This document shows, in pieces, positions 1 to 64,000 of a stretch of 64,000 nucleotides of DNA. The translations under genes were made by a program, and so were the position numbers. The notes below the pieces were generated by a model. That model was not told the origin of the DNA, searched no databases, and worked only from the letters and a program-made list of their open reading frames with translations. Source of the DNA: an uncultured Bacteroidales bacterium (GTDB lineage: Bacteria > Bacteroidota > Bacteroidia > Bacteroidales > Bacteroidaceae); NCBI GenBank assembly GCA_902776455.1, contig CACYQI010000011.1, positions 28,866 through 92,865 of the forward strand. The letters run 5' to 3'. How positions within the stretch are numbered: the stretch's first letter is position 1; each line of letters opens with the position of its first letter.

Positions 1-1
1 C

Positions 2-301
2 GCCTTGCCTGGCGTAGTGGCAGCCAGCACGACGTTGCCCGTCATCGGCGTCCCCATCAAGGGAATGCTCGATGGACTCGACGCCATGCTCAGCATCATA
101 CAGATGCCTCCCGGCATACCCGTGGCAACCGTCGGTGTCAACGGTGCACAGAACGCGGCAATCCTTGCTGCCGAGATGCTTGCCTTGAGCGATGATGCAC
201 TTGCAGGGAAGCTTCACGACTACAAGCTGAGCCTCAAGGAGAAGATTGTCAAAGCAAACGAAGAGCTGAAAGAGGTGAAGTATAACTATAAAACTAACTA
301 A
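2..301 (+). CDS. purE: PurE, N5-carboxyaminoimidazole ribonucleotide mutase (3' part)
   Basis: This is the C-terminal ~99 residues of PurE, the cytoplasmic mutase that turns N5-CAIR into CAIR in purine synthesis. The gene is open at the left window edge. Visible family features are the [14 protein letters not shown] stretch and the later [21 protein letters not shown] segment, which form the conserved substrate-binding loop and last helices. The TTG at 5 is only an internal codon, because the frame continues upstream. From memory, purE is normally next to ispG in Bacteroides; here three genes (468-5917) lie between them. A GC-rich hairpin repeat starts right at the stop codon. Confidence 0.93.
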
Positions 302-384
302 AGACCCCTCTCCTTCTCCCCCGAGGGGGAGTGACTGCCGCTGCGAAGAAGCCTCCCTTTAGGGGAGGGCCGGGAAGGGTCTTT
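298..384. repeat. GC-rich hairpin repeat after purE
   Basis: The left arm begins AAGACCCCTCTCCTTC and the right arm ends GGGAAGGGTCTTT; the arms are imperfect reverse complements and enclose two smaller CCCCC/GGGGG stems. The element fills the space between the purE stop and the shared box at 392. Confidence 0.7.
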
Positions 385-391
385 ACGAGGG

Positions 392-429
392 GGCGGTGCA
401 GTCTTTTGCCCGCCGGATGTATCTATATA
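392..429 (+). promoter_or_regulatory. Shared 38-bp upstream box, copy 1
   Basis: The block GGCGGTGCAGTCTTTTGCC followed by GGATGTATCTATATA recurs almost unchanged at 2999-3038. This copy lies 39 bp before the start of the sigma-barrel gene; the other lies 55 bp before the CotH gene. A promoter or operator read by a common regulator, perhaps the sigma factor itself, is an inference from position and conservation. Confidence 0.5.
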
Positions 430-467
430 GACATGGGGCCACGATCATATCCCGCCCCGACGTTAAT

Positions 468-2135
468 ATGGATCTAAACGACACTGTCAGCAAAGCAAAG
501 GAAAAAGACGCCAAGGCATTCGCCTCGCTCTATGCGGCCTATCAGCCCCAGATGCTCGGCGTGTGCATGAACATCATCCGCGAGGACAAGCAGACCGCCA
601 GCGACCTTGTGCACGACGCCTTCATCCTGGCCTTTGTCTCGCTGGACAGCCTAAAGGACAACCATAAATTTGGGGAGTGGCTGACGACAATCGTCAGGAA
701 CGTCTCGCTGAAACACGTCAGTCGCAGGGAACGGGAACACCTGCTTTCCGTCAGCTCGCTCAGGGAGGACGATGCCGTGTTCACCGCCTCCTCGCCGTCG
801 CCCGAAGAGGAGCTTTACTACCAGGAACTGCTCCAGCTCATCAGCCGTCTGCCGGAAGGTTACGGCAAGGTTCTGCGACTCTCGGCCGTCGAAGGCTTTT
901 CCCACAAGGAGATTGCCGAGATGCTCGGCATTGCGCCCCATAGCTCGTCGTCGCAGTTGTCGCGTGCCAAGCGTCTGCTCAGGCAGTTGATGAGCCGCAG
1001 GGCAGTCGGCGTGACGGCCCTCCTGCTACTTCCCCTCTTGTCGTATCTCGTTTTCAGGAAGAAAGGAAGCCCCCTCCCCGCCCCCCCTTTGGGGGAGTGC
1101 CCCATTGAAGAGCAAGGGGAAAGTCCCCTTTCCCGAAGAGGAGAGGCTTCCGCGGCGAGCTCTTCCCCATCGAAGAAGGTCGAGAGGAGGCCGCAGACGA
1201 ATGGCGTCGATTCTGTCCCCGAAACCAGTGAAGACGTTTTTATCACCCGAGTCGAGGACGACTCTGTCGGCATACAAGTAGTCGATTCTGCCAAGGAAAG
1301 AGACATCCTGCCGCCAGAGCCGACGCCCCACGAGGTCATCCGCCAGAAGGAGAAACGGCAGTGGCAACTGGCCGTGAGCGGTAGCTTCGGACAGGCTCAG
1401 ACACAGAGCGGAGGCCTTCTTCTCGCCACAAACACGCCGCCATCACCTTCCGTAGGCTCGGACGTTCCAGAGCCAGACGCACCCACGTTTGTTATTCCAG
1501 ACTACATCAACACTTGGGAGGACTATGCCCAATACCTCCGCTTCCTCTCCTCGAGCACTGCCAACATCCCTGCCGACACCACCTGCCTCATCAGTATTGC
1601 CGACCACAACACCGGCGAAATAATTCAACGCGAGCATCACGACATGCCTATCACATTCAGCTTCTCGCTGTCGAAACAGATAGCAAAGAGGTGGAGCATC
1701 GAGACCGGTCTGCAATACTCCCTGCTCGAGTCCAGCTTCCAGATGGGCGAGAACGGCTACAGCGTCAGCACCCGACAGCAGGCGCACTACCTCGGGGTGC
1801 CTTTCCGCGCGTCGTACCGATGGCTGGAGTACAGGAACCTCTCGGCCTACAGCTCGCTCGGCGTCATGTTGCACATCCCCCTTGCGGGCAGTAGGCAGAC
1901 GCAGTACACGGTGGGCTGGCAGAGCCTCAATGCAGACAAGCAGTACTTCACGCCCGCTTTGCAATGGCAGACCGGCGTCAGCTTCGGCCTGCAGTACAGG
2001 ATAGCACCGCACACCAGTCTCTTCGCCGAACCCTCCTTCAACTGGTTCATCCCCAACGGCAGCGAGACGCATACGTCCTGGACAGAGCATCCCTTCATGT
2101 TCACCTGTCCGTTCGGAGTGAGAGTCAGCTGGTAG
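468..2135 (+). CDS. Membrane-tethered ECF sigma factor fused to an outer-membrane barrel
   Basis: One uninterrupted ~555-residue chain. Residues ~20-85 match sigma region 2 (ASDLVHDAFILAF) and ~125-175 match region 4 (a helix-turn-helix around FSHKEIAEMLGIAP). Residues ~179-196 form one hydrophobic membrane segment followed by RKK. Next comes a ~200-residue low-complexity, Pro/Ser/Glu-rich linker, then a C-terminal ~150 residues with alternating beta strands like PorT/OmpA-type barrels. I chose the ATG at 468 because the upstream in-frame codons (396-467) are the shared box. The layout matches the dual-membrane-spanning anti-sigma (Dma) proteins of Bacteroides, but with the sigma factor itself at the cytoplasmic end. 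Residues ~199-232 are encoded by a GC-rich hairpin repeat. Domain calls are by eye. Confidence 0.85.
   Translation: MDLNDTVSKAKEKDAKAFASLYAAYQPQMLGVCMNIIREDKQTASDLVHDAFILAFVSLDSLKDNHKFGEWLTTIVRNVSLKHVSRREREHLLSVSSLREDDAVFTASSPSPEEELYYQELLQLISRLPEGYGKVLRLSAVEGFSHKEIAEMLGIAPHSSSSQLSRAKRLLRQLMSRRAVGVTALLLLPLLSYLVFRKKGSPLPAPPLGECPIEEQGESPLSRRGEASAASSSPSKKVERRPQTNGVDSVPETSEDVFITRVEDDSVGIQVVDSAKERDILPPEPTPHEVIRQKEKRQWQLAVSGSFGQAQTQSGGLLLATNTPPSPSVGSDVPEPDAPTFVIPDYINTWEDYAQYLRFLSSSTANIPADTTCLISIADHNTGEIIQREHHDMPITFSFSLSKQIAKRWSIETGLQYSLLESSFQMGENGYSVSTRQQAHYLGVPFRASYRWLEYRNLSAYSSLGVMLHIPLAGSRQTQYTVGWQSLNADKQYFTPALQWQTGVSFGLQYRIAPHTSLFAEPSFNWFIPNGSETHTSWTEHPFMFTCPFGVRVSW
1065..1151. repeat. Hairpin repeat inside the sigma-barrel reading frame
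   Basis: The left arm starts GGAAGCCCCCTCC and the right arm ends GAGGAGAGGCTTCC, enclosing smaller C/G stems. The repeat stays in frame and encodes Pro/Gly/Glu/Arg-rich residues just outside the membrane segment. It belongs to the same GC-rich family as the copies in cca, rpoN, tsaB, rimM and purN. Confidence 0.75.
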
Positions 2136-2916
2136 CGGACGCGTGCCTCTGCAACAGATACCAGCAGCTGGAGCTGAGAAAGTTCCTCAGGTAAGGCATG
2201 GCGGAAGCCCATCGGGGCAGTCGGCATGGCGGGAGGTTGAACTTTACCTTGTAGTGCGGATTGATGAAGAAGAGCGACCTGTCTGCTATCGTCAGGCCCG
2301 ACGAGCCGATAAGTCGCTCGAAGGACTCGATCGTCGTGCGCGTTTCTCTGATTGACAGCAGTTCCTGGAGGCAATCGTCGCTCTCGCCTGCCCAGTGGAT
2401 GATGCCTTTGTAAAGCGGCAAGGGCAGGAGGTGAACGAATGGCAGATGGGCGAGAAACATGTTCCTGCAGATTTGTTGATGTCCTCCGAAAGGCATTTGC
2501 CAAGCAGGAAACGACACGAAGGCGACGCCGTCTTCGGCCAACAGACTGCTCACGAGCGAGAGCAGACGCGCTTTGTCGGCCACGTGTTCCACGACGTCGT
2601 GGCAGATGATAACGGAGAACTTCTCCCCAGGCTGAAGTCGAAAGATGTCCTGGCAGACGAAGCGTCCCTCCGCCTGTGCTTTTGCAAAGAACTCCCGAGC
2701 CTGTCTGATTCGCACGCGAGCGATGTCGATGCCTGTCACTTCAAGCCCTGCCCTGGCGAAGGGAAGCAGATTGCCGCCCTCGCCACACCCTATCTCCAGC
2801 ACCTTCTGACCTGTTCCGATTTCGTGCCAACGGCTGACGTAAGGCATGAAGTAGCAACGGCTCGTCTCTGCCAACTCGTTGAAGTAGCGGCTCCTGTTGA
2901 TGTGTCTGTCCTGCAT
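2125..2916 (-). CDS. Class I SAM-dependent methyltransferase
   Basis: A 263-residue protein with a Rossmann-type methyltransferase core. Motif I is VLEIGCGEGGNLLPFA (~residues 39-54), the acidic strand-2 end is VTGIDIA, and the motif IV region is FSVIICHDVVEHV. The HDVVEHV form is typical of UbiE/COQ5-like and sugar- or lipid-modifying methyltransferases, but the substrate cannot be told. It has no signal peptide, so it should be cytoplasmic. It is convergent with the sigma-barrel gene and the two stop ends overlap by 11 bp. Its upstream side faces the CotH gene, with the second copy of the shared box between them. Confidence 0.85.
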   Translation of the reverse strand: MQDRHINRSRYFNELAETSRCYFMPYVSRWHEIGTGQKVLEIGCGEGGNLLPFARAGLEVTGIDIARVRIRQAREFFAKAQAEGRFVCQDIFRLQPGEKFSVIICHDVVEHVADKARLLSLVSSLLAEDGVAFVSFPAWQMPFGGHQQICRNMFLAHLPFVHLLPLPLYKGIIHWAGESDDCLQELLSIRETRTTIESFERLIGSSGLTIADRSLFFINPHYKVKFNLPPCRLPRWASAMPYLRNFLSSSCWYLLQRHASATS

Positions 2917-2998
2917 ATCTGTGTTCGTTTGGTTCCGATTGTCGTTAACATTGATGTCGGGTGCCGACAGATGACTGCACGGACGCAGTTTCCCCGAA

Positions 2999-3038
2999 GG
3001 CGATGCAGTCTTTTGCCAGGGGGATATATCTATATATA
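2999..3038 (+). promoter_or_regulatory. Shared upstream box, copy 2
   Basis: This copy reads GGCGATGCAGTCTTTTGCC, then GGATATATCTATATATA. It differs from the copy at 392-429 at only a few positions. It sits in the 177-bp gap between the divergent methyltransferase and CotH genes. A -33-like TTTG (3012-3015) lies inside the box. Confidence 0.5.
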
Positions 3039-3093
3039 ATAATGCAGACAGACAGCAGCATTTACTATTTATTCATTTTCAATTATCCGAAAG

Positions 3094-3864
3094 ATGAAAA
3101 GACTCCTTTGTTTGATAGCGCTTGCCGGCGGCAGCACGGCAGCAATGGGCGGGGCGGGGCACTCGCTCAAGTTCACGGAAGTATGCGTGGCGAACATCGA
3201 CCAGACGATTGACTTCTCCCATAACTACGGCAGCTGGGTGGAGGTTTGCAACAATGGCGAGGCCGACGTGTCGCTTGACGGATGGTACATCAGTGACGAC
3301 GCGACGAACCTGACAAAGCATCGACTCAGCGGCTACGGCGTGTTGAAGCCGGGCGAATATCGTGCCATCTTCTTCGACCACAATGCAGCCGACGGGGTGT
3401 TTGGACCAGACGCGTCGAGGCAGGTGAGGTTTAAGCTCAGCCGGAAAGGTGGGTCGCTCTTCCTTTCGCAAGACGGCACCTCGGCCGACCTCTCGCTTTC
3501 CTATCCGCCTTCCATCCCGCGATGCAGCTACGCGAGAGTGCATCTTCAGGCCAACGAATGGCAACACCAGGGCTTGCCGACGCCGGGAGAAGCCAATGCC
3601 AGTCTGTTCGCGTCGGAGCAGTTGCCGCCTCCCGAGGTCAGCTGCGACACCCGGCTCTTCACCGAAGCATTCGACGTCCGGGCCGACTTCCCTGCAGGAG
3701 CGACGCTTCGCTACACTTTAGACGGCAGCACGCCAACGCTCACGAACGGACAGACAAGCACCGACGGCCGCTTCCACATCAGCGCGACAACCGTGCTCAG
3801 GCTGCGTCTGTTCGCTCCCGAAAGGCTTCCCAAGCGGCATCGTCACGCGCACGTATATATATAA
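3094..3864 (+). CDS. CotH-family surface protein, N-terminal part (frameshifted)
   Basis: A signal peptide (MKRLLCLIALAGGSTAAMG) is followed by a lamin-tail domain (~25-150; KFTEVCVANIDQT, GSWVEVCNNGEADVSLDGWYISD) and a chitobiase-C-terminal-like domain (~195-250; LRYTLDGSTPTLT). The frame ends abruptly at 3864. The next frame, from ~3812, continues the expected sequence (LPKGFPSGIVTRTYIYKDKD) straight into the CotH domain. Removing one C from the CCC at 3817-3819 restores one continuous ~940-residue protein. Either the gene is broken or a base was added in sequencing; nothing here suggests programmed slippage. Confidence 0.75.
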   Translation: MKRLLCLIALAGGSTAAMGGAGHSLKFTEVCVANIDQTIDFSHNYGSWVEVCNNGEADVSLDGWYISDDATNLTKHRLSGYGVLKPGEYRAIFFDHNAADGVFGPDASRQVRFKLSRKGGSLFLSQDGTSADLSLSYPPSIPRCSYARVHLQANEWQHQGLPTPGEANASLFASEQLPPPEVSCDTRLFTEAFDVRADFPAGATLRYTLDGSTPTLTNGQTSTDGRFHISATTVLRLRLFAPERLPKRHRHAHVYI

Positions 3865-5917
3865 GGATAAGGACTACTACCTCCCCATCGTCGCTATTAC
3901 AACCGACCCGCGAAACCTCTACGACGGCATGATAGGCTGTTACGTGGACGGACAGAACGGCACCCAAGGGCGCGGCGCGGCAGGGAAATCGAACCTCAAC
4001 ATGGATTGGGAGCGGCCGGTCAACTTCGAGTTAATGACGCCCGAAGGCAGAATGGCGGTCAATCAGGAGGCGAGCTTCGAGGTGGCTGGAGGCTGGAGCC
4101 GGCACTTCAAGCCGGCATCGTTCAAGCTGCAGGCGCGGAAGCTCTACGACGGCAAAGGCAACTTCGGGCATAACTTGTTCCGCGGGAAGCCTCACAACGA
4201 GTACAAACAGCTGCTCATCAGAAACGGCGGCAACAACAACCGGACGTATGGCGGGCCCAGAATCATGGATGCCGTCACGCAACAAGTGCTGACATCGAGC
4301 GGCTTCTATGTCGATGCGCAGGAGTACCAACCAGCCCACGTCTTCATCAACGGCAGATACCTTGCCATGATGAACATCAGGGAACCGACCGGACGATTCC
4401 ACGGCGCAGCCAACTACGGCTATGACGACGACGAGATGGATGCCTTCGAGTACAGCAGCGGAAGCTATCATCAGAAGGGCGGAACGCGTCAGGCCTTCGA
4501 CGAGATGGTTCAAGCATCGTATCTTGCCGACACCGACGAGGGCTTCCGTCATCTTCGGGAGCTGCTCGACCTCGACGAGTTCATTCGCTACATGGCTGCA
4601 ATATGCTACACAGGCACGGGCGACTGGCTCCTGAACAGCAACAACGTGAAGGGCTACCGCTCTCTGGACAGCGACGGGAAGTTCCACTTCGTCTTCTTCG
4701 ACCAGGACCTGACGTGGGAGCACACCGGCAATGTGGAGCGGCTGGACGCCAATGAAATCGTGTATCTCTACCGCAACCTGAAGGAGAATCCGGCTTTCCG
4801 GAAGCAATTCGTCACGGCCTACTGCCTCCTGCATGGCAGCATCTATACCCCCGAACGCTGTCAGCACATCGCCGACAGCATCTGCCTCCTGGTAAGGGAT
4901 GCACTGGCGATGGACCGTCGCTCTGCAGCCACCACCTATCGCATTCTGCAAGAAACGATGTGGGAAACGCGTCATCGGCAGGCACGCATCAGGTCGCTCA
5001 TGAACGCTTATGCGCTCACCGACAGCATCAACACCAGTCTCAGCGCCAACTGTCCCTTCGCACGATTGCAGATTGAAGACATGGATGTGCCTTTCGCAAG
5101 GTTTAGCGGCGTGCTGTTCGGGCCGGTAAATGTCTCGGCGGATGCTGCCGAGGGCTATCGGTTCATCGGTTGGAAAGACCAGCACGGCCGCTGGCTCAGC
5201 CATGAGAAACAGCTGCAGATAACGCGCGACGGCAGCTACACGGCCATCTTCGACGAGCGGCGCGACAGGACGCTACCGCCCATCTGCATCAACGAGGTCA
5301 GTGCCGCCAACGACATCCACGTGAGCGACTATGGCAAACGCGCCGACTGGTTGGAGCTCTTCAACCGTAGCACGGAGCCGGTGGACGTGGCAGGATGGTA
5401 CTTCAGCGACGAGAAAGAGGTGCCGATGAAGTATCAGATTGATGCTCCTGACGTGGTGAATACGGTTCTGCGACCCGGCGAGAGGATGGTCGTCTGGTGC
5501 GACGGAAGGCCCTCCCTCGAGGAGCCTCACCTGCCTTTCAAGTTGAAGAATGCCGACGGAAGCCGTCTCTACCTCACATCGCATGATGGCAAGTGGCAAG
5601 ACTCCTTGCGTTACGATATGCACTCGACGAAGGCGTCCGTGGGCAGGTATCCCGACGGAGGGAGCAACTTCTGGGTGTTCTACCGCCCTTCCATCGGCTC
5701 CTGCAACGTCCCCACAACCTACGACAAGGCCTCCTACTCCATTCCCTGCGGCAATCCTTCCACCCGTTATGCCCGAGGCGACGCCCAGGACTCCTACTAT
5801 TACACCATCGGAGGAATCCGCTTGCCCAGGCCTCCACATGGCATCAGCATCTGGGTGACCGGCGGACGGGCAAAGGGGACTTTTCTGCTTTCTGAGCCGA
5901 AATGTTTGGACAGGTGA
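3821..5917 (+). CDS. CotH kinase-like surface protein, C-terminal part (frameshifted)
   Basis: This is the downstream part of the same gene; the first ATG in this frame is at 3929, but homology runs in from ~3821. CotH spore-coat kinase-like sequence spans ~3900-5000, including the metal-site-like segment FHFVFFDQDLTWEHTGN. An InlB-B-type repeat follows (YRFIGWKDQHGRW, SYTAIFDE). A second lamin-tail domain comes next (ICINEVSAANDIHVSDYG to GSNFWVFYRPSIGSCN). The C-terminus carries a short sorting-like tail (YYYTIGGIRLP). Such proteins are exported, and CotH domains can phosphorylate proteins. The intact downstream frame suggests recent breakage or a single sequence error. Confidence 0.8.
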   Translation, partial: KGFPSGIVTRTYIYKDKDYYLPIVAITTDPRNLYDGMIGCYVDGQNGTQGRGAAGKSNLNMDWERPVNFELMTPEGRMAVNQEASFEVAGGWSRHFKPASFKLQARKLYDGKGNFGHNLFRGKPHNEYKQLLIRNGGNNNRTYGGPRIMDAVTQQVLTSSGFYVDAQEYQPAHVFINGRYLAMMNIREPTGRFHGAANYGYDDDEMDAFEYSSGSYHQKGGTRQAFDEMVQASYLADTDEGFRHLRELLDLDEFIRYMAAICYTGTGDWLLNSNNVKGYRSLDSDGKFHFVFFDQDLTWEHTGNVERLDANEIVYLYRNLKENPAFRKQFVTAYCLLHGSIYTPERCQHIADSICLLVRDALAMDRRSAATTYRILQETMWETRHRQARIRSLMNAYALTDSINTSLSANCPFARLQIEDMDVPFARFSGVLFGPVNVSADAAEGYRFIGWKDQHGRWLSHEKQLQITRDGSYTAIFDERRDRTLPPICINEVSAANDIHVSDYGKRADWLELFNRSTEPVDVAGWYFSDEKEVPMKYQIDAPDVVNTVLRPGERMVVWCDGRPSLEEPHLPFKLKNADGSRLYLTSHDGKWQDSLRYDMHSTKASVGRYPDGGSNFWVFYRPSIGSCNVPTTYDKASYSIPCGNPSTRYARGDAQDSYYYTIGGIRLPRPPHGISIWVTGGRAKGTFLLSEPKCLDR

Positions 5918-5936
5918 AAAAAAATGCCTAACTTTG
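5905..5936 (+). promoter_or_regulatory. Bacteroidetes-type promoter for ispG
   Basis: TTTG at 5905-5908 and TAACTTTG at 5929-5936 are separated by 20 bp, matching the Bacteroidetes -33/-7 consensus. The predicted start site lies ~125 bp before ispG, so the leader crosses a repeat tract. Confidence 0.65.
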
Positions 5937-5959
5937 TGGCGAGAAAGAAAAGATAAAAA

Positions 5960-6063
5960 AGAGACTTCCCCCCTACCCCTCCCTTTAGAGGGAACTAAAT
6001 TATAGAATTGTTAAATCGTAAATAAATAGTAAATTGTAAATTGTAAATCGTCAAATCGTAAAT
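5960..6063. repeat. C-rich and A/T word tract before ispG
   Basis: A CCCCCCTACCCCTCCC segment is followed by a run of the word AAATTGTAAAT/AAATCGTAAAT that continues to the ispG start. The same A/T word recurs before tsaB (14576-14592) and around 30400-30445. Confidence 0.6.
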
Positions 6064-6066
6064 GAT

Positions 6067-7248
6067 ATGGTGCGAAGAAAGACACACGAAGTAAAGATAG
6101 GAAAGCTGCGCATCGGTGGCGAAAACCCCGTGGCTGTGCAGAGTATGACGACTTGTTCGACCCTCGATACGGAGGGCTGCATCGAGCAAGCCATACGCAT
6201 CATCGAGGCAGGCGGACAGCTGGTTCGCCTCACCACTCAAGGCACGCGCGAGGCCGAGAACTTGCGCAACATCAAGGCCGGACTGACAGCACGCGGCTAT
6301 GGCGACGTGCCGCTCTGTGCTGATGTACATTTCAATCCGAATGTTGCCGATGTGGCTGCGACCATTGTGGAAAAGGTGCGCATCAATCCGGGCAATTACG
6401 TTGATCCCGCCCGCCAGTTCAAGACGCTGGAATACACAGACGAGGAGTACAAGCAAGAGTTAGAAAGACTGGACGAACGCTTCTGCCGCTTCCTTAATAT
6501 ATGTCGCGAACACGGCACAGCCATCCGCATCGGCGTGAACCACGGCTCGCTCTCCGACCGCATCATGTCGCGCTATGGCGACACGCCCGAAGGCATCGTC
6601 GAGTCGTGCATGGAGTTCCTCCGTATTGCTGAGCGCGAACAGTTCCGCGATGTGGTGGTGAGCATCAAGGCCTCGAACACGGTCATCATGGTGCAGAGCG
6701 TTCGCCTGCTCTGTCAGCAGATGGAGAAGGAAGGCATGGACTACCCCTTGCACCTCGGCGTGACGGAAGCTGGCGAGGGCGAGGACGGCAGACTGAAGAG
6801 TGCTGTGGGCATCGGTGCCTTGCTTATCGACGGCATTGGCGATACCATCAGAGTGTCGCTCAGCGAAGAGCCGGAATGTGAGATTCCTGTTGCCCAAAGC
6901 ATACTGCAGGCAGCCCGCGTACAGATGCACAAGACGGAGTACATCTCCTGCCCGGGCTGCGGCCGCACGCTCTATGACCTGCAGGACACCATACGCCGCA
7001 TCAAGGCCGCCGTCGAAGAGAAAGCCAAGACCGACGCTCGCTACCGCACACTCAAGATAGGCATCATGGGCTGCATCGTCAACGGCCCGGGCGAGATGGC
7101 AGATGCCGATTATGGCTACGTGGGGGCAGCAAGAGGCAAAGTCTCTTTATATAAGAATAAGGAATGTATTGAGAAGAACATCCCTGAGGAAGAAGCCGTG
7201 GAGCGCCTCATCCAGTTCATCGACAAGGACCTTCAGAGTAATTCATAA
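6067..7248 (+). CDS. ispG: IspG (GcpE), HMB-PP synthase, short form
   Basis: IspG reduces MEcPP to HMBPP with a [4Fe-4S] cluster in the MEP isoprenoid pathway. The N-terminal TIM barrel (~1-275) has the long-form signature of plants, Chlamydiae and Bacteroidetes (LTTQGTREAENL, LHLGVTEAGEGEDG, GDTIRVSLSEEPE). The C-terminal domain carries the cluster cysteines (SCPGCGRTLYDLQ, GIMGCIVNGPGEMADADYGYVG). At 393 residues it lacks the ~200-250-residue A* insertion normally found between these parts in that subfamily; VSLSEEPECEIPVA passes directly into QSILQAARVQMHKTEY. All visible cluster residues are kept. The last residues (LQSNS) come from the following AATTCATAATTC tract. Confidence 0.93.
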   Translation: MVRRKTHEVKIGKLRIGGENPVAVQSMTTCSTLDTEGCIEQAIRIIEAGGQLVRLTTQGTREAENLRNIKAGLTARGYGDVPLCADVHFNPNVADVAATIVEKVRINPGNYVDPARQFKTLEYTDEEYKQELERLDERFCRFLNICREHGTAIRIGVNHGSLSDRIMSRYGDTPEGIVESCMEFLRIAEREQFRDVVVSIKASNTVIMVQSVRLLCQQMEKEGMDYPLHLGVTEAGEGEDGRLKSAVGIGALLIDGIGDTIRVSLSEEPECEIPVAQSILQAARVQMHKTEYISCPGCGRTLYDLQDTIRRIKAAVEEKAKTDARYRTLKIGIMGCIVNGPGEMADADYGYVGAARGKVSLYKNKECIEKNIPEEEAVERLIQFIDKDLQSNS

Positions 7249-7338
7249 TTCACAATTCATAATTCACCATTCATAATTCACCATTCATTTTTACGTCCAT
7301 AAGAACTTCTTGTTTACTCTTAACATTCCATGTTTATA
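7249..7338. repeat. AATTCATAATTCAC tract and direct repeat, left copy
   Basis: A run of the word AATTCAYAATTCAC is followed by ACTTCTTGTTTACTC and TTAACATTCCAT. The same order recurs at 8200-8283, so the KilA-N gene is bracketed by direct repeats of ~85 bp. Confidence 0.6.
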
Positions 7339-7339
7339 T

Positions 7340-8143
7340 ATGGCAAAGATAACAGTACAGAATACGCAGATAACGGTTGTGACTATCAATGAGCGCGATT
7401 ACATTTCGCTCACTGACATGGTGCGCAATATAGAGAATGGTCTCGCTCTCATTGAGAAATGGCTGCGCAACAAAAATACCATTGAGTTTCTGGGCATTTG
7501 GGAAGAGATGTACAATCCCTATTTTAATTCCCCCGAATTCGAGGGAATTAAAAATGCAGCAGGGCTTAACCGTTTTATTTTGTCGGTGAAGCAGTGGGTG
7601 GAGAAGACCAACTCCCGTGGAATTATTGCCAAAGCCGGGCGTTATGGTGGCACCTACGCTCACAAGGATATTGCCTTTGAGTTTGCTACTTGGGTATCAC
7701 CTCAATTCAAGCTCTATCTTATTCAGGAGTTTGAGCGAATGAAGAGTGATGAGCAAAAGCAGCTTGGATGGACAGCGAAGCGTGAACTGTCGAAGATTAA
7801 CTATCGCATTCATACGGATGCCATCAAGCAGAACCTTATCCCTGAAGAGGTGACGGCAGCACAGGCCGGCATCATCTATGCTGAGGAAGCGGACGTGCTC
7901 AACGTAGCCATGTTCGGACAGACAGCCAAGCAATGGCGCGAAGCGCATCCTGAACTGAAAGGAAACATCCGTGACTATGCTTCCATCAACGAACTCATTT
8001 GCCTAGCAAATATGGAGAATATCAATGCAGTCCTCATTGATGAGGGTGTGCCGCAGGGCAATCGCCTTGTGCGCCTCAATCAGATTGCTATCAATCAGAT
8101 GCGTGTGTTGGAGAACGACGATAATAGGAACTTGTTAAAATGA
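7340..8143 (+). CDS. KilA-N domain protein
   Basis: The start is taken at ATG 7340 (MAKITVQNTQ), because the ten upstream codons of the longer frame belong to the flanking repeat. Residues ~15-130 form a KilA-N/APSES-like DNA-binding domain (INERDYISLTDMVRNIE, GRYGGTYAHKDIAFEFATWVSPQFKLYLIQEFER). The C-terminal part (~140-267) is the usual helical partner domain of Bacteroidetes KilA-N proteins. KilA-N genes are typical of phages and other mobile elements. Codon use is more A/T-rich than in neighbouring ispG, which agrees with transfer. Its role here is unknown. Confidence 0.85.
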   Translation: MAKITVQNTQITVVTINERDYISLTDMVRNIENGLALIEKWLRNKNTIEFLGIWEEMYNPYFNSPEFEGIKNAAGLNRFILSVKQWVEKTNSRGIIAKAGRYGGTYAHKDIAFEFATWVSPQFKLYLIQEFERMKSDEQKQLGWTAKRELSKINYRIHTDAIKQNLIPEEVTAAQAGIIYAEEADVLNVAMFGQTAKQWREAHPELKGNIRDYASINELICLANMENINAVLIDEGVPQGNRLVRLNQIAINQMRVLENDDNRNLLK

Positions 8144-8199
8144 CTTGAGTGGATAGGACATAACATAGAAACGACATAAGTTAGGCAAGCGTCCCAAGG

Positions 8200-8283
8200 G
8201 CAATTCATAATTCATAATTCACAATTCATAATTAATCTTAACGCCAAAAACTTCTTGTGCATTCTTAACATTCCATTATGATT
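8200..8283. repeat. Direct repeat, right copy, after the KilA-N gene
   Basis: An AATTCATAATTCAC word run is followed by ACTTCTTGTGCATTC and TTAACATTCCAT. It is the counterpart of 7249-7338. Confidence 0.6.
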
Positions 8284-8322
8284 ATTTAACGAGGCAGGTG
8301 GCGAAGGTTGCGGAAATAATCT

Positions 8323-8330
8323 TACCTTTG
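8323..8330 (+). promoter_or_regulatory. -7 box TACCTTTG
   Basis: TACCTTTG lies 30 bp before the start of the secreted protein at 8361. No clear -33 TTTG is seen at the right distance. Confidence 0.45.
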
Positions 8331-8360
8331 CTGTCGAATTTGTGAAAAAGGACATACACA

Positions 8361-9425
8361 ATGAGACGACAAACCCTTTGCCTCCTGCTTCTGTGCCCTC
8401 TTTGGGTTGTTGCGGGGGAAGAAGACGACACCACCTTTCAGATAGCTCGTGTACGCACATTGCACGAGGTTTTGATTAAGGCCGAAGAGCCTGCATGGAT
8501 AAGAGAGAAACTGAAGCTTTTCATCCAAAGACGAGAAGAAAACTATCAGCAGGAGCCTTGTTTTCGTGAGTATGATTTCTTCTTCCAAGACACAGGCTCC
8601 GACCTCCTGCGTGGCTCACAACGCACAGTTACGGACTCTCTGACGGCCTATAAGTTCCAGAGCCAGGGCGTGCTGTTCTCGCCCTCAATGGCGCAGATGC
8701 GGCAGGACAGCGTCTTTCAGGTGGCACCCGAACGAAACACTGTCTTTGGCACCGATACTGCCTGCGTAAGCCAGCCCGACAGCGCCTATGTGCGTTGGAG
8801 CAATCTCGACGAAATGCTCTACCAGAACCTCATCCGCTCCCTGGACAAGCACTTCCTCAGACAACATCGTTTTGCCGTAAACGGGGAGTTCGAGCACCCC
8901 AATCCCAACGTCGTTCAGCTTGTCTTTTGGTCAACCAAGTATGAGTTGGACCGTGGCTATCTGAACCTCGACACAGCCCGCTGCATGGTCTTGGAGGCAG
9001 AGCGTCACAGCGGTTTGGACTGTGTAAAGCACGAGTTCATCAACGGCTTTGCCCTTTGGGCGTTAAGTAGGTTTATAAAGCTCCAGCTAAAGGACTGGAC
9101 CATCCTGCTGCGTGCCGCCTATACCGAGGAGGGTCAGCCCCAAGAGTTCCAATATCAGTCTTGTAGGCATTTTGCCTCGTGGAGCGACGTGAAGAAGAAA
9201 CGGCGCGAATGGATGGACAACAAGACCACCTGCCGAGTCTCGCTCCGCCTCCAGCCCACTTCACGAGAGGCTCTGTTCCCCGACCTCATAGACATCTATC
9301 CCCCGAAAAGCATCGAGATATCGAACGCCAAAAGCCGCCGCTACCAGATGCGGGAACGCCTCAGCAAAGTTCCCAGACAATACGTCCTGCTGAAGGAGGA
9401 TACGCTGACACCCAGTGGCGAGTAG
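8361..9425 (+). CDS. Secreted protein of unknown function
   Basis: 354 residues with a cleavable signal peptide (MRRQTLCLLLLCPLWVVAG). The mature part has many aromatic and charged residues and two blocks of interest: DFFFQDTGSDLLRGSQRTVTD (~70-90) and FALWALSRFIKLQLKDW (~215-232). No lipobox, repeat or catalytic motif is recognised. It stands alone between two repeat tracts, and the VirE-type gene downstream is convergent. It is probably a periplasmic or surface protein restricted to Bacteroidales. Confidence 0.75.
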   Translation: MRRQTLCLLLLCPLWVVAGEEDDTTFQIARVRTLHEVLIKAEEPAWIREKLKLFIQRREENYQQEPCFREYDFFFQDTGSDLLRGSQRTVTDSLTAYKFQSQGVLFSPSMAQMRQDSVFQVAPERNTVFGTDTACVSQPDSAYVRWSNLDEMLYQNLIRSLDKHFLRQHRFAVNGEFEHPNPNVVQLVFWSTKYELDRGYLNLDTARCMVLEAERHSGLDCVKHEFINGFALWALSRFIKLQLKDWTILLRAAYTEEGQPQEFQYQSCRHFASWSDVKKKRREWMDNKTTCRVSLRLQPTSREALFPDLIDIYPPKSIEISNAKSRRYQMRERLSKVPRQYVLLKEDTLTPSGE

Positions 9426-9446
9426 AAACACTGCACGTTATGATTG

Positions 9447-9535
9447 CGAACTTAACGTGTTAAGTTGGCCAACTTAACGTGGAGTGTAGGCATTTACTCC
9501 GTGGAGTGTTTGCATTTACTCCGTGGAGTGTTTTG
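9447..9535. repeat. Palindrome array after the secreted protein
   Basis: AACTTAACGTGTTAAGTT, a palindrome with centre GT, is followed by GGCC and a partial second copy. Then CTCCGTGGAGTGT units, also GT-centred palindromes, are spaced by GCATTTA. Confidence 0.65.
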
Positions 9536-9558
9536 TTGAACGCAATCGAAATCAAAAA

Positions 9559-9716
9559 CACTCGTCACTCATCACCTTTTGCATCTAATCCGTTGACTAT
9601 TAGTTCATAACATGGGTGATGAGTGGTTTTTGACTCATCACCAACTCATCACCTGTGTATTTTTCTATGGTTCAGCGTTTTAAGTGGCATAGGTGACGAG
9701 TGACGAGTGACGAGTG
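9559..9716. repeat. Word hairpin CACTCGTCA / TGACGAGTG
   Basis: The left arm is CACTCGTCACTCATCACC; the right arm is GGTGACGAGTGACGAGTG plus one more unit. An inner GTGATGAGT/ACTCATCAC stem lies between them. The element ends at the 3' end of the VirE-type gene. Confidence 0.7.
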
Positions 9717-9724
9717 TTTTTCAT

Positions 9725-10945
9725 TTAGGCAGCAATTTCTATCAACTTATATGCAGCCCCAATTTTTGTGTGCTTCATTTGGCACCCCAGATACTTCAAG
9801 GTCTGACCGATGCGGATGTTGGTGGAATTGCCCCGTTTCATCGAGGGATAGACCTTCTGCAGAACTTCGCAAACCTGCTTGCACGTGAGCCAGACACCCT
9901 CTTCGTCCTCATCGGGAAGGCGGAAGCATTGGTGCAAGAGTCCCTCCATATCGTCCGTTCTGATGAAAGGCAGATTGGCTGCTTGAATGCGAGCCACTTC
10001 ATCGTTGCAGAACCAAAAAGGCACCATTTCATCGCAAATTTCGTGCTTCACTTGAGCATAAAGCTGGGCATGATTGATGGGCGTGAGGTTGTCGATGAGC
10101 GAACCTTTCTTGATGCGCAGACACAGATAACGACGACTTCCTGTTGTGTCGCAAAGAGGGTGAGGGTCGTTGGTCGTAGCAAGGAAGCTTGCATAGCGGA
10201 CTCTGTCCTCTTGCGACTTGCCAAAGATGGGACGGCCGTTGACCTTCACCTTCGAGAGCGTCTGCTTCAGTTTCCCTTGATGCGAAGGTCCCATGTTGGC
10301 GAACTCGTCGATGTTGACAAGCAGGTTGTGGGTGAGGGCCATATCGCAGTCGAACTTGTTGCCGAAGTTAATGTGGTCGAGGTAATACTGACGCAAATGT
10401 TCTGGCAGAAGCCTTACTGCAAAAGTGCTTTTCCCGCAGCCTTGAGGCCCAATCAGGACGGGCACGCACTCGTTGCCGTGCAAGGGGTCCATACCCATCC
10501 AATGCGCCACGACCGACCTCAGCCAGACAGAGCACCAGGAGAGTTGCTCGGTCGTGATGCCAGGAAGTCGGCCAAAGAGTTCTGCCACATGGTTCTTGCC
10601 GTCCCATTGAGGCAGCGAATCCAGATAGTCGCGAATCGGATTGAGGGCAGGAATGTCGTTGGAGCAAACGTACTCCTCAATCTCCTGTCTTGGCGACTTC
10701 TTGCCTCCAATGCCAGCCTTCTTGGCTTGGCGAACGATGGAGTTCAGCACCTCAGCCGTAACGGGTTGCCACATGGGTTCAGCCCCATCGTTGGAACCGA
10801 CCGAAGCCATTTCCGTCTTGCCACTCAGCAAGTTACGACGAAATTGATAATTCTCGCTAAGGAACGTCTCTACCTCGTAGATGACGCCCTGCATCTCGTT
10901 CATCACCTCGGACGACTCAGAGATAAATTCTTGTTGGTCTTTCAT
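9725..10945 (-). CDS. VirE-type (VapE/DUF3874-like) P-loop ATPase
   Basis: 406 residues resembling the helicase/ATPase half of the phage- and plasmid-type primase-helicases named VirE or VapE in Bacteroidales. The Walker A loop is VLIGPQGCGKSTFAVRLLP. The acidic Walker B-like strand is NLLVNIDEFANM. A polar motif follows (ASFLATTNDPHPLCDTTGSRRYLCLRI). No N-terminal primase domain is present. The C-terminus (~320-406) looks like a winged-helix domain. It is an orphan, without the HU-like, DUF4248 or amidase partners often found beside such genes. Flanking hairpin, 10-bp-repeat and palindrome arrays suggest an element remnant. Confidence 0.85.
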   Translation of the reverse strand: MKDQQEFISESSEVMNEMQGVIYEVETFLSENYQFRRNLLSGKTEMASVGSNDGAEPMWQPVTAEVLNSIVRQAKKAGIGGKKSPRQEIEEYVCSNDIPALNPIRDYLDSLPQWDGKNHVAELFGRLPGITTEQLSWCSVWLRSVVAHWMGMDPLHGNECVPVLIGPQGCGKSTFAVRLLPEHLRQYYLDHINFGNKFDCDMALTHNLLVNIDEFANMGPSHQGKLKQTLSKVKVNGRPIFGKSQEDRVRYASFLATTNDPHPLCDTTGSRRYLCLRIKKGSLIDNLTPINHAQLYAQVKHEICDEMVPFWFCNDEVARIQAANLPFIRTDDMEGLLHQCFRLPDEDEEGVWLTCKQVCEVLQKVYPSMKRGNSTNIRIGQTLKYLGCQMKHTKIGAAYKLIEIAA

Positions 10946-10986
10946 TGTTTTGTTAATTTTAGGTTAATAATAGGTTTTTGTCGCTG

Positions 10987-10994
10987 CAAAGGTA
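10987..10994 (-). promoter_or_regulatory. -7 box TACCTTTG for the VirE-type gene
   Basis: On the minus strand this reads TACCTTTG, 42 bp before the ATG at 10945. The -33 element is not clear. Confidence 0.45.
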
Positions 10995-11024
10995 CAACAG
11001 TCTGGATTGGCATTGAAAACTTGC

Positions 11025-11079
11025 GATGAGATACGATGAGATTTGATGAGATTTGATGAGATTTGATGAGATTTGAAAA
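11025..11079. repeat. 10-bp tandem repeat GATGAGATTT
   Basis: Five GATGAG units occur at exactly 10-bp spacing (11025, 11035, 11045, 11055, 11065), followed by GATTTGAAAAG. It lies upstream of the VirE-type gene. The one-helical-turn period resembles an iteron or operator array, but function is unproven. Confidence 0.75.
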
Positions 11080-11172
11080 GATAATTAACGATTTGAAAAC
11101 TTCCGCAAAGTTACGGCACTCTCATTGCGGTCTACGAATAAAAGTCCCTCCAAAAAAACAAAAAGTACGCTG

Positions 11173-11221
11173 GTACACAAAATTGTGGTCCACAAACTTG
11201 TGGTCCACAAACTTGTGTACC
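11173..11221. repeat. Triple 12-bp palindrome array
   Basis: CACAAAATTGTG (11176-11187) and CACAAACTTGTG (11191-11202 and 11206-11217) are separated by GTC and repeat every 15 bp. GGTA and TACC bound the array, so the whole block is also a near-palindrome. It may be an operator or recombination site. Confidence 0.8.
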
Positions 11222-11240
11222 TCAAATCATTTGTTTATAT

Positions 11241-11437
11241 TTGCACCCAGAAACGAAATATCACGTTATCGACTTTGGAAGCAAGGCTATACTCGAGACC
11301 TACAATCTTGGCACGAAATCAAACATATCGCGCATAAAAGCAGCACTTCTTTCCAAAGAAATGATTGACTTTGACAAGGAAAACGTCTTCTTGGAAGACC
11401 CCGTATTAAAATCTGGTTCAAAAGATATGTGAAATAA
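11241..11437 (+). pseudogene. Remnant of an AAA-family ATPase C-terminus
   Basis: The ~60-codon frame ILETYNLGTKSNISRIKAALLSKEMIDF...ENVFLEDPVLK matches the C-terminal winged-helix end of archaeal-type AAA ATPases common in Bacteroidales. The family end (DPVLKIWFKRYVK) is recovered if one A is added in the AAAA at 11408-11411, so the fragment also carries a frameshift. The ATPase core is absent, and the upstream side is the triple palindrome array. Confidence 0.6.
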
Positions 11438-11503
11438 GATTCATGATGACTCATCAGGGTACTCGTCATGCTCTATGCCAAGCTTTTTCTTCTGCTATAC
11501 CTT

Positions 11504-11629
11504 TTATTGGTGGGTTCTATAAATTAGGTTTGAATTGCTCTTAGGCTATTTTCGAGCAGATTTGACTTCAAGCCCGCCGAAGCGTAGCGAGCTACGCTTC
11601 AAGGGATAATTAATAGAACCCACCTATTA
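11504..11629. mobile_element. MITE-like element with ~23-bp terminal inverted repeats
   Basis: The left end TTATTGGTGGGTTCTATAAATTA and the reverse complement of the right end (TAATAGGTGGG, TTCTATTAATTA) agree at about 20 of 23 positions. Inside is a perfect GAAGCGTAGC/GCTACGCTTC stem. The ~126-bp length and lack of coding capacity fit a miniature inverted-repeat element. Together with the flanks it accounts for much of the gene-free stretch 11438-11819; nothing else is recognised there. Confidence 0.6.
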
Positions 11630-11819
11630 TATATATACGCATTGCTCCCGATTTTTTAACCCCTAAGGCAAGAAAAAGTGCTTCCCTCGTGTAAAAAGGA
11701 AGAAACCTGTAGTTTTACGCCAAATAGAGCACACGTAAATAAAGTGAACTCTAACTACTCTGACATGAATATAAGTATAAGAAAATTAATAGCCTGTTCC
11801 TCACCAGCTTGGGAGATAT

Positions 11820-12422
11820 TCAGTCCTTCGGATAAAGCTTCTCAAATTCCTTTGTCAGGGACTGGACTTCGGGCAGCAGTGCTTTTAGTTCCGTCTCGTT
11901 CTGGTTCCTGACGGCAGTCATGGCTTTCTCCAGGACATCCGTCAGCCTCTTGCTGTTGCCCACTGGCGACCATGTCGTGGCTACACGAATACGATTCCCA
12001 AAGAAGTATCGGGTGCCGTCGAAGCCCATGCGCTCGCCAACAAACATACATGTGCCGACGGCATGTTCTATCAATTCGCAGAACGCCAATGCCGTGGCAT
12101 CGTCGGTCTTGATGTCTATGGAGTCCTGCTTCAGTTTCGCCTCGCCCGGGGCGGCATCCTTGTTCACCGTGCACCACTTCGCCTGCAAGCGTACGCTTTC
12201 CCCATAGCCGCGATACACATACAGCGCAGAGGGGAAGGCTTCCATGGGCGACGGGAACTTGAGCATCTGCTGGCTTGCATTTTCAGACAGCCATGGCCCG
12301 AAAGATTTCTCTCCCCAGAGCCTATATTCACTTAGTGACATGGGCTGCAGCCTGTTCTGCGCCGTCGCGCCCCCTGCCAGCAGCAGCAGAGAAGCAATGA
12401 AAAAGGATAGTTTCGGCTTCAT
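11820..12422 (-). CDS. Secreted protein of unknown function
   Basis: 200 residues with a signal peptide (MKPKLSFFIASLLLLAGGATAQ). The mature protein includes LSEYRLWGEKSFGPWLSENASQ and AFCELIEHAVGTCMFVGERM segments and a basic/acidic C-terminal helix. No lipobox or enzyme motif is recognised. It has its own promoter (12503-12533) and sits alone between the MITE-like region and the anti-sigma gene. Confidence 0.75.
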   Translation of the reverse strand: MKPKLSFFIASLLLLAGGATAQNRLQPMSLSEYRLWGEKSFGPWLSENASQQMLKFPSPMEAFPSALYVYRGYGESVRLQAKWCTVNKDAAPGEAKLKQDSIDIKTDDATALAFCELIEHAVGTCMFVGERMGFDGTRYFFGNRIRVATTWSPVGNSKRLTDVLEKAMTAVRNQNETELKALLPEVQSLTKEFEKLYPKD

Positions 12423-12502
12423 TTTCTTTTTTCGAAAGTCTGTTTTCGTTTTGTTTCAACCTTGCCCGCGTTGGGCAAGCCTCTGTTTTTCTTAAAACGC
12501 CA

Positions 12503-12533
12503 CAAATATATGCTTTTTGTGTTTCATGGCAAA
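12503..12533 (-). promoter_or_regulatory. Bacteroidetes promoter for the secreted protein at 11820
   Basis: On the minus strand a -33 TTTG (12530-12533) and a -7 TATATTTG (12503-12510) are separated by exactly 19 bp. The leader is ~75 nt. The rest of the 12423-12731 gap shows only a weak GCTCC/GGAGC stem near 12650. Confidence 0.65.
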
Positions 12534-12731
12534 CAGATTAGCCTTTTTTTTTGCCCATGATGCTGTGTTTCGGTTTCGTTTCGCACAAACTCAAGCCATA
12601 ACATCCGACAAACGTCGCTATTTCTGTTCTCTGACGCATGAAAGCTCCCGCATCTCACGACGCAGGAGCCTGTTGGCGCACCGATTTATTAACTTCTAAA
12701 ACCAAAGTCTTAGGTGGCAAAAGCCCCAAAA

Positions 12732-13454
12732 CTATTTCAGCTTAAATATGAAGGGTATCGTGAAGTGACTGCGGACGATTCTTCCTTCCTCGTCCTTCGC
12801 CGGCAACCATCTGGGCATCTCCTTCATGACGCGCTCGGCCTCAGCATAAAGCAGTTCGCCTATGTTCTGTCCAACCTGCAGGTGCTCCTGATTGTCGGGA
12901 TAGGCTGCATTGTATTCATCCACCTGTTGCTGTGTCAACTTGATGCCTGGACCACGTATCTTCCTGATATTCGAGATGCTGCCATCCTTCTCCACTACAA
13001 AAATGACGATAACCCGACCCTGTACGCCGAAGTGTTTGCAAGGACGCGGATATCGACAGTGTTCATTAATGAAATTAAAGCATTTCTCAGAACCACCAGG
13101 GTAATCGGCATTTACAGGCACGACGTTGTAGATGGAGTCTGTCTGTGCCACTTTATCTTGCTTTGGAGATATGGCATGGTAAGCTGCAAAGGACAACCCG
13201 CATAGGAAAGCGGCGACGACGAAGATGGCGGCAGTCTTCCAGAGTGAAGAAGCAAAGCTCGGGCGCAGCACTCTTCTCTCTTCTCTCTTCACTTCTTTGG
13301 GTTGGAGCATGTCGAAGGTTTCGCGAAGCTCCTCATAATATGCCTTACATTCAGGGCAACTCTTCATGTGCTCGCTCAGTTGGGCCTGAGTCTGCATGTC
13401 GATAGTCTTGTCGAAAAGGTCGGCAACCTTTTCCTTGAATTCATTGCACTTCAT
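12732..13454 (-). CDS. Zinc-finger anti-sigma factor with periplasmic TonB C-terminal domain
   Basis: 240 residues. The N-terminus is a zinc-binding anti-sigma (ZAS/zf-HC2) domain with C3 and the HMKSCPEC motif (H29, C33, C36). A membrane segment follows (~72-95, TAAIFVVAAFLCGLSFAAYHA). The periplasmic C-terminus (~115-240) is TonB_C-like (YPGGSEKCFNFINEHCRYP, GRVIVIFVVEKDGSISNI, VMKEMPRWLPAKDEEG). It is 29 bp downstream of the ECF sigma gene and is surely co-transcribed. By family it should hold that sigma factor at the membrane. The TonB_C domain could sense envelope contacts, which is inference. Confidence 0.88.
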   Translation of the reverse strand: MKCNEFKEKVADLFDKTIDMQTQAQLSEHMKSCPECKAYYEELRETFDMLQPKEVKREERRVLRPSFASSLWKTAAIFVVAAFLCGLSFAAYHAISPKQDKVAQTDSIYNVVPVNADYPGGSEKCFNFINEHCRYPRPCKHFGVQGRVIVIFVVEKDGSISNIRKIRGPGIKLTQQQVDEYNAAYPDNQEHLQVGQNIGELLYAEAERVMKEMPRWLPAKDEEGRIVRSHFTIPFIFKLK

Positions 13455-13483
13455 AATCTTTAATGTTTTAACTTTTCAACTTT

Positions 13484-13990
13484 TTAATTTTTCATGCCCC
13501 GACGGAGCTTCTCCAGTCCGTAGAGGAAGCGGGATTTGACCGTCGGGAGCGGTAGGGAGAGGATCTCGGCAACTTGGGCAAAGCTGTTGTCGCCGTAGAT
13601 GCGGAGGCGGATGACTTCGGCCTGTTCGTCGGGTATCTCCTTCAGCAGAAGGGCGATGCGTTTGTAGTCGTCCTCGTTTTGCTTGTCGGGAGCGGTGTCG
13701 GCCACATCGACTCTTGTATCAAGGGGAACGGTCTTGATGCGACTGGCATTTGCCTGCCACTTGGTGCAGAGGTTCGCCAGCGTCCGAAACAAATAGCTCG
13801 GCAAGTCGTTTATCTGCCTGTTTTCTGTGTCGGAGAGCCGCGCATGCAGTTTCAGGAACGTCTCTTGCAGCACATCTTCCGCATCATCGCTGCCAGCCAT
13901 CCTGTAGCAGGCGTACCTCAGCAGTCGCGGCCGCTCAGCCTTGAACACTTCTGCGAGTTCATCTTTGGAGATGTCATTCGGTTTCTTCAT
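13484..13990 (-). CDS. ECF RNA polymerase sigma factor
   Basis: 168 residues, a normal ECF size. Region 2 spans ~15-85 (RYACYRMAGSDDAEDVLQETFLKLHARL). Region 4 spans ~110-165 (IPDEQAEVIRLRIYGDNSFAQVAEILSLPLPTVKSRFLYGLEKLRR). It is the first gene of a two-gene operon with the zinc-finger anti-sigma, the usual arrangement for a signal-released sigma factor. A TACTTTTG -7-like box lies at 14030-14037 on the minus strand. Confidence 0.92.
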   Translation of the reverse strand: MKKPNDISKDELAEVFKAERPRLLRYACYRMAGSDDAEDVLQETFLKLHARLSDTENRQINDLPSYLFRTLANLCTKWQANASRIKTVPLDTRVDVADTAPDKQNEDDYKRIALLLKEIPDEQAEVIRLRIYGDNSFAQVAEILSLPLPTVKSRFLYGLEKLRRGMKN

Positions 13991-14157
13991 CGTTTCGCTT
14001 GTTTATTAGATGCATCTACTATTAAGACCCAAAAGTAAGCAAAAAGATTTAACCAGCGGCAACTTTTTTCTGAGAAAATGACAACAGCCCGCTATTATGT
14101 CCATCATATATAAGGAAAAGCTATTATACGGGCCAGAGCAGGAAGGGACACACGTTT

Positions 14158-14272
14158 ACTCTCCCCTCCCCTCGAAGGGGAGAGGGATGGAGTGGGGTAG
14201 ATAAGTTGTTTTTTTCAATGAGTGACAGACCCCACCCCTAACCCCTCCCCTCGAAGGGGAGGGGAACCGCGG
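14158..14272. repeat. Two C-rich hairpins
   Basis: CTCCCCTCGAAGGGGAG occurs at ~14162 and CCCCTCCCCTCGAAGGGG at ~14240, joined by ACCCCACCCCTAACC-type sequence. They occupy part of the 13991-14595 gene-free stretch. Confidence 0.75.
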
Positions 14273-14359
14273 CTCACTTTCCACGAAGGATTGGCTTACG
14301 CTCCAAGGTAGGAAAAGTTAAAATGTTTCAGCACGATAGCTTTTTCTTCTTCCTTTATT

Positions 14360-14389
14360 TTTGTCTCTTCACTTTTTTTTGTATCTTTG
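14360..14389 (+). promoter_or_regulatory. Bacteroidetes promoter upstream of tsaB
   Basis: TTTG (14360-14363) and TATCTTTG (14382-14389) are separated by 18 bp. The predicted leader is ~200 nt and crosses the word tracts up to tsaB. Confidence 0.6.
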
Positions 14390-14404
14390 CAGCGCGAAAA
14401 GCCC

Positions 14405-14592
14405 TTTAAATTGAAAATGGAAAATTGAAAAGCCTCCTCTAAATGAAGAATTTGCTACCGCGCTGTCGCAAGTGAAAATGAGCCTCTCCCCAGCCCTCTC
14501 CCCATCGCCTTCGGCGAAGTGAAAAGTGAAGAGTGAAGAGTGAAGAATTTGCTGCCGCCCTGTAAATAGCTAAATTATAAAATTGTAAATAA
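14405..14592. repeat. Mixed word tracts before tsaB
   Basis: In order: a TTGAAAATGGAAAATTG word, a GAAGAATTTGCTACCGC end, CTCTCCCCAGCCCTCTCC, a GTGAAGAGTGAAGAG run, GAATTTGCTGCCGCCC, and an A/T word ending TTGTAAATAAC that runs into the tsaB coding region. Confidence 0.6.
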
Positions 14593-14595
14593 CAT

Positions 14596-15297
14596 ATAGA
14601 GACGAGCACGAAGGTCTGTTCTGTGGCTCTGAGCGAGAACGGACAGCTCATTTTTCACAAGGAAGACCTCGACGGGCCGAACCATGCTTCCGTGTGTGGT
14701 GTCTTCGTCGATGAAGCCCTCTCCTTCGCCAACTCCCACGCCATCCCTGTCGATGCCGTTGCCGTCAGCGAAGGACCTGGCAGCTACACCGGGCTGCGCA
14801 TCGGCGTGTCGATGGCAAAGGGCGTGTGCTATGGGCGCGACCTTCCGCTGCTTGCCGTGCCGACGCTCAAACTGCTTTGCGTCCCTGTCCTGCTCAGTCC
14901 GTCGTTCCCCCCTCCTTCGGAGGGGACGGGGGAGGCTGAACCTTTGCTCGTCCCCATGATAGATGCCCGCAGAATGGAGGTGTATAGCGCCGTCTATGAC
15001 CGTGCGCTCCACGAAGTCCGCCCCGTCGGTGCCGACATCGTCGAGGCCGACACCTATCTGCCTTACCTCGAGGAACATCCCGTCTTCTTCTTCGGCGACG
15101 GAGCCGCGAAGTGCAAGGATGTCATCCATCACCCCAATGCCCACTTCCTCGACGGCATCATGCCGCTGGCAAAGTGGATGTTCCCCCTGGCAGAACGCTC
15201 GCTCCACCTCGGCGAGACGCGCGACGTGGCATACTTCGAGCCTTTCTACTTCAAAGAATATGTGGCCGGGAAGCCACACTCACCGCTCCTCTCCTAA
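14596..15297 (+). CDS. tsaB: TsaB, t6A biosynthesis protein, with unclear start
   Basis: TsaB is the dimerising partner of TsaD in tRNA threonylcarbamoyladenosine synthesis and is usually essential. Family sequence begins at 14596 (IETSTKVCSVALSENG) and continues with VSEGPGSYTGLRIGVSMAKGVCYG. There is no ATG, GTG or TTG before it: the preceding codons are TAA CAT ATA. The first ordinary start is GTG 14623, which would remove the conserved ETSTKVCS strand. The A/T word tract directly upstream seems to have replaced the first codons. A GC-rich hairpin (14906-14940) encodes PPPSEGTGEAEP in mid-protein. It begins the tsaB-DUF4290-murA-rimM-dxr-rseP block. Confidence 0.88.
   Translation: METSTKVCSVALSENGQLIFHKEDLDGPNHASVCGVFVDEALSFANSHAIPVDAVAVSEGPGSYTGLRIGVSMAKGVCYGRDLPLLAVPTLKLLCVPVLLSPSFPPPSEGTGEAEPLLVPMIDARRMEVYSAVYDRALHEVRPVGADIVEADTYLPYLEEHPVFFFGDGAAKCKDVIHHPNAHFLDGIMPLAKWMFPLAERSLHLGETRDVAYFEPFYFKEYVAGKPHSPLLS
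14906..14940. repeat. GC-rich hairpin repeat inside tsaB
   Basis: CCCCCCTCCTTCGGAGGGG followed by ACGGGGGAGGC. It is in frame and encodes PPPSEGTGEAEP, which interrupts an otherwise TsaB-like sequence. Confidence 0.7.
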
Positions 15298-15357
15298 CAC
15301 CCCGACCTTTTAACACTTTAACTCTAACTTTTTAACTCCTTAACAACCCAAAGCATC

Positions 15358-15954
15358 GTGCAATACAATACACAAAGAGAACAGCTTGTGATGCCGGAAT
15401 ACGGCCGGGCGGTACAGATGATGGTCGATATGGCCGTACGGTTGGAAAGCAAGAGCGAACGCCAGCGTTGCGCCAATACTATCGTCAAGATCATGTCGGG
15501 CATCCAGCCCTCCCAGGCCAGCAAGGAGGACCAGGAGCACCGCCTCTGGAACCACCTGGCACGCATCAGCCACTATCAGCTCGACATAGACTACCCCGTA
15601 CGCATCGTGCCGCAGGAGGACGTGCAGGCTCATCCGGAACCGCTTCCCTACCCCATGAAGGCCATCAAGCGCCGACATTACGGCTACCTCGTGCAGCAGG
15701 CACTCGACTACGCCAAGACGATAGATGACGGGGAAAGGCGTCGCTTCGTCACCGAAAGCATCGCCAACCAGATGAAGCAAGACCTCTTCGTCTGGAACCG
15801 CGACTCGATGGACGACGAGCTTGTGGCGCAGGACATCGCCCGCCTCTCAGAGGGAATGCTTCAGCTCGACCTGGATGATTTCTCCTTCGACCCCGTCGGA
15901 GAATCGATTCTGCTGCATGGCGAAGGCGGAAAGAAACGTAAAAAGAGGAAATAG
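15358..15954 (+). CDS. DUF4290 family protein
   Basis: 198 residues matching the Bacteroidetes DUF4290 family (YNTQREQLVMPEYGRAVQMMVDMAV, HYGYLVQQALDYAKTIDDGERR). The start is GTG at 15358. It is helical and cytoplasmic with a Lys/Arg-rich tail (GGKKRKKRK). Its function is unknown, but the gene is constantly placed before murA in this phylum, which suggests an envelope- or translation-linked role. It ends 3 bp before murA, so the two are co-transcribed. Confidence 0.88.
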   Translation: MQYNTQREQLVMPEYGRAVQMMVDMAVRLESKSERQRCANTIVKIMSGIQPSQASKEDQEHRLWNHLARISHYQLDIDYPVRIVPQEDVQAHPEPLPYPMKAIKRRHYGYLVQQALDYAKTIDDGERRRFVTESIANQMKQDLFVWNRDSMDDELVAQDIARLSEGMLQLDLDDFSFDPVGESILLHGEGGKKRKKRK

Positions 15955-15957
15955 ACC

Positions 15958-17271
15958 ATGGCATCCTTCATCATAGAAGGCGGACACAGGCTCCAGGGCG
16001 ACATTACACCTCAGGGCGCAAAGAATGAGGCGTTGCAGGTGCTATGCGCCGTCCTGCTCACCTGCGAACCGGTTCGCATCAAGAACATCCCTGATATAGC
16101 CGACGTAAACAACCAGATACAGTTGCTGCGCGACATGGGGGTGGAGGTCGTGAAGAACGCACAGCACGACTACACATTCACCGCCACGCGGCTCGACGAC
16201 CAGTACCTCTGCAGCCCGTCGTTCATCGAGCGTTGCCGACAATTGCGCGGCAGCGTGATGATGCTCGGCCCGTTGCTGGTACGTCGCGGCAAAGCAATCA
16301 TGGCCAAACCCGGCGGCGACCAGATAGGCCGCCGCAGGCTCGACACCCATTTCCACGGCATACGGCAGCTGGGCGGACGTTTCATCTACGACGAAGCGCA
16401 GCACCTCTACAACGTGGAGGCAGAACAGCTCACCGGCTCCTACATGCTGCTCGACGAAGCCTCCGTGACGGGTACGGCCAACATCATCATGACGGCAGTC
16501 CTGGCCAAAGGCACTACGACCATCTACAATGCAGCCTGCGAGCCGTACATCCAGCAGTTGTGCCGCATGCTTTGCAGGATGGGAGCACACATCGAAGGCA
16601 TCGGCTCGAACCTGCTCACCATCGAAGGTGCCACCACGCTACACGGCACGGAGCACACCATCCTGCCCGACATGATTGAGGTGGGTTCCTTCATCGGCAT
16701 GGCCGCTATGGTTGGCGACGGCGTCCGCATCCGTCATGTCGCGCCGCAGCACTTGGGCATCATCCCCGCCACCTTCCGCCGGCTCGGCATCAGCATAGAG
16801 ACCGACGGCGAGGACCTCTTCGTTCCCAGGCAGGAACACTACGAGATAGAGAGTTTCATCGACGGTTCGTTTATGACCATCAGCGATGCGCCCTGGCCTG
16901 GCCTTACGCCCGACCTGCTGAGCGTGCTGCTTGTGGTCAGCTCGCAGGCTAAAGGGTCGGTGCTCATCCATCAGAAGATGTTCGAGAGCCGCCTGTTCTT
17001 CGTGGACAAGCTCATCGACATGGGGGCCCAGATCATCCTGTGCGACCCGCACAGAGCCGTAGTGGTAGGCCACGACCACCAGCGGCAACTCCATGCCGGA
17101 CGCATGACAAGTCCCGACATCCGTGCCGGTATCGCCCTGCTCATCGCTGCCATGAGTGCGCAGGGCACGAGCCGCATCGACAACATAGGGCAGATAGACC
17201 GCGGCTACGAGAACATCGAGGCGCGTCTCTGTGCCTTGGGAGCAAAGATAAAGAGAGTGGAGACCCCCTAA
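15958..17271 (+). CDS. murA: MurA, UDP-GlcNAc 1-carboxyvinyltransferase
   Basis: 437 residues. MurA carries out the first committed step of peptidoglycan synthesis, moving enolpyruvate from PEP to UDP-GlcNAc. Lys22 is present (QGAKNEAL). The catalytic-loop residue equal to E. coli Cys115 is Asp121 here (AKPGGDQIGRRRLD). Asp at this site is known to give fosfomycin insensitivity, because the drug alkylates the Cys. Family length and both halves of the inside-out alpha/beta barrel are complete. The gene lies between DUF4290 and rimM, and a triple C-rich repeat follows the stop. Confidence 0.96.
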   Translation: MASFIIEGGHRLQGDITPQGAKNEALQVLCAVLLTCEPVRIKNIPDIADVNNQIQLLRDMGVEVVKNAQHDYTFTATRLDDQYLCSPSFIERCRQLRGSVMMLGPLLVRRGKAIMAKPGGDQIGRRRLDTHFHGIRQLGGRFIYDEAQHLYNVEAEQLTGSYMLLDEASVTGTANIIMTAVLAKGTTTIYNAACEPYIQQLCRMLCRMGAHIEGIGSNLLTIEGATTLHGTEHTILPDMIEVGSFIGMAAMVGDGVRIRHVAPQHLGIIPATFRRLGISIETDGEDLFVPRQEHYEIESFIDGSFMTISDAPWPGLTPDLLSVLLVVSSQAKGSVLIHQKMFESRLFFVDKLIDMGAQIILCDPHRAVVVGHDHQRQLHAGRMTSPDIRAGIALLIAAMSAQGTSRIDNIGQIDRGYENIEARLCALGAKIKRVETP

Positions 17272-17431
17272 CCCCTTTAGTGGGAATAAGGACCCCCTAA
17301 CCCCCTTTAGGGGGAATAAGGACCCCCTAACCCCCTTTAGGGGGAAAAATAGTAAATAAAGAAATAGTAAATGAAGAGATGGTAGAAGCCAAAGGAAATG
17401 AAGCACTCCCCCTAACGGGGGATGGGGGGGC
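17268..17431. repeat. Tandem C-rich repeat between murA and rimM, entering rimM
   Basis: Three copies of ACCCCCTAACCCCCTTTAG-GGGGAATAAGG lie in tandem, the first being degenerate. After a short AAATAGTAAAT tract, another half hairpin (CTCCCCCTAACGGGGGATGG) falls inside the first codons of rimM. Confidence 0.75.
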
Positions 17432-17921
17432 TTATAAGATCGGTCAGATAGGGCGGACGCACGGCGTGAAGGGCGAGGTGACGTTCAGCTTCACGGACGA
17501 TGTCTGGGACCGCGCCGAGGCGGAGTACCTCTTCCTTCGCGTGGATGGCATCCTCGTGCCGTTCTTCCTCGAGGAATACCGCTTCCGGAGCGACACGACG
17601 GCACTCCTGAAGTTCCTCGACTACGACTCGGCCAACGACGTGCAGTTCCTTGTGGGATGCGAAGTCTTCTTCCCCTTCGCCCTCACCCCCGAGCGCAGCG
17701 ACGAGGACGAATACACTTGGCGATACTTCACGGGCTTCAGCCTCATCGACGAGAAGGCGGGCCGCATCGGCACCATCGACAGCGTGGACGACTCGACAGA
17801 GAACGTCCTCTTCCGTGTCGGCGAGCTGCTCATCCCTGCTGCCGAGGCTTGGATAAAGGACATCAACCACAGGGAACGAACCATCAGCATGTCGCTCCCG
17901 GAAGGCTTGCTTGACCTGTAA
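17379..17921 (+). CDS. rimM: RimM, 16S rRNA processing protein
   Basis: 180 residues. RimM binds ribosomal protein S19 and helps mature the 30S head. The N-terminal RimM domain starts at YKIGQIGRTHGVKGEVTFSF (~residue 20); the PRC-barrel part includes YFTGFSLIDEKAGRIGTIDSVDDSTENVLF and ends LLIPAAEAWIKDINHRERTISMSLPEGLLDL. The first ~17 residues (MVEAKGNEALPLTGDGG) are not family sequence and are largely encoded by a C-rich repeat. It is followed by dxr after a further C-rich hairpin. Confidence 0.94.
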   Translation: MVEAKGNEALPLTGDGGAYKIGQIGRTHGVKGEVTFSFTDDVWDRAEAEYLFLRVDGILVPFFLEEYRFRSDTTALLKFLDYDSANDVQFLVGCEVFFPFALTPERSDEDEYTWRYFTGFSLIDEKAGRIGTIDSVDDSTENVLFRVGELLIPAAEAWIKDINHRERTISMSLPEGLLDL

Positions 17922-17955
17922 GGCCCCTCTCTAACTCCCCCAAAGGGGAGAACTA
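17922..17955. repeat. C-rich hairpin between rimM and dxr
   Basis: GGCCCCTCTCTAACTCCCCC, then AAAGGGGAG. The short AAATAGTAAATGGT word tract that follows supplies the dxr start region. Confidence 0.6.
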
Positions 17956-17978
17956 AATAGTAAATGGTAATTGACATA

Positions 17979-19178
17979 ATGGTAAACGATAAGATAAGAA
18001 AGATATGCATATTAGGCTCTACGGGTAGCATCGGCACTCAGACGCTCGAAGTCATCGCCGAGCACTCGGACCTCTTCGAGGCATACGTGCTGACGGCCGG
18101 TTCCAACGCTGACTTGCTCATCCGGCAGGCCAAGCAGTTCCGGCCCCAATGCGTGGTCATCGCCGACGAAAGCAAGTACGACTACGTCCGCGAGGCCTTG
18201 AAGGACGAACCGATACAGGTCTATGCGGGAGCCGACGCCCTCTGCCAAGTGGTGCAGATGGGGCCGGTGGACATCGTGCTGACGGCCCTTGTGGGCTTCA
18301 GCGGTCTGCGCCCCACCATCAGCGCCATCGAGGCAGGCAAGCCCATCGCCCTGGCCAACAAGGAGACGCTCGTTGTGGCCGGCGAACTCATCACCCGCCT
18401 CTGCCTGGAGCACAAGGTGCCTCTGTTGCCCGTCGATAGCGAGCACAGCGCCATCTTCCAAAGCCTCATGGGCGAAGTAAGCCCAATAGAAAAACTCATC
18501 CTGACAGCCAGCGGCGGCCCCTTCCGCACGTTCACGCTCGACGAGCTGCAGGGCGTCACACCCGCCCAAGCCCTGAAGCATCCCAACTGGGACATGGGGG
18601 CGAAGATCACCATCGACAGCGCCTCGATGATGAACAAAGGCTTCGAAGTCATCGAGGCCCGCTGGCTCTTCGACGTCACGCCGGAGAAGATACAGGTCGT
18701 CGTGCATCCGCAGAGCATCCTGCACAGTGCGGTCCAGTTCGAGGACGGCGCCGTGAAGGGGCAGATGGGCATGCCCGACATGCGCGTCCCCATACAGCTG
18801 GCCCTCTCCTACCCCTTCCGCCTCCGCAGCAGCTTCCCGCGCATCGACTGGTGGGACATGAAGAACCTCACCTTCGAGAAGCCAGACCCCGAGAAGTTCC
18901 GCTGCCTCCAGATGGCCTACGAAGCCATCAAGATGGGCGGCAACGCAGCCTGCATCGTCAACGCCGCCAATGAAGTGGCGAACCTGGCCTTCAGGCAGGA
19001 ACGCTGCAGCTTCCTCCGGATGGCCGACGTCATCGGGGAAACCTTGCAGAGAATGCCGCATCAGGAAAAGCCTTCCCTGCAGGACTACCTCGACTGCGAC
19101 AGCGAGTCGCGACGGATGGCCGAGGACATCATCAAAAACACTCCACGGAGCATCGGCTTACGCTCCACGGAGCATTGA
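17979..19178 (+). CDS. dxr: Dxr (IspC), DXP reductoisomerase
   Basis: Catalyses DXP to MEP with NADPH, the committed step of the MEP pathway that IspG (6067) later completes. The NADPH loop is CILGSTGSIGTQTLEVI; metal and substrate motifs are ALANKETLVVAGE, PVDSEHSAIFQ, LTASGGPFR and TIDSASMMNKGFEVIEA. The start at ATG 17979 (MVNDKIRKICILG) fits the family better than ATG 17964, which adds VIDI from the repeat. The last ~11 residues (TPRSIGLRSTEH) and the stop codon come from the CTCCACGGAGCATCGG array that runs to 19246. Confidence 0.95.
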   Translation: MVNDKIRKICILGSTGSIGTQTLEVIAEHSDLFEAYVLTAGSNADLLIRQAKQFRPQCVVIADESKYDYVREALKDEPIQVYAGADALCQVVQMGPVDIVLTALVGFSGLRPTISAIEAGKPIALANKETLVVAGELITRLCLEHKVPLLPVDSEHSAIFQSLMGEVSPIEKLILTASGGPFRTFTLDELQGVTPAQALKHPNWDMGAKITIDSASMMNKGFEVIEARWLFDVTPEKIQVVVHPQSILHSAVQFEDGAVKGQMGMPDMRVPIQLALSYPFRLRSSFPRIDWWDMKNLTFEKPDPEKFRCLQMAYEAIKMGGNAACIVNAANEVANLAFRQERCSFLRMADVIGETLQRMPHQEKPSLQDYLDCDSESRRMAEDIIKNTPRSIGLRSTEH

Positions 19179-19246
19179 CCTTTCCTCCACGGAGCATCGG
19201 CCTACGCTCCACAGAGCATCGGCCCCTCCTCCACGGAGCGTCGGAC
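19137..19246. repeat. CTCCACGGAG array at the end of dxr
   Basis: Five CTCCACGGAG/CTCCACAGAG units are joined by CATCGGCYTACG or CATTGACCTTTC. The CTCC-AC-GGAG palindrome is the same word seen at 9490, 23385, 36160, 43770 and 47295. Confidence 0.85.
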
Positions 19247-19297
19247 CGGACATCATTTTCAAACCAAAAACACACTACAAAAGAAACTCATTCATAA

Positions 19298-20836
19298 ATG
19301 GAAACAGTACTGATAAAAGCCCTACAACTCTTCTGCTGCCTCTCGCTGCTGGTGGTCCTGCACGAAGGCGGACACTTCGGCTTCGCCAAGCTCTTCAAGA
19401 CACGCGTCACGCGCTTCTACATGTTTGCCAACTATGGCTTCCACCTCTTCAGCACCTACGACGACTGGTTCCGCCGCCTTCTGGGCAAACCGCTCGTCAC
19501 GAAGCGAGGCAACGAGGGACAGAACTTCTTCGCCTGGCTCCGCAACAAATACTTCCTCCTCACAGGGCAGAAGGACAAAGTCGTGACCGAAAACATCGGC
19601 AACAAGGAATACGACGACAGCGTCGGCACGGAGTACGGCATCGGATGGCTGCCCATAGGCGGCTACGTCGCCATCGACGGCATGATAGACGAAACGAACC
19701 ATAAGCTCTCCTCCGAGCCGAAACCCTGGGAGTTCCGCTCCAAGAAGATATGGCAACGCTTCTTCATCATGTTCGGCGGCGTGCTGATGAACCTCATCAC
19801 GGCTTGGGTCATCTACTCCGTCGTGCTCTTTGCCTGGGGACGCGACTATGTGCCCATGACCAGCATCGAGAAAGGCTTCGAGTACAACGAACAGGCCCGC
19901 GACATCGGCTTCCAGAACGGCGACATCCCCATCCGTGCCGACGGCAAGGAAATAGCAGAGTACAACGGCGGCGCCATCATGCGCACCATAGCCAACGCCA
20001 CTACCGTCACCGTGCTGCGCGGAACGGAGGAAATAGAGCTGAGGATGCCCGAAGAAGGCCTCTCCATGCTGAAGATGATACAGTCGCAACCCATGTTCCT
20101 CGCCCCCCTTGCAGAAGCGGTCATCGACTCCGTCATGCCAGGCTCGGCCGCAGACAAGGCAGGCATCGAGAAAGGCATGCGCCTCGTCAGCGTCAACGGC
20201 AAAGACATCAAGACCTGGGGCGACTTCGACTTCGAAGTGACACTGCGCCGCCAGGACGTGCTCGCCTCGCCCGACTGCACGGCAGCCGACAGCCTCCGCT
20301 GGCGCACCCTCGAGGCTGTAGTGGCCTCGCCCGACAGAAGTCGCACCGACACAATAAGCCTGCTCCTCGACGAGAACTACCTGATGGGCGTCACACGGCA
20401 CGTGCCCGACTTCAAGACCGTACACCTCGACTACAGCCTCGCCACTTGCATCCCTGCCGGACTGAGCTACGGATGGCGCGTACTCAAGAATTATGTGAGC
20501 GACCTCCGCTATGTGGCAAGCGCCGACGGAGCTAAGAGCGTAGGCTCCTTCATCACCATCGGCAACATCTTCCCCGATGCTTGGAACTGGCAACAGTTCT
20601 GGTTGCTCACCGCCCTCATCAGCATCATCCTGGCCGTAATGAACATTCTTCCCATTCCAGGCCTTGACGGCGGACACATCATGCTGCTCCTCTACGAAGG
20701 CATCACCGGGCATCAGCCGTCCGAAAAGGCAATGCTGTGGATTGAAAGAATCGGCCTCGGCATCCTCATGGCCCTCATGCTGCTCGCCATCAGCAACGAC
20801 TTCCGGAACTTCATCCTGCCCCTCTTCGGCCTGTAA
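19298..20836 (+). CDS. rseP: RseP-type site-2 intramembrane metalloprotease
   Basis: 512 residues. The zinc-binding motif HEGGH (~residue 22-26) lies in the first membrane helix, and MNILPIPGLDGGH supplies the third ligand in a late helix. There are two PDZ-like regions (~205-270; ~285-330, DSVMPGSAADKAGIEKGMRLVSVNG). A long insert follows the first helix, as is usual in Bacteroidetes. It cleaves membrane-embedded substrates such as anti-sigma factors or signal peptides; the tethered sigma (468) and anti-sigma (12732) in this window are conceivable targets, which is inference. It follows dxr directly, the conserved order. Confidence 0.94.
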   Translation: METVLIKALQLFCCLSLLVVLHEGGHFGFAKLFKTRVTRFYMFANYGFHLFSTYDDWFRRLLGKPLVTKRGNEGQNFFAWLRNKYFLLTGQKDKVVTENIGNKEYDDSVGTEYGIGWLPIGGYVAIDGMIDETNHKLSSEPKPWEFRSKKIWQRFFIMFGGVLMNLITAWVIYSVVLFAWGRDYVPMTSIEKGFEYNEQARDIGFQNGDIPIRADGKEIAEYNGGAIMRTIANATTVTVLRGTEEIELRMPEEGLSMLKMIQSQPMFLAPLAEAVIDSVMPGSAADKAGIEKGMRLVSVNGKDIKTWGDFDFEVTLRRQDVLASPDCTAADSLRWRTLEAVVASPDRSRTDTISLLLDENYLMGVTRHVPDFKTVHLDYSLATCIPAGLSYGWRVLKNYVSDLRYVASADGAKSVGSFITIGNIFPDAWNWQQFWLLTALISIILAVMNILPIPGLDGGHIMLLLYEGITGHQPSEKAMLWIERIGLGILMALMLLAISNDFRNFILPLFGL

Positions 20837-20919
20837 GCCCAAGAAGCCTCATCAGCTCCATTAGCCTATAAGCCACATCAGCCCAAGAAGCCACATCAGC
20901 TCCATTAGCCTCATTAGCC
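20837..20919. repeat. Tandem word CATCAGCTCCATTAGCC
   Basis: CATCAGCTCCATTAGCCT, CACATCAGCCCAAGAAGC and CATTAGCC variants repeat through the whole gap between rseP and the lipoprotein gene. Confidence 0.65.
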
Positions 20920-20921
20920 CT

Positions 20922-21263
20922 ATGAAACATCCCATTCTCCTTCCCCTAGCAGCCTTCCTGCTGACGGCCTGCGCAGAGAAAACACCCGACGAGCGTGCGG
21001 CCTCCATGCTCAGAGATGCCCGCTATGCCCTCCACCACCACCTCTACAGCGAAGCACGCGACACCATCTTCTCGCTCCGACGCAACTGCCCGACGGCCAT
21101 CGAAGCACGACGCCAAGCCATCCTCCTGCTCGACAGCATCGAGATGAATGCCGCTGCCGACAGCCTCAAGCTTGTGACTGGCGACGAATGGAAGCGGCTC
21201 AACGTGAAGAAACAGTTCTACGAGCGCAAACTCCAAGAGGACCTGAAGTCAATTCATCATTAA
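20922..21263 (+). CDS. Small lipoprotein of unknown function
   Basis: 113 residues with a type II signal peptide and lipobox (LLTAC, Cys17). The mature part is helical with a tetratricopeptide-like look (DERAASMLRDARYALHHHLYSEARDTIFSLRR), then KKQFYERKLQEDLK. The last residues (SIHH) come from the following AATTCATCATT word tract. It resembles a small conserved Bacteroidales lipoprotein found after rseP. The molecular role is not known. Confidence 0.8.
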   Translation: MKHPILLPLAAFLLTACAEKTPDERAASMLRDARYALHHHLYSEARDTIFSLRRNCPTAIEARRQAILLLDSIEMNAAADSLKLVTGDEWKRLNVKKQFYERKLQEDLKSIHH

Positions 21264-21296
21264 GAATTCATCATTCATACTTAGGCTACGCCCTTC
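21240..21296. repeat. AATTCATCATT tract with TTAGGCTACGCCC
   Basis: AATTCATCATTAAGAATTC and TTAGGCTACGCCCTT are the reverse-complement form of the array at 37068-37242. Confidence 0.55.
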
Positions 21297-21347
21297 GACA
21301 GCGCCAAAGAAAAACAATTACGAACTATGGACTATGGACTATAAACT

Positions 21348-23051
21348 ATGCATTTAGTTGACGCCATACAGGAATACGACAGCTTCCGCCAGCAAACTCG
21401 CCGGACGGATTCGCAAAGCCTCATCGACAACCCGCTGCTGCGTCGCATCGGGCAGAAGGCCGACGCGCTGGGCCTGGAGTGCTACGTCGTAGGCGGCTAC
21501 GTGAGGGACATCATCCTGGAGCGGCCTTCGAAGGACATCGATGTGGTGGTAGCAGCCCCCTCCCCCGTCCCCTCCCCCGAGGAGGAGGGGAGAAACGGAA
21601 ACGGCCAACTTAGCGAAGAAAGCCTCCCTCCTCGGGGGGAGGTTGGAGGGGGGCTGGCTTCCGGTCCGGGCATCCGCCTTGCCCAAGCCCTCGCCAAGGA
21701 CATGGGGCGGGGCGCCCACGTCAGCGTCTTCCGCAACTTCGGCACGGCGCAACTCAAGTGGCACGACCAAGAGATTGAGTTCGTCGGCGCAAGGCGCGAG
21801 AGCTACCAGCGGGACAGCAGGAAGCCTATCGTGGAAGACGGGACGCTCGACGATGACCTCCACCGACGCGACTTCACCATCAATGCCCTCGCCTTCTGCC
21901 TCAACGCAAAACGCTACGGCGAGTTCATCGACCTCTTCGAAGGACTGCTCGACCTCGAGGACGGCATCATCGCCACGCCACTCGACCCCGACATCACCTT
22001 CAGCGACGACCCGCTGCGCATGATGCGATGCATACGCTTCGCCACACAACTGCGCTTCCAGATAGAGGAAGAGACAGCGGAAGCCCTCAAGCGCAACGCC
22101 GAACGCATCAAAATCATCTCGCAGGAACGCATCACCGACGAGCTGAACAAAATCATGATGGCACCTGCGCCCAGCATCGGCTTCATCGAGCTGAGCCGCA
22201 GCGGCCTGCTGCCCATCATCCTGCCCGAAGTGGCTGCCCTCGAAGGCGTTGAGACACGCAACGGCCGCGCCCATAAGGACAACTTCTACCACACGCTCGA
22301 GGTGCTGGATAATGTGTGTCAGGAGCAAGGGGCAAGGAGCAAGGAGCAGGAGATTAGTGACTGCTCCCAAGGCTTTTCCGAAGGCAATCCTCTTGCCCCT
22401 TGCCCCTTGCCCCCTGCTCCTCTTTTTTTGCGTTGGGCTGCCCTGCTGCACGACATCGGCAAGCCCCGCAGCAAGCGATGGGACAACCAGACTGGCTGGA
22501 CGTTCCACAACCATAACTACATCGGGCAGAAGATGGTGGCGCCGCTCTTCCGCCGCATGAAGCTGCCGACGGACGAACGCATGGCTTACGTCGAGAAGCT
22601 CGTGGGGCTGCACATGCGGCCTATCGCCATAGCCGACGACGAAGTGACGGACAGCGCCGTACGCCGCCTGCTCTTCGAGGCCGGAGAGGACATCGACGAC
22701 CTGATGCGCCTCTGCGAAGCTGACATCACAAGCAAGAACCGCGAGAAGAAGAAGCGTTTCCTCGAGAACTTCCAGCTTGTGCGCGAGAAGCTCATCGACT
22801 TGCAGGCACGCGACAACTACCGCACTTGGCACAACCCCATCTCGGGCGAGGAAATCATGCAGACCTTCGGCCTCAAGCCCTGCCGACAAATAGGTCAGCT
22901 GAAGCAAGCCGTAAAGGATGCCATCTGGGACTCAGTCATTCCCAACGACCACGACGCGGCATTCCAGTTTATACTTGAGAAAGCAAAGGAGATGGGCTTG
23001 GGGACCCCACCCCTAACCCCTCCCCTCGGAGGGGAGGGGAAAGGATGCTGA
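21348..23051 (+). CDS. cca: CCA tRNA nucleotidyltransferase with two repeat-encoded insertions
   Basis: Adds CCA to tRNA 3' ends. Family parts are GGYVRDIILERPSKDIDVVV (catalytic DxD, ~49-68), FRNFGTAQLKW, RRDFTINALAFCL, DPLRMMRCIRFATQL and an HD domain (HDIGKPRSK, ~368). At 567 residues it is ~90 longer than the usual ~480. The excess is three repeat-encoded segments: ~70-107 (SPVPSPEEEG...LPPRGEVGGG) inside the nucleotidyltransferase palm, ~326-358 (EQGARSKEQE...PLAPCPLPPA) just before the HD motif, and the last ~16 residues (PPLTPPLGGEGKGC). The frame is kept throughout, so the protein is probably functional. Confidence 0.95.
   Translation: MHLVDAIQEYDSFRQQTRRTDSQSLIDNPLLRRIGQKADALGLECYVVGGYVRDIILERPSKDIDVVVAAPSPVPSPEEEGRNGNGQLSEESLPPRGEVGGGLASGPGIRLAQALAKDMGRGAHVSVFRNFGTAQLKWHDQEIEFVGARRESYQRDSRKPIVEDGTLDDDLHRRDFTINALAFCLNAKRYGEFIDLFEGLLDLEDGIIATPLDPDITFSDDPLRMMRCIRFATQLRFQIEEETAEALKRNAERIKIISQERITDELNKIMMAPAPSIGFIELSRSGLLPIILPEVAALEGVETRNGRAHKDNFYHTLEVLDNVCQEQGARSKEQEISDCSQGFSEGNPLAPCPLPPAPLFLRWAALLHDIGKPRSKRWDNQTGWTFHNHNYIGQKMVAPLFRRMKLPTDERMAYVEKLVGLHMRPIAIADDEVTDSAVRRLLFEAGEDIDDLMRLCEADITSKNREKKKRFLENFQLVREKLIDLQARDNYRTWHNPISGEEIMQTFGLKPCRQIGQLKQAVKDAIWDSVIPNDHDAAFQFILEKAKEMGLGTPPLTPPLGGEGKGC
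21555..21668. repeat. GC-rich hairpin repeat inside cca (insertion 1)
   Basis: CCCCCTCCCCCGTCCCCTCC and CCGAGGAGGAGGGG pair locally, and the far end CCTCCTCGGGGGGAGG and GGAGGGGGGCT pairs with the left arm. It is 114 bp = 38 codons, with no stop in the reading frame. Confidence 0.85.
22323..22421. repeat. Word hairpin GCAAGGA / TCCTTGC inside cca (insertion 2)
   Basis: The left arm is GAGCAAGGGGCAAGGAGCAA plus GGAGCAGGAG; the right arm is CTTGCCCCTTGCCCCTTG plus CCCCCTGCTCC. A second, unrelated repeat family has thus entered the same gene. It is 99 bp = 33 codons. Confidence 0.85.
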
Positions 23052-23066
23052 GATTCATTCATAAAG
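23002..23066. repeat. 65-bp direct repeat, copy 1 (end of cca)
   Basis: GGGACCCCACCCCTAACC, a TCCCCTCGGAGGGGAGGGG hairpin and GGATGCTGAGATTCATTC. It includes the cca stop codon and recurs at 23221-23286. Confidence 0.85.
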
Positions 23067-23084
23067 AAGAGATTGATACTCGGA

Positions 23085-23125
23085 CGTCCCGTTTGCAGTT
23101 GAAGCTGCAGGCGGGACGTTTGCGT
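23085..23125 (+). terminator. Terminator-like hairpin after cca
   Basis: ACGTCCCG (23085-23092) pairs with CGGGACGT (23113-23120), with an inner TGCAG/CTGCA stem; TTTGCGTT follows. The U-run is weak. Confidence 0.5.
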
Positions 23126-23220
23126 TGCTGAGCGGGAAGGAACACAGGCTCCCTCTCCCCTCCCCTTCGAGGGGAGGGGGCGGGGGTGGGGTCGGCTAAG
23201 CTAAGACTGAACAAAGCTGA

Positions 23221-23286
23221 GGGACCCCACCCCTAACCCCTCCCCTCGGAGGGGAGGGGAAAGGATGCTGAGATTCATTCTTAAAG
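23221..23286. repeat. 65-bp direct repeat, copy 2
   Basis: Nearly identical to 23002-23066 (ATTCATTCT instead of ATTCATTCA near the end). The copies are separated by the terminator-like hairpin and a CCCTCTCCCCTCCCCTTCG hairpin at ~23150. They account for the left half of the 23052-23796 gene-free stretch. Confidence 0.85.
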
Positions 23287-23364
23287 GGGGATGCATGAAA
23301 ATTCTTTACACTTTTTCCTGCTCCTTACAGCCGCTCGGGGCGAAGCAACAAGGGACGTCGGTCA

Positions 23365-23460
23365 ACACTCCGTGCAGTGTCGGCCTACACTCCACGGAGC
23401 ATCGACCTTTTCTCCACGTTCAATTTCCACTTTCAACTTTCAATTTTCCACTTCATTCTT
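23365..23460. repeat. GTGCAGTGTCGGCC / CTCCACGGAG array and TTTCAACTTTC word tract
   Basis: ACTCCGTGCAGTGTCGGCC and CTCCACGGAGCATCG units pass into CAATTTCCACTTTCAAC and TTTCAATTTTCCAC words. Confidence 0.6.
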
Positions 23461-23516
23461 TGTTCCGTTTGATAACATTCCACGCCATCCACGTACTTTC
23501 TTAACATTGCCTTGCA

Positions 23517-23630
23517 AAACGCCCCTTTGTAATCCCTTGACTTTCAATAGCGATTCTATTTAAGGCCGTCTTTTGCTTCGGGAGTAGAAAAGTGCCACAG
23601 CGTCCGAAAAACGCCGTCAGAACGCGTCCG
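23517..23630 (+). repeat. Dispersed ~114-bp repeat, copy 1
   Basis: AAAACGCCCCTTTGTAATCC ... AGCGATTCTATTTAAGGCCG ... TTTTGCTTCGG ... GTGCCACAG ... CGCCGTCAGAACGCGTCC. It aligns over its whole length with the reverse complement of 43581-43693. Unlike the word repeats it has complex sequence, so it may be a small RNA, a MITE or a regulatory element. Confidence 0.65.
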
Positions 23631-23775
23631 ATTTCCAGAATCTTTACAAACACCACCTGTTGCCTTCCGTGGAGACACACCGCGACGTCCGTTCCCTCGT
23701 CATGGAGAATGAAGAAATTCCGATGCTTACCTAAAAAAACTCCATTCGCTGCTACTTAATCTCTAATCTTTTTCG

Positions 23776-23783
23776 TAACTTTG
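23776..23783 (+). promoter_or_regulatory. -7 box TAACTTTG for rpoN
   Basis: TAACTTTG lies 13 bp before the rpoN ATG, giving a leader of only a few bases. The -33 element is not obvious. Confidence 0.55.
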
Positions 23784-23796
23784 CACGCGGAACAAT

Positions 23797-25227
23797 ATGA
23801 GTCAGAGAAACCAACAGATACAGGAACAGTCGCAGACGCAAGGGCAGGTGCAGGTGCAGCAGATGTTGCCGCAGCAAGTGCTGCTCGTCCGCCTGACAGA
23901 GATGCCCGTCGAGGCGCTACAGCACCGCGTGGAGCTGGAGCGCATGGAGAACCCTTGGCTGGAAGCCTCGCCCGACCCCTCCGAAGGGGAGAATGGCGGA
24001 GAGGGAGGCGATTCGTTCTCCCCTCCTTCTGAGGAGGCGGGGGAGGCTGCTGAAGCTCTCTACGACTACCGCTCGGAGGACGATGTGCCCGACTTCATCA
24101 ACGGCCCCAGCCACAGCAACAATGCGGCCGAGTTCATGGCCTACGATGATACGCTTTCGCTAACCGACCGTCTGCGCGAACAGATGGCAGACTTCGAGCT
24201 TACCGACCACGAGAAGGAACTCATGGAGTACCTCATCGGCTCGCTCGACGAAGACGGGCTTCTGGGGAAGTCGCTCGCCATCCTTGCCGACGAGGCAGAG
24301 ATTTACCAGGGCATCAACACGAGTGCCGAGGAGCTGGAGAAGGTACTGAAGGTGCTCCAGCAGTTCGACCCTCCCGGCATCGGAGCGCGTTCGCTGCAGG
24401 AATGCCTGCTCATACAGGTCGAGAGGGACGAAAACATCCCCGGCCGCGACCTGCTCATCAAGATGTTGGGCAAGTACTTCGACGACTTCATCCACAAGCG
24501 CTGGCAGCGGATAGGGCAGCGGCTGCACATCGGCGAAGCACAGGTGGAACAGCTGCAACGCGAGATTCTGCGGCTCAACCCGCGGCCCGGAGGCTCCGTC
24601 GGAGCCAAGACTGCCGACCGCACACAAAGCATCCAGCCCGACTTCCTGGTCGATACCGACGAGGACGGCACCATCACCGTCACCCTCACCCGTGGCAACC
24701 AGCCGTCGCTCATCATCAGTCCCGATGCCGACGGACAGAAGGACGCCTTCGTCCGCCAGTACGTGGAACGGGGCCAGATGTTCATCACAGCCCTTCAGCA
24801 ACGCGCCGAGACGATGACACGCACCATGCAGGCCATCGTCAAACTGCAGAAACCCTTCTTCCAGACTGGCGACGAGACACAGCTGCGCCCCATGCGGCTC
24901 GAAGATGTGGCTAACGTCACCGGCTACGACATCAGCACCATCAGCCGCGTTGCCAACAGCAAGTACGTCGAGACAACCTTCGGCACCTATCCGCTGAAAT
25001 GGTTCTTCACGCACCGTGCCACGCAGAACAAAGAGGGCGACGACGTCACGGCGCGGCAATTGATGGCGAGCCTGCGCCGCCTCGTCGATGAGGAGGACAA
25101 GCGGCAGCCCTACAGCGACGAGCGACTCACGCAGTTGCTTCAGCAGGAAGGCTTCAGCATAGCCCGCCGCACCATCGCCAAGTATCGGGAACAAATGGGC
25201 ATCCCCGTGGCAAGAATGAGGAAGTAG
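23797..25227 (+). CDS. rpoN: RpoN, RNA polymerase sigma-54 factor
   Basis: 476 residues. Region I is Gln-rich (~5-55; QMLPQQVLLVRLTEMPVEALQHRVELERMENPWLEA). The core-binding region spans ~125-290 (LREQMADFELTDHEKELMEYLIGSLDEDGLL). A central helix-turn-helix includes EDVANVTGYDISTISRVANSKYV. The RpoN box is at the C-terminus (ARRTIAKYREQMGIPVARMRK). It needs AAA+ enhancer-binding activators to open promoters. Residues ~58-83 are encoded by a GC-rich hairpin repeat that falls in the variable acidic Region II, where extra sequence is tolerated. Confidence 0.96.
   Translation: MSQRNQQIQEQSQTQGQVQVQQMLPQQVLLVRLTEMPVEALQHRVELERMENPWLEASPDPSEGENGGEGGDSFSPPSEEAGEAAEALYDYRSEDDVPDFINGPSHSNNAAEFMAYDDTLSLTDRLREQMADFELTDHEKELMEYLIGSLDEDGLLGKSLAILADEAEIYQGINTSAEELEKVLKVLQQFDPPGIGARSLQECLLIQVERDENIPGRDLLIKMLGKYFDDFIHKRWQRIGQRLHIGEAQVEQLQREILRLNPRPGGSVGAKTADRTQSIQPDFLVDTDEDGTITVTLTRGNQPSLIISPDADGQKDAFVRQYVERGQMFITALQQRAETMTRTMQAIVKLQKPFFQTGDETQLRPMRLEDVANVTGYDISTISRVANSKYVETTFGTYPLKWFFTHRATQNKEGDDVTARQLMASLRRLVDEEDKRQPYSDERLTQLLQQEGFSIARRTIAKYREQMGIPVARMRK
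23968..24046. repeat. GC-rich hairpin repeat inside rpoN
   Basis: Left CCCCTCCGAAGGGGAG, right CTCCCCTCCTTCTGAGGAGG plus CGGGGGAGG. It is in frame and encodes PSEGENGGEGG and PPSEEAGEAA. Confidence 0.75.
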
Positions 25228-25239
25228 GGATTTCGAAGA

Positions 25240-25369
25240 TAAGAGGAGAGGTAAGGGGTTAGAGGTAAGAGGTAAGAGAATACTTTAGCTCCGAAGCCAA
25301 CATCCCAAGCAATCCTCTAACCACAAACACCTAACACCTAACCACTAAACATTCAATAGTAAACAGTAA
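25240..25369. repeat. Word hairpin GAGGTAAG / CTAACACC
   Basis: The left arm is GAGGTAAGGGGTTAGAGGTA plus AGAGGTAAGAG; the right arm is CCTCTAACCACAAACACCTA plus ACACCTAACC. It fills the gap between rpoN and the PAP2 gene. The final words (AATAGTAAACAGTAAATG) supply the next start codon. Confidence 0.7.
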
Positions 25370-25981
25370 ATGCGAGGGCTTTTATTCATAGCACGCATCT
25401 TCTCGACAGTCTTCCGACCGTCGTACTACCCCACCGTCGGCATCCTCATCCTGCTCAGCTTCACCTATCTGAGCCTCTTCCCCTGGACCTTCAAACTGTG
25501 GATACTCGGGCTTGTCTATGTCTTCACCTATTGCCTGCCGGCCCTCGGCATCTACATGTTCCGCCGCCTGCACGGGTGGAGTTTGTCCGAACTGCGTGTC
25601 CGACACAAGCGTGCCGTGCCTTACATTATTTATATATGCTGTTACCTCTGCCTCATGCACATCTTTTCTGCCACCCACATGCCACACTTCCTGATGGCCA
25701 TCGTCGGCATATCGCTGCTCATCAGCTGCGCGTGCATCGTCGTCAATATATGGTGGAAGGTGAGCATGCACTCGGCGGGTGCCGGCGGCGTCATCGGAGC
25801 ATTGGTAGCCTATGCAGCCATCTTCGACTTCAACCCCGTGTGGTGGCTCTCGCTGGCCATCCTTGTGGCGGGCATGGTAATGACGAGCCGCATGCTTCTC
25901 CGGCAGCATACCCTGGCGCAAGTGCTCGGGGGAACGCTCATCGGCATAGCCTGCGGCATAGTGGGAACCGTGTTGATGTAG
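25370..25981 (+). CDS. PAP2-superfamily membrane phosphatase
   Basis: 203 residues with about six membrane helices. The PAP2 motifs are reduced but visible: SMHSAGAGGVIGAL (the PSGH-like motif) and SRMLLRQHTLAQVLGGTLIG (the R-x5-H-x3 motif). Such proteins remove phosphate from lipid phosphates in the inner membrane, for instance undecaprenyl-PP or phosphatidate; the substrate here is unknown. A PAP2 gene following rpoN is a Bacteroides arrangement as I recall it. The ATG at 25370 lies inside the preceding word tract. Confidence 0.85.
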   Translation: MRGLLFIARIFSTVFRPSYYPTVGILILLSFTYLSLFPWTFKLWILGLVYVFTYCLPALGIYMFRRLHGWSLSELRVRHKRAVPYIIYICCYLCLMHIFSATHMPHFLMAIVGISLLISCACIVVNIWWKVSMHSAGAGGVIGALVAYAAIFDFNPVWWLSLAILVAGMVMTSRMLLRQHTLAQVLGGTLIGIACGIVGTVLM

Positions 25982-25982
25982 C

Positions 25983-27074
25983 TTAGAACTGCGGGCGATT
26001 CACAATCCACGTCGGGTGGGAAGTGGGTTGCCCCTTGTGATCGACGAAAGTCAGCCTGCCTTCGATATCCTTCAGCTCCATAAGAATCATGGGACGCGGA
26101 CGGTAGTCACCGCGACGCGGAATGAGGCCTTCGCAGTGGGAGTGCATAATCATGAATATCCGGCCTGCCTTGTCTGTGACGATCTCCCCGTTGTGTCCGG
26201 CGCCGTTCAGTATGGCATCGGGGCTTTCGGAGGTCAGCACAGGCTCCGGCTCACTCCATCCCAAGAAGAGACTCTCCGAGGTGCTGAGGCAAAGAGTGTA
26301 CTCGTAGTTGTTGAAATGATTCTTCGAGCAGAAGAAATAGTACAGCCCGTTGTGCTTGTAGATGTAGCCTCCTTCGTAGGCCGTCGTGATGTAGTGCGGC
26401 CTGCTCCCCTTGGCGTAGTGGATTCCGTCGGCAGAGAGTTCGCGGATGAAGTTGCCCTTGCTGTTCACGTCCCCATAGACGAGATAGTGCCTGCCGTCGT
26501 CGTCGAGGAAGTACTGTCCGTCCTGCGGGGTGGGATGCTCCGGTGTGCCGACGTTCAGGGTGTTGGCGTAGCGGAAAGGACTGTCGATGTTGTCGGCCAC
26601 GAGAACCACTTGGCGGTCGTTCTCCATCGACACGAAGAGGGTGAGATAGACCACGAGGCGGCCCTGAATGAGTGCAGGGGAGGGTGCCCAGTAGTTGATG
26701 TTCTGCTTGCCTGCTCCTGTTTTCATGGGGTCGGGCTTTCCGTCGCCGAAGGGGTCGTGGGGAGTAGGACCGGGGAACATGTCGCGGTAGAACGTCCAGT
26801 CGGCCAGGTCGCGGCTGCGGTAGATCTTGATGGGGAAGCCCGTCTTGAAGCAGTAGAACCAGTCGTCTATCTTGACGATCGACGGGTCGGGGCAGTCGAA
26901 GTCGGTCACAGGGTTCACGACTACGGTCTTAGAAGGCATGTCCTTGCGGAGCTGAAAGAGTGCTTTCTCGCCTTCTGTCTGCGCCTGGAGAGGCAGAGGC
27001 GCAAAGGAGAAAAGGAAAAAAAGCACAAAGGTGAGAAGGTAAAAAAAGAGGGTTCGCCGAATAAAAGTTTGCAT
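25983..27074 (-). CDS. Glycoside hydrolase family 43 enzyme
   Basis: 363 residues with a signal peptide (RTLFFYLLTFVLFFLFSFAPLPLQAQ). It has a five-bladed-propeller GH43 layout: the catalytic base is in DFDCPDPSIVKIDDWFY, the pKa-modulating Asp is probably near YWAPSPALIQGRLVVYLT, and the acid Glu is in YEGGYIYKHNGLYYFFCS. These enzymes act on arabinose or xylose side chains of plant polysaccharides; no SusC/SusD pair is next to it. It is convergent with the PAP2 gene with almost no gap. Confidence 0.9.
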   Translation of the reverse strand: MQTFIRRTLFFYLLTFVLFFLFSFAPLPLQAQTEGEKALFQLRKDMPSKTVVVNPVTDFDCPDPSIVKIDDWFYCFKTGFPIKIYRSRDLADWTFYRDMFPGPTPHDPFGDGKPDPMKTGAGKQNINYWAPSPALIQGRLVVYLTLFVSMENDRQVVLVADNIDSPFRYANTLNVGTPEHPTPQDGQYFLDDDGRHYLVYGDVNSKGNFIRELSADGIHYAKGSRPHYITTAYEGGYIYKHNGLYYFFCSKNHFNNYEYTLCLSTSESLFLGWSEPEPVLTSESPDAILNGAGHNGEIVTDKAGRIFMIMHSHCEGLIPRRGDYRPRPMILMELKDIEGRLTFVDHKGQPTSHPTWIVNRPQF

Positions 27075-27184
27075 ATCTGTTTGTTGTTTCTGCTAAAAGA
27101 TAAAAAGATATCTAATTATTATTAACTACTTAAAATCAGGTAAAGCAGAACTCCACAAACGAAATGGCGAACCCTCCCATGTCT

Positions 27185-28408
27185 CTACCATCCGGTTTCT
27201 GCCCAGCCCGTGGCCGCGTACCACGAGGTCTTGCGGAAGTCTTCGTTCCAGCCGTAAGCGCTATACACTGCCAATGGGACGAACATCGACACGCCGCCAT
27301 AGCTATCGGGGTCTGCCACTGTGGCATGATGATTTGGGGCATATTGAGGAAGAATTATGTTGGTGTACCATTTATTTGTATTAGAGAGAGAGTACCGGAC
27401 AGCTTGGTTATATATATCATCCCAGGCAGCGAAGTCTTCATCGGGCAAAAGCCGGCGCATCGTAGTACGCATGTCATAGAAATAGTTGTATTTCACTAAG
27501 TCTGTGCAATAGAACTGGAATCCAGTAGGACTCCACTCGGTATGGTTCATATATAAGGGAATCAGGTATTGACCTGTTGCTTCAGCAAGCGCATCGAGCT
27601 TCGAGCAGTCGATGCAGGAGAGCAGTACACCCGGATAGTAAAAACCGTAGTATTCACCCGGATAGCCACTGTCATAACCATTGACTATACCCATTGCGTC
27701 GCCTTTGCAGAGAGCTTCCATGACTTTGTAGTAAGGGGCACCCGGTCCTGGAATCTCAGCTGGAGAACCGACAATGTAGTTTGCCAAGTCTTTGAGCTCG
27801 TATGCCACCTCGATGCATTGCATGAAGCAGGCATCGAAGAAGATGTAGTCGAACTTAGGCAGCTGTGCGAGCACGTCGCGCAAGACGGGGATTTCCATCT
27901 CCTTCTTCTCCAGTGCAGCGGTATCTGCATGCTCGTCTTTCCCAAAGGTTTTTTGCCTTGAAGATTGTCGTTCTGGCGACCACCCCGAAGCGTGCGACCA
28001 AAAGGTGATGCCGAAGTGCCGGGCAGGGAAATTAGTCTCTATCTCCTGGAGAATGTTAAGCATCACCAGCGAGTCGGTGCTGCATAGTGGTTCCGAGTAT
28101 CGCTTCCACGGCTTCATGCCCTCCTTTGCGGACAGTTCGTAGATAGCAGACCTGTTATCACCGCCATCGATGAAGATCACGACGTTAACGTCCTGGGGTA
28201 TCAAGTTCTTGCCTCTTACCATCTCAATGGTGTCCCCTCGGACAGCAGCAGAGAGCGAATTGTCGGCAGCCATATAGATGATGACGGTCCGTTCGGCCTC
28301 TACACGGGGCTGTGGCTCCGGATTTACTGGGGGGATGATTTCTTCGCGGCATCCAAACAGCAAGAGCACATTAAAAAAAACAATAGTGTATAGGCAAAAC
28401 CTTTTCAT
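27185..28408 (-). CDS. Clostripain-family (C11) cysteine protease lipoprotein
   Basis: 407 residues with a lipobox (LLLFGC, Cys20). Clostripain motifs: an N-terminal strand RTVIIYMAADNSLS, the catalytic His in FGITFWSHASGW, and the catalytic Cys in YIFFDACFMQCIEVAYELKDL. A conserved C-terminal block includes PLYMNHTEWSPTGF. It probably cleaves after Arg or Lys at the cell surface or in the periplasm. Its promoter (28414-28444) ends six bases before the ATG, so the mRNA should be leaderless or nearly so. Confidence 0.9.
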   Translation of the reverse strand: MKRFCLYTIVFFNVLLLFGCREEIIPPVNPEPQPRVEAERTVIIYMAADNSLSAAVRGDTIEMVRGKNLIPQDVNVVIFIDGGDNRSAIYELSAKEGMKPWKRYSEPLCSTDSLVMLNILQEIETNFPARHFGITFWSHASGWSPERQSSRQKTFGKDEHADTAALEKKEMEIPVLRDVLAQLPKFDYIFFDACFMQCIEVAYELKDLANYIVGSPAEIPGPGAPYYKVMEALCKGDAMGIVNGYDSGYPGEYYGFYYPGVLLSCIDCSKLDALAEATGQYLIPLYMNHTEWSPTGFQFYCTDLVKYNYFYDMRTTMRRLLPDEDFAAWDDIYNQAVRYSLSNTNKWYTNIILPQYAPNHHATVADPDSYGGVSMFVPLAVYSAYGWNEDFRKTSWYAATGWAETGW

Positions 28409-28413
28409 GGGCG

Positions 28414-28444
28414 CAAAGTTACGACTTTTTAGAGGAAAAGCAAA
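28414..28444 (-). promoter_or_regulatory. Promoter giving a leaderless mRNA for the clostripain gene
   Basis: On the minus strand, -33 TTTG (28441-28444) and -7 TAACTTTG (28414-28421) are separated by 19 bp. The ATG is at 28408, where transcription should begin. Confidence 0.7.
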
Positions 28445-28546
28445 CAGCGAAAAGCAAAAAAAATAAAAAAGAAGACAACATTGTAACTTTTCGCTTTTGT
28501 TTCAGCGTTTTTGGTGACAGCACAGCGGGGGAAAAACCGCTCCGCA

Positions 28547-28650
28547 AGAGGGGTGGTTTCACGCTCCAGCAAGCGAAGGCCGATGCTACAGCAAGCGAAA
28601 GCCTACGCTCCAGCAAGCGCGGGCCGATGCTCCAGCAAGCGTGGGCACAC
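28547..28650. repeat. CTCCAGCAAGCG array
   Basis: Five CTCCAGCAAGCG/CTACAGCAAGCG units are joined by AAGGCCGATG, AAAGCCTACG or CGGGCCGATG linkers. The array lies between the clostripain and kinase genes; the rest of that gap shows no gene. Confidence 0.75.
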
Positions 28651-28703
28651 TCTTTTCGGTCCCGACACAATAAGCGGGCACTTCTTTCCGTTATTATATT
28701 GGT

Positions 28704-29861
28704 ATGCAGTGGATAAACAGAATACGTCAGGTGAAGATCGTCCTGGTCGTGCTGGCCGTAGTGCTCAGCGTGGCCTCGCTCGTCGTCTCTAATTTCCTGG
28801 TGCGCGACCTCAAGGTGGAGGAGCAGCGCAAAATGGAGATTTGGGCGGAGGCTATGCGCTCGCTCAACAATGCCGACGAGACGACCGACCTCACCCTCGT
28901 GCTGACGGTGCTCAACTCGAACAACACCATTCCCGTCGTGGTGCTCAACAGCGACGGCCGTGTGCAGGAGTACCGCAACATGGAGGTGAGGGGGGCTTCG
29001 GACACTTCGCTCGACGATGCCGTGCTGCGCGAGGCCCTGTCCATGAAAAACGCAGGAAGAGTCATCCGCATCGACTTCGGCCACTCCGACTACATGGAGA
29101 TCTGCTATGCCGACAGCCTCATTCTGCGCCGCCTCGCCTGGTGGCCCTATGTCCAGCTCGGCGTGGTGCTCATCTTCGTCGTGGTCGCCATCTTCGCCCT
29201 CCTCAGCAGCAAGAGGGCTGAGCAGAACAAGGTGTGGGTGGGCCTGAGCAAGGAGACGGCCCACCAATTGGGCACGCCCATCAGCTCACTCATGGCGTGG
29301 CACGAAGTGCTTCGCGAGACGTACCCCGACGACCCTCTGCTCCCCGAGATGGGGAAGGACGTGCAGCGCCTGCAACGCATCGCAGAACGCTTCAGCAAGA
29401 TAGGCTCGCAGCCCGAACCGAAGCCCGAGAACCTCAACGAGGTGCTGGCAAGCGTGGTGCAGTACATCAGCCGCCGCACACCCGGCCGCATCACGATGAA
29501 CTGCAACCTGCCCGACGAGCCTCTCATCGCTCCCGTCAGCGCCCCCCTCTTCGAATGGGTCATAGAAAACCTCTGCAAGAACGCCATCGACGCCATGGAG
29601 GGCAAGGGAAGCATCACCCTGACCGCCCGCGAAGAACCCGACTGCTTCAGCGTGGAAGTCAGCGACACCGGCAAGGGCATCCCCAAGAACCGTTTCGGCT
29701 CCGTCTTCACCCCAGGCTACACCACGAAAAAACGCGGATGGGGACTGGGACTCTCGCTCGCCAAACGCATCGTCGAGGAATATCACAACGGACGCATTTT
29801 CGTCAAGAATTCCGAGCTGGGGAAGGGCACGACCTTCCGCGTAGAACTCAAAAAACACTGA
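28704..29861 (+). CDS. Sensor histidine kinase
   Basis: 385 residues. Two membrane helices (~11-33 and ~147-168) flank a ~110-residue periplasmic domain. The H-box is LSKETAHQLGTPISSLMAW. A DHp helix follows (EMGKDVQRLQRIAERFSKIG), then an ATPase domain with N-box ENLCKNAIDAME and G-boxes VSDTGKGIPKNRFGSVFTPGY and RGWGLGLSLAKRIVEEYH. No response regulator lies next to it. It is divergent from the clostripain gene; whether the two are linked is not shown. Confidence 0.92.
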   Translation: MQWINRIRQVKIVLVVLAVVLSVASLVVSNFLVRDLKVEEQRKMEIWAEAMRSLNNADETTDLTLVLTVLNSNNTIPVVVLNSDGRVQEYRNMEVRGASDTSLDDAVLREALSMKNAGRVIRIDFGHSDYMEICYADSLILRRLAWWPYVQLGVVLIFVVVAIFALLSSKRAEQNKVWVGLSKETAHQLGTPISSLMAWHEVLRETYPDDPLLPEMGKDVQRLQRIAERFSKIGSQPEPKPENLNEVLASVVQYISRRTPGRITMNCNLPDEPLIAPVSAPLFEWVIENLCKNAIDAMEGKGSITLTAREEPDCFSVEVSDTGKGIPKNRFGSVFTPGYTTKKRGWGLGLSLAKRIVEEYHNGRIFVKNSELGKGTTFRVELKKH

Positions 29862-29909
29862 TAAGGCATTTTTTTCCACACAATTCTTCACCTTTTCAAC
29901 TTTTTTTCG

Positions 29910-29917
29910 TAATTTTG
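29910..29917 (+). promoter_or_regulatory. -7 box TAATTTTG for DUF177-rpmF
   Basis: The -7 box ends seven bases before the DUF177 ATG at 29925, so the transcript has almost no leader. Confidence 0.55.
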
Positions 29918-29924
29918 CAGCCCG

Positions 29925-30428
29925 ATGGAAAAACTGGACGGATACATAGTCGATTTGAAAGGCATGCAGAGCGATACTGTGTCGTACCACTGGCAGGCCG
30001 CAACCGACTTCTTCTCCGCCGTTCAGGGACCGGAGATAAAGCAGGGCCTGCTCGATGTAGCACTACGGGTGAAACGGACATCTTGCGCCTACGAACTGAC
30101 GTTCCAGCTCAAGGGCGAAGTGGAAGTGACGTGCGACCGCTGCCTTGAACCTATGTCCCAACCCATCGAGGCAGAGTGCCTGCTCCGCGTCAAGATGGGC
30201 GACGAGTTTGCCGACGACGGCGACGTGGTCACCATCCCCCAACGGGAAGGCACCATCAACGTGGCATGGAACATCTACGAGTTCGCAGCTCTGCAGATAC
30301 CCTTGCGGCACGTACACGCGACGTGCGAACAGCTCTATTCAGACTCCTCCGAGGAGGAGAGAATCGACCCGCGATGGGCTGAACTGAAGAAAGCAATGAA
30401 CAGTAAAACAGTAAACAGTAAATCGTAA
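29925..30428 (+). CDS. DUF177 (YceD-like) protein
   Basis: 167 residues of the DUF177 family, placed before rpmF in most bacteria. It contains a conserved CDRCL motif (VEVTCDRCLEPMSQPIEAECLLRV). YceD is linked to 23S rRNA accumulation and ribosome assembly. The acidic C-terminal part (YSDSSEEERIDPRWAELKK) is usual. The last residues (NSKTVNSKS) come from an AACAGTAAA word tract. rpmF starts 21 bp after the stop. Confidence 0.9.
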   Translation: MEKLDGYIVDLKGMQSDTVSYHWQAATDFFSAVQGPEIKQGLLDVALRVKRTSCAYELTFQLKGEVEVTCDRCLEPMSQPIEAECLLRVKMGDEFADDGDVVTIPQREGTINVAWNIYEFAALQIPLRHVHATCEQLYSDSSEEERIDPRWAELKKAMNSKTVNSKS

Positions 30429-30449
30429 ATCATTAAATAACAAATAACT

Positions 30450-30629
30450 ATGGCACATCCTAAAAGAAGACAGTCCAAGACTAGGACCCTCAAAAGAAGA
30501 ACACACGACAATGCTGTAGCTCCCGCACTGGCAGTATGCCCCAACTGCGGCGAGTTCCACATCTATCACACCGTTTGCCCTGCCTGCGGATACTATCGCG
30601 GCAAGGTAGCCATCGAAAAGGAAGCTTAA
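30450..30629 (+). CDS. rpmF: Ribosomal protein bL32
   Basis: 59 residues starting MAHPKRRQSKTRTLKRRTHD. It has the bL32 zinc ribbon with cysteines at 30, 33, 43 and 46 (CPNCGEFHIYHTVCPACGYY). It is part of the 50S subunit. It lies between DUF177 and fabH in the conserved order. A word hairpin follows the stop. Confidence 0.97.
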   Translation: MAHPKRRQSKTRTLKRRTHDNAVAPALAVCPNCGEFHIYHTVCPACGYYRGKVAIEKEA

Positions 30630-30631
30630 TA

Positions 30632-30735
30632 AAAGTTGAAGAGTTTGAAAGGTGATAAGGTAAAAAGGAACAATAGTTGAAACACGTTTTTCAATTCTTC
30701 GCCTTTTCGCCTTCTCACCTTTTTCGTACTTGCTA
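30632..30735. repeat. Word hairpin AAAGGTGATAAGG / CCTTCTCACCTTT
   Basis: The left arm is GAAAGGTGATAAGGTAAAAA; the right arm is CGCCTTTTCGCCTTCTCACC plus TTTTTCG, with a loop around ACACGTTTTTCAATT. It fills the rpmF-fabH gap and may also act as a terminator. Confidence 0.7.
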
Positions 30736-30736
30736 A

Positions 30737-31828
30737 ATGGAAAAGATAAATGCCGTAATAACCGGCGTGGGCGGGTATGTGCCCGACTATATCCTTGACA
30801 ATGAGGAGATGTCGCGGATAGTAGATACCAGCGACGAGTGGATAATGGAACGTATCGGCGTCAAGACACGCCACATCCTCAAGCCCGAACAGGGCAGCGG
30901 CACGTCGTACCTGATGACACGGGCCGTGCGGCAGCTCCTGCGAAAGACGGAAGCCGACCCCAGCTCCGTGGAACTTGTCATCTGTGCCACCACTACGCCC
31001 GACTATCATTTCCCCTCAACGGCATCCCTCGTCATCGGCAACTGCGGCCTCACCAGCGCCTTCGGCTTCGACATGGAAGCTGCCTGTGCAGGCTTCCTCT
31101 ATGCCCTCGAAGCCGGTGCAAACTACATACGCTCAGGCCGATACAAGCGCATCATCGTCTGCGGAGGCGACCACATGAGCTCCATGACCAATTACGAGGA
31201 CCGCAACTCGTGCCCCATCTTCGGCGACGGAGCAGCATGCGTCATGATGGAAGCCACAACAGAAGAAGTGGGACTCATCGACGGCTACTACCGCGTAGAT
31301 GGGCAGGGCTTCCAGAACCTCCACATGGCAGCCGGCGGCTCCGCCAAAATGCCAAGCCACGAGACTGTGGATGCACGTCAACACTTCGTCTATCAGGAAG
31401 GACGCGCCGTCTATAAGCACGCCGTCCTCGACATGACCTCCGCCGTCAAGACCATCGCTAAGCGCAACAACCTCTCGGGAGACGACATCACCTGGCTCGT
31501 GCCACATCAGGCCAACATCAACATCGAAGTATCCGTAGCCAACCGCATCGGCATCGACGAAAAGCACGTCATGGTCAACATCGACCACATGGCCAACACC
31601 TCCGGCGGCACGCTGCCCCTCTGCCTGTGGGAGTACGAACCGCAGCTCAAGAAAGGCGACAAAATCGTCTTCACCGCTTTCGGTGCCGGCTTCACCTGGG
31701 GCGCAAGCTACATGATCTGGGGCTACGACGGTGCTCAGGAAGCTGCCAAAGAGCCTGCACAGTTCTATAAGGAAGGCCTCATGACACGCGAAGAATGGAG
31801 AAAATTAAGAATGAAGAATGAAGAATGA
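30737..31828 (+). CDS. fabH: FabH, 3-oxoacyl-ACP synthase III
   Basis: 363 residues; condenses acyl-CoA with malonyl-ACP to begin fatty acid synthesis. The catalytic triad is Cys117 (EAACAGFLYALEAG), His257 (WLVPHQANIN) and Asn287 (HMANTSGGT). The family body ends near LMTREEWRKL; the last residues (RMKNEE) and the stop are encoded by the AGAATGAAGAATGAAG word of the following hairpin. Confidence 0.95.
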   Translation: MEKINAVITGVGGYVPDYILDNEEMSRIVDTSDEWIMERIGVKTRHILKPEQGSGTSYLMTRAVRQLLRKTEADPSSVELVICATTTPDYHFPSTASLVIGNCGLTSAFGFDMEAACAGFLYALEAGANYIRSGRYKRIIVCGGDHMSSMTNYEDRNSCPIFGDGAACVMMEATTEEVGLIDGYYRVDGQGFQNLHMAAGGSAKMPSHETVDARQHFVYQEGRAVYKHAVLDMTSAVKTIAKRNNLSGDDITWLVPHQANINIEVSVANRIGIDEKHVMVNIDHMANTSGGTLPLCLWEYEPQLKKGDKIVFTAFGAGFTWGASYMIWGYDGAQEAAKEPAQFYKEGLMTREEWRKLRMKNEE

Positions 31829-31925
31829 AGAATTTGCTGCCGCTTCTAAAAGCATTAAATAATTTGCGGAGAAACATGGCGGCAGCAAATTCTTCACTCT
31901 TCATTCTTCATTCTTCATTATAATT
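31803..31925. repeat. Long word hairpin ATGAAGAATGAAGAA / TTCTTCATTCTTCAT
   Basis: The left arm is AGAATGAAGAATGAAGAATG plus AAGAATTTGCTGCCGC. The right arm starts GCGGCAGCAAATTCTTCACT and continues CTTCATTCTTCATTCTTC. They are near-perfect complements over ~35 bp. The left arm contains the fabH stop and the right arm ends four bases before era. Confidence 0.9.
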
Positions 31926-32807
31926 ATGTTCAAGTCCGGCTTTGTTAATATCGTAGGCAACCCGAATGTCGGGAAGTCAACCCTTATGAATCTCCTCGTC
32001 GGGGAACGCATCTCTATTGCTACCTTCAAGGCACAGACCACACGTCACCGCATCATGGGCATCCTCAACACACCCGAGATGCAGATTTGTTTCAGCGATA
32101 CACCGGGCGTCCTGAAGCCCAACTACAAGCTGCAGGAGCAGATGCTCCAGTTCAGCGAGAGTGCCTTGCAGGACGCCGACGTACTCCTCTACGTCACCGA
32201 CATGGTGGAGACGCCCGACAAGAACAGCGACTTCCTCGACAAGGTGAAGCGCATGACCGTCCCCGTCCTCGTCCTCATCAACAAGATAGACCTCAGCGAC
32301 CAGAAGGCTCTGACTGAGAAGGTAGAACTTTGGCACGAGGCTTTGCCCGAAGCGGAGATAGTGCCTATCAGCGCCCTGCACCGCTTCAACGTCGATAACG
32401 TGCTGAAGCGCATCGGGGAACTCCTGCCCGAATCGCCCGCCTACTTCGACAAAGACCAGTGGACCGACAAGCCTGCACGCTTCTTCGTCACCGAAATCAT
32501 CCGCGAGAAGATACTCCTCTACTACGACAAGGAAATACCCTACAGCGTGGAAGTCGTAGTGGAGCAGTTCAAGGAGACAGACCGGAACATCCGCATCAGC
32601 GCTGTCATCTTCGTGGAGCGCGAGAGCCAGAAGGGTATCATCATCGGGCACGGAGGCGTTGCCCTCAAGCGCGTCAGCACCGAGGCACGCAAGAGCCTGG
32701 AGAAGTTCTTCGGCAAGAGCATCTTCCTCGAAGTGTTTGTCAAGGTCGATAAGGACTGGCGCCAGAGCGACCGCGCCATGAAGGCCTACGGATACAACTT
32801 GGATTGA
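31926..32807 (+). CDS. era: Era GTPase
   Basis: 293 residues. GTPase motifs are G1 GNPNVGKSTL, G2 (TTRHRIMGI), G3 DTPG and G4 NKID. A C-terminal KH domain spans ~215-293 (ESQKGIIIGHGGVALKRVSTEARKSLEKFF). Era binds the 16S rRNA 3' end and checks 30S maturation. It is in the fabH-era order common in Bacteroides. A C-rich hairpin with purN's start codon inside follows. Confidence 0.96.
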   Translation: MFKSGFVNIVGNPNVGKSTLMNLLVGERISIATFKAQTTRHRIMGILNTPEMQICFSDTPGVLKPNYKLQEQMLQFSESALQDADVLLYVTDMVETPDKNSDFLDKVKRMTVPVLVLINKIDLSDQKALTEKVELWHEALPEAEIVPISALHRFNVDNVLKRIGELLPESPAYFDKDQWTDKPARFFVTEIIREKILLYYDKEIPYSVEVVVEQFKETDRNIRISAVIFVERESQKGIIIGHGGVALKRVSTEARKSLEKFFGKSIFLEVFVKVDKDWRQSDRAMKAYGYNLD

Positions 32808-32909
32808 CCCCCTAACCCCCTTTAGGGGGGGAATTATTTATAATGAAAGGTGAAAAATGGAAAGTGAAAGAATAACCTGTTCTCCCCCTAAAGGGAGAAG
32901 GGGGGTCTG
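32806..32909. repeat. C-rich hairpin spanning the era-purN junction
   Basis: The left arm GACCCCCTAACCCCCTTTAG and GGGGG, and the right arm CCCCCTAAAGGGAGAAGGGG and GGTC, are reverse complements with few mismatches. Between them is a TGAAAGGTGAAAAATGG word tract. The purN ATG (32857) lies in the loop and the right arm is translated. Confidence 0.85.
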
Positions 32910-33471
32910 TATTGCTATCTTTGTCTCAGGCAGCGGCACGAACTGCGAGAACCTGATTCGCCACTTCGAACACTCAGCGACGGTGAAGTGCGCACTGGTC
33001 GTCAGCAACAAGCCCGACGCCTATGCTTTGGTGCGGGCTGAGCGGTTGGGAGTGCCGACAGCTGTTGTCACGAAGCCTCAACTGAACAATCCCGACGAGA
33101 TGCTGCCTCTGCTGCAGGACTACGGCATCGGCTTCATCGTGCTGGCCGGCTTTCTGCCCCTCATTCCGACCTACCTCATCGAAGCCTTCCCTCGCCGCAT
33201 CATCAACCTGCATCCCGCTCTGCTGCCTAAGTTCGGCGGCAAGGGCATGTGGGGCCACCACGTCCACGAGGCCGTGAAGGCTGCTGGTGAGACAGAGACG
33301 GGCATGACCGTCCACTACGTTTCGCCCGTTTGCGACGGCGGAGAAATCATTGCCCAGTTCCGCACAAGCCTATCGGCCGACGACACCGTCGATGACATTG
33401 CCGAGAAGGAACATCAGCTCGAGATGGAGCACTTCCCGCAGGTAGTGGAGCAAGTGCTTCGCTCTGTTTAA
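32857..33471 (+). CDS. purN: PurN, glycinamide ribonucleotide formyltransferase
   Basis: 204 residues. Formylates GAR with 10-formyl-THF in purine synthesis, the same pathway as purE at the window edge. Family sequence begins at IAIFVSGSGTNCENLI (~residue 19) and includes VLAGFLPLIPTYLIEAFPRRIINLHPALLPKFGGKGMWGHHVH, with the catalytic Asn-His-Asp pattern. The first ~18 residues (MESERITCSPPKGRRGVC) replace the usual short N-terminus. They are encoded by the loop and right arm of a C-rich hairpin. No start codon lies closer to the family sequence. Confidence 0.93.
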   Translation: MESERITCSPPKGRRGVCIAIFVSGSGTNCENLIRHFEHSATVKCALVVSNKPDAYALVRAERLGVPTAVVTKPQLNNPDEMLPLLQDYGIGFIVLAGFLPLIPTYLIEAFPRRIINLHPALLPKFGGKGMWGHHVHEAVKAAGETETGMTVHYVSPVCDGGEIIAQFRTSLSADDTVDDIAEKEHQLEMEHFPQVVEQVLRSV

Positions 33472-33504
33472 CCCGACAGTTGTACCTTTACACCCGACAC
33501 GTTC

Positions 33505-33792
33505 ATGTACTTCACCGGCATCACCATAGCCGCGATGACCTTCTTCACCATCGGCATCTGGCATCCCATCGTCATCAAGACGGAGTATTACTGGGGCACT
33601 CGCCCTTGGATTCTCTATCTGTTCATCGGCCTTGGCTGCCTTGCCGGAGCCGTCTTCGTAAGCAATGTCTATCTCTCCTCGTTCCTTGGCGTGTTCGGAG
33701 CGTCCGCTCTTTGGGGCATCAAGGAACTCTTCGAGCAGAAGAAGCGCGTGGAGAGGGGCTGGTTCAAGAAGAACCCAAGAAGGAAAAGGTAA
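33505..33792 (+). CDS. DUF4491 membrane protein
   Basis: 95 residues with three membrane helices (MYFTGITIAAMTFFTIGIWHP; WILYLFIGLGCLAGAVFVS; FLGVFGASALWGIKELFEQ) and a basic tail (KKNPRRKR). It matches the DUF4491 family of Bacteroidetes, of unknown role. It starts 33 bp after purN and is followed by an AAAAGGTGAAAAGG word tract. Confidence 0.85.
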   Translation: MYFTGITIAAMTFFTIGIWHPIVIKTEYYWGTRPWILYLFIGLGCLAGAVFVSNVYLSSFLGVFGASALWGIKELFEQKKRVERGWFKKNPRRKR

Positions 33793-33852
33793 AAAGGTAA
33801 AAAGGTGAAAAGGTGAAAAAGGTAAAAGGTGAAAAAGGTAAAAGGTGAAAAG
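33788..33852. repeat. AAAAGGTAAAAAGGTG word tract
   Basis: The word AAAGGTGAAAAGGT is repeated with small changes, up to the ATG at 33853. The same word occurs at 30650 and 55840-55915. Confidence 0.7.
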
Positions 33853-36030
33853 ATGAAACTACTGAATATAGCAGCTCGGCTATTGTTTCTCTTCTTTGTC
33901 TGTCTGGCAGGAATGGGGTTGCATGCTCAGCCACGAGCGGAACAAGGCGACTCGACTTTGCTTCGCGAGGTGAGCATCAACGGCCAACGAAGCCGCATCA
34001 GCTACCGTCCGGACCGTCAGCGCATCGATGCTTCGCAAGTGCTTACGGCCAGTGGCGGCACGGCTCTCGACGTGCTGCGAGCCGTGCCGGGCGTCACCAT
34101 CGATGCCGACGGCAGCCTCTCCTTTCGTGGCAGTCAGGAGTTCCTGGTCTATGTGGATGGCAAACTCTCTCCCCTCACGGGCACCGAAGCCCTGCAGATG
34201 ATTGGTGCAGCCAGCATCAAGGACATCGAGATACTGACCACTCCGTCCGCCAAGTACAGGACGGAAGGCGATGTGGGCATTGTCAACATCGTCACACGCC
34301 GCAGCGAGACGGACGGCTGGGACGTGGCTGTGAACGGTACGGCCTCAACCTGGCGGACGCTTTCTCTCGACGCGAAGGCCAACTATCGCACGGGACACCA
34401 TAATATATACATTGGCGGGCAAGGCTCTGACATCAGGAACAAGAGCCGCTTCGAGCAGGAGAAGCGAACCTTGGCCGAAGGCATGACCGTCACTTCCTAT
34501 GCCGACGGCACGCGCTTCCGCCACTTCCGCACTTTCATCGGGCAGGGCGGATATGAGTTCACGAATGCCCGGCATCGACTCAGCATCGACTTGCAAGGCG
34601 GCCGCACCGTCAATCCAAGAGGCGGAGACATGAAGTACAGCACGCAAACCGTTTTGCCATTTAGCCATTCATCATCTGCTATTTCAGACAGTCACGACCG
34701 CTATAAGCTGACGAAGTACCTCTTCCAGGCAGCCATCGACTACACTTGGAAGCTCAACGAGCGGGGCGACGAGGTCAGCCTCTCCAACCGCTTCCGCTAC
34801 GACCGCTTCTCGGAGGAATACACCGAGAGCAACATGTTCGACCAGTACGGAGCACGGCAAGAAGGTACGCGAGGCTATGAGACGGAGCACCACTGGGACT
34901 GCGACGGCGCCTTCGCCTACAAGCTCCACTACCGGCCCTCCGGCCTGCTCGAGCTTGGCTATCAATATACTACCTACAGCGAGCACGGCGACTACCGCAT
35001 CTGCTACTGGGACCTGCCCCAGCAGACGTTCCTCTGGCAGGACGACCTCTATGCCCCTTTCTATTACCGGCGGCAGACGCACAGCCCTTATGTACAGGTG
35101 AGCGACCGCTTCGGCCCCTTCCTCTTCGATGCCGGACTGCGCATCGACAACCTCAAGGACGACATGGACTTGCCCACCATCACCAGCCGCCACCGCTGCT
35201 ACACCGAGTTCTATCCCTCCGCCCACCTCTCCTATACGACCGACAAGGCAGGCACCTTCACGCTCGGCTACTCGCGACGCACCAACCGCCCGGGCATCTG
35301 GAAACTCGAACCCTACATCACCTACGAGGACTACCACACGCGCATCATCGGCAACCCCGACCTTCGTTCGGAGTACATACACTCCGTAGAGCTGTCATGG
35401 CGTAAGACGCTGGGAACTACGCAACTGGCGGCAACGGCCTTTGCACGACGGAGAACGGGCGTAGTCGATTACATCCGTCGGGCCTACGATGCAGGTGTGA
35501 CGCTCGACAGCATCATCAATGCCGGCAGCGAATGGCGCGAGGGACTGGAGCTGCAAGCCGTCGGCAAGCCCACCAAGTGGTGGCAAATCACCCTGGGCGG
35601 CACGCTCTCGCTCTACAACTACCGTGCCTCCTACGAGGGCTGCACCAGTGCGCACGGCACGACGGGCACGGCAGGCTGCATCAACAACTTCCGTCTGGCA
35701 AAGCACACCGCCCTTCAGTTCGACGGACACTTCGTAGGGCCGCAGCACCTCTCGCAAGGGCGTGAGTCGGCCTACGTCTATTTCGACATTGCCGCCCGGC
35801 AGTCGCTGCTTCGCGACAAGCTGCAGCTCGGACTCGTCTGGCACGACATCTTCCACACAGCCCGCTACCATAGTCTCCGCACTTCTGCCCTGTTGAGCAG
35901 CGAGACATGGGTGCGGCCCACCTTCCCATGCATCGCCTTCACCGTCTCCTACCGCTTCCGCCAGCCGTCGGCCAAAGCGAAAGAAGGAGCGATAAGCAAG
36001 GAAGCCGAGTTCGTAGGGAAGGACTTCTGA
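33853..36030 (+). CDS. TonB-dependent-receptor-like outer-membrane barrel protein
   Basis: ~725 residues from ATG 33853 (MKLLNIAARLLFLFFVCLAGMGLHAQ); the eight upstream codons are word tract. A plug domain spans ~35-155 (LREVSINGQRSRISYRPDRQRIDASQVLTASGGTALDVLRAVPGVTIDADG, VYVDGKLSPLTGTEALQMI, IEILTTPSAKYRTEGDVGIVNIVTRR). The long barrel matches the outer-membrane-barrel family of Bacteroidetes and ends ITVSYRF-like (IAFTVSYRFRQPS) with a short charged tail. No CarboxypepD_reg domain, TonB box or SusD partner is evident. Its substrate is unknown. Confidence 0.88.
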   Translation: MKLLNIAARLLFLFFVCLAGMGLHAQPRAEQGDSTLLREVSINGQRSRISYRPDRQRIDASQVLTASGGTALDVLRAVPGVTIDADGSLSFRGSQEFLVYVDGKLSPLTGTEALQMIGAASIKDIEILTTPSAKYRTEGDVGIVNIVTRRSETDGWDVAVNGTASTWRTLSLDAKANYRTGHHNIYIGGQGSDIRNKSRFEQEKRTLAEGMTVTSYADGTRFRHFRTFIGQGGYEFTNARHRLSIDLQGGRTVNPRGGDMKYSTQTVLPFSHSSSAISDSHDRYKLTKYLFQAAIDYTWKLNERGDEVSLSNRFRYDRFSEEYTESNMFDQYGARQEGTRGYETEHHWDCDGAFAYKLHYRPSGLLELGYQYTTYSEHGDYRICYWDLPQQTFLWQDDLYAPFYYRRQTHSPYVQVSDRFGPFLFDAGLRIDNLKDDMDLPTITSRHRCYTEFYPSAHLSYTTDKAGTFTLGYSRRTNRPGIWKLEPYITYEDYHTRIIGNPDLRSEYIHSVELSWRKTLGTTQLAATAFARRRTGVVDYIRRAYDAGVTLDSIINAGSEWREGLELQAVGKPTKWWQITLGGTLSLYNYRASYEGCTSAHGTTGTAGCINNFRLAKHTALQFDGHFVGPQHLSQGRESAYVYFDIAARQSLLRDKLQLGLVWHDIFHTARYHSLRTSALLSSETWVRPTFPCIAFTVSYRFRQPSAKAKEGAISKEAEFVGKDF

Positions 36031-36057
36031 ACTAAAAAAGACCCCTCCCGTCCGAAG

Positions 36058-36150
36058 TGGCTATAGATGCTATAGTTTCTATAGTGACTATAGTTTCTAT
36101 AGTGACTATAGTTTCTATAGTTTCTATAGCCTATAGCATCTATAGCCCCT
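36058..36150. repeat. CTATAG word array
   Basis: Eight or more CTATAG palindromes are separated by ATG, TTT, TGA or C: GGCTATAGATGCTATAG, then TTTCTATAGTGACTATAG several times. Confidence 0.85.
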
Positions 36151-36157
36151 CCTTTTA

Positions 36158-36243
36158 CACTCCGTGGAGCGTGAGCCGATGCTCCGTGGAGTGTGGGCCT
36201 TTCCTCCGTGGAGCGTAGGCCGATGCTCCACGGAGCGTAAAAC
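36158..36243. repeat. CTCCGTGGAG array
   Basis: Four CTCCGTGGAGCGT/CTCCACGGAGCGT units are joined by GAGCCGATG, GGGCCTTTC and AGGCCGATG linkers. Confidence 0.85.
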
Positions 36244-36260
36244 GATACCCTTGGCGAGGG

Positions 36261-37031
36261 CTACGGCCACGCGACGGTGACGCCTATCAGACCCGCTGCA
36301 TAGGGGGCTATCTCGTACTGGTTGAAGAGGAACTCTATACTGTCGTTCTTGAGCAGGAAGTTGTTCGTCAGATAAAGCTCGCCCAAGGCTCCGATGCCGG
36401 TCTCCTCTTGCAGGTCGGTCCAGTCCTTGGCGTCCCAGTCTTTGCAGAGCTGTTCCTTCATTGCCTCGAGCACGGCCTCTTCCTTGTCGGCAGGCACGAT
36501 GTCGCTGATGTCCAAGAGCTTTCCGGTGGCCTTGTCGAAGTTGAAGTACGTCACGACGTAGATGCCATGTGCTCCGCCCATGTACCAGTCGGTGCTTGCC
36601 TGATAGGAGAGGATGCCTTCGGGACTGTTCTCTACGGGGCTGCCCTCCACGATGTAGTTGTACTGCAGGAGTTCCCTCATGTCCGACTCGGGGTCGTACA
36701 TCTCGGCCATCTCTGTCTTCCACTCCTTTTCGATGCTGTCGGCACAGGCCGTCATGGCCTCCTGCACCGTGGCATAGCCTTCGACGCAGATGATGCTGTC
36801 GCGAATCACTGCGGCCAGTTGCCTTGCCAGCAGGCCGTCGCCCGAAAGAGTATCGAGCTTGAACTCAATCTGATAACACAGCGTATCTCCTGGAGCGATA
36901 GGGTTCCGGATGCTGAGGGAAGCCTTCCCCCAAGTGGGTTCGGCCTCACCCTCTCCACCGTCCTTCTGGCAGCCCGTGCAAGCGCACAGCGCAGCCACAA
37001 AGGGAAGAAGAATGATTAGATGCTTTTTCAT
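36261..37031 (-). CDS. DUF3298/RsiV-like lipoprotein
   Basis: 256 residues with a lipobox (AALCAC). The mature part follows the DUF4163-DUF3298 layout seen in RsiV-like proteins: IEFKLDTLSGDGLLARQLAAVIRDS, SYQASTDWYMGGAHGIYVVTYFNFDKATGKLLDISDIV, and FNQYEIAPYAAGLIGVTVAWP at the end. Such lipoproteins are common in Bacteroidales; ligand and role are unknown. No anti-sigma segment is attached. Confidence 0.85.
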   Translation of the reverse strand: MKKHLIILLPFVAALCACTGCQKDGGEGEAEPTWGKASLSIRNPIAPGDTLCYQIEFKLDTLSGDGLLARQLAAVIRDSIICVEGYATVQEAMTACADSIEKEWKTEMAEMYDPESDMRELLQYNYIVEGSPVENSPEGILSYQASTDWYMGGAHGIYVVTYFNFDKATGKLLDISDIVPADKEEAVLEAMKEQLCKDWDAKDWTDLQEETGIGALGELYLTNNFLLKNDSIEFLFNQYEIAPYAAGLIGVTVAWP

Positions 37032-37067
37032 AATGATACATTATTAGATATGAAGACTTTACCAAAA

Positions 37068-37242
37068 CGTAGCCTTAACCATGAATTGTGAATTATGAAT
37101 TGTTTCAGGGGCGTAGCCTTAATTATGAATTGTGAATTATGAATTGTTTCAGGGGCGTAGCCTTAACCATGAATTGTGAATTATGAATTGTTTCAGGGGC
37201 GTAGCCTTAATTATGAATTGTGAATTATGAATTATGAATTAC
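37068..37242. repeat. Tandem ~46-bp repeat TGAATTGTTTCAGGGGCGTAG
   Basis: The unit GGGGCGTAGCCTTAAYYATG + AATTGTGAATTATG + AATTGTTTCA repeats about 3.5 times. It overlaps the 3' end of rhaT on the opposite strand only at its edge. Confidence 0.85.
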
Positions 37243-37243
37243 C

Positions 37244-38248
37244 TCAGATTATTCCCGGCAGGAAACTGCTGACAATGAGCACAGCCAAGCCAATGACCAG
37301 CACCGCTATCGTCTGTCTGCTACAGCCTTTCCATTCCTTGAGGATGATGCCCCAGAGGTTGCTGAACGTCACATTCAGAGCCATGAGGATGCAGAAGGCG
37401 AAGGTCGTCAGGACAGGACTTTCGGTGAGGAAGCCCTTGCCAAGGCTCAGCCCGAAGAACTGACTGTACCATAAGGCTCCTGCCAGCAGGCAGAAGAAGA
37501 GGTTGTTCAGCCAGACGGACAGCTTCCCATAGTCGCTCCAAGTCGCGTTCCTGCCGTTCTGGAAGAGACAATACAGGGCATTGGTGCAGAAGCCGCCAAG
37601 CGTGACGAGGAAGGTGGCAGGCAGGGAGGCAAACATCGGGTTGACGCCCTCGAACTGCAAGCTTGCTCCGGCAGCCAGACCGATGTTGAAGCAAGCACTC
37701 ATGAAGCCGGCAAGCAGAGCCACGATGATGCCTTTGGTGAAGTTGAAGTCCTTCACCGCTTCCTTCTTCTCCTCGTCGCTGAGCGAGGCACTCTTCATGC
37801 TTCCGGCGATGCCGATGATGGCGATGCCGACGAGCGTCACTACGACTCCGATGACGACGCTGCTGGTGAGGTCGGCCGTATGCCCCGTGAAGACAGGAGC
37901 CAGCAGCGTGCCGAGGGCTGCACAGGTGCCGAGGGCAAGACTCTGTCCGAGCGCTACGCCCAGATACCGCATGCTCAGTCCGAAGGTCAGGCCGCCAATG
38001 CCCCACAGCACACCGTAGAGGAACGTCATGCCGGCAGCAGAGGGATTGCTTCCGAAGAGTTCGGGAAGGCTATGTCCCTCAGGCACTGCCAACTGCGCCC
38101 CAAGCAGAGGCAGAACGAGCCAGGCAAAGATGCCCTGCACCAGCCAGTAGCTCTCCCAGCTCCAAGCCTTAATCTTATTGATAGGAACATAACTGCTCGA
38201 CTGGCAGAAAGCCCCTAAGGCAATGATAAGTAAACCAATGACAATCAT
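37244..38248 (-). CDS. rhaT: RhaT, L-rhamnose/proton symporter
   Basis: 334 residues with ten membrane helices, matching the RhaT family (GAFCQSSSYVPINKIKAWSWESYWLVQG, LAVPEGHSLPELF, SMRYLGVALGQSLALGTCAALGTLLAPV). It imports L-rhamnose across the inner membrane. It is the third gene of the rhaB-rhaA-rhaT operon, 127 bp after rhaA. That gap is filled by an AACTTTCAATTTTC word tract. Confidence 0.95.
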   Translation of the reverse strand: MIVIGLLIIALGAFCQSSSYVPINKIKAWSWESYWLVQGIFAWLVLPLLGAQLAVPEGHSLPELFGSNPSAAGMTFLYGVLWGIGGLTFGLSMRYLGVALGQSLALGTCAALGTLLAPVFTGHTADLTSSVVIGVVVTLVGIAIIGIAGSMKSASLSDEEKKEAVKDFNFTKGIIVALLAGFMSACFNIGLAAGASLQFEGVNPMFASLPATFLVTLGGFCTNALYCLFQNGRNATWSDYGKLSVWLNNLFFCLLAGALWYSQFFGLSLGKGFLTESPVLTTFAFCILMALNVTFSNLWGIILKEWKGCSRQTIAVLVIGLAVLIVSSFLPGII

Positions 38249-38254
38249 TATCTT

Positions 38255-38375
38255 TCAACGTTTCAGTCCTTCAACATTCAGCTTTCAATTTTCAACTCTC
38301 AACTCCCAATTTTCAACTTTCACCTTTCAACTTTCAATTCTCAACTTTCAATTTTCAACTCTCAACTCTCAACTC
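38255..38375. repeat. TTTCAACTTTCAATTTTC word tract
   Basis: The words TCAACTTTCAATTTTC, TCAACTCTCAACTCCC and similar repeat through the whole rhaA-rhaT gap. The same word occurs at 23415-23455 and 62833-62930. Confidence 0.85.
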
Positions 38376-39632
38376 TTACCTCTTGCTCGTAACCGTCTTC
38401 TCGTAGGCCTCCACCTCCTGCATCCAATCCTGCCCGACGGGCACGCTGTTGCGGACGCAGAACTCGTCATAGACGGCCTGCCAGGGCATGCACTTCTGCT
38501 CTTCGATAAGCCCCAGCACCTTGTAGCCTTGGCCGGCAAGCTCCAGCCGGGAGATGGTCTGCCGCGGTTCGAGCAAGGCTCTGGTCATGCACTTCTGGGC
38601 CGAGCGCGAACCGATGACGTAGGCAGCAATGCGGTTGATGCTTCCGTCGAAGAAGTCGAGGCCGTAGTGAACGCGCTGGAGTGCGTCGGCACGCACTATT
38701 TCGCTGAAGAGGTCTTGGGTAGGGTCGTCCTGAATGGTGACGTGGTCGCTGTCCCAACGCACCGGGCGGCTGACGTGGAGCATCAGTTCCTTGATGAAGG
38801 GCAGCAAGGCGCTCACCTTGTCGCCAGGCATTTCGGTGGGGTGATAGTGGCCTGTGTCGATGGTCAGTATCTTACCCTTCTGGGCCGCATAGGCCGTGTA
38901 GAAGTCGTGGCTGCCTACGGTGAAGCTCTCCAGTCCGATGCCGAACACCTTGCCCTCGATGCTGTCCTTCATCATGGGAAGCTCCTTGGCAAAGACCTCG
39001 TCGAGTGAGTCCTTGAGGATGGAACGGTACATCATGTGGTTGACGCTGACGTCCTTGCATCCGTCGTGAACCCAGAGGTTCATGATGCAGGGGTCGCCTT
39101 GTGCCTCGCCCATCGCGTTGGCAATGTCGCGGCAACGCTTGGTATGTTCTATCCAGAAGTCGCGGATGCCCTTATCGGGATTGGCAAGCGTGAGGTTGCC
39201 GCTCTTGGGGTGGGAGAAGCTGGTGCTGTTGAAGTCGAGCTTCGTGTCGTTGTCCTTGGCCCATTCTATCCAGCTCTTGAAGTAATCGACCGTCACCTCG
39301 TCGCGGTCAACCACCTTGCCTTGGAAGTCGCCATATATCTCGTGCAGGTTGAGTCGGTGTGAGCCGGGAATGAGGCTCTTGGCCTTGAGGATGTCCTGCC
39401 GCAGCTCGTCGATGTTGCGGGCTGCACCGGGGAAGTCGCCCGTCGTTTGGATGCCGCCGCTCAAGGCACCGGCCTGCACCTCGAAGCCGTGTACGTCGTC
39501 GGCCTGCCAGCAATGCATGCTCAGGTGGAAGTCCTGCAACTGTTGCAATACTTTCTCTGTATCTACTCCAATCTCTGCGTAGCGTTCCTTTGCTACCTCG
39601 TAAGCCTGTTTCACTAAAGTTTCCTTGTTCAT
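38376..39632 (-). CDS. rhaA: RhaA, L-rhamnose isomerase
   Basis: 418 residues, the full family length. Converts L-rhamnose to L-rhamnulose with divalent metal. Recognisable parts: MHCWQADDVHGFEVQAGALSGGIQTTG, IPGSHRLNLHEIYGDFQG, DFNSTSFSHPKSGNLTLANPDKGIRDFWI, and the metal-binding area KVFGIGLESFTVGSHDFYT and LTIDTGHYHPTEMPGDK. It lies between rhaB (75-bp gap) and rhaT. A rhamnose regulator is not in the window. Confidence 0.96.
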   Translation of the reverse strand: MNKETLVKQAYEVAKERYAEIGVDTEKVLQQLQDFHLSMHCWQADDVHGFEVQAGALSGGIQTTGDFPGAARNIDELRQDILKAKSLIPGSHRLNLHEIYGDFQGKVVDRDEVTVDYFKSWIEWAKDNDTKLDFNSTSFSHPKSGNLTLANPDKGIRDFWIEHTKRCRDIANAMGEAQGDPCIMNLWVHDGCKDVSVNHMMYRSILKDSLDEVFAKELPMMKDSIEGKVFGIGLESFTVGSHDFYTAYAAQKGKILTIDTGHYHPTEMPGDKVSALLPFIKELMLHVSRPVRWDSDHVTIQDDPTQDLFSEIVRADALQRVHYGLDFFDGSINRIAAYVIGSRSAQKCMTRALLEPRQTISRLELAGQGYKVLGLIEEQKCMPWQAVYDEFCVRNSVPVGQDWMQEVEAYEKTVTSKR

Positions 39633-39707
39633 TTCGCTATCTGTGTTTTAATATGTTTTTAGTTTCGTGTGTTATCATAGGGAGTTTCTCAGGGAGCCAT
39701 GCACCGT

Positions 39708-41153
39708 TCATCTTGGCAGGTAAGTCTTCGTTTCGATGCTCTTGGCAATGATGCTTCTCATCTCGAATCTGCCTGTTACCAGGCCTGCAGCCTTGGCCTG
39801 GAGCATGATGTTGCCAATGGCTGTGCCCTCCACGGGACCTGCGACGACGGGCAGGCCGATGCTGTCGGCGGTCATCTGCATAAGGTGGCTGTTGCGGGTG
39901 CCGCCGCCTATGACGTGGAGCCTTTCGATGGGGAACGGGGCCAGCTCCTTGAGGCTGTCCAGCACTTCGCGGTAGCGGAGGGCGAGACTCTCGAAGATGC
40001 ATCGTGCCTGCTGCTGCCATGTCTCGGGCACTGGCTGCTTCGTCTCGCGGCAATAGTCCTTGATGGTTTCCACCATGCTCTGAGGGTTGGCGAAGCGCGG
40101 GTCGTCGGGATTGATGACACTTCGTAAGGCGGGGGCTGTCATGGCCAGTCGGTTCACGTCGTTCACGTCGGCGGGCGCGTCGGTCCATTCCGCACGGCAA
40201 CGCTCCAGGAGCCACAGGCCGCAGATGTTCTTCAGGAAGCGCGTCGTGCCCTCTATGCCGCCTTCGTTGGTGAAATTGTATGCGTAGCTCTTCTCTCCTA
40301 TTATGGGCTGCTCCACTTCAATACCGAGCAGGCTCCATGTGCCGCAGCTGAGGTAGGCGAAGTTCTCGTCGGGAGACGGGACGGCAGCTACGGCAGAGGC
40401 TGTGTCGTGACCTGCCACTGCCACCACCGGCACAGGGCCGAGGCCGGTCAGCCGCTGCACTTCGGGCGTCAGCACGCCCACCTTGTCGCACGGATTCACA
40501 TAGCGGCCGAACTGCTTCCTCGTCAGGCCGACGGCCTCGAGTATCTGTTCGTCGAGGGTCCGGGTACGCGGATTGAGGAGCTGCGACGTGGAGAGGATCG
40601 AGTATTCGCAGACGGTTTCTCCCGTCAGCATGTACATGAGGGCGTCGGGCACGAAGAGGATCTTCGCGGCAGCCTCCAGGGCGGAGTCGCCGTTACGGCG
40701 CATGGCGACAAACTGGAAGAACGTGTTGATGTCCATGAACTGTATGCCTGTCCGCTCGTAGATGTCGGCTTTCGTCCATCCGCCCTTGCTTTCCTGCTCC
40801 TTCAGGAAAGCATCGACGATGCCCGCCGTCTGCGGGTCGCGGTAGCTGTAGGGGTTGCGAAGTATGCCTCCGTCGCGGCCGATGCACACGAAGTCAACGC
40901 CCCAAGTGTCGATGCCGATGCTCCGAAGCTCAATGCCTTCGTCGTGGACAAGCTTGAGGCCGCGGACTATTTCGTGATAGAGAGCGAAGATGTCCCAGTA
41001 GAGGTGTCCGCCCGTCTGTATGATGTGGTTGGGGAATCGCGTCAGTTCGCGCTGCTGCAGCCTGCCGTCGCGGATGCTTCCCAAAATGGTGCGTCCGCTG
41101 GTAGCGCCCAGATCGACTGCGAAAAAGTTGTCACTCGTCTTGTCTTGCTTCAT
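39708..41153 (-). CDS. rhaB: RhaB, rhamnulokinase
   Basis: ~481 residues from ATG 41153 (MKQDKTSDNFFAVDLGATSGRTILG); the longer frame to 41243 runs into non-homologous upstream sequence. It is a FGGY-type sugar kinase: the phosphate-1 loop is DLGATSGR, the substrate region is SIGIDTWGVDFVCI, and the nucleotide-binding part is LHVIGGGTRNSHLMQMTADSIGLPVVAGPVEGTAIGN. It phosphorylates L-rhamnulose. It is first in the rhamnose operon, with a -7-like TATCTTTG at 41177-41184 on the minus strand. Confidence 0.95.
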   Translation of the reverse strand: MKQDKTSDNFFAVDLGATSGRTILGSIRDGRLQQRELTRFPNHIIQTGGHLYWDIFALYHEIVRGLKLVHDEGIELRSIGIDTWGVDFVCIGRDGGILRNPYSYRDPQTAGIVDAFLKEQESKGGWTKADIYERTGIQFMDINTFFQFVAMRRNGDSALEAAAKILFVPDALMYMLTGETVCEYSILSTSQLLNPRTRTLDEQILEAVGLTRKQFGRYVNPCDKVGVLTPEVQRLTGLGPVPVVAVAGHDTASAVAAVPSPDENFAYLSCGTWSLLGIEVEQPIIGEKSYAYNFTNEGGIEGTTRFLKNICGLWLLERCRAEWTDAPADVNDVNRLAMTAPALRSVINPDDPRFANPQSMVETIKDYCRETKQPVPETWQQQARCIFESLALRYREVLDSLKELAPFPIERLHVIGGGTRNSHLMQMTADSIGLPVVAGPVEGTAIGNIMLQAKAAGLVTGRFEMRSIIAKSIETKTYLPR

Positions 41154-41176
41154 GGTAGAATTAGGAATAGCGAGTA

Positions 41177-41184
41177 CAAAGATA
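41177..41184 (-). promoter_or_regulatory. -7 box TATCTTTG for rhaB
   Basis: On the minus strand TATCTTTG lies 23 bp before the rhaB ATG. No clear -33 is seen, as might be expected for an activator-dependent promoter. Confidence 0.45.
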
Positions 41185-41297
41185 CGAAAAAAAGAAGAAC
41201 GAAGCATGAAGAATGACGTTTTTTTTGTGCTCTTGCCTAACAAACATCATACAAATATCACATTGTTTCATTATTTGCAATATATTTTCTGTCTATC

Positions 41298-41329
41298 TTT
41301 GGAACATGTTCTATTTTTATTTACCTTTG
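41298..41329 (+). promoter_or_regulatory. Bacteroidetes promoter for the secreted gene at 41375
   Basis: TTTG (41298-41301) and TACCTTTG (41322-41329) have a 20-bp spacer; the start codon is 45 bp downstream. Confidence 0.65.
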
Positions 41330-41374
41330 CGGCAATGATGCATTAAAAGTACAAACATTTAATTCTTCCTGCTT

Positions 41375-42187
41375 ATGAAAAGATTGTTTTTTGCTTGTTT
41401 GCTGGCCTTGACGGGCATAGGAAAGTCCTCGGCCCAGCTGGCTCCCGAAGACTTCAAGTTCTTCAATCACTTGAGCGCCGGCATCTCCCTGGGCCTCGAC
41501 GGCATAGGTGTTGATGTGGCCGCCCCCATGACGTACAACTTCGCCGTGCGTGCCGGCTACACATTCATGCCGAGACTCAAGTACTCCACCTCAATCAACC
41601 TCGATGGCAGCGACGTCTTCGTCACGTCGAAGGCCGACATCAAGGGCAAGCTCAGAATGGGCGACTTCCACCTGCTCTTCGACTATTATCCCTTCAAGAA
41701 GAGTTCGTTCCACCTGACAGCCGGTGCCTACATCAGCGACCGCACCCTGCTCTCTGTATATAACACGGAGCCTTTCGTCAAGCAAGCCTACTGGGGCAAC
41801 TCCGGCATCGAACTGGGCACTACGGACAATCTCTACAGGCAATACTCCATCGTGAGCGACGAGAACGGCAACATCCAGCTCGACATGAAGGTGAACGCCT
41901 TCAAGCCCTATGTGGGCATCGGCTTCGGACGGGCCGTCACCAAGCACCGCGTCGGCGTGCAGTTCGACTTGGGCGTGCAGTTCTGGGGCAGGCCGGGTAT
42001 CTTCGCCGACGTCAAGTACTTCGACTACGACAAGGGCGACTTCGTGATACGTAACGAGCGCCTCGAACGCGGACGCATCACGACAAGCAACTCCGACTAT
42101 CAGGACCTCGACGAAGCCATACGCATCATGGAGAAAGTATGCGTCTGTCCGGTGCTGAAAATCCGCGTCAACGGACGCATCTTCTGA
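41375..42187 (+). CDS. Outer-membrane-barrel-like secreted protein
   Basis: 270 residues with a signal peptide (MKRLFFACLLALTGIGKSSAQ). Alternating strands with aromatic edges (FNHLSAGISLGLDGIGVDVAAPMTYNFAVRAGYTFMP, FHLLFDYYPFKKSSFHLTAGAYI, YVGIGFGRAVTKHRVGVQFDLGVQFWG) suggest an eight-strand barrel. The C-terminus carries LDEAIRIMEKVCVCPVLKIRVNGRIF, ending in Phe as barrels do. It is followed 58 bp later by a lipoprotein gene, likely the same transcript. The function is unknown. Confidence 0.8.
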   Translation: MKRLFFACLLALTGIGKSSAQLAPEDFKFFNHLSAGISLGLDGIGVDVAAPMTYNFAVRAGYTFMPRLKYSTSINLDGSDVFVTSKADIKGKLRMGDFHLLFDYYPFKKSSFHLTAGAYISDRTLLSVYNTEPFVKQAYWGNSGIELGTTDNLYRQYSIVSDENGNIQLDMKVNAFKPYVGIGFGRAVTKHRVGVQFDLGVQFWGRPGIFADVKYFDYDKGDFVIRNERLERGRITTSNSDYQDLDEAIRIMEKVCVCPVLKIRVNGRIF

Positions 42188-42245
42188 GCGCAGCTCACCA
42201 CTTAACTCCACATTTCCATAACCCCTACAACATAAATAATATAGT

Positions 42246-43172
42246 ATGAAAAAGTATTTCTTCCCCCTTGCCATAGTGGCATGCACAGCCTTACTGAACA
42301 CGTCGTGCAGCTCCAGCAGCACCGAGCCGCCCGTTCCCCAAGAGTATGAAGGCGACCTGCCCAAGCCGACCTACAGCGAACAGGCTGTGAGCTTCGAGAT
42401 AGCCTCAGACAACGTGAAGGACAAGTCGGGCAAAGCAAGCCTGAAAGCCATCAACTTCACCGAGAGCGGCAAAGCCATCTTCGAGGTCAAGACCACAGCG
42501 GGCACGAAGTTCGTCACCTACGGGGCGACCATCGACGGCGACATCTACATCGTCACCGACACTAATGGCAGAGAAATCGGACGCCTTCGGAAGCTGACCA
42601 GCCGCGCTGCGGACGACGTGACCATCGAGGGCACCATCACCGTCACCATCAACGGCGTGGAGTACACCTTCACTATCAGCACAAAAGCCACCTCAACGTC
42701 TGTTCCCCCCACTGCCGTGAGCCGGAACACCAACAACCTGGCCCGCACGTGGCAGGTGGCCAGCATGAACGTCGTACTCAGCGGCGATATCGACCTGAGC
42801 AAGCTTGTCGTAGGCGGCAACCTGAAGGAGTTTGCCGACGCCGCACAGGAAGCCGGAGCAAACCTCAACGCTGAGGAGATGAAGGCGCTCAGCAAGGTGG
42901 TCAACAGCATGACGTTCAACAAGAACGGACTCCTCTCTATCGAATACAGCGACGCCAGTTCGGACGGATGCAACTGGCTGTGGGCTTCGGGCGAGAAGCA
43001 GGAATACATCCGCCTGCTGCAACGCAACGGGGCCGAGTTTGGCAACAAGTTCCTCTCCGACAGAAGCGTCGTCAAGGTTGACTTCACCCCCACAAGTGTT
43101 GCTCTGACAATGAAGACCGACATCCGAGGAAGCAAGAACTACTCGGCCACGCTGACCGTAGTGTTGAAGTAA
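42246..43172 (+). CDS. Lipoprotein with DUF4925-like features
   Basis: 308 residues with a type II signal peptide and lipobox (LLNTSC, Cys21). The mature protein has a beta-rich repeat pattern (KAIFEVKTTAGTKFVTYGATIDGDIYIVTDTNGREIG, TIEGTITVTINGVEYTFTIST) and a C-terminal lipocalin-like half (MTFNKNGLLSIEYSDASSDGCNWLWASGEKQEYIRL). Its closest match in my memory is the DUF4925/lipocalin-like group of Bacteroidales; that is tentative. It probably forms an operon with the barrel protein upstream. Confidence 0.8.
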   Translation: MKKYFFPLAIVACTALLNTSCSSSSTEPPVPQEYEGDLPKPTYSEQAVSFEIASDNVKDKSGKASLKAINFTESGKAIFEVKTTAGTKFVTYGATIDGDIYIVTDTNGREIGRLRKLTSRAADDVTIEGTITVTINGVEYTFTISTKATSTSVPPTAVSRNTNNLARTWQVASMNVVLSGDIDLSKLVVGGNLKEFADAAQEAGANLNAEEMKALSKVVNSMTFNKNGLLSIEYSDASSDGCNWLWASGEKQEYIRLLQRNGAEFGNKFLSDRSVVKVDFTPTSVALTMKTDIRGSKNYSATLTVVLK

Positions 43173-43207
43173 GGGACAGCCTGCTCTGAGAGGCCTTTCC
43201 TTATCTC

Positions 43208-43382
43208 CTTTGTGTTCCTGGAATGAGTCCCCACCCCTAACCCCTCCCCTTCGAGGGGAGGGGAACCGCGGGCAAGCTTCACTACAAACCTCCAAACCAC
43301 TCCCCTTAAGGGGAGGACGGGAGGGATCTTTTCCCCCTCGAAGAGGAGGGGTTAGGGGGTGGGGACTCATACCAATGGAGCA
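43208..43382. repeat. Long C-rich hairpin
   Basis: The left arm is GAGTCCCCACCCCTAACCCC plus TCCCCTTCGAGGGG; the right arm is CCTCGAAGAGGAGGGG plus TTAGGGGGTGGGGACTC. The arms are close reverse complements and an inner CTCCCCTTAAGGGGAG stem lies between. It is the first of several elements in the gene-free 43173-44140. Confidence 0.85.
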
Positions 43383-43412
43383 AAAGGAGAAAGAGCCTGT
43401 CTGCGGCTGTTC

Positions 43413-43520
43413 GAGCGGATTTGCAATCCGCTCGCATTGAGTATAGGGATTTATAATCCCACTTTCTTTTTATCGCATTACAAATGCTGACACTCATTCC
43501 TGCCGGATTGCAAATCCGCC
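43413..43520. repeat. Hairpin GCGGATTTGCAATCCGC
   Basis: GAGCGGATTTGCAATCCGCTC is itself a palindrome. Its partner GCCGGATTGCAAATCCGCC lies 70 bp on, so the pair can also form a larger hairpin. Confidence 0.8.
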
Positions 43521-43580
43521 AGAACGGGAGCTAATCTTCCAAAACAGAATACATCGGCTTTGTCAAATCTTTTCGCATTC

Positions 43581-43693
43581 GGGCGCGTTCTGACGGCCTT
43601 TTTTCGTCTCTGTGGCACTAATGTCCACCGAGGGCAAAAGAAGGCCTTATTTTTAATCGCAGCTGATAATCAATGGCTTAGAGAGGGGCGTTT
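43581..43693 (-). repeat. Dispersed ~114-bp repeat, copy 2 (inverted)
   Basis: The reverse complement aligns over its length with 23517-23630 (shared AAACGCCCC, GCGATT, AAGGCC, TCTTTTGC, GTGCCACAG, CCGTCAGAACGCG). The similarity also seems to extend a little into a GATTTGACAAA-like segment at 43560. Confidence 0.65.
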
Positions 43694-43764
43694 CCTTCCG
43701 AAGTGTAAAGGAAGTACCATCGAAGCACTCCTCGCGGATAAATTCGGCATAGAAAACGGCGATT

Positions 43765-44090
43765 TTCTGCGTGGAGCATCGGCTTACGCTACAGGGAGCT
43801 TCAGCCTACACAACGTGGAGTATCGGCCTACACTCCACGGAGCATCGGACGAAGCACCCCACGACATCGTCTTCCGTACCATAAAGAAGAGGAAAATCAT
43901 GTCGCGGTTTTTCGGGAGAGGAGGGAAGGGGGAGGAAGTCAGACAGACACCACCCTCTACCCCTACCCTTGATGGGGAAAAGACCCCTTCCATCCTCCCC
44001 TTAAAGGGAAGGTGCTTGGAGGTTTGTAGTGAAGCTTGCACGCGGCTCCCCTCCCCTCGGAGGGAACCTCCGACTCTCCTGCCGACACAC
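43765..44090. repeat. CTCCACGGAG array followed by C-rich hairpins
   Basis: GTGGAGCATCGGCTTACGC, CTACAGGGAGCTTCAGCC, AACGTGGAGTATCGGCC and CTCCACGGAGCATCGG units (43770-43850) are followed by CACCCTCTACCCCTACCC, CCTCCCCTTAAAGGG and CCCCTCCCCTCGGAGGG segments (43945-44070). No gene is supported in this stretch; a 192-codon open frame across it is composed of repeats. Confidence 0.7.
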
Positions 44091-44140
44091 AAAGTCGCCA
44101 CTGCCATTAAACTTTCCGCCTGCGGGCTTGTCTTATAGAT

Positions 44141-47137
44141 GTGATGAGTCAGTATTACCGTTTTATAGTTTTGTTCCTACTTCTGCCACTGGTGCTTCCC
44201 GCACTTCCGCAGAGCGCTGCCGGCACTCAGCGGACAGCTTCGCGGGGAGCTACGGCAGGGGCATTGCTCAACATTCGCGGCACCGTCTTCGAAAACGAAA
44301 AGCTGCAGCCGATGGAGGGGGCTGCCGTGAAGCTCTACAACGAGCGCGACTCGATGATTACCGGCGCTACGACGAAGCAGAACGGACAGTTCCTGCTGCC
44401 CGGCATCCCGTCGGCTACCTACACCCTGCAAGTGTCGTTCATGGGCTTCAAGACGCAGAAGTTTAAGCTCACCCTGCCCCAGAAATCCGGCAACTTCAAG
44501 GTGGCCGACGTGATGATGCGCGAGGACGCCACCATCATGGCAGAGGCCGTGGTCGAAGGCAAACTGCCGGAGATGACGGTCATCGACGACACGGTGGCCT
44601 ACAACGCCGACGCCTTCAAGCTCCCCGAAGGGTCGATGGTGGAGGATCTCATCAAGAAGCTCCCCGGCATCGTGCAGGACGAGAACGGCAACTTCACGTT
44701 CAACGGCAAGAACATCAGTCAGATACTGGTCGATGGCAAGGAGTTTTTCGGGGGCAACCGCAACCTGGTGCTGCAGAACCTGCCTGCCGAAATCGTCGAT
44801 AAGGTGAAGGCCTACGACCGAAAGAGCGACATGGCTCGCATCACGGGCATCGACGACGGAAACGAAAGGACAGTGCTCGACCTCGCCATCAAAAAGGACA
44901 AGAAGAAGGGCTTCTTCGGCCGAGCCGACGGCGCCTACGGCACACACGACCGATACAGCGGCAACCTCAACGTCAACAGCTTCCGGGGAGACCAGAAGTT
45001 CAGCTTCGTGGGCAACGCCAACAACACGCAGGGAAACGGCCTGACCGACTTCCAACGCCTCGGCACGACGATGAACTGGGAGAACAAGAAGGTGGAGCTG
45101 AACGGCAGCGTCAACGGCACCTTCAGCCAGTCGAGCAGTGCCTCCGAGTCGAACTCGCAGAACTTCGAGTTGAAGAACTCGGCATACTCGGCCAGCAGGA
45201 ACTTCAGCAACAACCACAACGGCAACTTTGGATTCCAATATCGCGTAGAGTGGAAGCCCGACTCGACGTGGAACATCATGTTCCGGCCCGAGTTCAACTT
45301 CGGCAGAAGCAGCGGCTCGGGCGGCAGCGAGTCGGCCACTTGGAACGACGACCCCTTCCGCTTCTCCCCCACCCCGCTGGCCGACTACCGCAACCTGGCC
45401 AGAAGCATCGGCGTCAACCACCGCCTCGGCGACAACTGGAACCGCTCGAAGAACATCAGCGCCTCGGCCTCCCTGCAGGTCAACAAGCGCCTGAAGAAGC
45501 CCGGACGCAACATCACGCTCAGCCTCGGAGGCGGCTACGGCGACTCGAACAACGAGGGAAACAGCTACTCGCAGACCGACTACTACCTCCTCCAGGCACT
45601 CAGCGGCGGCGACTCCGTCTATCACAAAGTGCAGTACAACCGTGGCTCGAACTACAACTACAACTTCAACGCACGCCTCAGCTACAGCGAGCCGATTGCC
45701 TATCAGACTTATCTGCAGCTCGACTACAACTACCGTTACAACTTCCGCGACAACGACCGCGACGTCCGCTCTATCTTCGACCCTTGGAACGACGTGCTCG
45801 GCGTGAACGAAAACAACTACGACGATTTCTTCGACGCCCCTTATGTGGTGCAGGACAAGCAACAGTGCAGCTACACACGCAACATAGGGCAGAACCACGA
45901 CCTGCGCCTTCAGGTACGCTTCAACCGCACCAAGTTCCGCCTCACCATCGGCGGTAACGTGCAGCCGCAAATCAGCAAAGTGGATTACCAGAAAGGCCGC
46001 ATCGACACGCTGCTGCGTAGAACCGTGGTCAACGCCTCGCCCGTCGTCAACTTCCAGTACCGCTTCAGCCGTCAGGAGCAGCTCGAGTTCCGCTACAACG
46101 CCAATACCGGTTGGCCCAACATCACCGACATGATTCCCGACACGCTCTCCGACGCCAACCCGCTCAACATACGCATCGGCAACGCGGAACTCAAGCCGAG
46201 TTTCACGCAGAACATCCAGTTCGAGTACCGACGCACAGTCAACGAGTACCAACGCACCAACGCAGTCACACTTCAATTCCACACCACAAGGAACAGCACA
46301 ACGAACCGCACGGAATACAACGAAGTGACGGGCGGCCGCGTCTCGATGCCTGTCAACGTCAACGGCAACTGGAACGCCTCGGCCAACTACAACTTCAACA
46401 CGGCCATCGACAGCAAAAAGCACTGGCGCGTCGATATGAATACGTCGCTCAGCACCTCGAAGAACATCGGATTCCTCTATCGAAGCCAGGACAAGATGAC
46501 GGTGGAGAACATCACGCGCAGCGGCAACTTCGGCCAGCGGGCACGCTTCACTTTCCGCCAAGACTGGGAGAGCGGATGGCAAGTGGAAGCAAATGTCACC
46601 GGAAGATTCAACTACAACCTCAACCGCAGCAACAACGCCACGGCCTCGAACCTCGACCATCACGACTTCCGCTACGGCGGCAGCTTCGTCCTGACTTTTC
46701 CCTGGGGCATGACCATCAGCAGCGACATCGAGCAGCAGAGCCGTCGAGGGTACTCCGATGCCGCCATGAATACGAACCACCTCATCTGGAACGGCAGCAT
46801 CAGCCAGCGCTTCCTTCCCCGCAAACAGCTCACCGTCAGCCTTCGAGCCGTTGACATCCTCGACGAGCGCGACGACGTGAACCGCTCCGTCAGCGCCGTG
46901 AGCCGTACTGACACAAGGAGTGAGATGGTCCGCAGCTACGTGCTGCTCTCGGCCAACTGGCGTTTCGGTCGCTTCGGCGGACGCGGCCAAAGAGGTCGGG
47001 ATCAAGGCGCGAGGGGCGAGAGAGGCGACGGAGGCTCGCGTGGCGAAGGCGGTTCTCGCGGCGGCGGTAGCGGTGGCGGCTTCCGTGGAGGCAGTGGAGG
47101 CGGTGGCTTCCGTGGTGGCGGTGGCGGAGGTTTCTAA
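44141..47137 (+). CDS. TonB-dependent-type outer-membrane receptor with Gly-rich tail
   Basis: 998 residues. A signal peptide (~5-27) is followed by a CarboxypepD_reg-like domain (~42-130; IRGTVFENEKLQPMEGAAVKLYNERD, TYTLQVSFMGFKTQKFKL). The plug domain spans ~150-260 (LPEGSMVEDLIKKLPGIVQDENGNFTFNGKNISQILVDGKEFFGG, LPAEIVDKVKAYDRKSDMARITGIDDG). The barrel covers ~260-940 with many Asn/Tyr-rich strands. After the last strand (RSYVLLSANWRFGRFGG) comes a ~50-residue tail of G/R/S repeats ending GGGGGF. No SusD gene follows, so it may be a SusC-independent barrel. Confidence 0.9.
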   Translation: MMSQYYRFIVLFLLLPLVLPALPQSAAGTQRTASRGATAGALLNIRGTVFENEKLQPMEGAAVKLYNERDSMITGATTKQNGQFLLPGIPSATYTLQVSFMGFKTQKFKLTLPQKSGNFKVADVMMREDATIMAEAVVEGKLPEMTVIDDTVAYNADAFKLPEGSMVEDLIKKLPGIVQDENGNFTFNGKNISQILVDGKEFFGGNRNLVLQNLPAEIVDKVKAYDRKSDMARITGIDDGNERTVLDLAIKKDKKKGFFGRADGAYGTHDRYSGNLNVNSFRGDQKFSFVGNANNTQGNGLTDFQRLGTTMNWENKKVELNGSVNGTFSQSSSASESNSQNFELKNSAYSASRNFSNNHNGNFGFQYRVEWKPDSTWNIMFRPEFNFGRSSGSGGSESATWNDDPFRFSPTPLADYRNLARSIGVNHRLGDNWNRSKNISASASLQVNKRLKKPGRNITLSLGGGYGDSNNEGNSYSQTDYYLLQALSGGDSVYHKVQYNRGSNYNYNFNARLSYSEPIAYQTYLQLDYNYRYNFRDNDRDVRSIFDPWNDVLGVNENNYDDFFDAPYVVQDKQQCSYTRNIGQNHDLRLQVRFNRTKFRLTIGGNVQPQISKVDYQKGRIDTLLRRTVVNASPVVNFQYRFSRQEQLEFRYNANTGWPNITDMIPDTLSDANPLNIRIGNAELKPSFTQNIQFEYRRTVNEYQRTNAVTLQFHTTRNSTTNRTEYNEVTGGRVSMPVNVNGNWNASANYNFNTAIDSKKHWRVDMNTSLSTSKNIGFLYRSQDKMTVENITRSGNFGQRARFTFRQDWESGWQVEANVTGRFNYNLNRSNNATASNLDHHDFRYGGSFVLTFPWGMTISSDIEQQSRRGYSDAAMNTNHLIWNGSISQRFLPRKQLTVSLRAVDILDERDDVNRSVSAVSRTDTRSEMVRSYVLLSANWRFGRFGGRGQRGRDQGARGERGDGGSRGEGGSRGGGSGGGFRGGSGGGGFRGGGGGGF

Positions 47138-47204
47138 GGCGGCTTCGGTGGCGGCCGAGGCTTTTAGCGAAGTCCCCAGCAGCTTTTAGAGAAGTCCCCA
47201 GCAG

Positions 47205-47525
47205 CTTTTAGAGAGGTCCTCAGCGGCTTTTCCCCTCCCCTTTGAGGGGAGGGGTCAAGGGGTGGGGTAACAGCCTCCTTTCTTATCTTCTTCTGAGTTC
47301 TACGCTCCGTGGAGTGTAGGCCGATGCTCCGTGGAGTGTAGGCCGATGCTCCGTGGAGGAAAGCCCGATGCTCCGTGGAGGAAAGCCCGATGCTCCGTGG
47401 AGTGTGAAACTATGCCATAATAGGGGGCTTTCTTCTTCCCTCGAAGGGAAGGAAAAAGAAGCCTGCTACCCCACCCCTTGACCCCTCCCCTCAAAGGGGA
47501 GGGGAAAAGCCGCTGAGAGCTTCTT
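47205..47525. repeat. Nested repeat: C-rich inverted arms around a CTCCGTGGAG array
   Basis: Outer left GCGGCTTTTCCCCTCCCC + TTTGAGGGGAGGGGTCAAGG and outer right CTTGACCCCTCCCCTCAAAG + GGGGAGGGGAAAAGCCGC are near-exact reverse complements ~200 bp apart. Between them are five CTCCGTGGAG units with TGTAGGCCGATG or GAAAGCCCGATG linkers. It fills most of the gene-free 47138-47668, whose end carries a GAATTCCGAATTG word. Confidence 0.85.
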
Positions 47526-47668
47526 CCCTGCCGCCACAAGCCGCTGAGAACCTCTCTAAAGACCCGAAGAAACAAAAGACCACAGGCGGAGTAACCCCCG
47601 GATGTGGTCTTTTGCACCTTCGGCGCTTATTCAGCGGACTGCAATAATTATGAATTCCGAATTGTGCC

Positions 47669-49189
47669 TTATGAATTGATAAGGCACTTTCCGGTCATTT
47701 CCTTCGGCTGCTCGAGGCCCATGATGTGCAGGATGCTGGGAGCAACGTCGGCCAGGACGCCGTTCTCTACGGTGACGTCTTTGCGGTCGGTGATGTAGAT
47801 GAAGGGCACAGGGTTGAGCGAGTGGGCCGTGTTGGGCGTGCCGTCGGGGTTGATGGCATTGTCGGCGTTGCCGTGGTCGGCAATGATGATGGCCTCATAA
47901 CCCGTTGCTTTCGCTGCCTCGATGACTTCGCCGACGCACTTATCGACGGCCTTCACGGCAGCCTCGATGGCTTCATAGACGCCCGTGTGACCTACCATGT
48001 CGCCGTTGGCGAAGTTGACTACGATGAAGTCGTACTTGTCGAGCTTGATGGCCTCGACGAGCTTGTCCTTCACCTCGTAGGCGCTCATCTCGGGCTTGAG
48101 GTCGTAGGTAGCCACCTTCGGACTTGCCACGAGGATGCGCTCCTCGCCTTCGTAGGGGGCTTCGCGACCGCCGTTGAAGAAGAACGTGACGTGCGCATAC
48201 TTCTCTGTTTCAGCGGTATGGAGCTGCTTGAGGCCCTTGCTGCTGATGTATTCGCCGAGCGTGTTCTCCACGTTCTCCTTGGGGAAGAGGATGTGAACGC
48301 CGGTGAAGCTGGCGTCGTAGGGCGTCATGCAGTAGTACTGCAGGCCGGGGATGGTCTTCATGCCCTGCTCGGGCATGTCCTGCTGCGTGAGCACGATGGT
48401 GAGTTCCTTCGCGCGGTCGTTGCGGTAGTTGAAGAAGATGATGACGTCGCCCTCCTTGATGGTGCCATCGACTAGGCTGTTGTTGATGGGCTTGATGAAC
48501 TCGTCGGTGACGCCTTCGTCATAGCTTTCCTGCATGGCCTCGATGAGGTCCTTTGCCTGTTTGCCCTCACCGCTGACGAGCAGGTCGTAGGCCACCTTCA
48601 CGCGTTCCCAGCGCTTGTCGCGGTCCATGGCGTAGAAGCGGCCGATGATGCTGGCAATCACGGCGTTGCCTGCCTCGTTGCACTTGTCGATGAGCTGCTG
48701 GATGAAGCCGATGCCGCTCTTCGGGTCGGTGTCGCGGCCGTCCATGAAGCAATGTACGAAGGTCTGGTTGACGCCGTATTCCTTGCCGATTTCCACGAGC
48801 TTGAAGAGGTGGTCGAGGCTGGAGTGTACGCCGCCGTTGCTGGTCAGACCCATGAGGTGGACGTTCTTGCCCTGCTGCTTAGCGTACTCGTAAGCGCTGA
48901 CGATTTCGGGGTTTTTGAGGATGCTGCCGTCGGCACAAGCGCGGTTGATTTTCACGAGGTCCTGATAGACGATGCGACCGGCACCGATGTTGAGGTGACC
49001 GACCTCCGAGTTGCCCATCTGTCCGTCGGGCAGACCGACGTTCTCGCCGCTGGCCAGGAGCTGGCTGTGCGGGTAGGTCTGGTTGATTTTGTCGAGGTTG
49101 GGAGTAGGAGTGTTGAAGATGACGTCGCCCTTGCCGTGAGCACCGATGCCCCATCCGTCAAGGATCATCAAAAGAGCTTTCTTTGCCAT
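47669..49189 (-). CDS. gpmI: GpmI, cofactor-independent phosphoglycerate mutase
   Basis: 506 residues. Interconverts 3-PGA and 2-PGA in glycolysis, using two Mn ions. Metal ligands and nucleophile: Asp11 (MILDGWGIG), Ser61 ([17 protein letters not shown]), and the late [12 protein letters not shown] and [10 protein letters not shown] motifs. The phosphotransferase and phosphatase domains are complete. It stands alone between repeat tracts, with a -7 box TAACTTTG at 49302-49309. Confidence 0.97.
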
Positions 49190-49214
49190 AATGTCATTTA
49201 CTATTTAATCATTT

Positions 49215-49285
49215 ACCATTTACCATTTAATAGTTCTCCCCATAGAGGGGGAGTCAGAGGGGGTCTTGTTCTCCCCATAGAGGGG
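49215..49285. repeat. C-rich repeat upstream of gpmI
   Basis: Two GTTCTCCCCATAGAGGGG units are joined by GAGTCAGAGGGGGTCTT, in the gpmI leader. Confidence 0.65.
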
Positions 49286-49301
49286 TTTTTCTTTGCGGGT
49301 G

Positions 49302-49309
49302 CAAAGTTA
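49302..49309 (-). promoter_or_regulatory. -7 box TAACTTTG for gpmI
   Basis: Minus-strand TAACTTTG, 113 bp before the gpmI ATG. The leader would include the C-rich repeat, which can fold. Confidence 0.5.
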
Positions 49310-49446
49310 CGACATTTAATTCACAATTCATACATTCACCAATCATAATTTTTCCTTCAGGCGAGGTTTATGAAGAAATTAGGCCTTTGCTGGAGGTAGG
49401 GGAAGCACTCTCCAAGCCCCCTCCCAGCCTCCCCCGAGGGGACTGT

Positions 49447-49527
49447 TCATGCATCCAGCTTCTTGGGTTGGTTCTTATACCACTTGTAGTCTTTTTTGTA
49501 TTGACCAGAAAGGAAGAGCGTTTTCAT
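49447..49527 (-). pseudogene. Truncated YafQ/RelE-type toxin
   Basis: Its ATG overlaps the antitoxin stop (ATGA, 49524-49527), the usual coupling in toxin-antitoxin operons. The 26 codons (MKTLFLSGQYKKDYKWYKNQPKKLDA) match only the N-terminus of YafQ-like endoribonucleases. The frame then stops at 49447-49449, next to a C-rich repeat (CCCCTCCCAGCCTCCCCCG). All catalytic His/Arg residues of the family lie downstream and are missing. Confidence 0.65.
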
Positions 49528-49784
49528 ACTTCGGCATCAAGGGCTTTGAACATTTCGTCAACATCATCGTATAAGTCCTTGGCAGGATATTCCTTTCTGT
49601 TCATAGCTTCCATAATGGCAGCCTTGGTCACTTCGTTAGGCTCGTCGTAAACAACATCAAGCAGTACGCTCTCTACATAGTTGTTGAGCGTACGGTTCTC
49701 GCGGGCTGCCTTGCGCTTCAGCCCCTCCAAGAGGTCTGTCCTAAGCCGGAAAGAAGTGGGCTTTCTTACGATTGTCGTTTCCAT
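49524..49784 (-). CDS. Ribbon-helix-helix antitoxin
   Basis: 86 residues from ATG 49784 (METTIVRKPTSFRLRTDLLEGLKRKA); the longer frame to 49817 adds non-family codons. The N-terminal Arc/MetJ-type fold binds DNA (TSFRLRTDLLEGLKRKAARENRTLNNYVESVLLDVV). The acidic C-terminal part (YPAKDLYDDVDEMFKALDAEV) would wrap the toxin. Its partner toxin is truncated, so it is now an orphan, possibly still autoregulating. Confidence 0.85.
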   Translation of the reverse strand: METTIVRKPTSFRLRTDLLEGLKRKAARENRTLNNYVESVLLDVVYDEPNEVTKAAIMEAMNRKEYPAKDLYDDVDEMFKALDAEV

Positions 49785-50042
49785 AAACAAATGCTTTTGT
49801 ATTGCATCTGCTTGCAAAAGTGATACATTCTGGCGAGACTACCAAAAATACTCAAACAAATTTATCGGTGTCCTGTAAAAACTCTGCCTGTTCTTTTAAA
49901 ACTGCGATTTTAACGTTCCTTTTCTTCACTTTAACGTGAAGGAGTAAACAATTTCAACAAGGACAAGAGGATGTTTATAAGCAAGAATCTCATAATAACA
50001 AAACTTTTTGCCGCGCACAAGCATTAAGTCAAAAGAAAATCG

Positions 50043-50050
50043 TACCTTTG
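50043..50050 (+). promoter_or_regulatory. -7 box TACCTTTG for the DUF3791-DUF3990 operon
   Basis: TACCTTTG lies 23 bp before the ATG of the first gene. A clear -33 is not seen. Confidence 0.5.
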
Positions 50051-50073
50051 CAAATGGAAAACAAGCTAAGGCT

Positions 50074-50301
50074 ATGTCGAAAGAACAGACAAACATTATA
50101 GAATATCTGGTGTGCGTTATCGGCGCGTTTGCTCGGCAGTTTTCGCTGACTAATGCCAAGGCATACCAGTACCTGCGCCAGTATAAGGGACTGGACTTCC
50201 TGACCAAGCACTACGGCGTGGAGCATACGCAAAGCATTGAGGATGCTGTGGAGGACATCGCCATTATCTGTAACCGCCACGGAGGGGCGCTGGTTTTATG
50301 A
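50074..50301 (+). CDS. DUF3791 protein, first gene of an ART-toxin-like operon
   Basis: 75 residues from ATG 50074 (MSKEQTNIIEYLVCVIGAFARQFSLTNAKAYQYLRQYKGLDFL). It is a small helical protein of the DUF3791 family, which accompanies DUF3990 genes. Its stop overlaps the next start (ATGA at 50298-50301), so translation is coupled. By position it is a probable antitoxin or accessory partner of the DUF3990 protein. Confidence 0.8.
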   Translation: MSKEQTNIIEYLVCVIGAFARQFSLTNAKAYQYLRQYKGLDFLTKHYGVEHTQSIEDAVEDIAIICNRHGGALVL

Positions 50302-50783
50302 AACTCTATCATGGCTCGAATATGAGTATAGGGGAGATTGATCTGAAACGTGGGCGCAAGGGAAAGGACTTCGGACAGGGCTTCTACTTGAGTGCCGACC
50401 GTAGTCAGGCATTGATGATGGCCGAGCGGACAGTTGACAGGGAGGAAAGCGGCGAGGCGACACTGACTACCTATCTGTTTGATGACAGCATTCTCTTTGA
50501 GCCTACGGACTTGAAGGTGAAGGTGTTCGAGAATTATTCAAAGGAGTGGGCGGAGTTTATCATCAAGAACCGTCGTAACAAAAGCCTTCAGCCAACGCAT
50601 GACTATGACATCGTCTATGGCCCGATAGCTGATGACAAGGTGGGACTGCAGATAAACCGTTACCACTTGCAGTATATATCTATGGAGGAGCTTATTAGGC
50701 AACTTTCATTCCTGCGCCCCACGTTCCAGTATTTCTTTGGGACGGAGCGGGCCATCAGATTACTTCAAAAGATTGACGGATGA
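50298..50783 (+). CDS. DUF3990 ADP-ribosyltransferase-fold protein, probable toxin
   Basis: 161 residues. The DUF3990 signature is clear: KLYHGSNMSIGEID (~2-15, the His of an ART fold), GRKGKDFGQGFYLSADRSQA (~19-38), DYDIVYGPIADDKVGLQIN (~102-120), and a C-terminal helix FQYFFGTERAIRLLQ. The family belongs to the ADP-ribosyltransferase clan; whether it modifies protein, RNA or DNA is unknown. It is translationally coupled at both ends by ATGA overlaps, between a DUF3791 protein and a second small helical protein. Confidence 0.85.
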   Translation: MKLYHGSNMSIGEIDLKRGRKGKDFGQGFYLSADRSQALMMAERTVDREESGEATLTTYLFDDSILFEPTDLKVKVFENYSKEWAEFIIKNRRNKSLQPTHDYDIVYGPIADDKVGLQINRYHLQYISMEELIRQLSFLRPTFQYFFGTERAIRLLQKIDG

Positions 50784-51010
50784 TGAACATGCAAGAGGAA
50801 CAAGACAGACAATTTCAGATAGAGTGCCTGACAAACGAACTTGTGGCCATGCTGATGGAAGAACGTGGTCTGACAATGGAGCAAGCTATGGATACCGTTT
50901 ACAGTTCGCATACCTTTGAAAAGGTGGAGCGCGCGAGTACGGGACTTTTCTATCAGGGATCAGTATATGTGATGGATATGCTCCGAGAGGAATTGGGGGC
51001 TACAAAATAA
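50780..51010 (+). CDS. DUF3791-like small protein, third gene of the operon
   Basis: 76 residues (EEQDRQFQIECLTNELVAMLMEERGLTMEQAMDTVYSSHTFEKVER, GLFYQGSVYVMDMLREEL). It starts inside the stop codon of the DUF3990 gene (ATGA). It is helical and acidic, with the DUF3791-like pattern of a helix, a short loop and YVMDMLREEL. Two small partners on either side of one enzyme is unusual for simple toxin-antitoxin pairs. ung follows after 12 bp. Confidence 0.8.
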   Translation: MMNMQEEQDRQFQIECLTNELVAMLMEERGLTMEQAMDTVYSSHTFEKVERASTGLFYQGSVYVMDMLREELGATK

Positions 51011-51022
51011 ATAAGGAAACAC

Positions 51023-51685
51023 ATGGATGTAAAGATAGAATCATCGTGGAAGCAGCAGCTGCAGGAGGAGTTCGACAAGCCTTACTTCCAGGCGCTGACG
51101 CAGTTCGTGCGGCAGGAGTACGCGGCGGGCACTTGCTATCCGCCCGGGCGGCTCATCTTCAATGCCTTCGACACGACACCTTTCCATGAGGTGCGCGTGG
51201 TCATCCTGGGGCAAGACCCTTACCACGGCCCCGGACAGGCGCACGGACTCTGCTTCAGCGTGAACGACGGCATACCTTTCCCGCCCTCGCTCCAAAACAT
51301 CTTCAAGGAGATACAGGCCGAGACGGGAGCACCCATCCCGCAGAGCGGCAACCTGACACGCTGGGCACGGCAGGGCGTCTTCCTGCTGAACACCTGTCTT
51401 TCGGTTCGCGAGCACCAGGCCTTCAGCCATAGCGGCAAGGGCTGGGAGACGTTCACCGATGCCGCCATCGCCGCCCTCAGCAAGGGACGCGAACATCTTG
51501 TCTTCATGCTCTGGGGCGCTCCGGCAGGACGGAAGGCTGCCCTCATCGACCAGAGCCGACACCTTGTCCTCACGAGCGCTCACCCCAGCCCGCTCAGCGC
51601 CATGCGCGGCTTCATGGGCAACGGACATTTCCTGAAGTGCAACGAATATCTCATCGAGCATGGGCAAAGACCAATCGTTTGGTAA
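51023..51685 (+). CDS. ung: Ung, uracil-DNA glycosylase
   Basis: 220 residues, family 1. Removes uracil from DNA in base excision repair. Motifs: catalytic Asp65 in ILGQDPYHGPGQAHGLCFSV, FPPSLQNIFKEI, GVFLLNTCLSVREHQAFSH, and the His loop HPSPLSAMRGFMGNGHF. It overlaps the DUF3109 gene by 26 bp, the arrangement seen in other Bacteroidales. Confidence 0.97.
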   Translation: MDVKIESSWKQQLQEEFDKPYFQALTQFVRQEYAAGTCYPPGRLIFNAFDTTPFHEVRVVILGQDPYHGPGQAHGLCFSVNDGIPFPPSLQNIFKEIQAETGAPIPQSGNLTRWARQGVFLLNTCLSVREHQAFSHSGKGWETFTDAAIAALSKGREHLVFMLWGAPAGRKAALIDQSRHLVLTSAHPSPLSAMRGFMGNGHFLKCNEYLIEHGQRPIVW

Positions 51686-52217
51686 TCTCATCGAGGTCGG
51701 CGACGTCATCCTGCACTCCGACATCCTGACGGAGTACTTCTGCTGCGACATCGAGCGCTGCCACGGCCGTTGCTGCGAGGAAGGCGACGCCGGTGCGCCC
51801 GTCACCCTCGACGAGATAGCGGACATCGAGGAGAACCTCGATGAACTGTGGCCGCAGCTCTCGGCAGGAGCACAGGCCGTCATCGACCGCCAGGGCGTCT
51901 GCTATCCCGACCCGGAAGGCGAACTGGTGACGAGCATCGTCTGCGGCGGCAACTGCGCCTTCCGAGGGCCGAAGGGATGCCTCTTGAAGCAAAAGCCCAT
52001 CAGCTGCCACCTCTACCCTATCCGCGAGAAAAGGCTCGGCCCCTTGACCGGACTCAACTACCACCGCTGGAACATCTGCGAGGACGCCATCCGCCTCGGC
52101 ACAGAGCGCGGCATCCGCCTCTACGAGTTCCTGCGCGAACCCCTCATCCGCCGCTTCGGCCGGGAGTGGTACGACGAGCTTTGCACCGTCGCCGAGCAGT
52201 ACCTAAAGTCTCTTTAG
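51660..52217 (+). CDS. DUF3109 cysteine-rich protein
   Basis: 185 residues of the DUF3109 family, related to YkgJ-like zinc/iron-chelating proteins. Cysteines are arranged as CCDIERCHGRCC (~28-39), CGGNCAFRGPKGCLL (~95-110) and ISCHLYPIR. It is probably a metal- or cluster-binding cytoplasmic protein with an unknown task. It is translationally coupled to ung. Confidence 0.9.
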   Translation: MGKDQSFGNLIEVGDVILHSDILTEYFCCDIERCHGRCCEEGDAGAPVTLDEIADIEENLDELWPQLSAGAQAVIDRQGVCYPDPEGELVTSIVCGGNCAFRGPKGCLLKQKPISCHLYPIREKRLGPLTGLNYHRWNICEDAIRLGTERGIRLYEFLREPLIRRFGREWYDELCTVAEQYLKSL

Positions 52218-52242
52218 CCACATCCCAAAAAGGATTCTCTAA

Positions 52243-52622
52243 ATTCACGTGAACTCGACGAAAATGGAAACTTACAGTCTATCATGTGTTAATCAAACAC
52301 AAAGACACTAAGGCACTAAGGCACTAAGTAACTACCCATGGTGTGAAGACACAAAGGTCTTGGGCTGAGGAATCTTTGTGTCTTCATTTCAGACGCATAG
52401 CACTTCGTGTCTTCGTGTCTTTGTGTATGATTGTCTTTGGACTTTCGTCGTTCCGCCTGCGCCTGAGACTTGCCGAAGAACTCACGTTTAATTCATATTT
52501 TTACGTAAATTCGACGAATCTTATTTATGGTAATTCATGGGGCATTCCTGGTAATTCGCTTTATCTTAAACATATAATTGCCATGTAATCGTCCATATAA
52601 TTATTTCTTCGAGTTCACGTTA
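52243..52622. repeat. Nested word hairpins after DUF3109
   Basis: Outer words CACGTGAACTCGACGAAAA (52247) and TTCGAGTTCACGT (52610) are reverse complements. Inside is a second hairpin, 52278-52442: left arm AATCAAACACAAAGACACTA plus AGGCACTAAGGCAC, right arm CTTCGTGTCTTCGTGTCTTT plus GTGTATGATT. It accounts for most of the gene-free 52218-52826; nothing else is seen there except the promoter. Confidence 0.8.
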
Positions 52623-52759
52623 TTTCATGTTTTATGAAATGCAAAGTAAGCCAAGGACAGTCCAACCATTCGTCACCTCGGCATAGGCGGAAACGCCTTA
52701 TTCTGCTTGCAAAGATGTGTTTTTTTTGTTCCATGGGCAGATAAGTCGTGAATTATTTG

Positions 52760-52767
52760 TATCTTTG
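52760..52767 (+). promoter_or_regulatory. -7 box TATCTTTG for the GH123-like gene
   Basis: TATCTTTG lies 59 bp before the ATG at 52827. Confidence 0.5.
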
Positions 52768-52826
52768 TGGCGGAAATAGGATAAAGACACACCATAACCA
52801 TAACTAAACTAACCATTATTACTCTT

Positions 52827-54527
52827 ATGAAGCACATTCTTTCTTTCCTCTTTGCTTTTGCTGCGCTTTGCATCCAGGCGCAAGTGAACAACACCGAGCC
52901 TGCCGACCCGAAGCCCGGGCCGCAGGAGGCTTGGCAACAACTGACACAGCCTTCGCTCGGCTGGGGAAGCACGGATGTCCGCTATTCGCGCTCACAGGTT
53001 CCGCAGACCTCGAAGTCGTCGCCTCTGCTGCGTGCCTGGCGCGGAGAGAGGGTTTCGGCACAAGCCGTCCTCGCCACTCCGACGGACCTCGGCGATGTAT
53101 CGTTCGAGGTGAGCGACTTGAAGTGCGGACGGAACGTCATCCCGGCTTCGGCCGTGAAGAAGTACTTCGTGCGCTACGTCATGGCCGACAGCTATAAGGA
53201 CCGGAACGACACCGTCCTCGTGGCCGACCGCCTCGACCCCGTCGGCTCGCTGAAGGTGGAGGCCAACACGGCCCGTCCGCTTTGGCTCGACATCCATGTG
53301 CCCGCAGAAGCGAAGGCCGGAACGTACAAGGGAACCGTCAGCGTAAGCTGCGACGGCAAGAAGCTCGCTCTGCCCCTGCAGCTCCAGGTGGCCGACCGCC
53401 TGCTCCCCGCTCCCAGCCAGTGGAGCTTCCACCTCGACCTCTGGCAGAACCCCTACGCCGTGGCACGCTACTTTGAGGTGCCGCTGTGGAGCCAACAGCA
53501 CTTCGACCTGATGCGGCCCATCATGGAGCTGCTGGCCGCTGCAGGGCAGAAGGTCATCACCTGCTCCGTCATCAACAAGCCGTGGAACGGACAGACCTTC
53601 GACCCCTTCGAGAGCATGGTAGGAAAGACGAAGGAACTCGACGGCACGTGGCGGTACGACTACACGGTGTTCGACCGCTGGGTGGAGTTCATGATGTCGT
53701 GCGGCATCACGGAACAGATTGACTGCTACACGCTTGTGCCCTGGCACTATCGGTTCGACTACTACGACCGCGCCACGAACAACGTGCAGTACCTCGACTG
53801 CAAGCCCGACCAGAAGGCCTACCACGACTTCATCGTCCCGTTCCTCAAGGATCTGAGCCGACACCTCAGGGAGAAAGGCTGGTTCGAGCGCACCTACATC
53901 GCCATGGACGAGCGTCCGGCGGCACAGATGGACGCCGCGTGGCGCATCATCCAGGAGGCTGACCCCGAATTCAAAGTGGAGGGTGCCGCCAACTACAGCG
54001 TGGAGAGCGAGTCGGCCGACCGCATCGACGACCTGAGCGTAGGCGTCCACTACAAACTTCTGCAGGGCGAGGCACTCGCCAAGCGCAAGGCAAGGGGGCA
54101 GAAAATCACTTTCTACACCTGCTGCAGCAGCGAGTGCCCCAACACCTTCACCTTCTCTCAGCCCGCCGAGGCCACATACCTCTGCCTTCATGCCTTGGCC
54201 TGCGGCTACGACGGCTACCTGCGCTGGGCCTACAACAGCTGGTCTCCCCAGCCCAACCAGAGCAGCCGCTACCGCAGCAAGGACTGGGCTTCGGGCGACT
54301 GCTACCTCGTCTATCCGGGCGGCAGCAGCATCCGTTTCGAACGACTCACGGAGGGCGTACAGGCCTTCGAGAAGATTCGTCTGCTCCGGCCTACGCTCAA
54401 CCTCAAGCAGGCTAAGGACCTCGACGAGATGCTCCGCTACTTCGCACCTCAGAAATGCACGGCCGACGACGACGTAGAGGGCATGGTACGCAAGATGAAC
54501 GACCTGCTCTGGAAGCTCTCGAAGTAA
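52827..54527 (+). CDS. GH123/DUF4091-type glycoside hydrolase
   Basis: 566 residues with a signal peptide (MKHILSFLFAFAALCIQAQ). A beta-sandwich N-terminal domain (~60-190; ERVSAQAVLATPTDLGDVSFEVSDL, RPLWLDIHVPAEAKAGTYKGTVSV) precedes a TIM-barrel-like domain (~200-480) with FHLDLWQNPYAVARYF and the adjacent acid pair in YIAMDERPAAQMDAAW, the Asp-Glu arrangement of GH123. The DUF4091 end follows (SRYRSKDWASGDCYLVYPGGSSIRFERLTEGVQAFEKIRLLR). GH123 enzymes remove beta-GalNAc; the true substrate is not shown. Confidence 0.88.
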   Translation: MKHILSFLFAFAALCIQAQVNNTEPADPKPGPQEAWQQLTQPSLGWGSTDVRYSRSQVPQTSKSSPLLRAWRGERVSAQAVLATPTDLGDVSFEVSDLKCGRNVIPASAVKKYFVRYVMADSYKDRNDTVLVADRLDPVGSLKVEANTARPLWLDIHVPAEAKAGTYKGTVSVSCDGKKLALPLQLQVADRLLPAPSQWSFHLDLWQNPYAVARYFEVPLWSQQHFDLMRPIMELLAAAGQKVITCSVINKPWNGQTFDPFESMVGKTKELDGTWRYDYTVFDRWVEFMMSCGITEQIDCYTLVPWHYRFDYYDRATNNVQYLDCKPDQKAYHDFIVPFLKDLSRHLREKGWFERTYIAMDERPAAQMDAAWRIIQEADPEFKVEGAANYSVESESADRIDDLSVGVHYKLLQGEALAKRKARGQKITFYTCCSSECPNTFTFSQPAEATYLCLHALACGYDGYLRWAYNSWSPQPNQSSRYRSKDWASGDCYLVYPGGSSIRFERLTEGVQAFEKIRLLRPTLNLKQAKDLDEMLRYFAPQKCTADDDVEGMVRKMNDLLWKLSK

Positions 54528-54540
54528 AAAGAGACTTCGC

Positions 54541-54965
54541 TTCCTTTCCCCTCCCCCTCGGGGGAGGTATTCGCTTCCTTTCCCCTCCCATTTAAGGGGA
54601 GGGGTACTACAGGCAGAGACTTCGCTTCCTTTCCCCTCCCATTTAAGGGGAGGGGTACTACAGGCAGAGACTTCGCTTCCCTTCCCCTCCCATTTAAGGG
54701 GAGGGGTACTACAGGCAGAGACTTCGCTTCCTTTCCCCTCCCATTTAAGGGGAGGGGGTAGGGGTGGGGTGAAGTAGATGAAGGCGGGGCTGATAATAGG
54801 CGACGGCGGGGCTGACAGGAATGGTCCCCACCCCTAACCCCTCCCCTGCGAGGGGAGGGGAACCGCGGGCAGGCTTCACTGCTAACCTCCAAGCCCCTCC
54901 CCTTTAAGGGGAGGTTGGGAGGGGTCTTTTTCCTCTTAAGGGGAGGGGAACCGCGGGCAGAGGCA
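54541..54965. repeat. Tandem ~51-bp repeats and C-rich hairpins
   Basis: The unit ACTTCGCTTCCTTTCCCCTC + CCATTTAAGGGGAGGGGTAC + TACAGGCAGAG repeats about four times (TTCGCTTCC at 54572, 54621, 54672, 54723). It is followed by ACCCCTAACCCCTCCCC and CCCTCCCCTTTAAGGGG hairpins. Gene-free stretch 54528-55092. Confidence 0.85.
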
Positions 54966-54969
54966 AGGC

Positions 54970-55064
54970 GTTTTACACAGCGTGGAGCGTAAGCCAATAC
55001 AGCGTGGAGCGTAAGCCTACACAGCGTGGAGCATCGGCCTGAACAGCGTGGAGCGTAAATCTAC
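54970..55064. repeat. ACAGCGTGGAGCGTAAGCC array
   Basis: Four ACAGCGTGGAGC units with linkers GTAAGCCAATAC, GTAAGCCTAC and ATCGGCCTGA. This is the CTCCGTGGAG family with a changed first half. Confidence 0.8.
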
Positions 55065-55092
55065 ACTATAAACGGTCTAATAATTTAGCATT

Positions 55093-55839
55093 ATGAAGAA
55101 AATCATCACCTGCCTGCTGGCGGCGCTGGGACTGACATCGGCCTGCGCACAGCAAACATTCGAAGTTGACGAGTTCCAAACGAAGAGCGGCAAGACGGTA
55201 CGCTTCCATGCCCTGATGCACGCCAGCATCCGCATCGAGTACGACGGGATGGACATTCAGGTCGATCCCGTCTCGAAGCTGAGGGAACGGACGACAGACT
55301 ACTCGCTGATGCCGAAGGCTAAATTCATTCTCGTCACCCACGAACACGGCGACCACTACGACGAAGCCGCGCTGAAGCTGCTCTCGGACAGCGACACACG
55401 CTTCGTCATGAACCAACGCACGGCCGAGATGCTCGGTCCGGACAAGCCTCTCATCTTCCCGATGGTCAATGGCCAATGCTTCGAGTTCGATGAGATAAGA
55501 GTGGATGCCGTGCCCGCCTACAACACGACGGAAGGCCACCAGAAGTTCCACCCGAAAGGTCGCGACAACGGCTACATCCTCTCGCTCGACGGTCTGCGCA
55601 TCTACATCGCCGGCGACACGGAGGACATACCCGAGATGGCCGACCTTGGGGACATCGACATCGCCTTCCTGCCCTGCAACCAACCCTACACAATGACACA
55701 GGAGCAACTCGTCAGGGCTGCCAAAACCATCCGGCCCAAAGTGCTCTTCCCCTATCACTACGGACAGACGGACGTCAGCACCATCCCCTCCCAGCTGAAG
55801 GACGAAGGCATCGACGTCAGAATCCGACACTACGAATAA
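55093..55839 (+). CDS. Secreted metallo-beta-lactamase-fold hydrolase
   Basis: 248 residues with a signal peptide (MKKIITCLLAALGLTSACAQ; the LTSAC could also be a lipobox). The metal motif is VTHEHGDHYDE (~80-90), with a later Asp in YIAGDTEDIPEM and His in LFPYHYGQ. It is like UlaG-type or RNase-Z-like lactonases. The usual substrate of such exported MBL proteins in Bacteroidales is not known. The word tract AAAAGGTGAAAAAG follows. Confidence 0.88.
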   Translation: MKKIITCLLAALGLTSACAQQTFEVDEFQTKSGKTVRFHALMHASIRIEYDGMDIQVDPVSKLRERTTDYSLMPKAKFILVTHEHGDHYDEAALKLLSDSDTRFVMNQRTAEMLGPDKPLIFPMVNGQCFEFDEIRVDAVPAYNTTEGHQKFHPKGRDNGYILSLDGLRIYIAGDTEDIPEMADLGDIDIAFLPCNQPYTMTQEQLVRAAKTIRPKVLFPYHYGQTDVSTIPSQLKDEGIDVRIRHYE

Positions 55840-55912
55840 AAGGGGAAAAGGTGAAAAAGTGAAAAGGTGAAAAAGTAAAAAGGTAAAAAGTGAAAAGGTG
55901 AAAAAGGTTTTC
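55840..55912. repeat. AAAAGGTGAAAAAGTG word tract
   Basis: The word AAAAGGTGAAAAAG repeats about six times and runs into the first codons of the next gene. Confidence 0.7.
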
Positions 55913-56233
55913 CTCATTAAGCGGCATCCGATGGGCAGGAAGTTCTTGGCTATCTGTCTCTTCGGCTTCATCTTCACCGTCCGGCCCCTCAGCAAAACGG
56001 AGCTTAACCACGAACTCATCCACGTGGTCCAGCAGAAGGAACTCCTCTACCTGCCCTTCTTCCTCTGGTACTTCCTGGAGTGGCTCGTCCTGCTCCTCAA
56101 GTACCGCGACCACATGGAGGCCTACCGCCACATCCGCTTCGAAGAGGAAGCCTACCGCCACCAGGACGACCTCGACTACCTCAAGCACCGGAAGCTTTTT
56201 GCCTATTGCCGAACCAGCTCCGACGAGGCATAA
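55898..56233 (+). CDS. Small membrane protein with HELIH zinc-protease-like motif
   Basis: 111 residues from GTG 55898, which lies in the word tract; ATG 55931 is an alternative. FKxxAxNLFGxxFxR-like MGRKFLAICLFGFIFTVRPLS is followed by LNHELIHVVQQKELLYLPFFLWYFLEWLVLL. HELIH fits HExxH, and the EAYRHQDDLDYL near the end could supply a third ligand. I recall similar small proteins across Bacteroidales, unnamed. Whether it cuts anything is unknown. Confidence 0.75.
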   Translation: MKKVFLIKRHPMGRKFLAICLFGFIFTVRPLSKTELNHELIHVVQQKELLYLPFFLWYFLEWLVLLLKYRDHMEAYRHIRFEEEAYRHQDDLDYLKHRKLFAYCRTSSDEA

Positions 56234-56300
56234 TCCCCCCCGGAGCGCCCTGCGCTTCCATATACGTGCCCTGTGCCTGCTTTTTTTCTTCCTTTTCCTT

Positions 56301-56328
56301 TTTGTTTCCCAAATAATTTGTATCTTTG
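56301..56328 (+). promoter_or_regulatory. Promoter of the candidate structured RNA
   Basis: TTTG (56301-56304) and TATCTTTG (56321-56328), with a 16-bp spacer that is slightly short. Transcription would begin near 56334, exactly where the first stem starts. Confidence 0.6.
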
Positions 56329-56333
56329 CAAAA

Positions 56334-56621
56334 CGAAAGGGCTGCAAACAGCCTCAGCGGAGGTTCCCTTTCGACACAAACCTTATTAGTAACAATAACG
56401 ACAATAGCAGTTATTAGGAGAATGTAGAAACGTGAGAAATTTCTAATTCTAAGTTGTATAACGATAATTGTGGTTGTCCGCGTTTATAGCGTGGACGTCA
56501 CTTATCATACAACTGGGCAATTCTCACGGCCTCTACATTCGATAAGGAGCGGACACGCTTCTTTCGTGTGTAGAGGCCTTGACGCAAATGGTGGCCCGAA
56601 GATTCCGATAAGTGCTTTTTG
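56334..56621 (+). ncRNA. Candidate structured non-coding RNA
   Basis: No credible open frame lies here, yet the sequence folds almost end to end. A three-way junction: CGAAAGGG (56334-56341) pairs with CCCTTTCG (56366-56373) around GCTG/CAGC and CCTC/GAGG hairpins. A stem TTAGTAAC/GTTATTAG (56386-56417). A long rod: GTAGA...GTGAGAA pairs with TTCTCAC...TCTAC, then AGTTGTAT-GATAA with TTATCATACAACT, closed by GTCCGCG/CGTGGAC (56424-56536), with one large internal bubble. An alternative 9-bp stem GGCCTCTAC/GTAGAGGCC (56528-56578) competes with the rod's base. A T5 run at 56616 may end it. A rod with a bubble recalls 6S RNA, but identity is unknown. Confidence 0.55.
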
Positions 56622-56643
56622 TCCGATGCTATAAGCGCAAGGA

Positions 56644-57486
56644 ATGCCAGACAAAGAAACTGGTCTGCCTGGCTTGCCGCCGGAGGTGCTCCCCATCCTC
56701 CTGCGCGACCATACCACAGGCCGCAACATCTTCTGGGCCACGCACGACTACGAAGCGCTCGGAAGCCCCTACGACTATCATGCTGAGATACTGCCCCAAC
56801 TCATTACGGGCGAGCACAGCATGGTGGTCCGCCCCCGTGTGCTCAAGACGAAGGAGAACCAGACCGACCGCTCGAAGGACATGGCCGAAGTCTTCACTCC
56901 GTCGTGGATCTGCAACGCCCAGAACAACCTGGTATGCGATGCTCTGCCTAAGGAGATGTCCTGGCAGGACTTTGTTCGTACGACATGCCTGGAGATAACC
57001 TGCGGCGAAGCACCCTACCTCGTCAGCCGATACGACACCACTACCGGCGACCTCATTCCCCTGCACCAGCGCATCGGCCTGCTCGACCGCAAGCTAAGCC
57101 TCGTCTCAAAGAACACGGAGACAAGCGACGAGTGGCACCAATGGGCACGGATAGCCTACCAGCACACCTACGGCTACGAATGGCAGGGCGATAACCTGCT
57201 CCTGGCACGACTGAACCTGCTCCTATCCTACCTCGACTACTACGAAGCACGCTTCGGCCAGACTCCCCCACCCCACTGCATCAACGACATCGCCGACATC
57301 ATCTCCTGGAACCTCTGGCAGATGGACGGACTGAAATGTGGCATACCGGGACACGAACCCACAGAAAGCTTGGAAGACGACTTCTGCAACACCTTCTTCC
57401 CGCCTGCCCCCGAAGAACGATACTGCCGCATCCGCGACTGGGACAAAGATGAAGAAATAAGATACATCGATATAATGGACAAATGA
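56644..57486 (+). CDS. Methylase-like subunit of a restriction-modification locus
   Basis: 280 residues like proteins annotated 'restriction endonuclease subunit M'. It holds an EVFTPSWICNAQNNLVCDALP segment (~80-100, like the N-terminus of adenine methylases) and LEITCGEAPYLVSRYDTTTGDLIPLHQRIGLLDRKL (~115-150). It lacks an NPPY catalytic motif, so it is probably a partner or decayed methylase. It starts ~22 bp after the structured RNA and is separated from the full methylase by a palindrome array and a word hairpin. Confidence 0.8.
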   Translation: MPDKETGLPGLPPEVLPILLRDHTTGRNIFWATHDYEALGSPYDYHAEILPQLITGEHSMVVRPRVLKTKENQTDRSKDMAEVFTPSWICNAQNNLVCDALPKEMSWQDFVRTTCLEITCGEAPYLVSRYDTTTGDLIPLHQRIGLLDRKLSLVSKNTETSDEWHQWARIAYQHTYGYEWQGDNLLLARLNLLLSYLDYYEARFGQTPPPHCINDIADIISWNLWQMDGLKCGIPGHEPTESLEDDFCNTFFPPAPEERYCRIRDWDKDEEIRYIDIMDK

Positions 57487-57526
57487 TAACAAGTATGGTG
57501 ATCCGCAAAAATGCCCCTATGGAAAA

Positions 57527-57606
57527 AAGTACGTGTACTTGTCGCCATAAGTACGTGTACTTATCCGAATAACTACGTGTACTTATCCCCATAAGTACGT
57601 GTACCT
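57527..57606. repeat. Four-copy AAGTACGTGTACTT array, 22-bp period
   Basis: Copies start at 57527, 57549, 57571 and 57593, exactly 22 bp apart, with spacers GTCGCCAT, ATCCGAAT and ATCCCCAT. Each is a palindrome with a central GT. The spacing places all copies on one face of the helix. Confidence 0.85.
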
Positions 57607-57677
57607 ATTTCCCCCATTCCCCAAAGAGGGGAACAAAGGGCACTTTAGCGGATTATAAAATAATAAGTTCCTAATAA

Positions 57678-57818
57678 AACCACAGATTAAACGGATTTAA
57701 CGGATTGGCACATTCTTCGCTTCGCTCAGGCGCAGGCGGAAGCCCTTAATCTGATAAATCTGAATATAATATGAATATATAATCCGTTTAATCCGCTTAA
57801 TCCGTGGTTTAATAATAG
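57678..57818. repeat. Word hairpin GGATTAAACGGATT / AATCCGTTTAATCC
   Basis: The left arm is AAACCACAGATTAAACGGAT plus TTAACGGATT; the right arm is AATCCGTTTAATCCGCTTAA plus TCCGTGGTTT. The inner TTCGCTCAGGCGCAGGCGG segment also occurs reversed at ~52450. It completes the gene-free 57487-57825. Confidence 0.85.
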
Positions 57819-57825
57819 CGATACA

Positions 57826-59346
57826 ATGAATTACAATCCTGATGTGCTGAATTGCATAGCCAATCTGAGCAACGACGAAGTGTTCACGCCCCCTGAGTTG
57901 GCAAACAAGGTGCTCGACCTCCTGCCGCAGGAGCTGTTCCGTAGCAAAGAGACCACCTTCCTCGACCCCTTCACCAAGAGCGGCGTCTTCCTGCGCGAGA
58001 TAGTGAAGCGGCTCGACCGCGGCCTGCAGGACAAGATACCTGACCGTCAGCAACGCATCGACCACATCCTGCACAAGCAAGTGTTCGGCATAGCCATCAC
58101 GGAACTCACCTCCCTGCTCGCCCGTCGCTCCGTCTATTGTTCCAAGTACGCCAACAGCCAGTTCTGCATCTCGAAGTTCGACACCGAAAGCGGCAACATA
58201 ATCTATAAAAACATCAAGCACACTTGGGAAAACGGCAAATGCAAGTACTGCGGTGCAAGCCAAGCCGTTTACGACCGAGGCTCCGAGGCAGAGCAATATG
58301 CCTATATGTTTATTCACACAGACAATCCCAATAAATTCTTTCCCAACATGAAGTTTGACGTAATCGTTGGCAACCCGCCTTATCAGCTTAACGACGGAGG
58401 CGGCACAGGTTCAAGTGCAATGCCTATCTATAATAAGTTTGTTCAACAGGCGAAAAACCTAAAACCTAAATATCTATCCATGATTGTTCCTTCAAGATGG
58501 TTTAGTGGAGGAAGGGGACTTGATGATTTTCGAGACGAAATGTTACATGATAATCACATTCGAATAATCCATGATTATTTGGATGCTAATGATTGTTTCC
58601 CAGGAGTTGAAATAAAAGGAGGTATTTGCTATTTCCTATGGAAAAATGATTCTTTTGGAGATTGCCAAATAAACACACATTCTTCAAAAGGAGTAACCGA
58701 TGCTATAAGGCCATTGCTAGAACCAGGAACAGATGTTTTTATACGGCATAATGAAGCAATACCGATCCTAAGGAAAATTCAAAAGTTTAAAGAAGATAAC
58801 TTTTCAACACTAATAAGTGCAAATGATCCTTTCGGATTTGATGTTAGAGAAGAGAATTCTTATAAGAGAATCAAGCCAAGTTATTCTTTGAAGCAATCAA
58901 AAGACTGTGTGGAGTTCTATTATAATGGTTGGAGGAAAGATGGGCTAGGTTATATTTCAAGAACTTCAATCAGCAAAAATACTAACTGGGTGGATAAGTG
59001 TAAATTATATATTCCTAAGGCATGGGGAACTGGAACGGGCGAAACTGATTGGTTAAAGCCCCTTTTAATTAGCAAACCTTCATGTTGCACCGAGACTTAT
59101 TTAGTAATTGGACCCTTTGAAAATAAAAAGATAGCTCAGAATGTATTTGATTATACACAAACCAAATTCTTCCATTGCCTAACTTTGCTGATTAAAAATA
59201 CTCAAAATGCAATGAAAAAAGTTTATCAGTTCGTCCCTCTTCAAGACTTCTCTCATCCTTGGACAGACGAGATGCTTTACAAGAAATACAATCTGACCTC
59301 AGAGGAGATAGCATTCATAGAATCCATGATTCGCCCAATGGAATAA
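57826..59346 (+). CDS. Eco57I-type adenine-specific DNA methylase
   Basis: 506 residues. A SAM-binding segment (TTFLDPFTKSGVFLREIVKRL, ~44-63) is followed by the catalytic NPPY (DVIVGNPPYQL, residues 183-186). A zinc-like CKYCGASQ pair sits at ~139-146. The C-terminal half (~195-506) is the probable target-recognition part. Base composition changes sharply near 58290: the N-terminal 155 codons are GC-rich like the neighbours, while the rest is A/T-rich. This suggests an exchanged specificity region. The helicase gene begins 4 bp after the stop. Confidence 0.9.
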   Translation: MNYNPDVLNCIANLSNDEVFTPPELANKVLDLLPQELFRSKETTFLDPFTKSGVFLREIVKRLDRGLQDKIPDRQQRIDHILHKQVFGIAITELTSLLARRSVYCSKYANSQFCISKFDTESGNIIYKNIKHTWENGKCKYCGASQAVYDRGSEAEQYAYMFIHTDNPNKFFPNMKFDVIVGNPPYQLNDGGGTGSSAMPIYNKFVQQAKNLKPKYLSMIVPSRWFSGGRGLDDFRDEMLHDNHIRIIHDYLDANDCFPGVEIKGGICYFLWKNDSFGDCQINTHSSKGVTDAIRPLLEPGTDVFIRHNEAIPILRKIQKFKEDNFSTLISANDPFGFDVREENSYKRIKPSYSLKQSKDCVEFYYNGWRKDGLGYISRTSISKNTNWVDKCKLYIPKAWGTGTGETDWLKPLLISKPSCCTETYLVIGPFENKKIAQNVFDYTQTKFFHCLTLLIKNTQNAMKKVYQFVPLQDFSHPWTDEMLYKKYNLTSEEIAFIESMIRPME

Positions 59347-59350
59347 ACTT

Positions 59351-62086
59351 ATGGCAGCACAAGACTTACTTAGGAATAAGGTCGTAGAGACTCCAACTAT
59401 TTATGCCTACGAACATGTGGGCATTCCGTCTCATGCTGGTTGGCTCAAGGTGGGCTACACCACTCGCGACGTAGAGACGCGTGTCAGGGAACAGAACCAG
59501 ACTGGCAACATTCCCTACAAGATAGTCCTTGTGCGGCCAGCTATGCGCAAGGATGGTACTTCGTTCGACGACCACCTCATCCACAAGATACTGCGCCGCG
59601 ACCATGTCCGCAATCCAGAAGGCGAGTGGTTCGTCTGCAATGTTGCAAAGGTGGAGCAAGCCATCAACTCTGCTGTCGAGGGAAAAGACACGATAATCGA
59701 CCGCGTCTATGACTTCCCCATGCGGCCAGAGCAAAGGAAAGCCGTCGAAAAGACCTCCGCCTACTTCAAAGCCTTTAGGCAAGACCCAACCAACAAAGGC
59801 TTGACACCTCACTTTCTATGGAATGCCAAGATGCGCTTCGGCAAGACCTTCACCGCCTATCAGCTTGCCCGCAAGATGGGGTGGACGAAGGTGCTGGTGC
59901 TGACCTTCAAGCCTGCCGTCAAGACGGCTTGGGAGGAAGACCTCTTGACGCACAAGGACTTCGAGGGCTGGCAGTTCTGCCAGAAGCAGGAGGACCGCGA
60001 GTTCAACCACGTAGATGAGCGGAAGCCCTTCGTCTGCTTCGCCTCGTTCCAGGACGTGCTGGGCAAGAACGCCGTGGGCGGCATCAAAGCTACAAACGAA
60101 TGGATACAGACCGTCGGCTGGGACTGCATCGTGCTCGACGAATACCACTACGGCGCATGGGGCAAGAATGCCAAAAGCTTCTACGACAAGAAAGATCCAG
60201 CCCTGCGGCGGGCAGAAGAGGCAGGCGAACTCATCGCAGAGGATGCCGACAGCAGCCGCGAGGTAGAAGTGCGCGAGCTGTACGACGAGGAGCTCATGCC
60301 TTTGCGCACGGGTGCGTACCTTTATCTATCAGGCACTCCCTTCCGCGCCATCTCGACAGGCGAGTTCATCGAAGAGCAAATCTACAACTGGACCTACTCC
60401 GACGAGCAGGCCGCCAAAGCCGCTTGGCAAGGGGAAGGCAATCCCTACGCCCAACTGCCCAAGATGGTGATGCTCACCTATCAACTGCCCGACAGCATCC
60501 GCCAGATTGCCTCCGCCGGAGAGTTCGACGAGTTCGACCTCAACGAGTTCTTTCGCGCAGAAGACGAGGCCTTCGTCCACGAGGAACACGTGCAGAAGTG
60601 GCTCGACCTGATTCGCGGCTCGTATGCCGAAGACATCGTCAAGGACTTGAAGCTGGGTACAGAGAAGCCGCCCATGCCTTTCTCCGACAGCCGTCTGCTC
60701 AGCTACCTGCAACACACCTACTGGTTCCTGCCCTCTGTGGCTGCCTGCAAGGCGATGAAGACGCTCCTGAGGAAGCGCTACAACCGTTTCTTCGACGACT
60801 ACGAGATTATCGTGGCTGCAGGCAACGAGGCTGGCATGGGCGCTGGTGCCGTCGTGCCGGTCTATAACGCGATGGGCGACCCTCAGCAGACAAAGACCAT
60901 CACGCTCTCCTGCGGCAAGCTATCGACGGGCGTCACGGTGAAGCCCTGGACGGGCATCATGATGCTGCGCAACACCACCTCGCCCGAGACGTACTTCCAG
61001 GCTGCCTTCCGTGTGCAGTCGCCCTGGACAACACGCAACGAGGAGGGCAAGGAAGTGATACTCAAACCGCTCTGCTACGTCTTCGACTTCGCCCCGAACC
61101 GTGCCTTGCGACAGGTGCAGGAATACAGTTGCCAGCTGAACGTCGAGGAGACGAACCCGGAGAAGAAGGTGGAGGCTTTCATCAAGTTCCTGCCCATACT
61201 GGCCTTCGACGGCTCGTCGATGAAGGAGATAGATGCCGCCGGCGTGCTCGACATGGCGATGAGCGGCACGACGGCCACGTTGCTGGCCCGCCGATGGGAG
61301 AGCGCGGTGCTGGTGAACGTGGACAACACCACGCTGCAACGCCTGATGAACAGCCCTGAAGCCATGAAAGCCCTGATGAACATCGAAGGCTTCCGCAGTC
61401 TCAATGCCGACATCGAGACCATCATCAACAAGTCGGAACACGTCAAGCAAGTCAAAAGGGAAAAGGGGGAAAACATTACTCCGAAAGAAAAGAAAAAGCT
61501 CAGCGACGAGGAGAAAGAATACAAGAGCAAACGCAAAGAGATACAGGAGAAGCTCATCAAGTTCGCCACGCGCATCCCCGTCTTCATGTACCTTACTGAC
61601 TACCGCGAATACTGTCTGAAGGACGTCATCATGCAACTGGAACCGGAGCTGTTCCGCAAGGTGACGGGCTTGACGCTCTCCGACTTCAGCCTGCTGGTTA
61701 GCCTCGGCGTCTTCAACAGCGAACTGATGAACGACGCTGTGTACAAGTTCAAGCGTTATGAGGATGCGTCGCTGGAATATGCCGGCATCGACCGTCACAA
61801 AGGCACCCTCGTCGGGCGGTGGGACGATGTCATCAACATCGCCCCCGAACCCATAGAGGAAAATACCCCGAAGGAAAAAGAACCGAAGGCAAAGGCTCCG
61901 GACAAGGCAGACCCGAAACCCGAGCCGTGGAAAAAGCTGCGAGCCGGCGACCGCATCGTACACAAGAGCTTCGGGAAGGGCAAGGTTCTGTCAATCGACG
62001 AGAAGTACATCTTCGTCCGCTTCCCGGACCTGGAGAAGAAGTTCCTCTTCCCCGATGCCTTCACGAAAGGCTATCTCAGCTGTTAG
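59351..62086 (+). CDS. GIY-YIG (T5orf172)-DEAD-helicase restriction-like protein
   Basis: 911 residues. The N-terminal T5orf172/GIY-YIG-like domain spans ~15-110 (TIYAYEHVG...WLKVGYTTRDVETRVREQNQ, DDHLIHKILRRDHVRN, GEWFVC). A superfamily 2 helicase core follows: Walker A-like MRFGKTFTAYQLARKM (~161-176), DEYH box (CIVLDEYHYGAWG), YLSGTPFRA, CGKLSTGVTVKPW and YFQAAFRVQSPW. A helical region (~640-800) and a charged linker lead to a small C-terminal barrel (GDRIVHKSFGKGKVLSIDEKYIFVRF). It is the probable restriction and translocation component of the upstream methylase. Confidence 0.9.
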   Translation: MAAQDLLRNKVVETPTIYAYEHVGIPSHAGWLKVGYTTRDVETRVREQNQTGNIPYKIVLVRPAMRKDGTSFDDHLIHKILRRDHVRNPEGEWFVCNVAKVEQAINSAVEGKDTIIDRVYDFPMRPEQRKAVEKTSAYFKAFRQDPTNKGLTPHFLWNAKMRFGKTFTAYQLARKMGWTKVLVLTFKPAVKTAWEEDLLTHKDFEGWQFCQKQEDREFNHVDERKPFVCFASFQDVLGKNAVGGIKATNEWIQTVGWDCIVLDEYHYGAWGKNAKSFYDKKDPALRRAEEAGELIAEDADSSREVEVRELYDEELMPLRTGAYLYLSGTPFRAISTGEFIEEQIYNWTYSDEQAAKAAWQGEGNPYAQLPKMVMLTYQLPDSIRQIASAGEFDEFDLNEFFRAEDEAFVHEEHVQKWLDLIRGSYAEDIVKDLKLGTEKPPMPFSDSRLLSYLQHTYWFLPSVAACKAMKTLLRKRYNRFFDDYEIIVAAGNEAGMGAGAVVPVYNAMGDPQQTKTITLSCGKLSTGVTVKPWTGIMMLRNTTSPETYFQAAFRVQSPWTTRNEEGKEVILKPLCYVFDFAPNRALRQVQEYSCQLNVEETNPEKKVEAFIKFLPILAFDGSSMKEIDAAGVLDMAMSGTTATLLARRWESAVLVNVDNTTLQRLMNSPEAMKALMNIEGFRSLNADIETIINKSEHVKQVKREKGENITPKEKKKLSDEEKEYKSKRKEIQEKLIKFATRIPVFMYLTDYREYCLKDVIMQLEPELFRKVTGLTLSDFSLLVSLGVFNSELMNDAVYKFKRYEDASLEYAGIDRHKGTLVGRWDDVINIAPEPIEENTPKEKEPKAKAPDKADPKPEPWKKLRAGDRIVHKSFGKGKVLSIDEKYIFVRFPDLEKKFLFPDAFTKGYLSC

Positions 62087-62104
62087 GGTCAGTCGCTTCT
62101 TCGC

Positions 62105-62830
62105 TCACTTAATCACAACCTTTTTGCCATTTACTATGTACAAGCCTTTGGCTCTTGGCTCTATGCCATTGGCTACGCGGCGGCCTGAAAGGTCGTAGTA
62201 CTGGCCGTCAGTCGTTGGCTCTTGGCTGCTGGCTATAGCACCAATGCCTGTGCCCGTGATGGGCGTGATTAGGTCTGCGTAGTTGCTCCAATTCTCCGCG
62301 TTCTTATAGGCTTCCACTTTGTCGCTTAACACGTAGATATGAGTCAATGAGTCGCAGAAATCAAACGCCTCTGTTCCCAAAGTACAAGACGGTGAATAGA
62401 GAATGACATTCTTTAATCGGAGATTACCATGGAAGGCTTGTTCGCCGATGCTCGTCACGCCGCTGCCGATAACGGCGAATTCCATATTATTGCAACTCGT
62501 GAAGGCTCCAAAGCCGATGCTCGTTACACTGTTGGGGACGAAGATCGATTGCAGACAATCGCACAGACAGAAGGCAGCATCGCCGATGGTCGTCACGCTG
62601 TTGGGGATGGTGACAGATGCCAGCCCCCCGCAAAAGCCGAAGGAATAGCCGCCGATGGTCGTCAAGCTGCTGGGGAAGGTGACTGATGTCAAGCCGCAAG
62701 AGCCGAAGGCACCTTTGCCGATGATTTCAAGTTTTGAGTCCATGCTTAGACAAAGCCAGCATCCCGTGTTATCCACGAACTTCCTCCCTGCAGCATCGCC
62801 CCACACAGCACGCGCCTCAACTTTAACCAC
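62105..62830 (-). CDS. BspA-type leucine-rich-repeat protein lacking its N-terminus
   Basis: 241 residues with about five LRR_5 repeats of the form CGLTSVTFPSSLTTIGGYSFGFC / SVTIPNSVTTIGDAAF. A linker and a sorting-like tail follow (YYDLSGRRVANGIEPRAKGLYIVNGKKVVIK). Such proteins are secreted, but there is no signal peptide: the frame opens at GTG 62830, beside a TTTCAACTTTC word tract. The N-terminus was probably lost when that tract arose, so this may be a decayed gene. Confidence 0.75.
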   Translation of the reverse strand: MVKVEARAVWGDAAGRKFVDNTGCWLCLSMDSKLEIIGKGAFGSCGLTSVTFPSSLTTIGGYSFGFCGGLASVTIPNSVTTIGDAAFCLCDCLQSIFVPNSVTSIGFGAFTSCNNMEFAVIGSGVTSIGEQAFHGNLRLKNVILYSPSCTLGTEAFDFCDSLTHIYVLSDKVEAYKNAENWSNYADLITPITGTGIGAIASSQEPTTDGQYYDLSGRRVANGIEPRAKGLYIVNGKKVVIK

Positions 62831-62832
62831 CT

Positions 62833-62930
62833 GTTTCCATTTTCAACTTTCAACTTTCAACTTTCAACTTTCAACTTTCCATTTTCAACTTTCAACTTTC
62901 CACTTTCCATTTTCAACTTTCAACTTTCCA
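62833..62930. repeat. TTTCAACTTTCAACTTTC word tract
   Basis: About eight TTTCAACTTTC words with CCATTTTC and CCACTTTC variants, at the 5' end of the truncated LRR gene. Confidence 0.85.
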
Positions 62931-62939
62931 TGATGATTT

Positions 62940-63095
62940 CTACCGTCACCCGTCACTTTTTGCCCTAACAGAGTGAGAATGAGCCAATAACGGGGTGACA
63001 GTACCGTCACCCTACTGTCACCCGTCCGTCACCTCGCATCCCGTTGAATCACAACGCAATAAGCGGAAAGGTGACGGAGTGACGGTGATTTAGCA
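62940..63095. repeat. Word hairpin CCGTCACCCGTCAC / GTGACGGAGTGACGG
   Basis: The left arm is CTACCGTCACCCGTCACTTT; the right arm is AAGGTGACGGAGTGACGGTG. An inner TACCGTCACCCTACTGTCAC word lies between. It resembles the element at 9559-9716 in word choice. Confidence 0.75.
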
Positions 63096-63216
63096 ATGTT
63101 ATATCATGTTGCTTAGCGGCCAGCCAGCCACCAGCGGAACCAGAGGCATCGTCATCGAGAACAACAGAAAGGTCGTGAGGAAATAAGGAGGAGCGTCCGA
63201 CGCTATCTGTTTGATC

Positions 63217-63549
63217 TCATTGCTTGGCCTTATTCTTATAAGCTGCAACCCTCGTGGCTGCATTGGCCTTGATATTATAGTAGTAGAGCGGATAGTCGTT
63301 CTCGTGGAAACTGGCAGGGCCAAAGAGTGGAAAAGTCTCAGGTGCTACGGCCTTGGTCGTTGTAATGACTACGCCCCTCTTCAGGTCGATCTTGGCATCT
63401 GCTGCGTGAGGATAGTCCTCAGGCAGTCCAGTCTCTTCGTTGAAGATGTAGCCGCCCAGGCTTTCCTCCGCTGAGGCGTATGTCTCGTCGCGCTTCCAGT
63501 TGATGATGCTCGACGGGGTAAGGGGATATTGGGCGGGGACAATACGTAA
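63217..63549 (-). pseudogene. Startless C-terminal gene remnant
   Basis: A 110-codon open frame on the minus strand with no ATG, GTG or TTG near its beginning. It reads IVPAQYPLTPSSIINWKRDE, then EESLGGYIFNEETGLPEDYP, KIDLKRGVVITTTKAVAPET, FPLFGPASFHENDYPLYYYN, and ends AYKNKAKQ. Codon use looks coding. It probably is the end of a larger secreted protein whose front has been lost. I do not recognise the family. Confidence 0.5.
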
Positions 63550-63621
63550 TTACACCTGTAGTGGCTGGAGATTCCTCAGATGGAGGATGAGACGGTAAAA
63601 TTAGCACAAAACTACAAAAAG

Positions 63622-63660
63622 CCCCTGAAACAGCAATTGTTTTCAGGGGTCATTTTTATT
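63622..63660. terminator. Intrinsic terminator
   Basis: CCCCTGAAA (63622-63630) pairs with TTTTCAGGGG (~63640-63649) around a short loop. TCATTTTTATTTTG follows on the plus strand; AAAAAGC on the other side makes it usable from the minus strand as well. From here to 63966 I see only a CCCGA/TCGGG stem near 63840 and no gene. Confidence 0.7.
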
Positions 63661-63966
63661 TTGCCGTAAAGGGTCAATGTTTTTTTGCTCGCCAGGGTCA
63701 TCGTCGCTTGCCCTCGGGGGGCAAACTCGCGCGGCTATTCCAAGTCTCATTGGTTGAATTTTATTTCGTTTCTGGTGTACAAAGGTATGAAAAATGAAAA
63801 AAGTGGTGCATAAATTGAAGAAAAATTTGCTGTCAGACCCGAAAAAAATCGGGGTTGTATGCCTTAAAACGACAACTAAAGAATTAAAATGTCAATAAAA
63901 GAGGTTCATCCGACATTTCGAGTGATAAAGTGATACTATAGAAGAAGAAAACCGCTGTAAATTTTG

Positions 63967-63974
63967 TATATTTG
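63967..63974 (+). promoter_or_regulatory. -7 box TATATTTG before the window end
   Basis: TATATTTG lies 15 bp before an ATG at 63990. Confidence 0.45.
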
Positions 63975-63989
63975 AATAACCACAAACAA

Positions 63990-64000
63990 ATGTACAAGAA
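63990..64000 (+). CDS. Possible start of a gene running off the window
   Basis: ATG TAC AAG at the right edge follows a -7-like TATATTTG and an A/T-rich leader. Only three codons are visible, so nothing can be said about the product. Confidence 0.3.

Follow-up and report, generated by a model that had tools for sequence, protein, structure and literature searches.

The best-known case of coding palindromes is that of Rickettsia. An earlier note on 64,000 nucleotides of a Bacteroidales contig (the window) proposed something similar here: a family of GC-rich hairpins that lies between genes and, in frame, inside conserved ones. This raises the question of whether the segments concerned are repeat DNA, how they keep the reading frame and how they came to be where they are. 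The account that we hold with considerable confidence is that several unrelated families of non-autonomous mobile palindromes have spread in a Bacteroidales clade, and that they survive only at positions that can accommodate their length, their frame and the encoded peptide.

Repeat segments in the genes of the window

In cca (at two places), tsaB and rpoN, segments of the window genes consist of in-frame repeat DNA; many of 11 syntenic relatives lack these segments or have others in their place (Table 1). These alignments confirmed the proposal of in-frame repeats in conserved genes, with corrections. For tsaB, seven of the ten aligned relatives have a short, native, GKEELPED-like segment and the other three (G013, G053 and G036) a repeat-like one. 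A common 37-nt hairpin is found in tsaB (14902–14938) and rpoN (24013–24049), with 89% identity and in the identical reading frame. The rpoN linker is of palindrome type, and similar, in G027 and G053, and is shorter or different in the other six of eight aligned relatives; several of these six linkers look word-like by eye. The sigma-barrel linker is repeat-rich in the window and in G053, and shorter in G035.

Table 1. Repeat-derived features of the window genes, in order of position
Feature	Position	Strand	Basis
Sigma factor-barrel gene (396–2135), linker: GC-rich hairpins, in frame	1066..1152	+	alignment
tsaB: single hairpin, in frame, peptide SPSFPPPSEGTGEAE	14896..14942	+	repeat family D16, alignment
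rimM: short palindromic N-terminal extension after predicted start	17382..17429	+	outside fold
dxr: 22-nt repeat array giving last codons and stop	19138..19246	+	repeat family, alignment
cca place 1: palindromic insert, ~36 codons	~21555..21662	+	alignment
cca place 2: GGAGCAA-word hairpin, in frame	22322..22416	+	alignment
cca 3′ end: palindrome giving C-terminal codons and stop, continuing into intergenic region	22996..23066	+	family D8
rpoN linker: hairpins, in frame	23962..24062	+	family D16, alignment
fabH: GAAGAAT words forming ~last 5 codons and stop	31802..31834	+	repeat family
purN: hairpin in window-specific N-terminal extension	32857..32908	+	relatives compared

At the first place in cca, which maps between the adjacent residues 51 and 52 of PDB 4wby, G005, G036 and others have a short stretch, G013 and G053 a REPIN-like one, and G051, G045 and G047 word types. 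The second place is 87 nt longer than in G005, and other kinds of element are found there in G013, G020 and G024/G012. At both, relatives such as G005, G035 and G008 have only short native sequence. The palindromic C-terminal tail of cca is missing from the relatives aligned.

Length differences between the window and its relatives were multiples of three in all rows listed for tsaB (5/5), cca place 1 (9/9), cca place 2 (10/10) and rpoN (7/7), as expected from the claim that the frame is kept. In the stretch running beyond the dxr stop into intergenic DNA, only four of nine differences were. The idea would have failed had repeat-free relatives carried the same peptides at the same sites; where this was tested, they have short native segments there instead.

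Other parts of the proposal required revision. The repeats do not form a single GC-rich hairpin family but several unrelated ones, and the second cca place is a GGAGCAA-word hairpin. The palindrome in rimM is present, but contributes just the initial codons that follow the predicted start and leaves the fold unaffected. That of purN is likewise present, but the relatives begin close before the conserved fold. Word repeats had been thought to end both dxr and fabH; this holds for fabH, for about its last five codons only, but the dxr tail PRSIGLRSTEH and its stop derive from a 22-nt repeat, and the tail occurs in none of the ten aligned relatives.

Element families, reading frame and peptide

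Two of these unrelated families could be defined. Both are dispersed and multi-copy. The REPIN-like family is an inverted doublet of ∼88 nt, with ends GCCTCACCCC...GGGGTGAGGC and two hairpins in inverted orientation separated by a spacer; a 76-nt doublet gave 50, 42 and 25 matches in G000, G013 and G053, respectively, partial matches included. Both aroE and cca contain doublets with a shared spacer. The word hairpin is ∼80 nt long with arms made of GGAGCAA heptamers, and gave 90, 68 and 45 matches in G000, G065 and G027. Its copies in unrelated genes have a common spacer and reach 94–96% identity, and copies also lie outside genes.

Abundance exceeded chance: the genome contains 96+71 occurrences of the core GAGGGGAGGGG, compared with 20+28 of the reversed control. 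Terminal inverted repeats, a criterion for MITEs, are present: 12 of the 101 genomes of the genus have GCCTCWCCCC/GGGGWGAGGC pairs, against one for the reversed-pattern control. Two exact-pattern scans of viral contigs gave no matches. In hisH of G027 the word unit is amplified in tandem, in frame, and some sites consist of small single hairpins only.

Of 63 full-length word hairpins from three genomes, 32 are read in frame within genes, one is flanked by coding sequence on a single strand without a through-frame that stays open, and 14 sit at the edge of a gene, a position that could conceal truncated genes. This set comprises the G000 copies (n=41) from the window and from stretches among the matches listed, and the best ten loci each from G065 and G027. 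For the REPIN-like family, 17 of 22 genus copies are in frame in genes and none is out of frame; only copies with strict termini were counted (L090 and L112 were excluded), and 12 non-genus loci were picked by hand. At ten further sites in 12 genomes the frame was kept in all 32 split matches with both halves listed. The frame scorer passed its self-test in 85 of 85 cases, on its own training genes. The elements are multi-copy and lie between genes as well as within them, and those found within genes keep the frame.

Use of the six frames tracks the hydrophilicity of the encoded peptide. The 32 word hairpins in genes (orthologous copies counted separately) use them 24, 4, 2, 2, 0 and 0 times, and the GRAVY values in the same order are −1.04, −0.74, −0.47, 0.05, 0.20 and 0.71. 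The third frame of the REPIN-like element has a built-in stop in the one sequence translated and is used by none of 26 in-frame copies, nine of which come from the hand-picked loci. If about one-sixth of frames were tolerated, with 57% of random points falling in coding sequence, ∼18% of copies would be expected inside genes; because 32 of 63 were observed, landing or loss may be non-random.

Shared sites and silent-site divergence

Hosts confirmed by Pfam are AroE, XseA, MacB/FtsX, PLD, a sigma-54 regulator, M3 peptidase, DNA alkylation repair, histidine kinase, UxaC, TsaD, LeuS and ABC ATPase. The names recG, rnr, hisH, hisS, purL, rsmF-like and thiD were given by eye from sequence; RecG and PurL, so named, are among the carriers in the Bacteroidales clade. 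Spots in housekeeping genes (LeuS, TsaD, Cca, AroE and others) are occupied by unrelated families in different species, a Mucilaginibacter strain among them; the strain record of Mucilaginibacter polytrichastri RG4-7 has the LeuS insert. Many species have no insert at such sites. Three of the four rnr linkers examined had no hairpin excess over mononucleotide shuffles, so the rnr split matches are not all inserts.

For aroE (G000/G065), thiD and cca place 2, copies at the same site are the most alike, so separate insertions of one variant at each shared site are not favoured. They are favoured for tsaD, where the copies of G027 and G013 have a similarity of 0.78, against up to 0.87 between the G027 copy and one at another location. 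The similarities leave shared and independent insertion undecided for leuS, hisS and rsmF. With 11 of 36 loci not extracted, target edges were not clean; the insert had usually taken the place of native sequence, so that a clean target duplication could not be made out.

Four-fold sites differed at 21 of 184 positions in shared inserts and at 348 of 955 in the flanks, about three times less, and the drop ends at the insert edge. The comparison covers 12 pairs, the macB set and one aroE pair (G065/G027) having been left out of 14. Recombination of a wider segment is unsupported as the cause, since the ten codons beside the insert diverge like the rest. Such slow silent sites are not predicted for neutral passengers, although most copies were found by similarity, which biases the comparison towards conserved ones.

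Origin of the elements and known counterparts

If the elements are mobile palindromes filtered by selection, the kinds involved would be GC-rich hairpins paired as inverted doublets, hairpins whose arms consist of tandem heptamer words, and single-hairpin remnants. We infer that landing is close to random and that out-of-frame and hydrophobic insertions are purged, so that permissive loops would collect elements; loop status is judged from alignments, with no structure predicted. Elements may afterwards be reduced to single hairpins without loss of frame, or be enlarged by tandem duplication. The mover could be an HUH/Y1-type transposase acting in trans on single-stranded hairpins, a weak inference without a link to any mobiliser. 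A different, rather doubtful reading takes the spots as shared landing pads, where unrelated palindromic families replace one another, in LeuS and TsaD even between bacterial orders. On this reading the elements would be coding modules with one dominant orientation and frame and with DNA more conserved than the host gene, and therefore insertion or maintenance would not be independent of coding context; hairpins might, for instance, guide entry at existing hairpins or words, or copies might be homogenized with one another.

That the elements are classical REPINs moved by a RAYT (TnpA-REP) transposase of the same genome is unlikely, though it cannot be set aside. The inverted doublets share a spacer, Y1_Tnp matches were found in 11 of 20 genomes tested, and one ORF has subclass 2.6-like motifs (NHLH/WQ/YIHQNP). 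However, no REPIN-like or word repeats were found at any of the 19 Y1_Tnp loci (loci of ∼2–3.3 kb, genomes incomplete); two types of these loci have their own, different hairpins, and two subclass 2.6-like genes are flanked by hairpins of the GGCGGATT...AATCCGCC type. G005 and G020 have word hairpins with no Y1_Tnp detected (G020 is 62% complete). A RAYT or REPtron link was thus sought in 20 genomes and 19 Y1_Tnp loci and not found. The available part of PMC6006769 gives the motif list of subclass 2.6 and GT[AG]G at the hairpin foot as the rule for REPs; neither GTAG nor GTGG was seen by eye at the outer ends of the doublets, inner hairpin feet not included. The sections of PMC3116915 at hand describe Pseudomonas fluorescens REPINs as extragenic, a distribution not met by a family with 17 of 22 genus copies inside genes.

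It is quite improbable that there is no mobility at all and that length-variable segments make repeats locally by slippage and template switching, with selection keeping the frame. The heptamer arms are tandem repeats, and the hisH amplification and the sites with small single hairpins fit such a process, but it does not account for 80-nt elements with the same spacer and near-identical sequence across unrelated genes and outside them, or for the common spacer of the aroE and cca doublets. Retention because the DNA hairpin or the peptide is useful seems very improbable: the slow four-fold sites, with their sharp edge, and the dominance of one frame would suit it, but unrelated families swap at one site, many species lack inserts, hydrophilicity explains frame use and the similarity search favours conserved copies. 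An assembly or annotation artefact deserves next to no credence; most assemblies are drafts, several titled MAG, but separate assemblies have the same insert (xseA in G053 and G020; aroE in G053, G013 and RGIG4467), and the LeuS insert recurs in the Mucilaginibacter strain.

Among known systems, the evidence supports the view that the elements work like Rickettsia palindromic elements (RPEs), as the earlier note held, and like intragenic REPs: they are dispersed, multi-copy and in frame in unrelated genes. Membership is not shown: the likeness is one of behaviour, and no mobiliser was found. As far as the consulted parts of PMC6649704 and PMC3733652 go, RPEs too are palindromes that fall into several families, sit in frame within conserved genes of unrelated function and add tolerated peptides. 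Palindromes in frame in unrelated protein genes are found here as well, with orthologous sites that are empty in relatives, the added peptides being predicted from the reading frame. The differences are the phylum, the inverted doublets or heptamer-word arms, and the reuse of sites by unrelated families. The case is richer than the Rickettsia quirk, with several unrelated kinds hitting the same spots in different species. The many filled and empty orthologous sites amount to a natural mutagenesis map of where housekeeping enzymes accept ∼30 foreign residues, and they allow the filtering of mobile DNA by frame, orientation and hydrophobicity to be tested directly. They are also a warning that annotated proteins include segments of this sort that are repeat DNA.

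Intragenic GTAG/CGTC REPs are likewise short palindromes and dimers within conserved genes; according to the available text of PMC3733652, the dimers encode 20–30 amino acids, with one same-site case (recB in two Xanthomonas). Here no GTAG tag was seen at the outer ends, and same-site reuse occurs at several genes. REPINs share the inverted REP doublet with spacer, and subclass 2.4 RAYTs of Bacteroidetes and Cyanobacteria have in-frame REPs within their own gene (PMC3116915 and PMC6006769, both in part); in contrast, 32/63 and 17/22 full copies here lie inside host genes, with no RAYT association found. The heptamer repeats of Xanthomonas and Nostoc are also dispersed 7-nt tandem words, but in the extract of PMC4692102 they are under-represented in coding regions, whereas the words here form in-frame hairpin elements. 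In Nematomorpha the palindromes are inverted repeats, long and perfect, in mitochondrial genes and are not described as insertion elements in the portion of PMC6649704 available, but there too hairpins are gained and lost inside coding genes, with hydrophilic inserted residues in a few.

Filling of shared sites by different palindromes

Syntenic DNA from 11 same-genus relatives (genomes carry G-numbers) was aligned gene by gene with the window (G000:C11:28866–92865, from a 3.39-Mb draft in 94 contigs). The window's Cca has two extra segments, at approximately residues 70–105 and 325–355. The earlier note held that hairpin repeats had invaded conserved genes, and these segments are indeed missing from some relatives: only short native sequence replaces them in G005, G035 and G008. 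Among the other genes compared, tsaB, rpoN and the sigma-barrel linker likewise contain repeat DNA in frame; in purN, rimM, dxr and fabH the repeats are confined to an N-terminal extension (purN), the first codons after the predicted start (rimM) or the last codons (dxr, fabH). Its second claim, that insertions keep the frame, was borne out, as in-gene length differences among the rows listed were multiples of three throughout. Where the compared stretch continues beyond the end of dxr and becomes intergenic, five of nine were not.

At Cca place 1, G013 and G053 have a different palindrome and G051, G045 and G047 have word repeats. At place 2, the window and G027 have a GGAGCAA-word hairpin at the DNA level, G013 has a palindromic doublet, G024 and G012 have another doublet, and G020 has a GAAGAAT-word hairpin. 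This place is short in G005, G035, G008, G052 and G053, the last retaining an apparent remnant of the doublet's end. The cca insert maps between adjacent residues 51 and 52 of the solved structure 4wby, a position inferred to be a loop.

AroE site B contains the doublet in G053 and G013 (+90 nt), the word hairpin in G000 and G065 (+72) and G027 (+66), and a third palindrome in G035 (+63); it is short in eight other genomes. At site A, 5 of 14 carry an insert. For ten further sites, joined flanks were queried against 12 genomes, and frame was kept by coordinates in all 32 split matches listed with both halves, nine of them rnr. There was no hairpin excess in three of the four rnr linkers examined or in the G000 hisS segment; therefore, some splits are not repeat inserts. 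Insert extraction at the compared sites left out 11 of 36 loci. LeuS is filled by the word hairpin in G027 and G065, by a GTTGACAA-word hairpin in G053, by a GC palindrome in G024 and by the doublet in Mucilaginibacter. The latter insert is close to the beginning of the editing domain; at this point structure 7nua has a short segment of its own, and loop status is again inferred. TsaD has word hairpins in G027 and in G013, a GC palindrome in G000 and doublets in two further records. The RsmF-like gene showed four kinds of insert, and recG and purL two each.

In-frame REPs inside genes and Rickettsia palindromic elements are already described (PMC3733652, PMC6649704), as are subclass 2.4 RAYT genes of Bacteroidetes with in-frame REPs inside (PMC6006769). 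No report of multi-family coding palindromes reusing identical sites in Bacteroidales was found in the open-licence literature searched.

In G005, G036 and G008 (loci L426, L428, L430), the likely purN start codon lies within a GACAAC word array.

Coordinates of features in the window and in fetched loci (L-numbers)
Feature	Sequence	Coordinates	Strand
cca place 1	window	~21555–21662	
cca place 2	window	22322–22416	
Tandem array, 9-nt unit	window	36047–36136	
Tandem array, 10-nt unit	window	11015–11082	
Tandem array, 51-nt unit	window	54570–54757	
KilA-N gene	window	7310–8143	
KilA-N region	window	7239–8250	
RGIG4772 protein, two ABC_tran stretches	L196	6327–8000	-
Long ORF, weak Y1_Tnp match	L082	1093–2439	
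Long ORF, weak Y1_Tnp match	L299	1236–2616	
M3 peptidase/deaminase frame (G086)	L117	2–2521	-

Copy number and reading frame

The 76-nt doublet from G013 cca matched G000 50 times, G013 42, G053 25, G020 11, G027 twice and G036 once, partial matches included. Ten of the 11 near-full copies inspected are in frame in genes, namely cca (two places), aroE, a MacB/FtsX permease, a histidine kinase, uxaC and xseA; one (G000:C2) is outside any recognisable gene. Termini of the form GCCTCWCCCC-N44-74-GGGGWGAGGC occurred in 12 of 101 genus genomes, and the reversed control gave 1. The 22 distinct strict copies (24 genus loci, some orthologous pairs among the copies) comprise 17 in frame, three noncoding, two at a gene edge and none out of frame.

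In a species-genome collection the pattern matched at least 116 stretches, across many phyla among the 80 matches listed; inner complementarity is weak in many of them, and those can be chance matches. Among the matches listed were 28 Bacteroidota loci, of which one had no pattern match and four were too close to an end. The remaining 23 were 13 in frame, seven noncoding, three edge and none out of frame; four of the 28 duplicate genus loci already counted, and the frame scorer was trained on the window alone. In-frame cases include Mucilaginibacter polytrichastri LeuS and one TsaD (both Pfam-confirmed), with a second, TsaD-like case identified by sequence. The three classifiable copies of one Cytophagaceae MAG are noncoding (two) or edge (one), so doublet occupancy of genes is not universal. 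The RGIG4772 protein has two doublet-like peptides.

The 80-nt word hairpin of G000 aroE gave 90 matches in G000, 68 in G065 and 45 in G027. Across 18 further genus genomes it gave 89 (G020), 80 (G013), 79 (G045), 38 (G035), 26 (G090), 19 (G005) and 10 (G053), with 1–7 in six and none in five. The strict form, present in G000, was absent from 120 other family genomes drawn, just six of them same-genus. Frames were called with a codon scorer (85/85 correct on its own training genes). The 41 full-length G000 copies, from the window and fetched stretches, were 20 in frame, nine edge, one between genes, 11 noncoding and none same-strand without a through-frame. In-frame copies were 6/12 in G065 and 6/10 in G027, which also has one same-strand copy without a through-frame; 572 of 995 random points in these loci were coding. 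None of the six frames of the element sequence that was translated has a stop. A single frame and orientation is used by 24 of 32 in-gene copies, and usage (24, 4, 2, 2, 0, 0) follows the same ranking as hydrophilicity. The 32 are not independent events, because orthologous copies were counted separately.

Repeat families crowd the window: there are GC-rich hairpins, a repeat of 22 nt and words of 7–10 nt in tandem. The GAGGGGAGGGG core was counted 96 times on one strand of the G000 genome and 71 times on the other; its reversed control gave 20 and 28. The KilA-N gene lies between direct repeats of AATTCAT words with a similar tail. The gene is absent from G053, where both matches overlap on a single copy of the repeat, as though a cassette had moved between word repeats.

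Spread, loss and candidate mobilisers

Dispersal, in-frame occupancy, a frame filter and reuse of sites were all observed. By inference, elements would land at random and then be purged. If roughly one frame in six is tolerated, a simple model (our arithmetic) predicts that ∼18% of copies would be in genes, versus the 32 of 63 word hairpins observed. The excess reflects either faster loss of intergenic copies, non-random entry or a biased sample.

Y1_Tnp was found in 11 of 20 genomes tested, and neither doublet nor word hairpin was present at any of the 19 Y1_Tnp loci examined. Hairpins of the CCCAGGGC-GCCCTGGG type border IS200-like Y1 genes (L292, L293, L295), and hairpins of the GGCGGATT-AATCCGCC type border subclass 2.6-like RAYTs (L081, L298); these loci are candidate REPtrons of other families. 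In-frame tandem peptide repeats (GENAAKVHGEG) occur in the two long ORFs whose Y1_Tnp matches are no more than weak; the one in L082 had no Pfam match at 1e-5.

Turnover and silent divergence of inserts

By eye, small single hairpins persist in LeuS of G000, G013 and G036, and the G000 xseA insert has the end of the doublet in common with it and an altered interior. In G027 hisH, the word unit is amplified in frame.

Four-fold sites differed at 21/184 in inserts versus 348/955 in flanks (12 pairs of shared inserts), the drop beginning at the insert edge; pN/pS over 14 pairs was 0.50 versus 0.14. The low silent divergence is partly ascertainment, as similarity was the route to most copies, and its cause is otherwise unexplained. 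The place 2 cca pair, originally identified from the window and from synteny, still has no silent and two replacement differences, whereas pS in its flank is 0.39.

In G086, one open frame of 840 aa combines an M3 peptidase with a deoxycytidylate deaminase domain through a palindrome-derived linker and may be a gene fusion made by a repeat.
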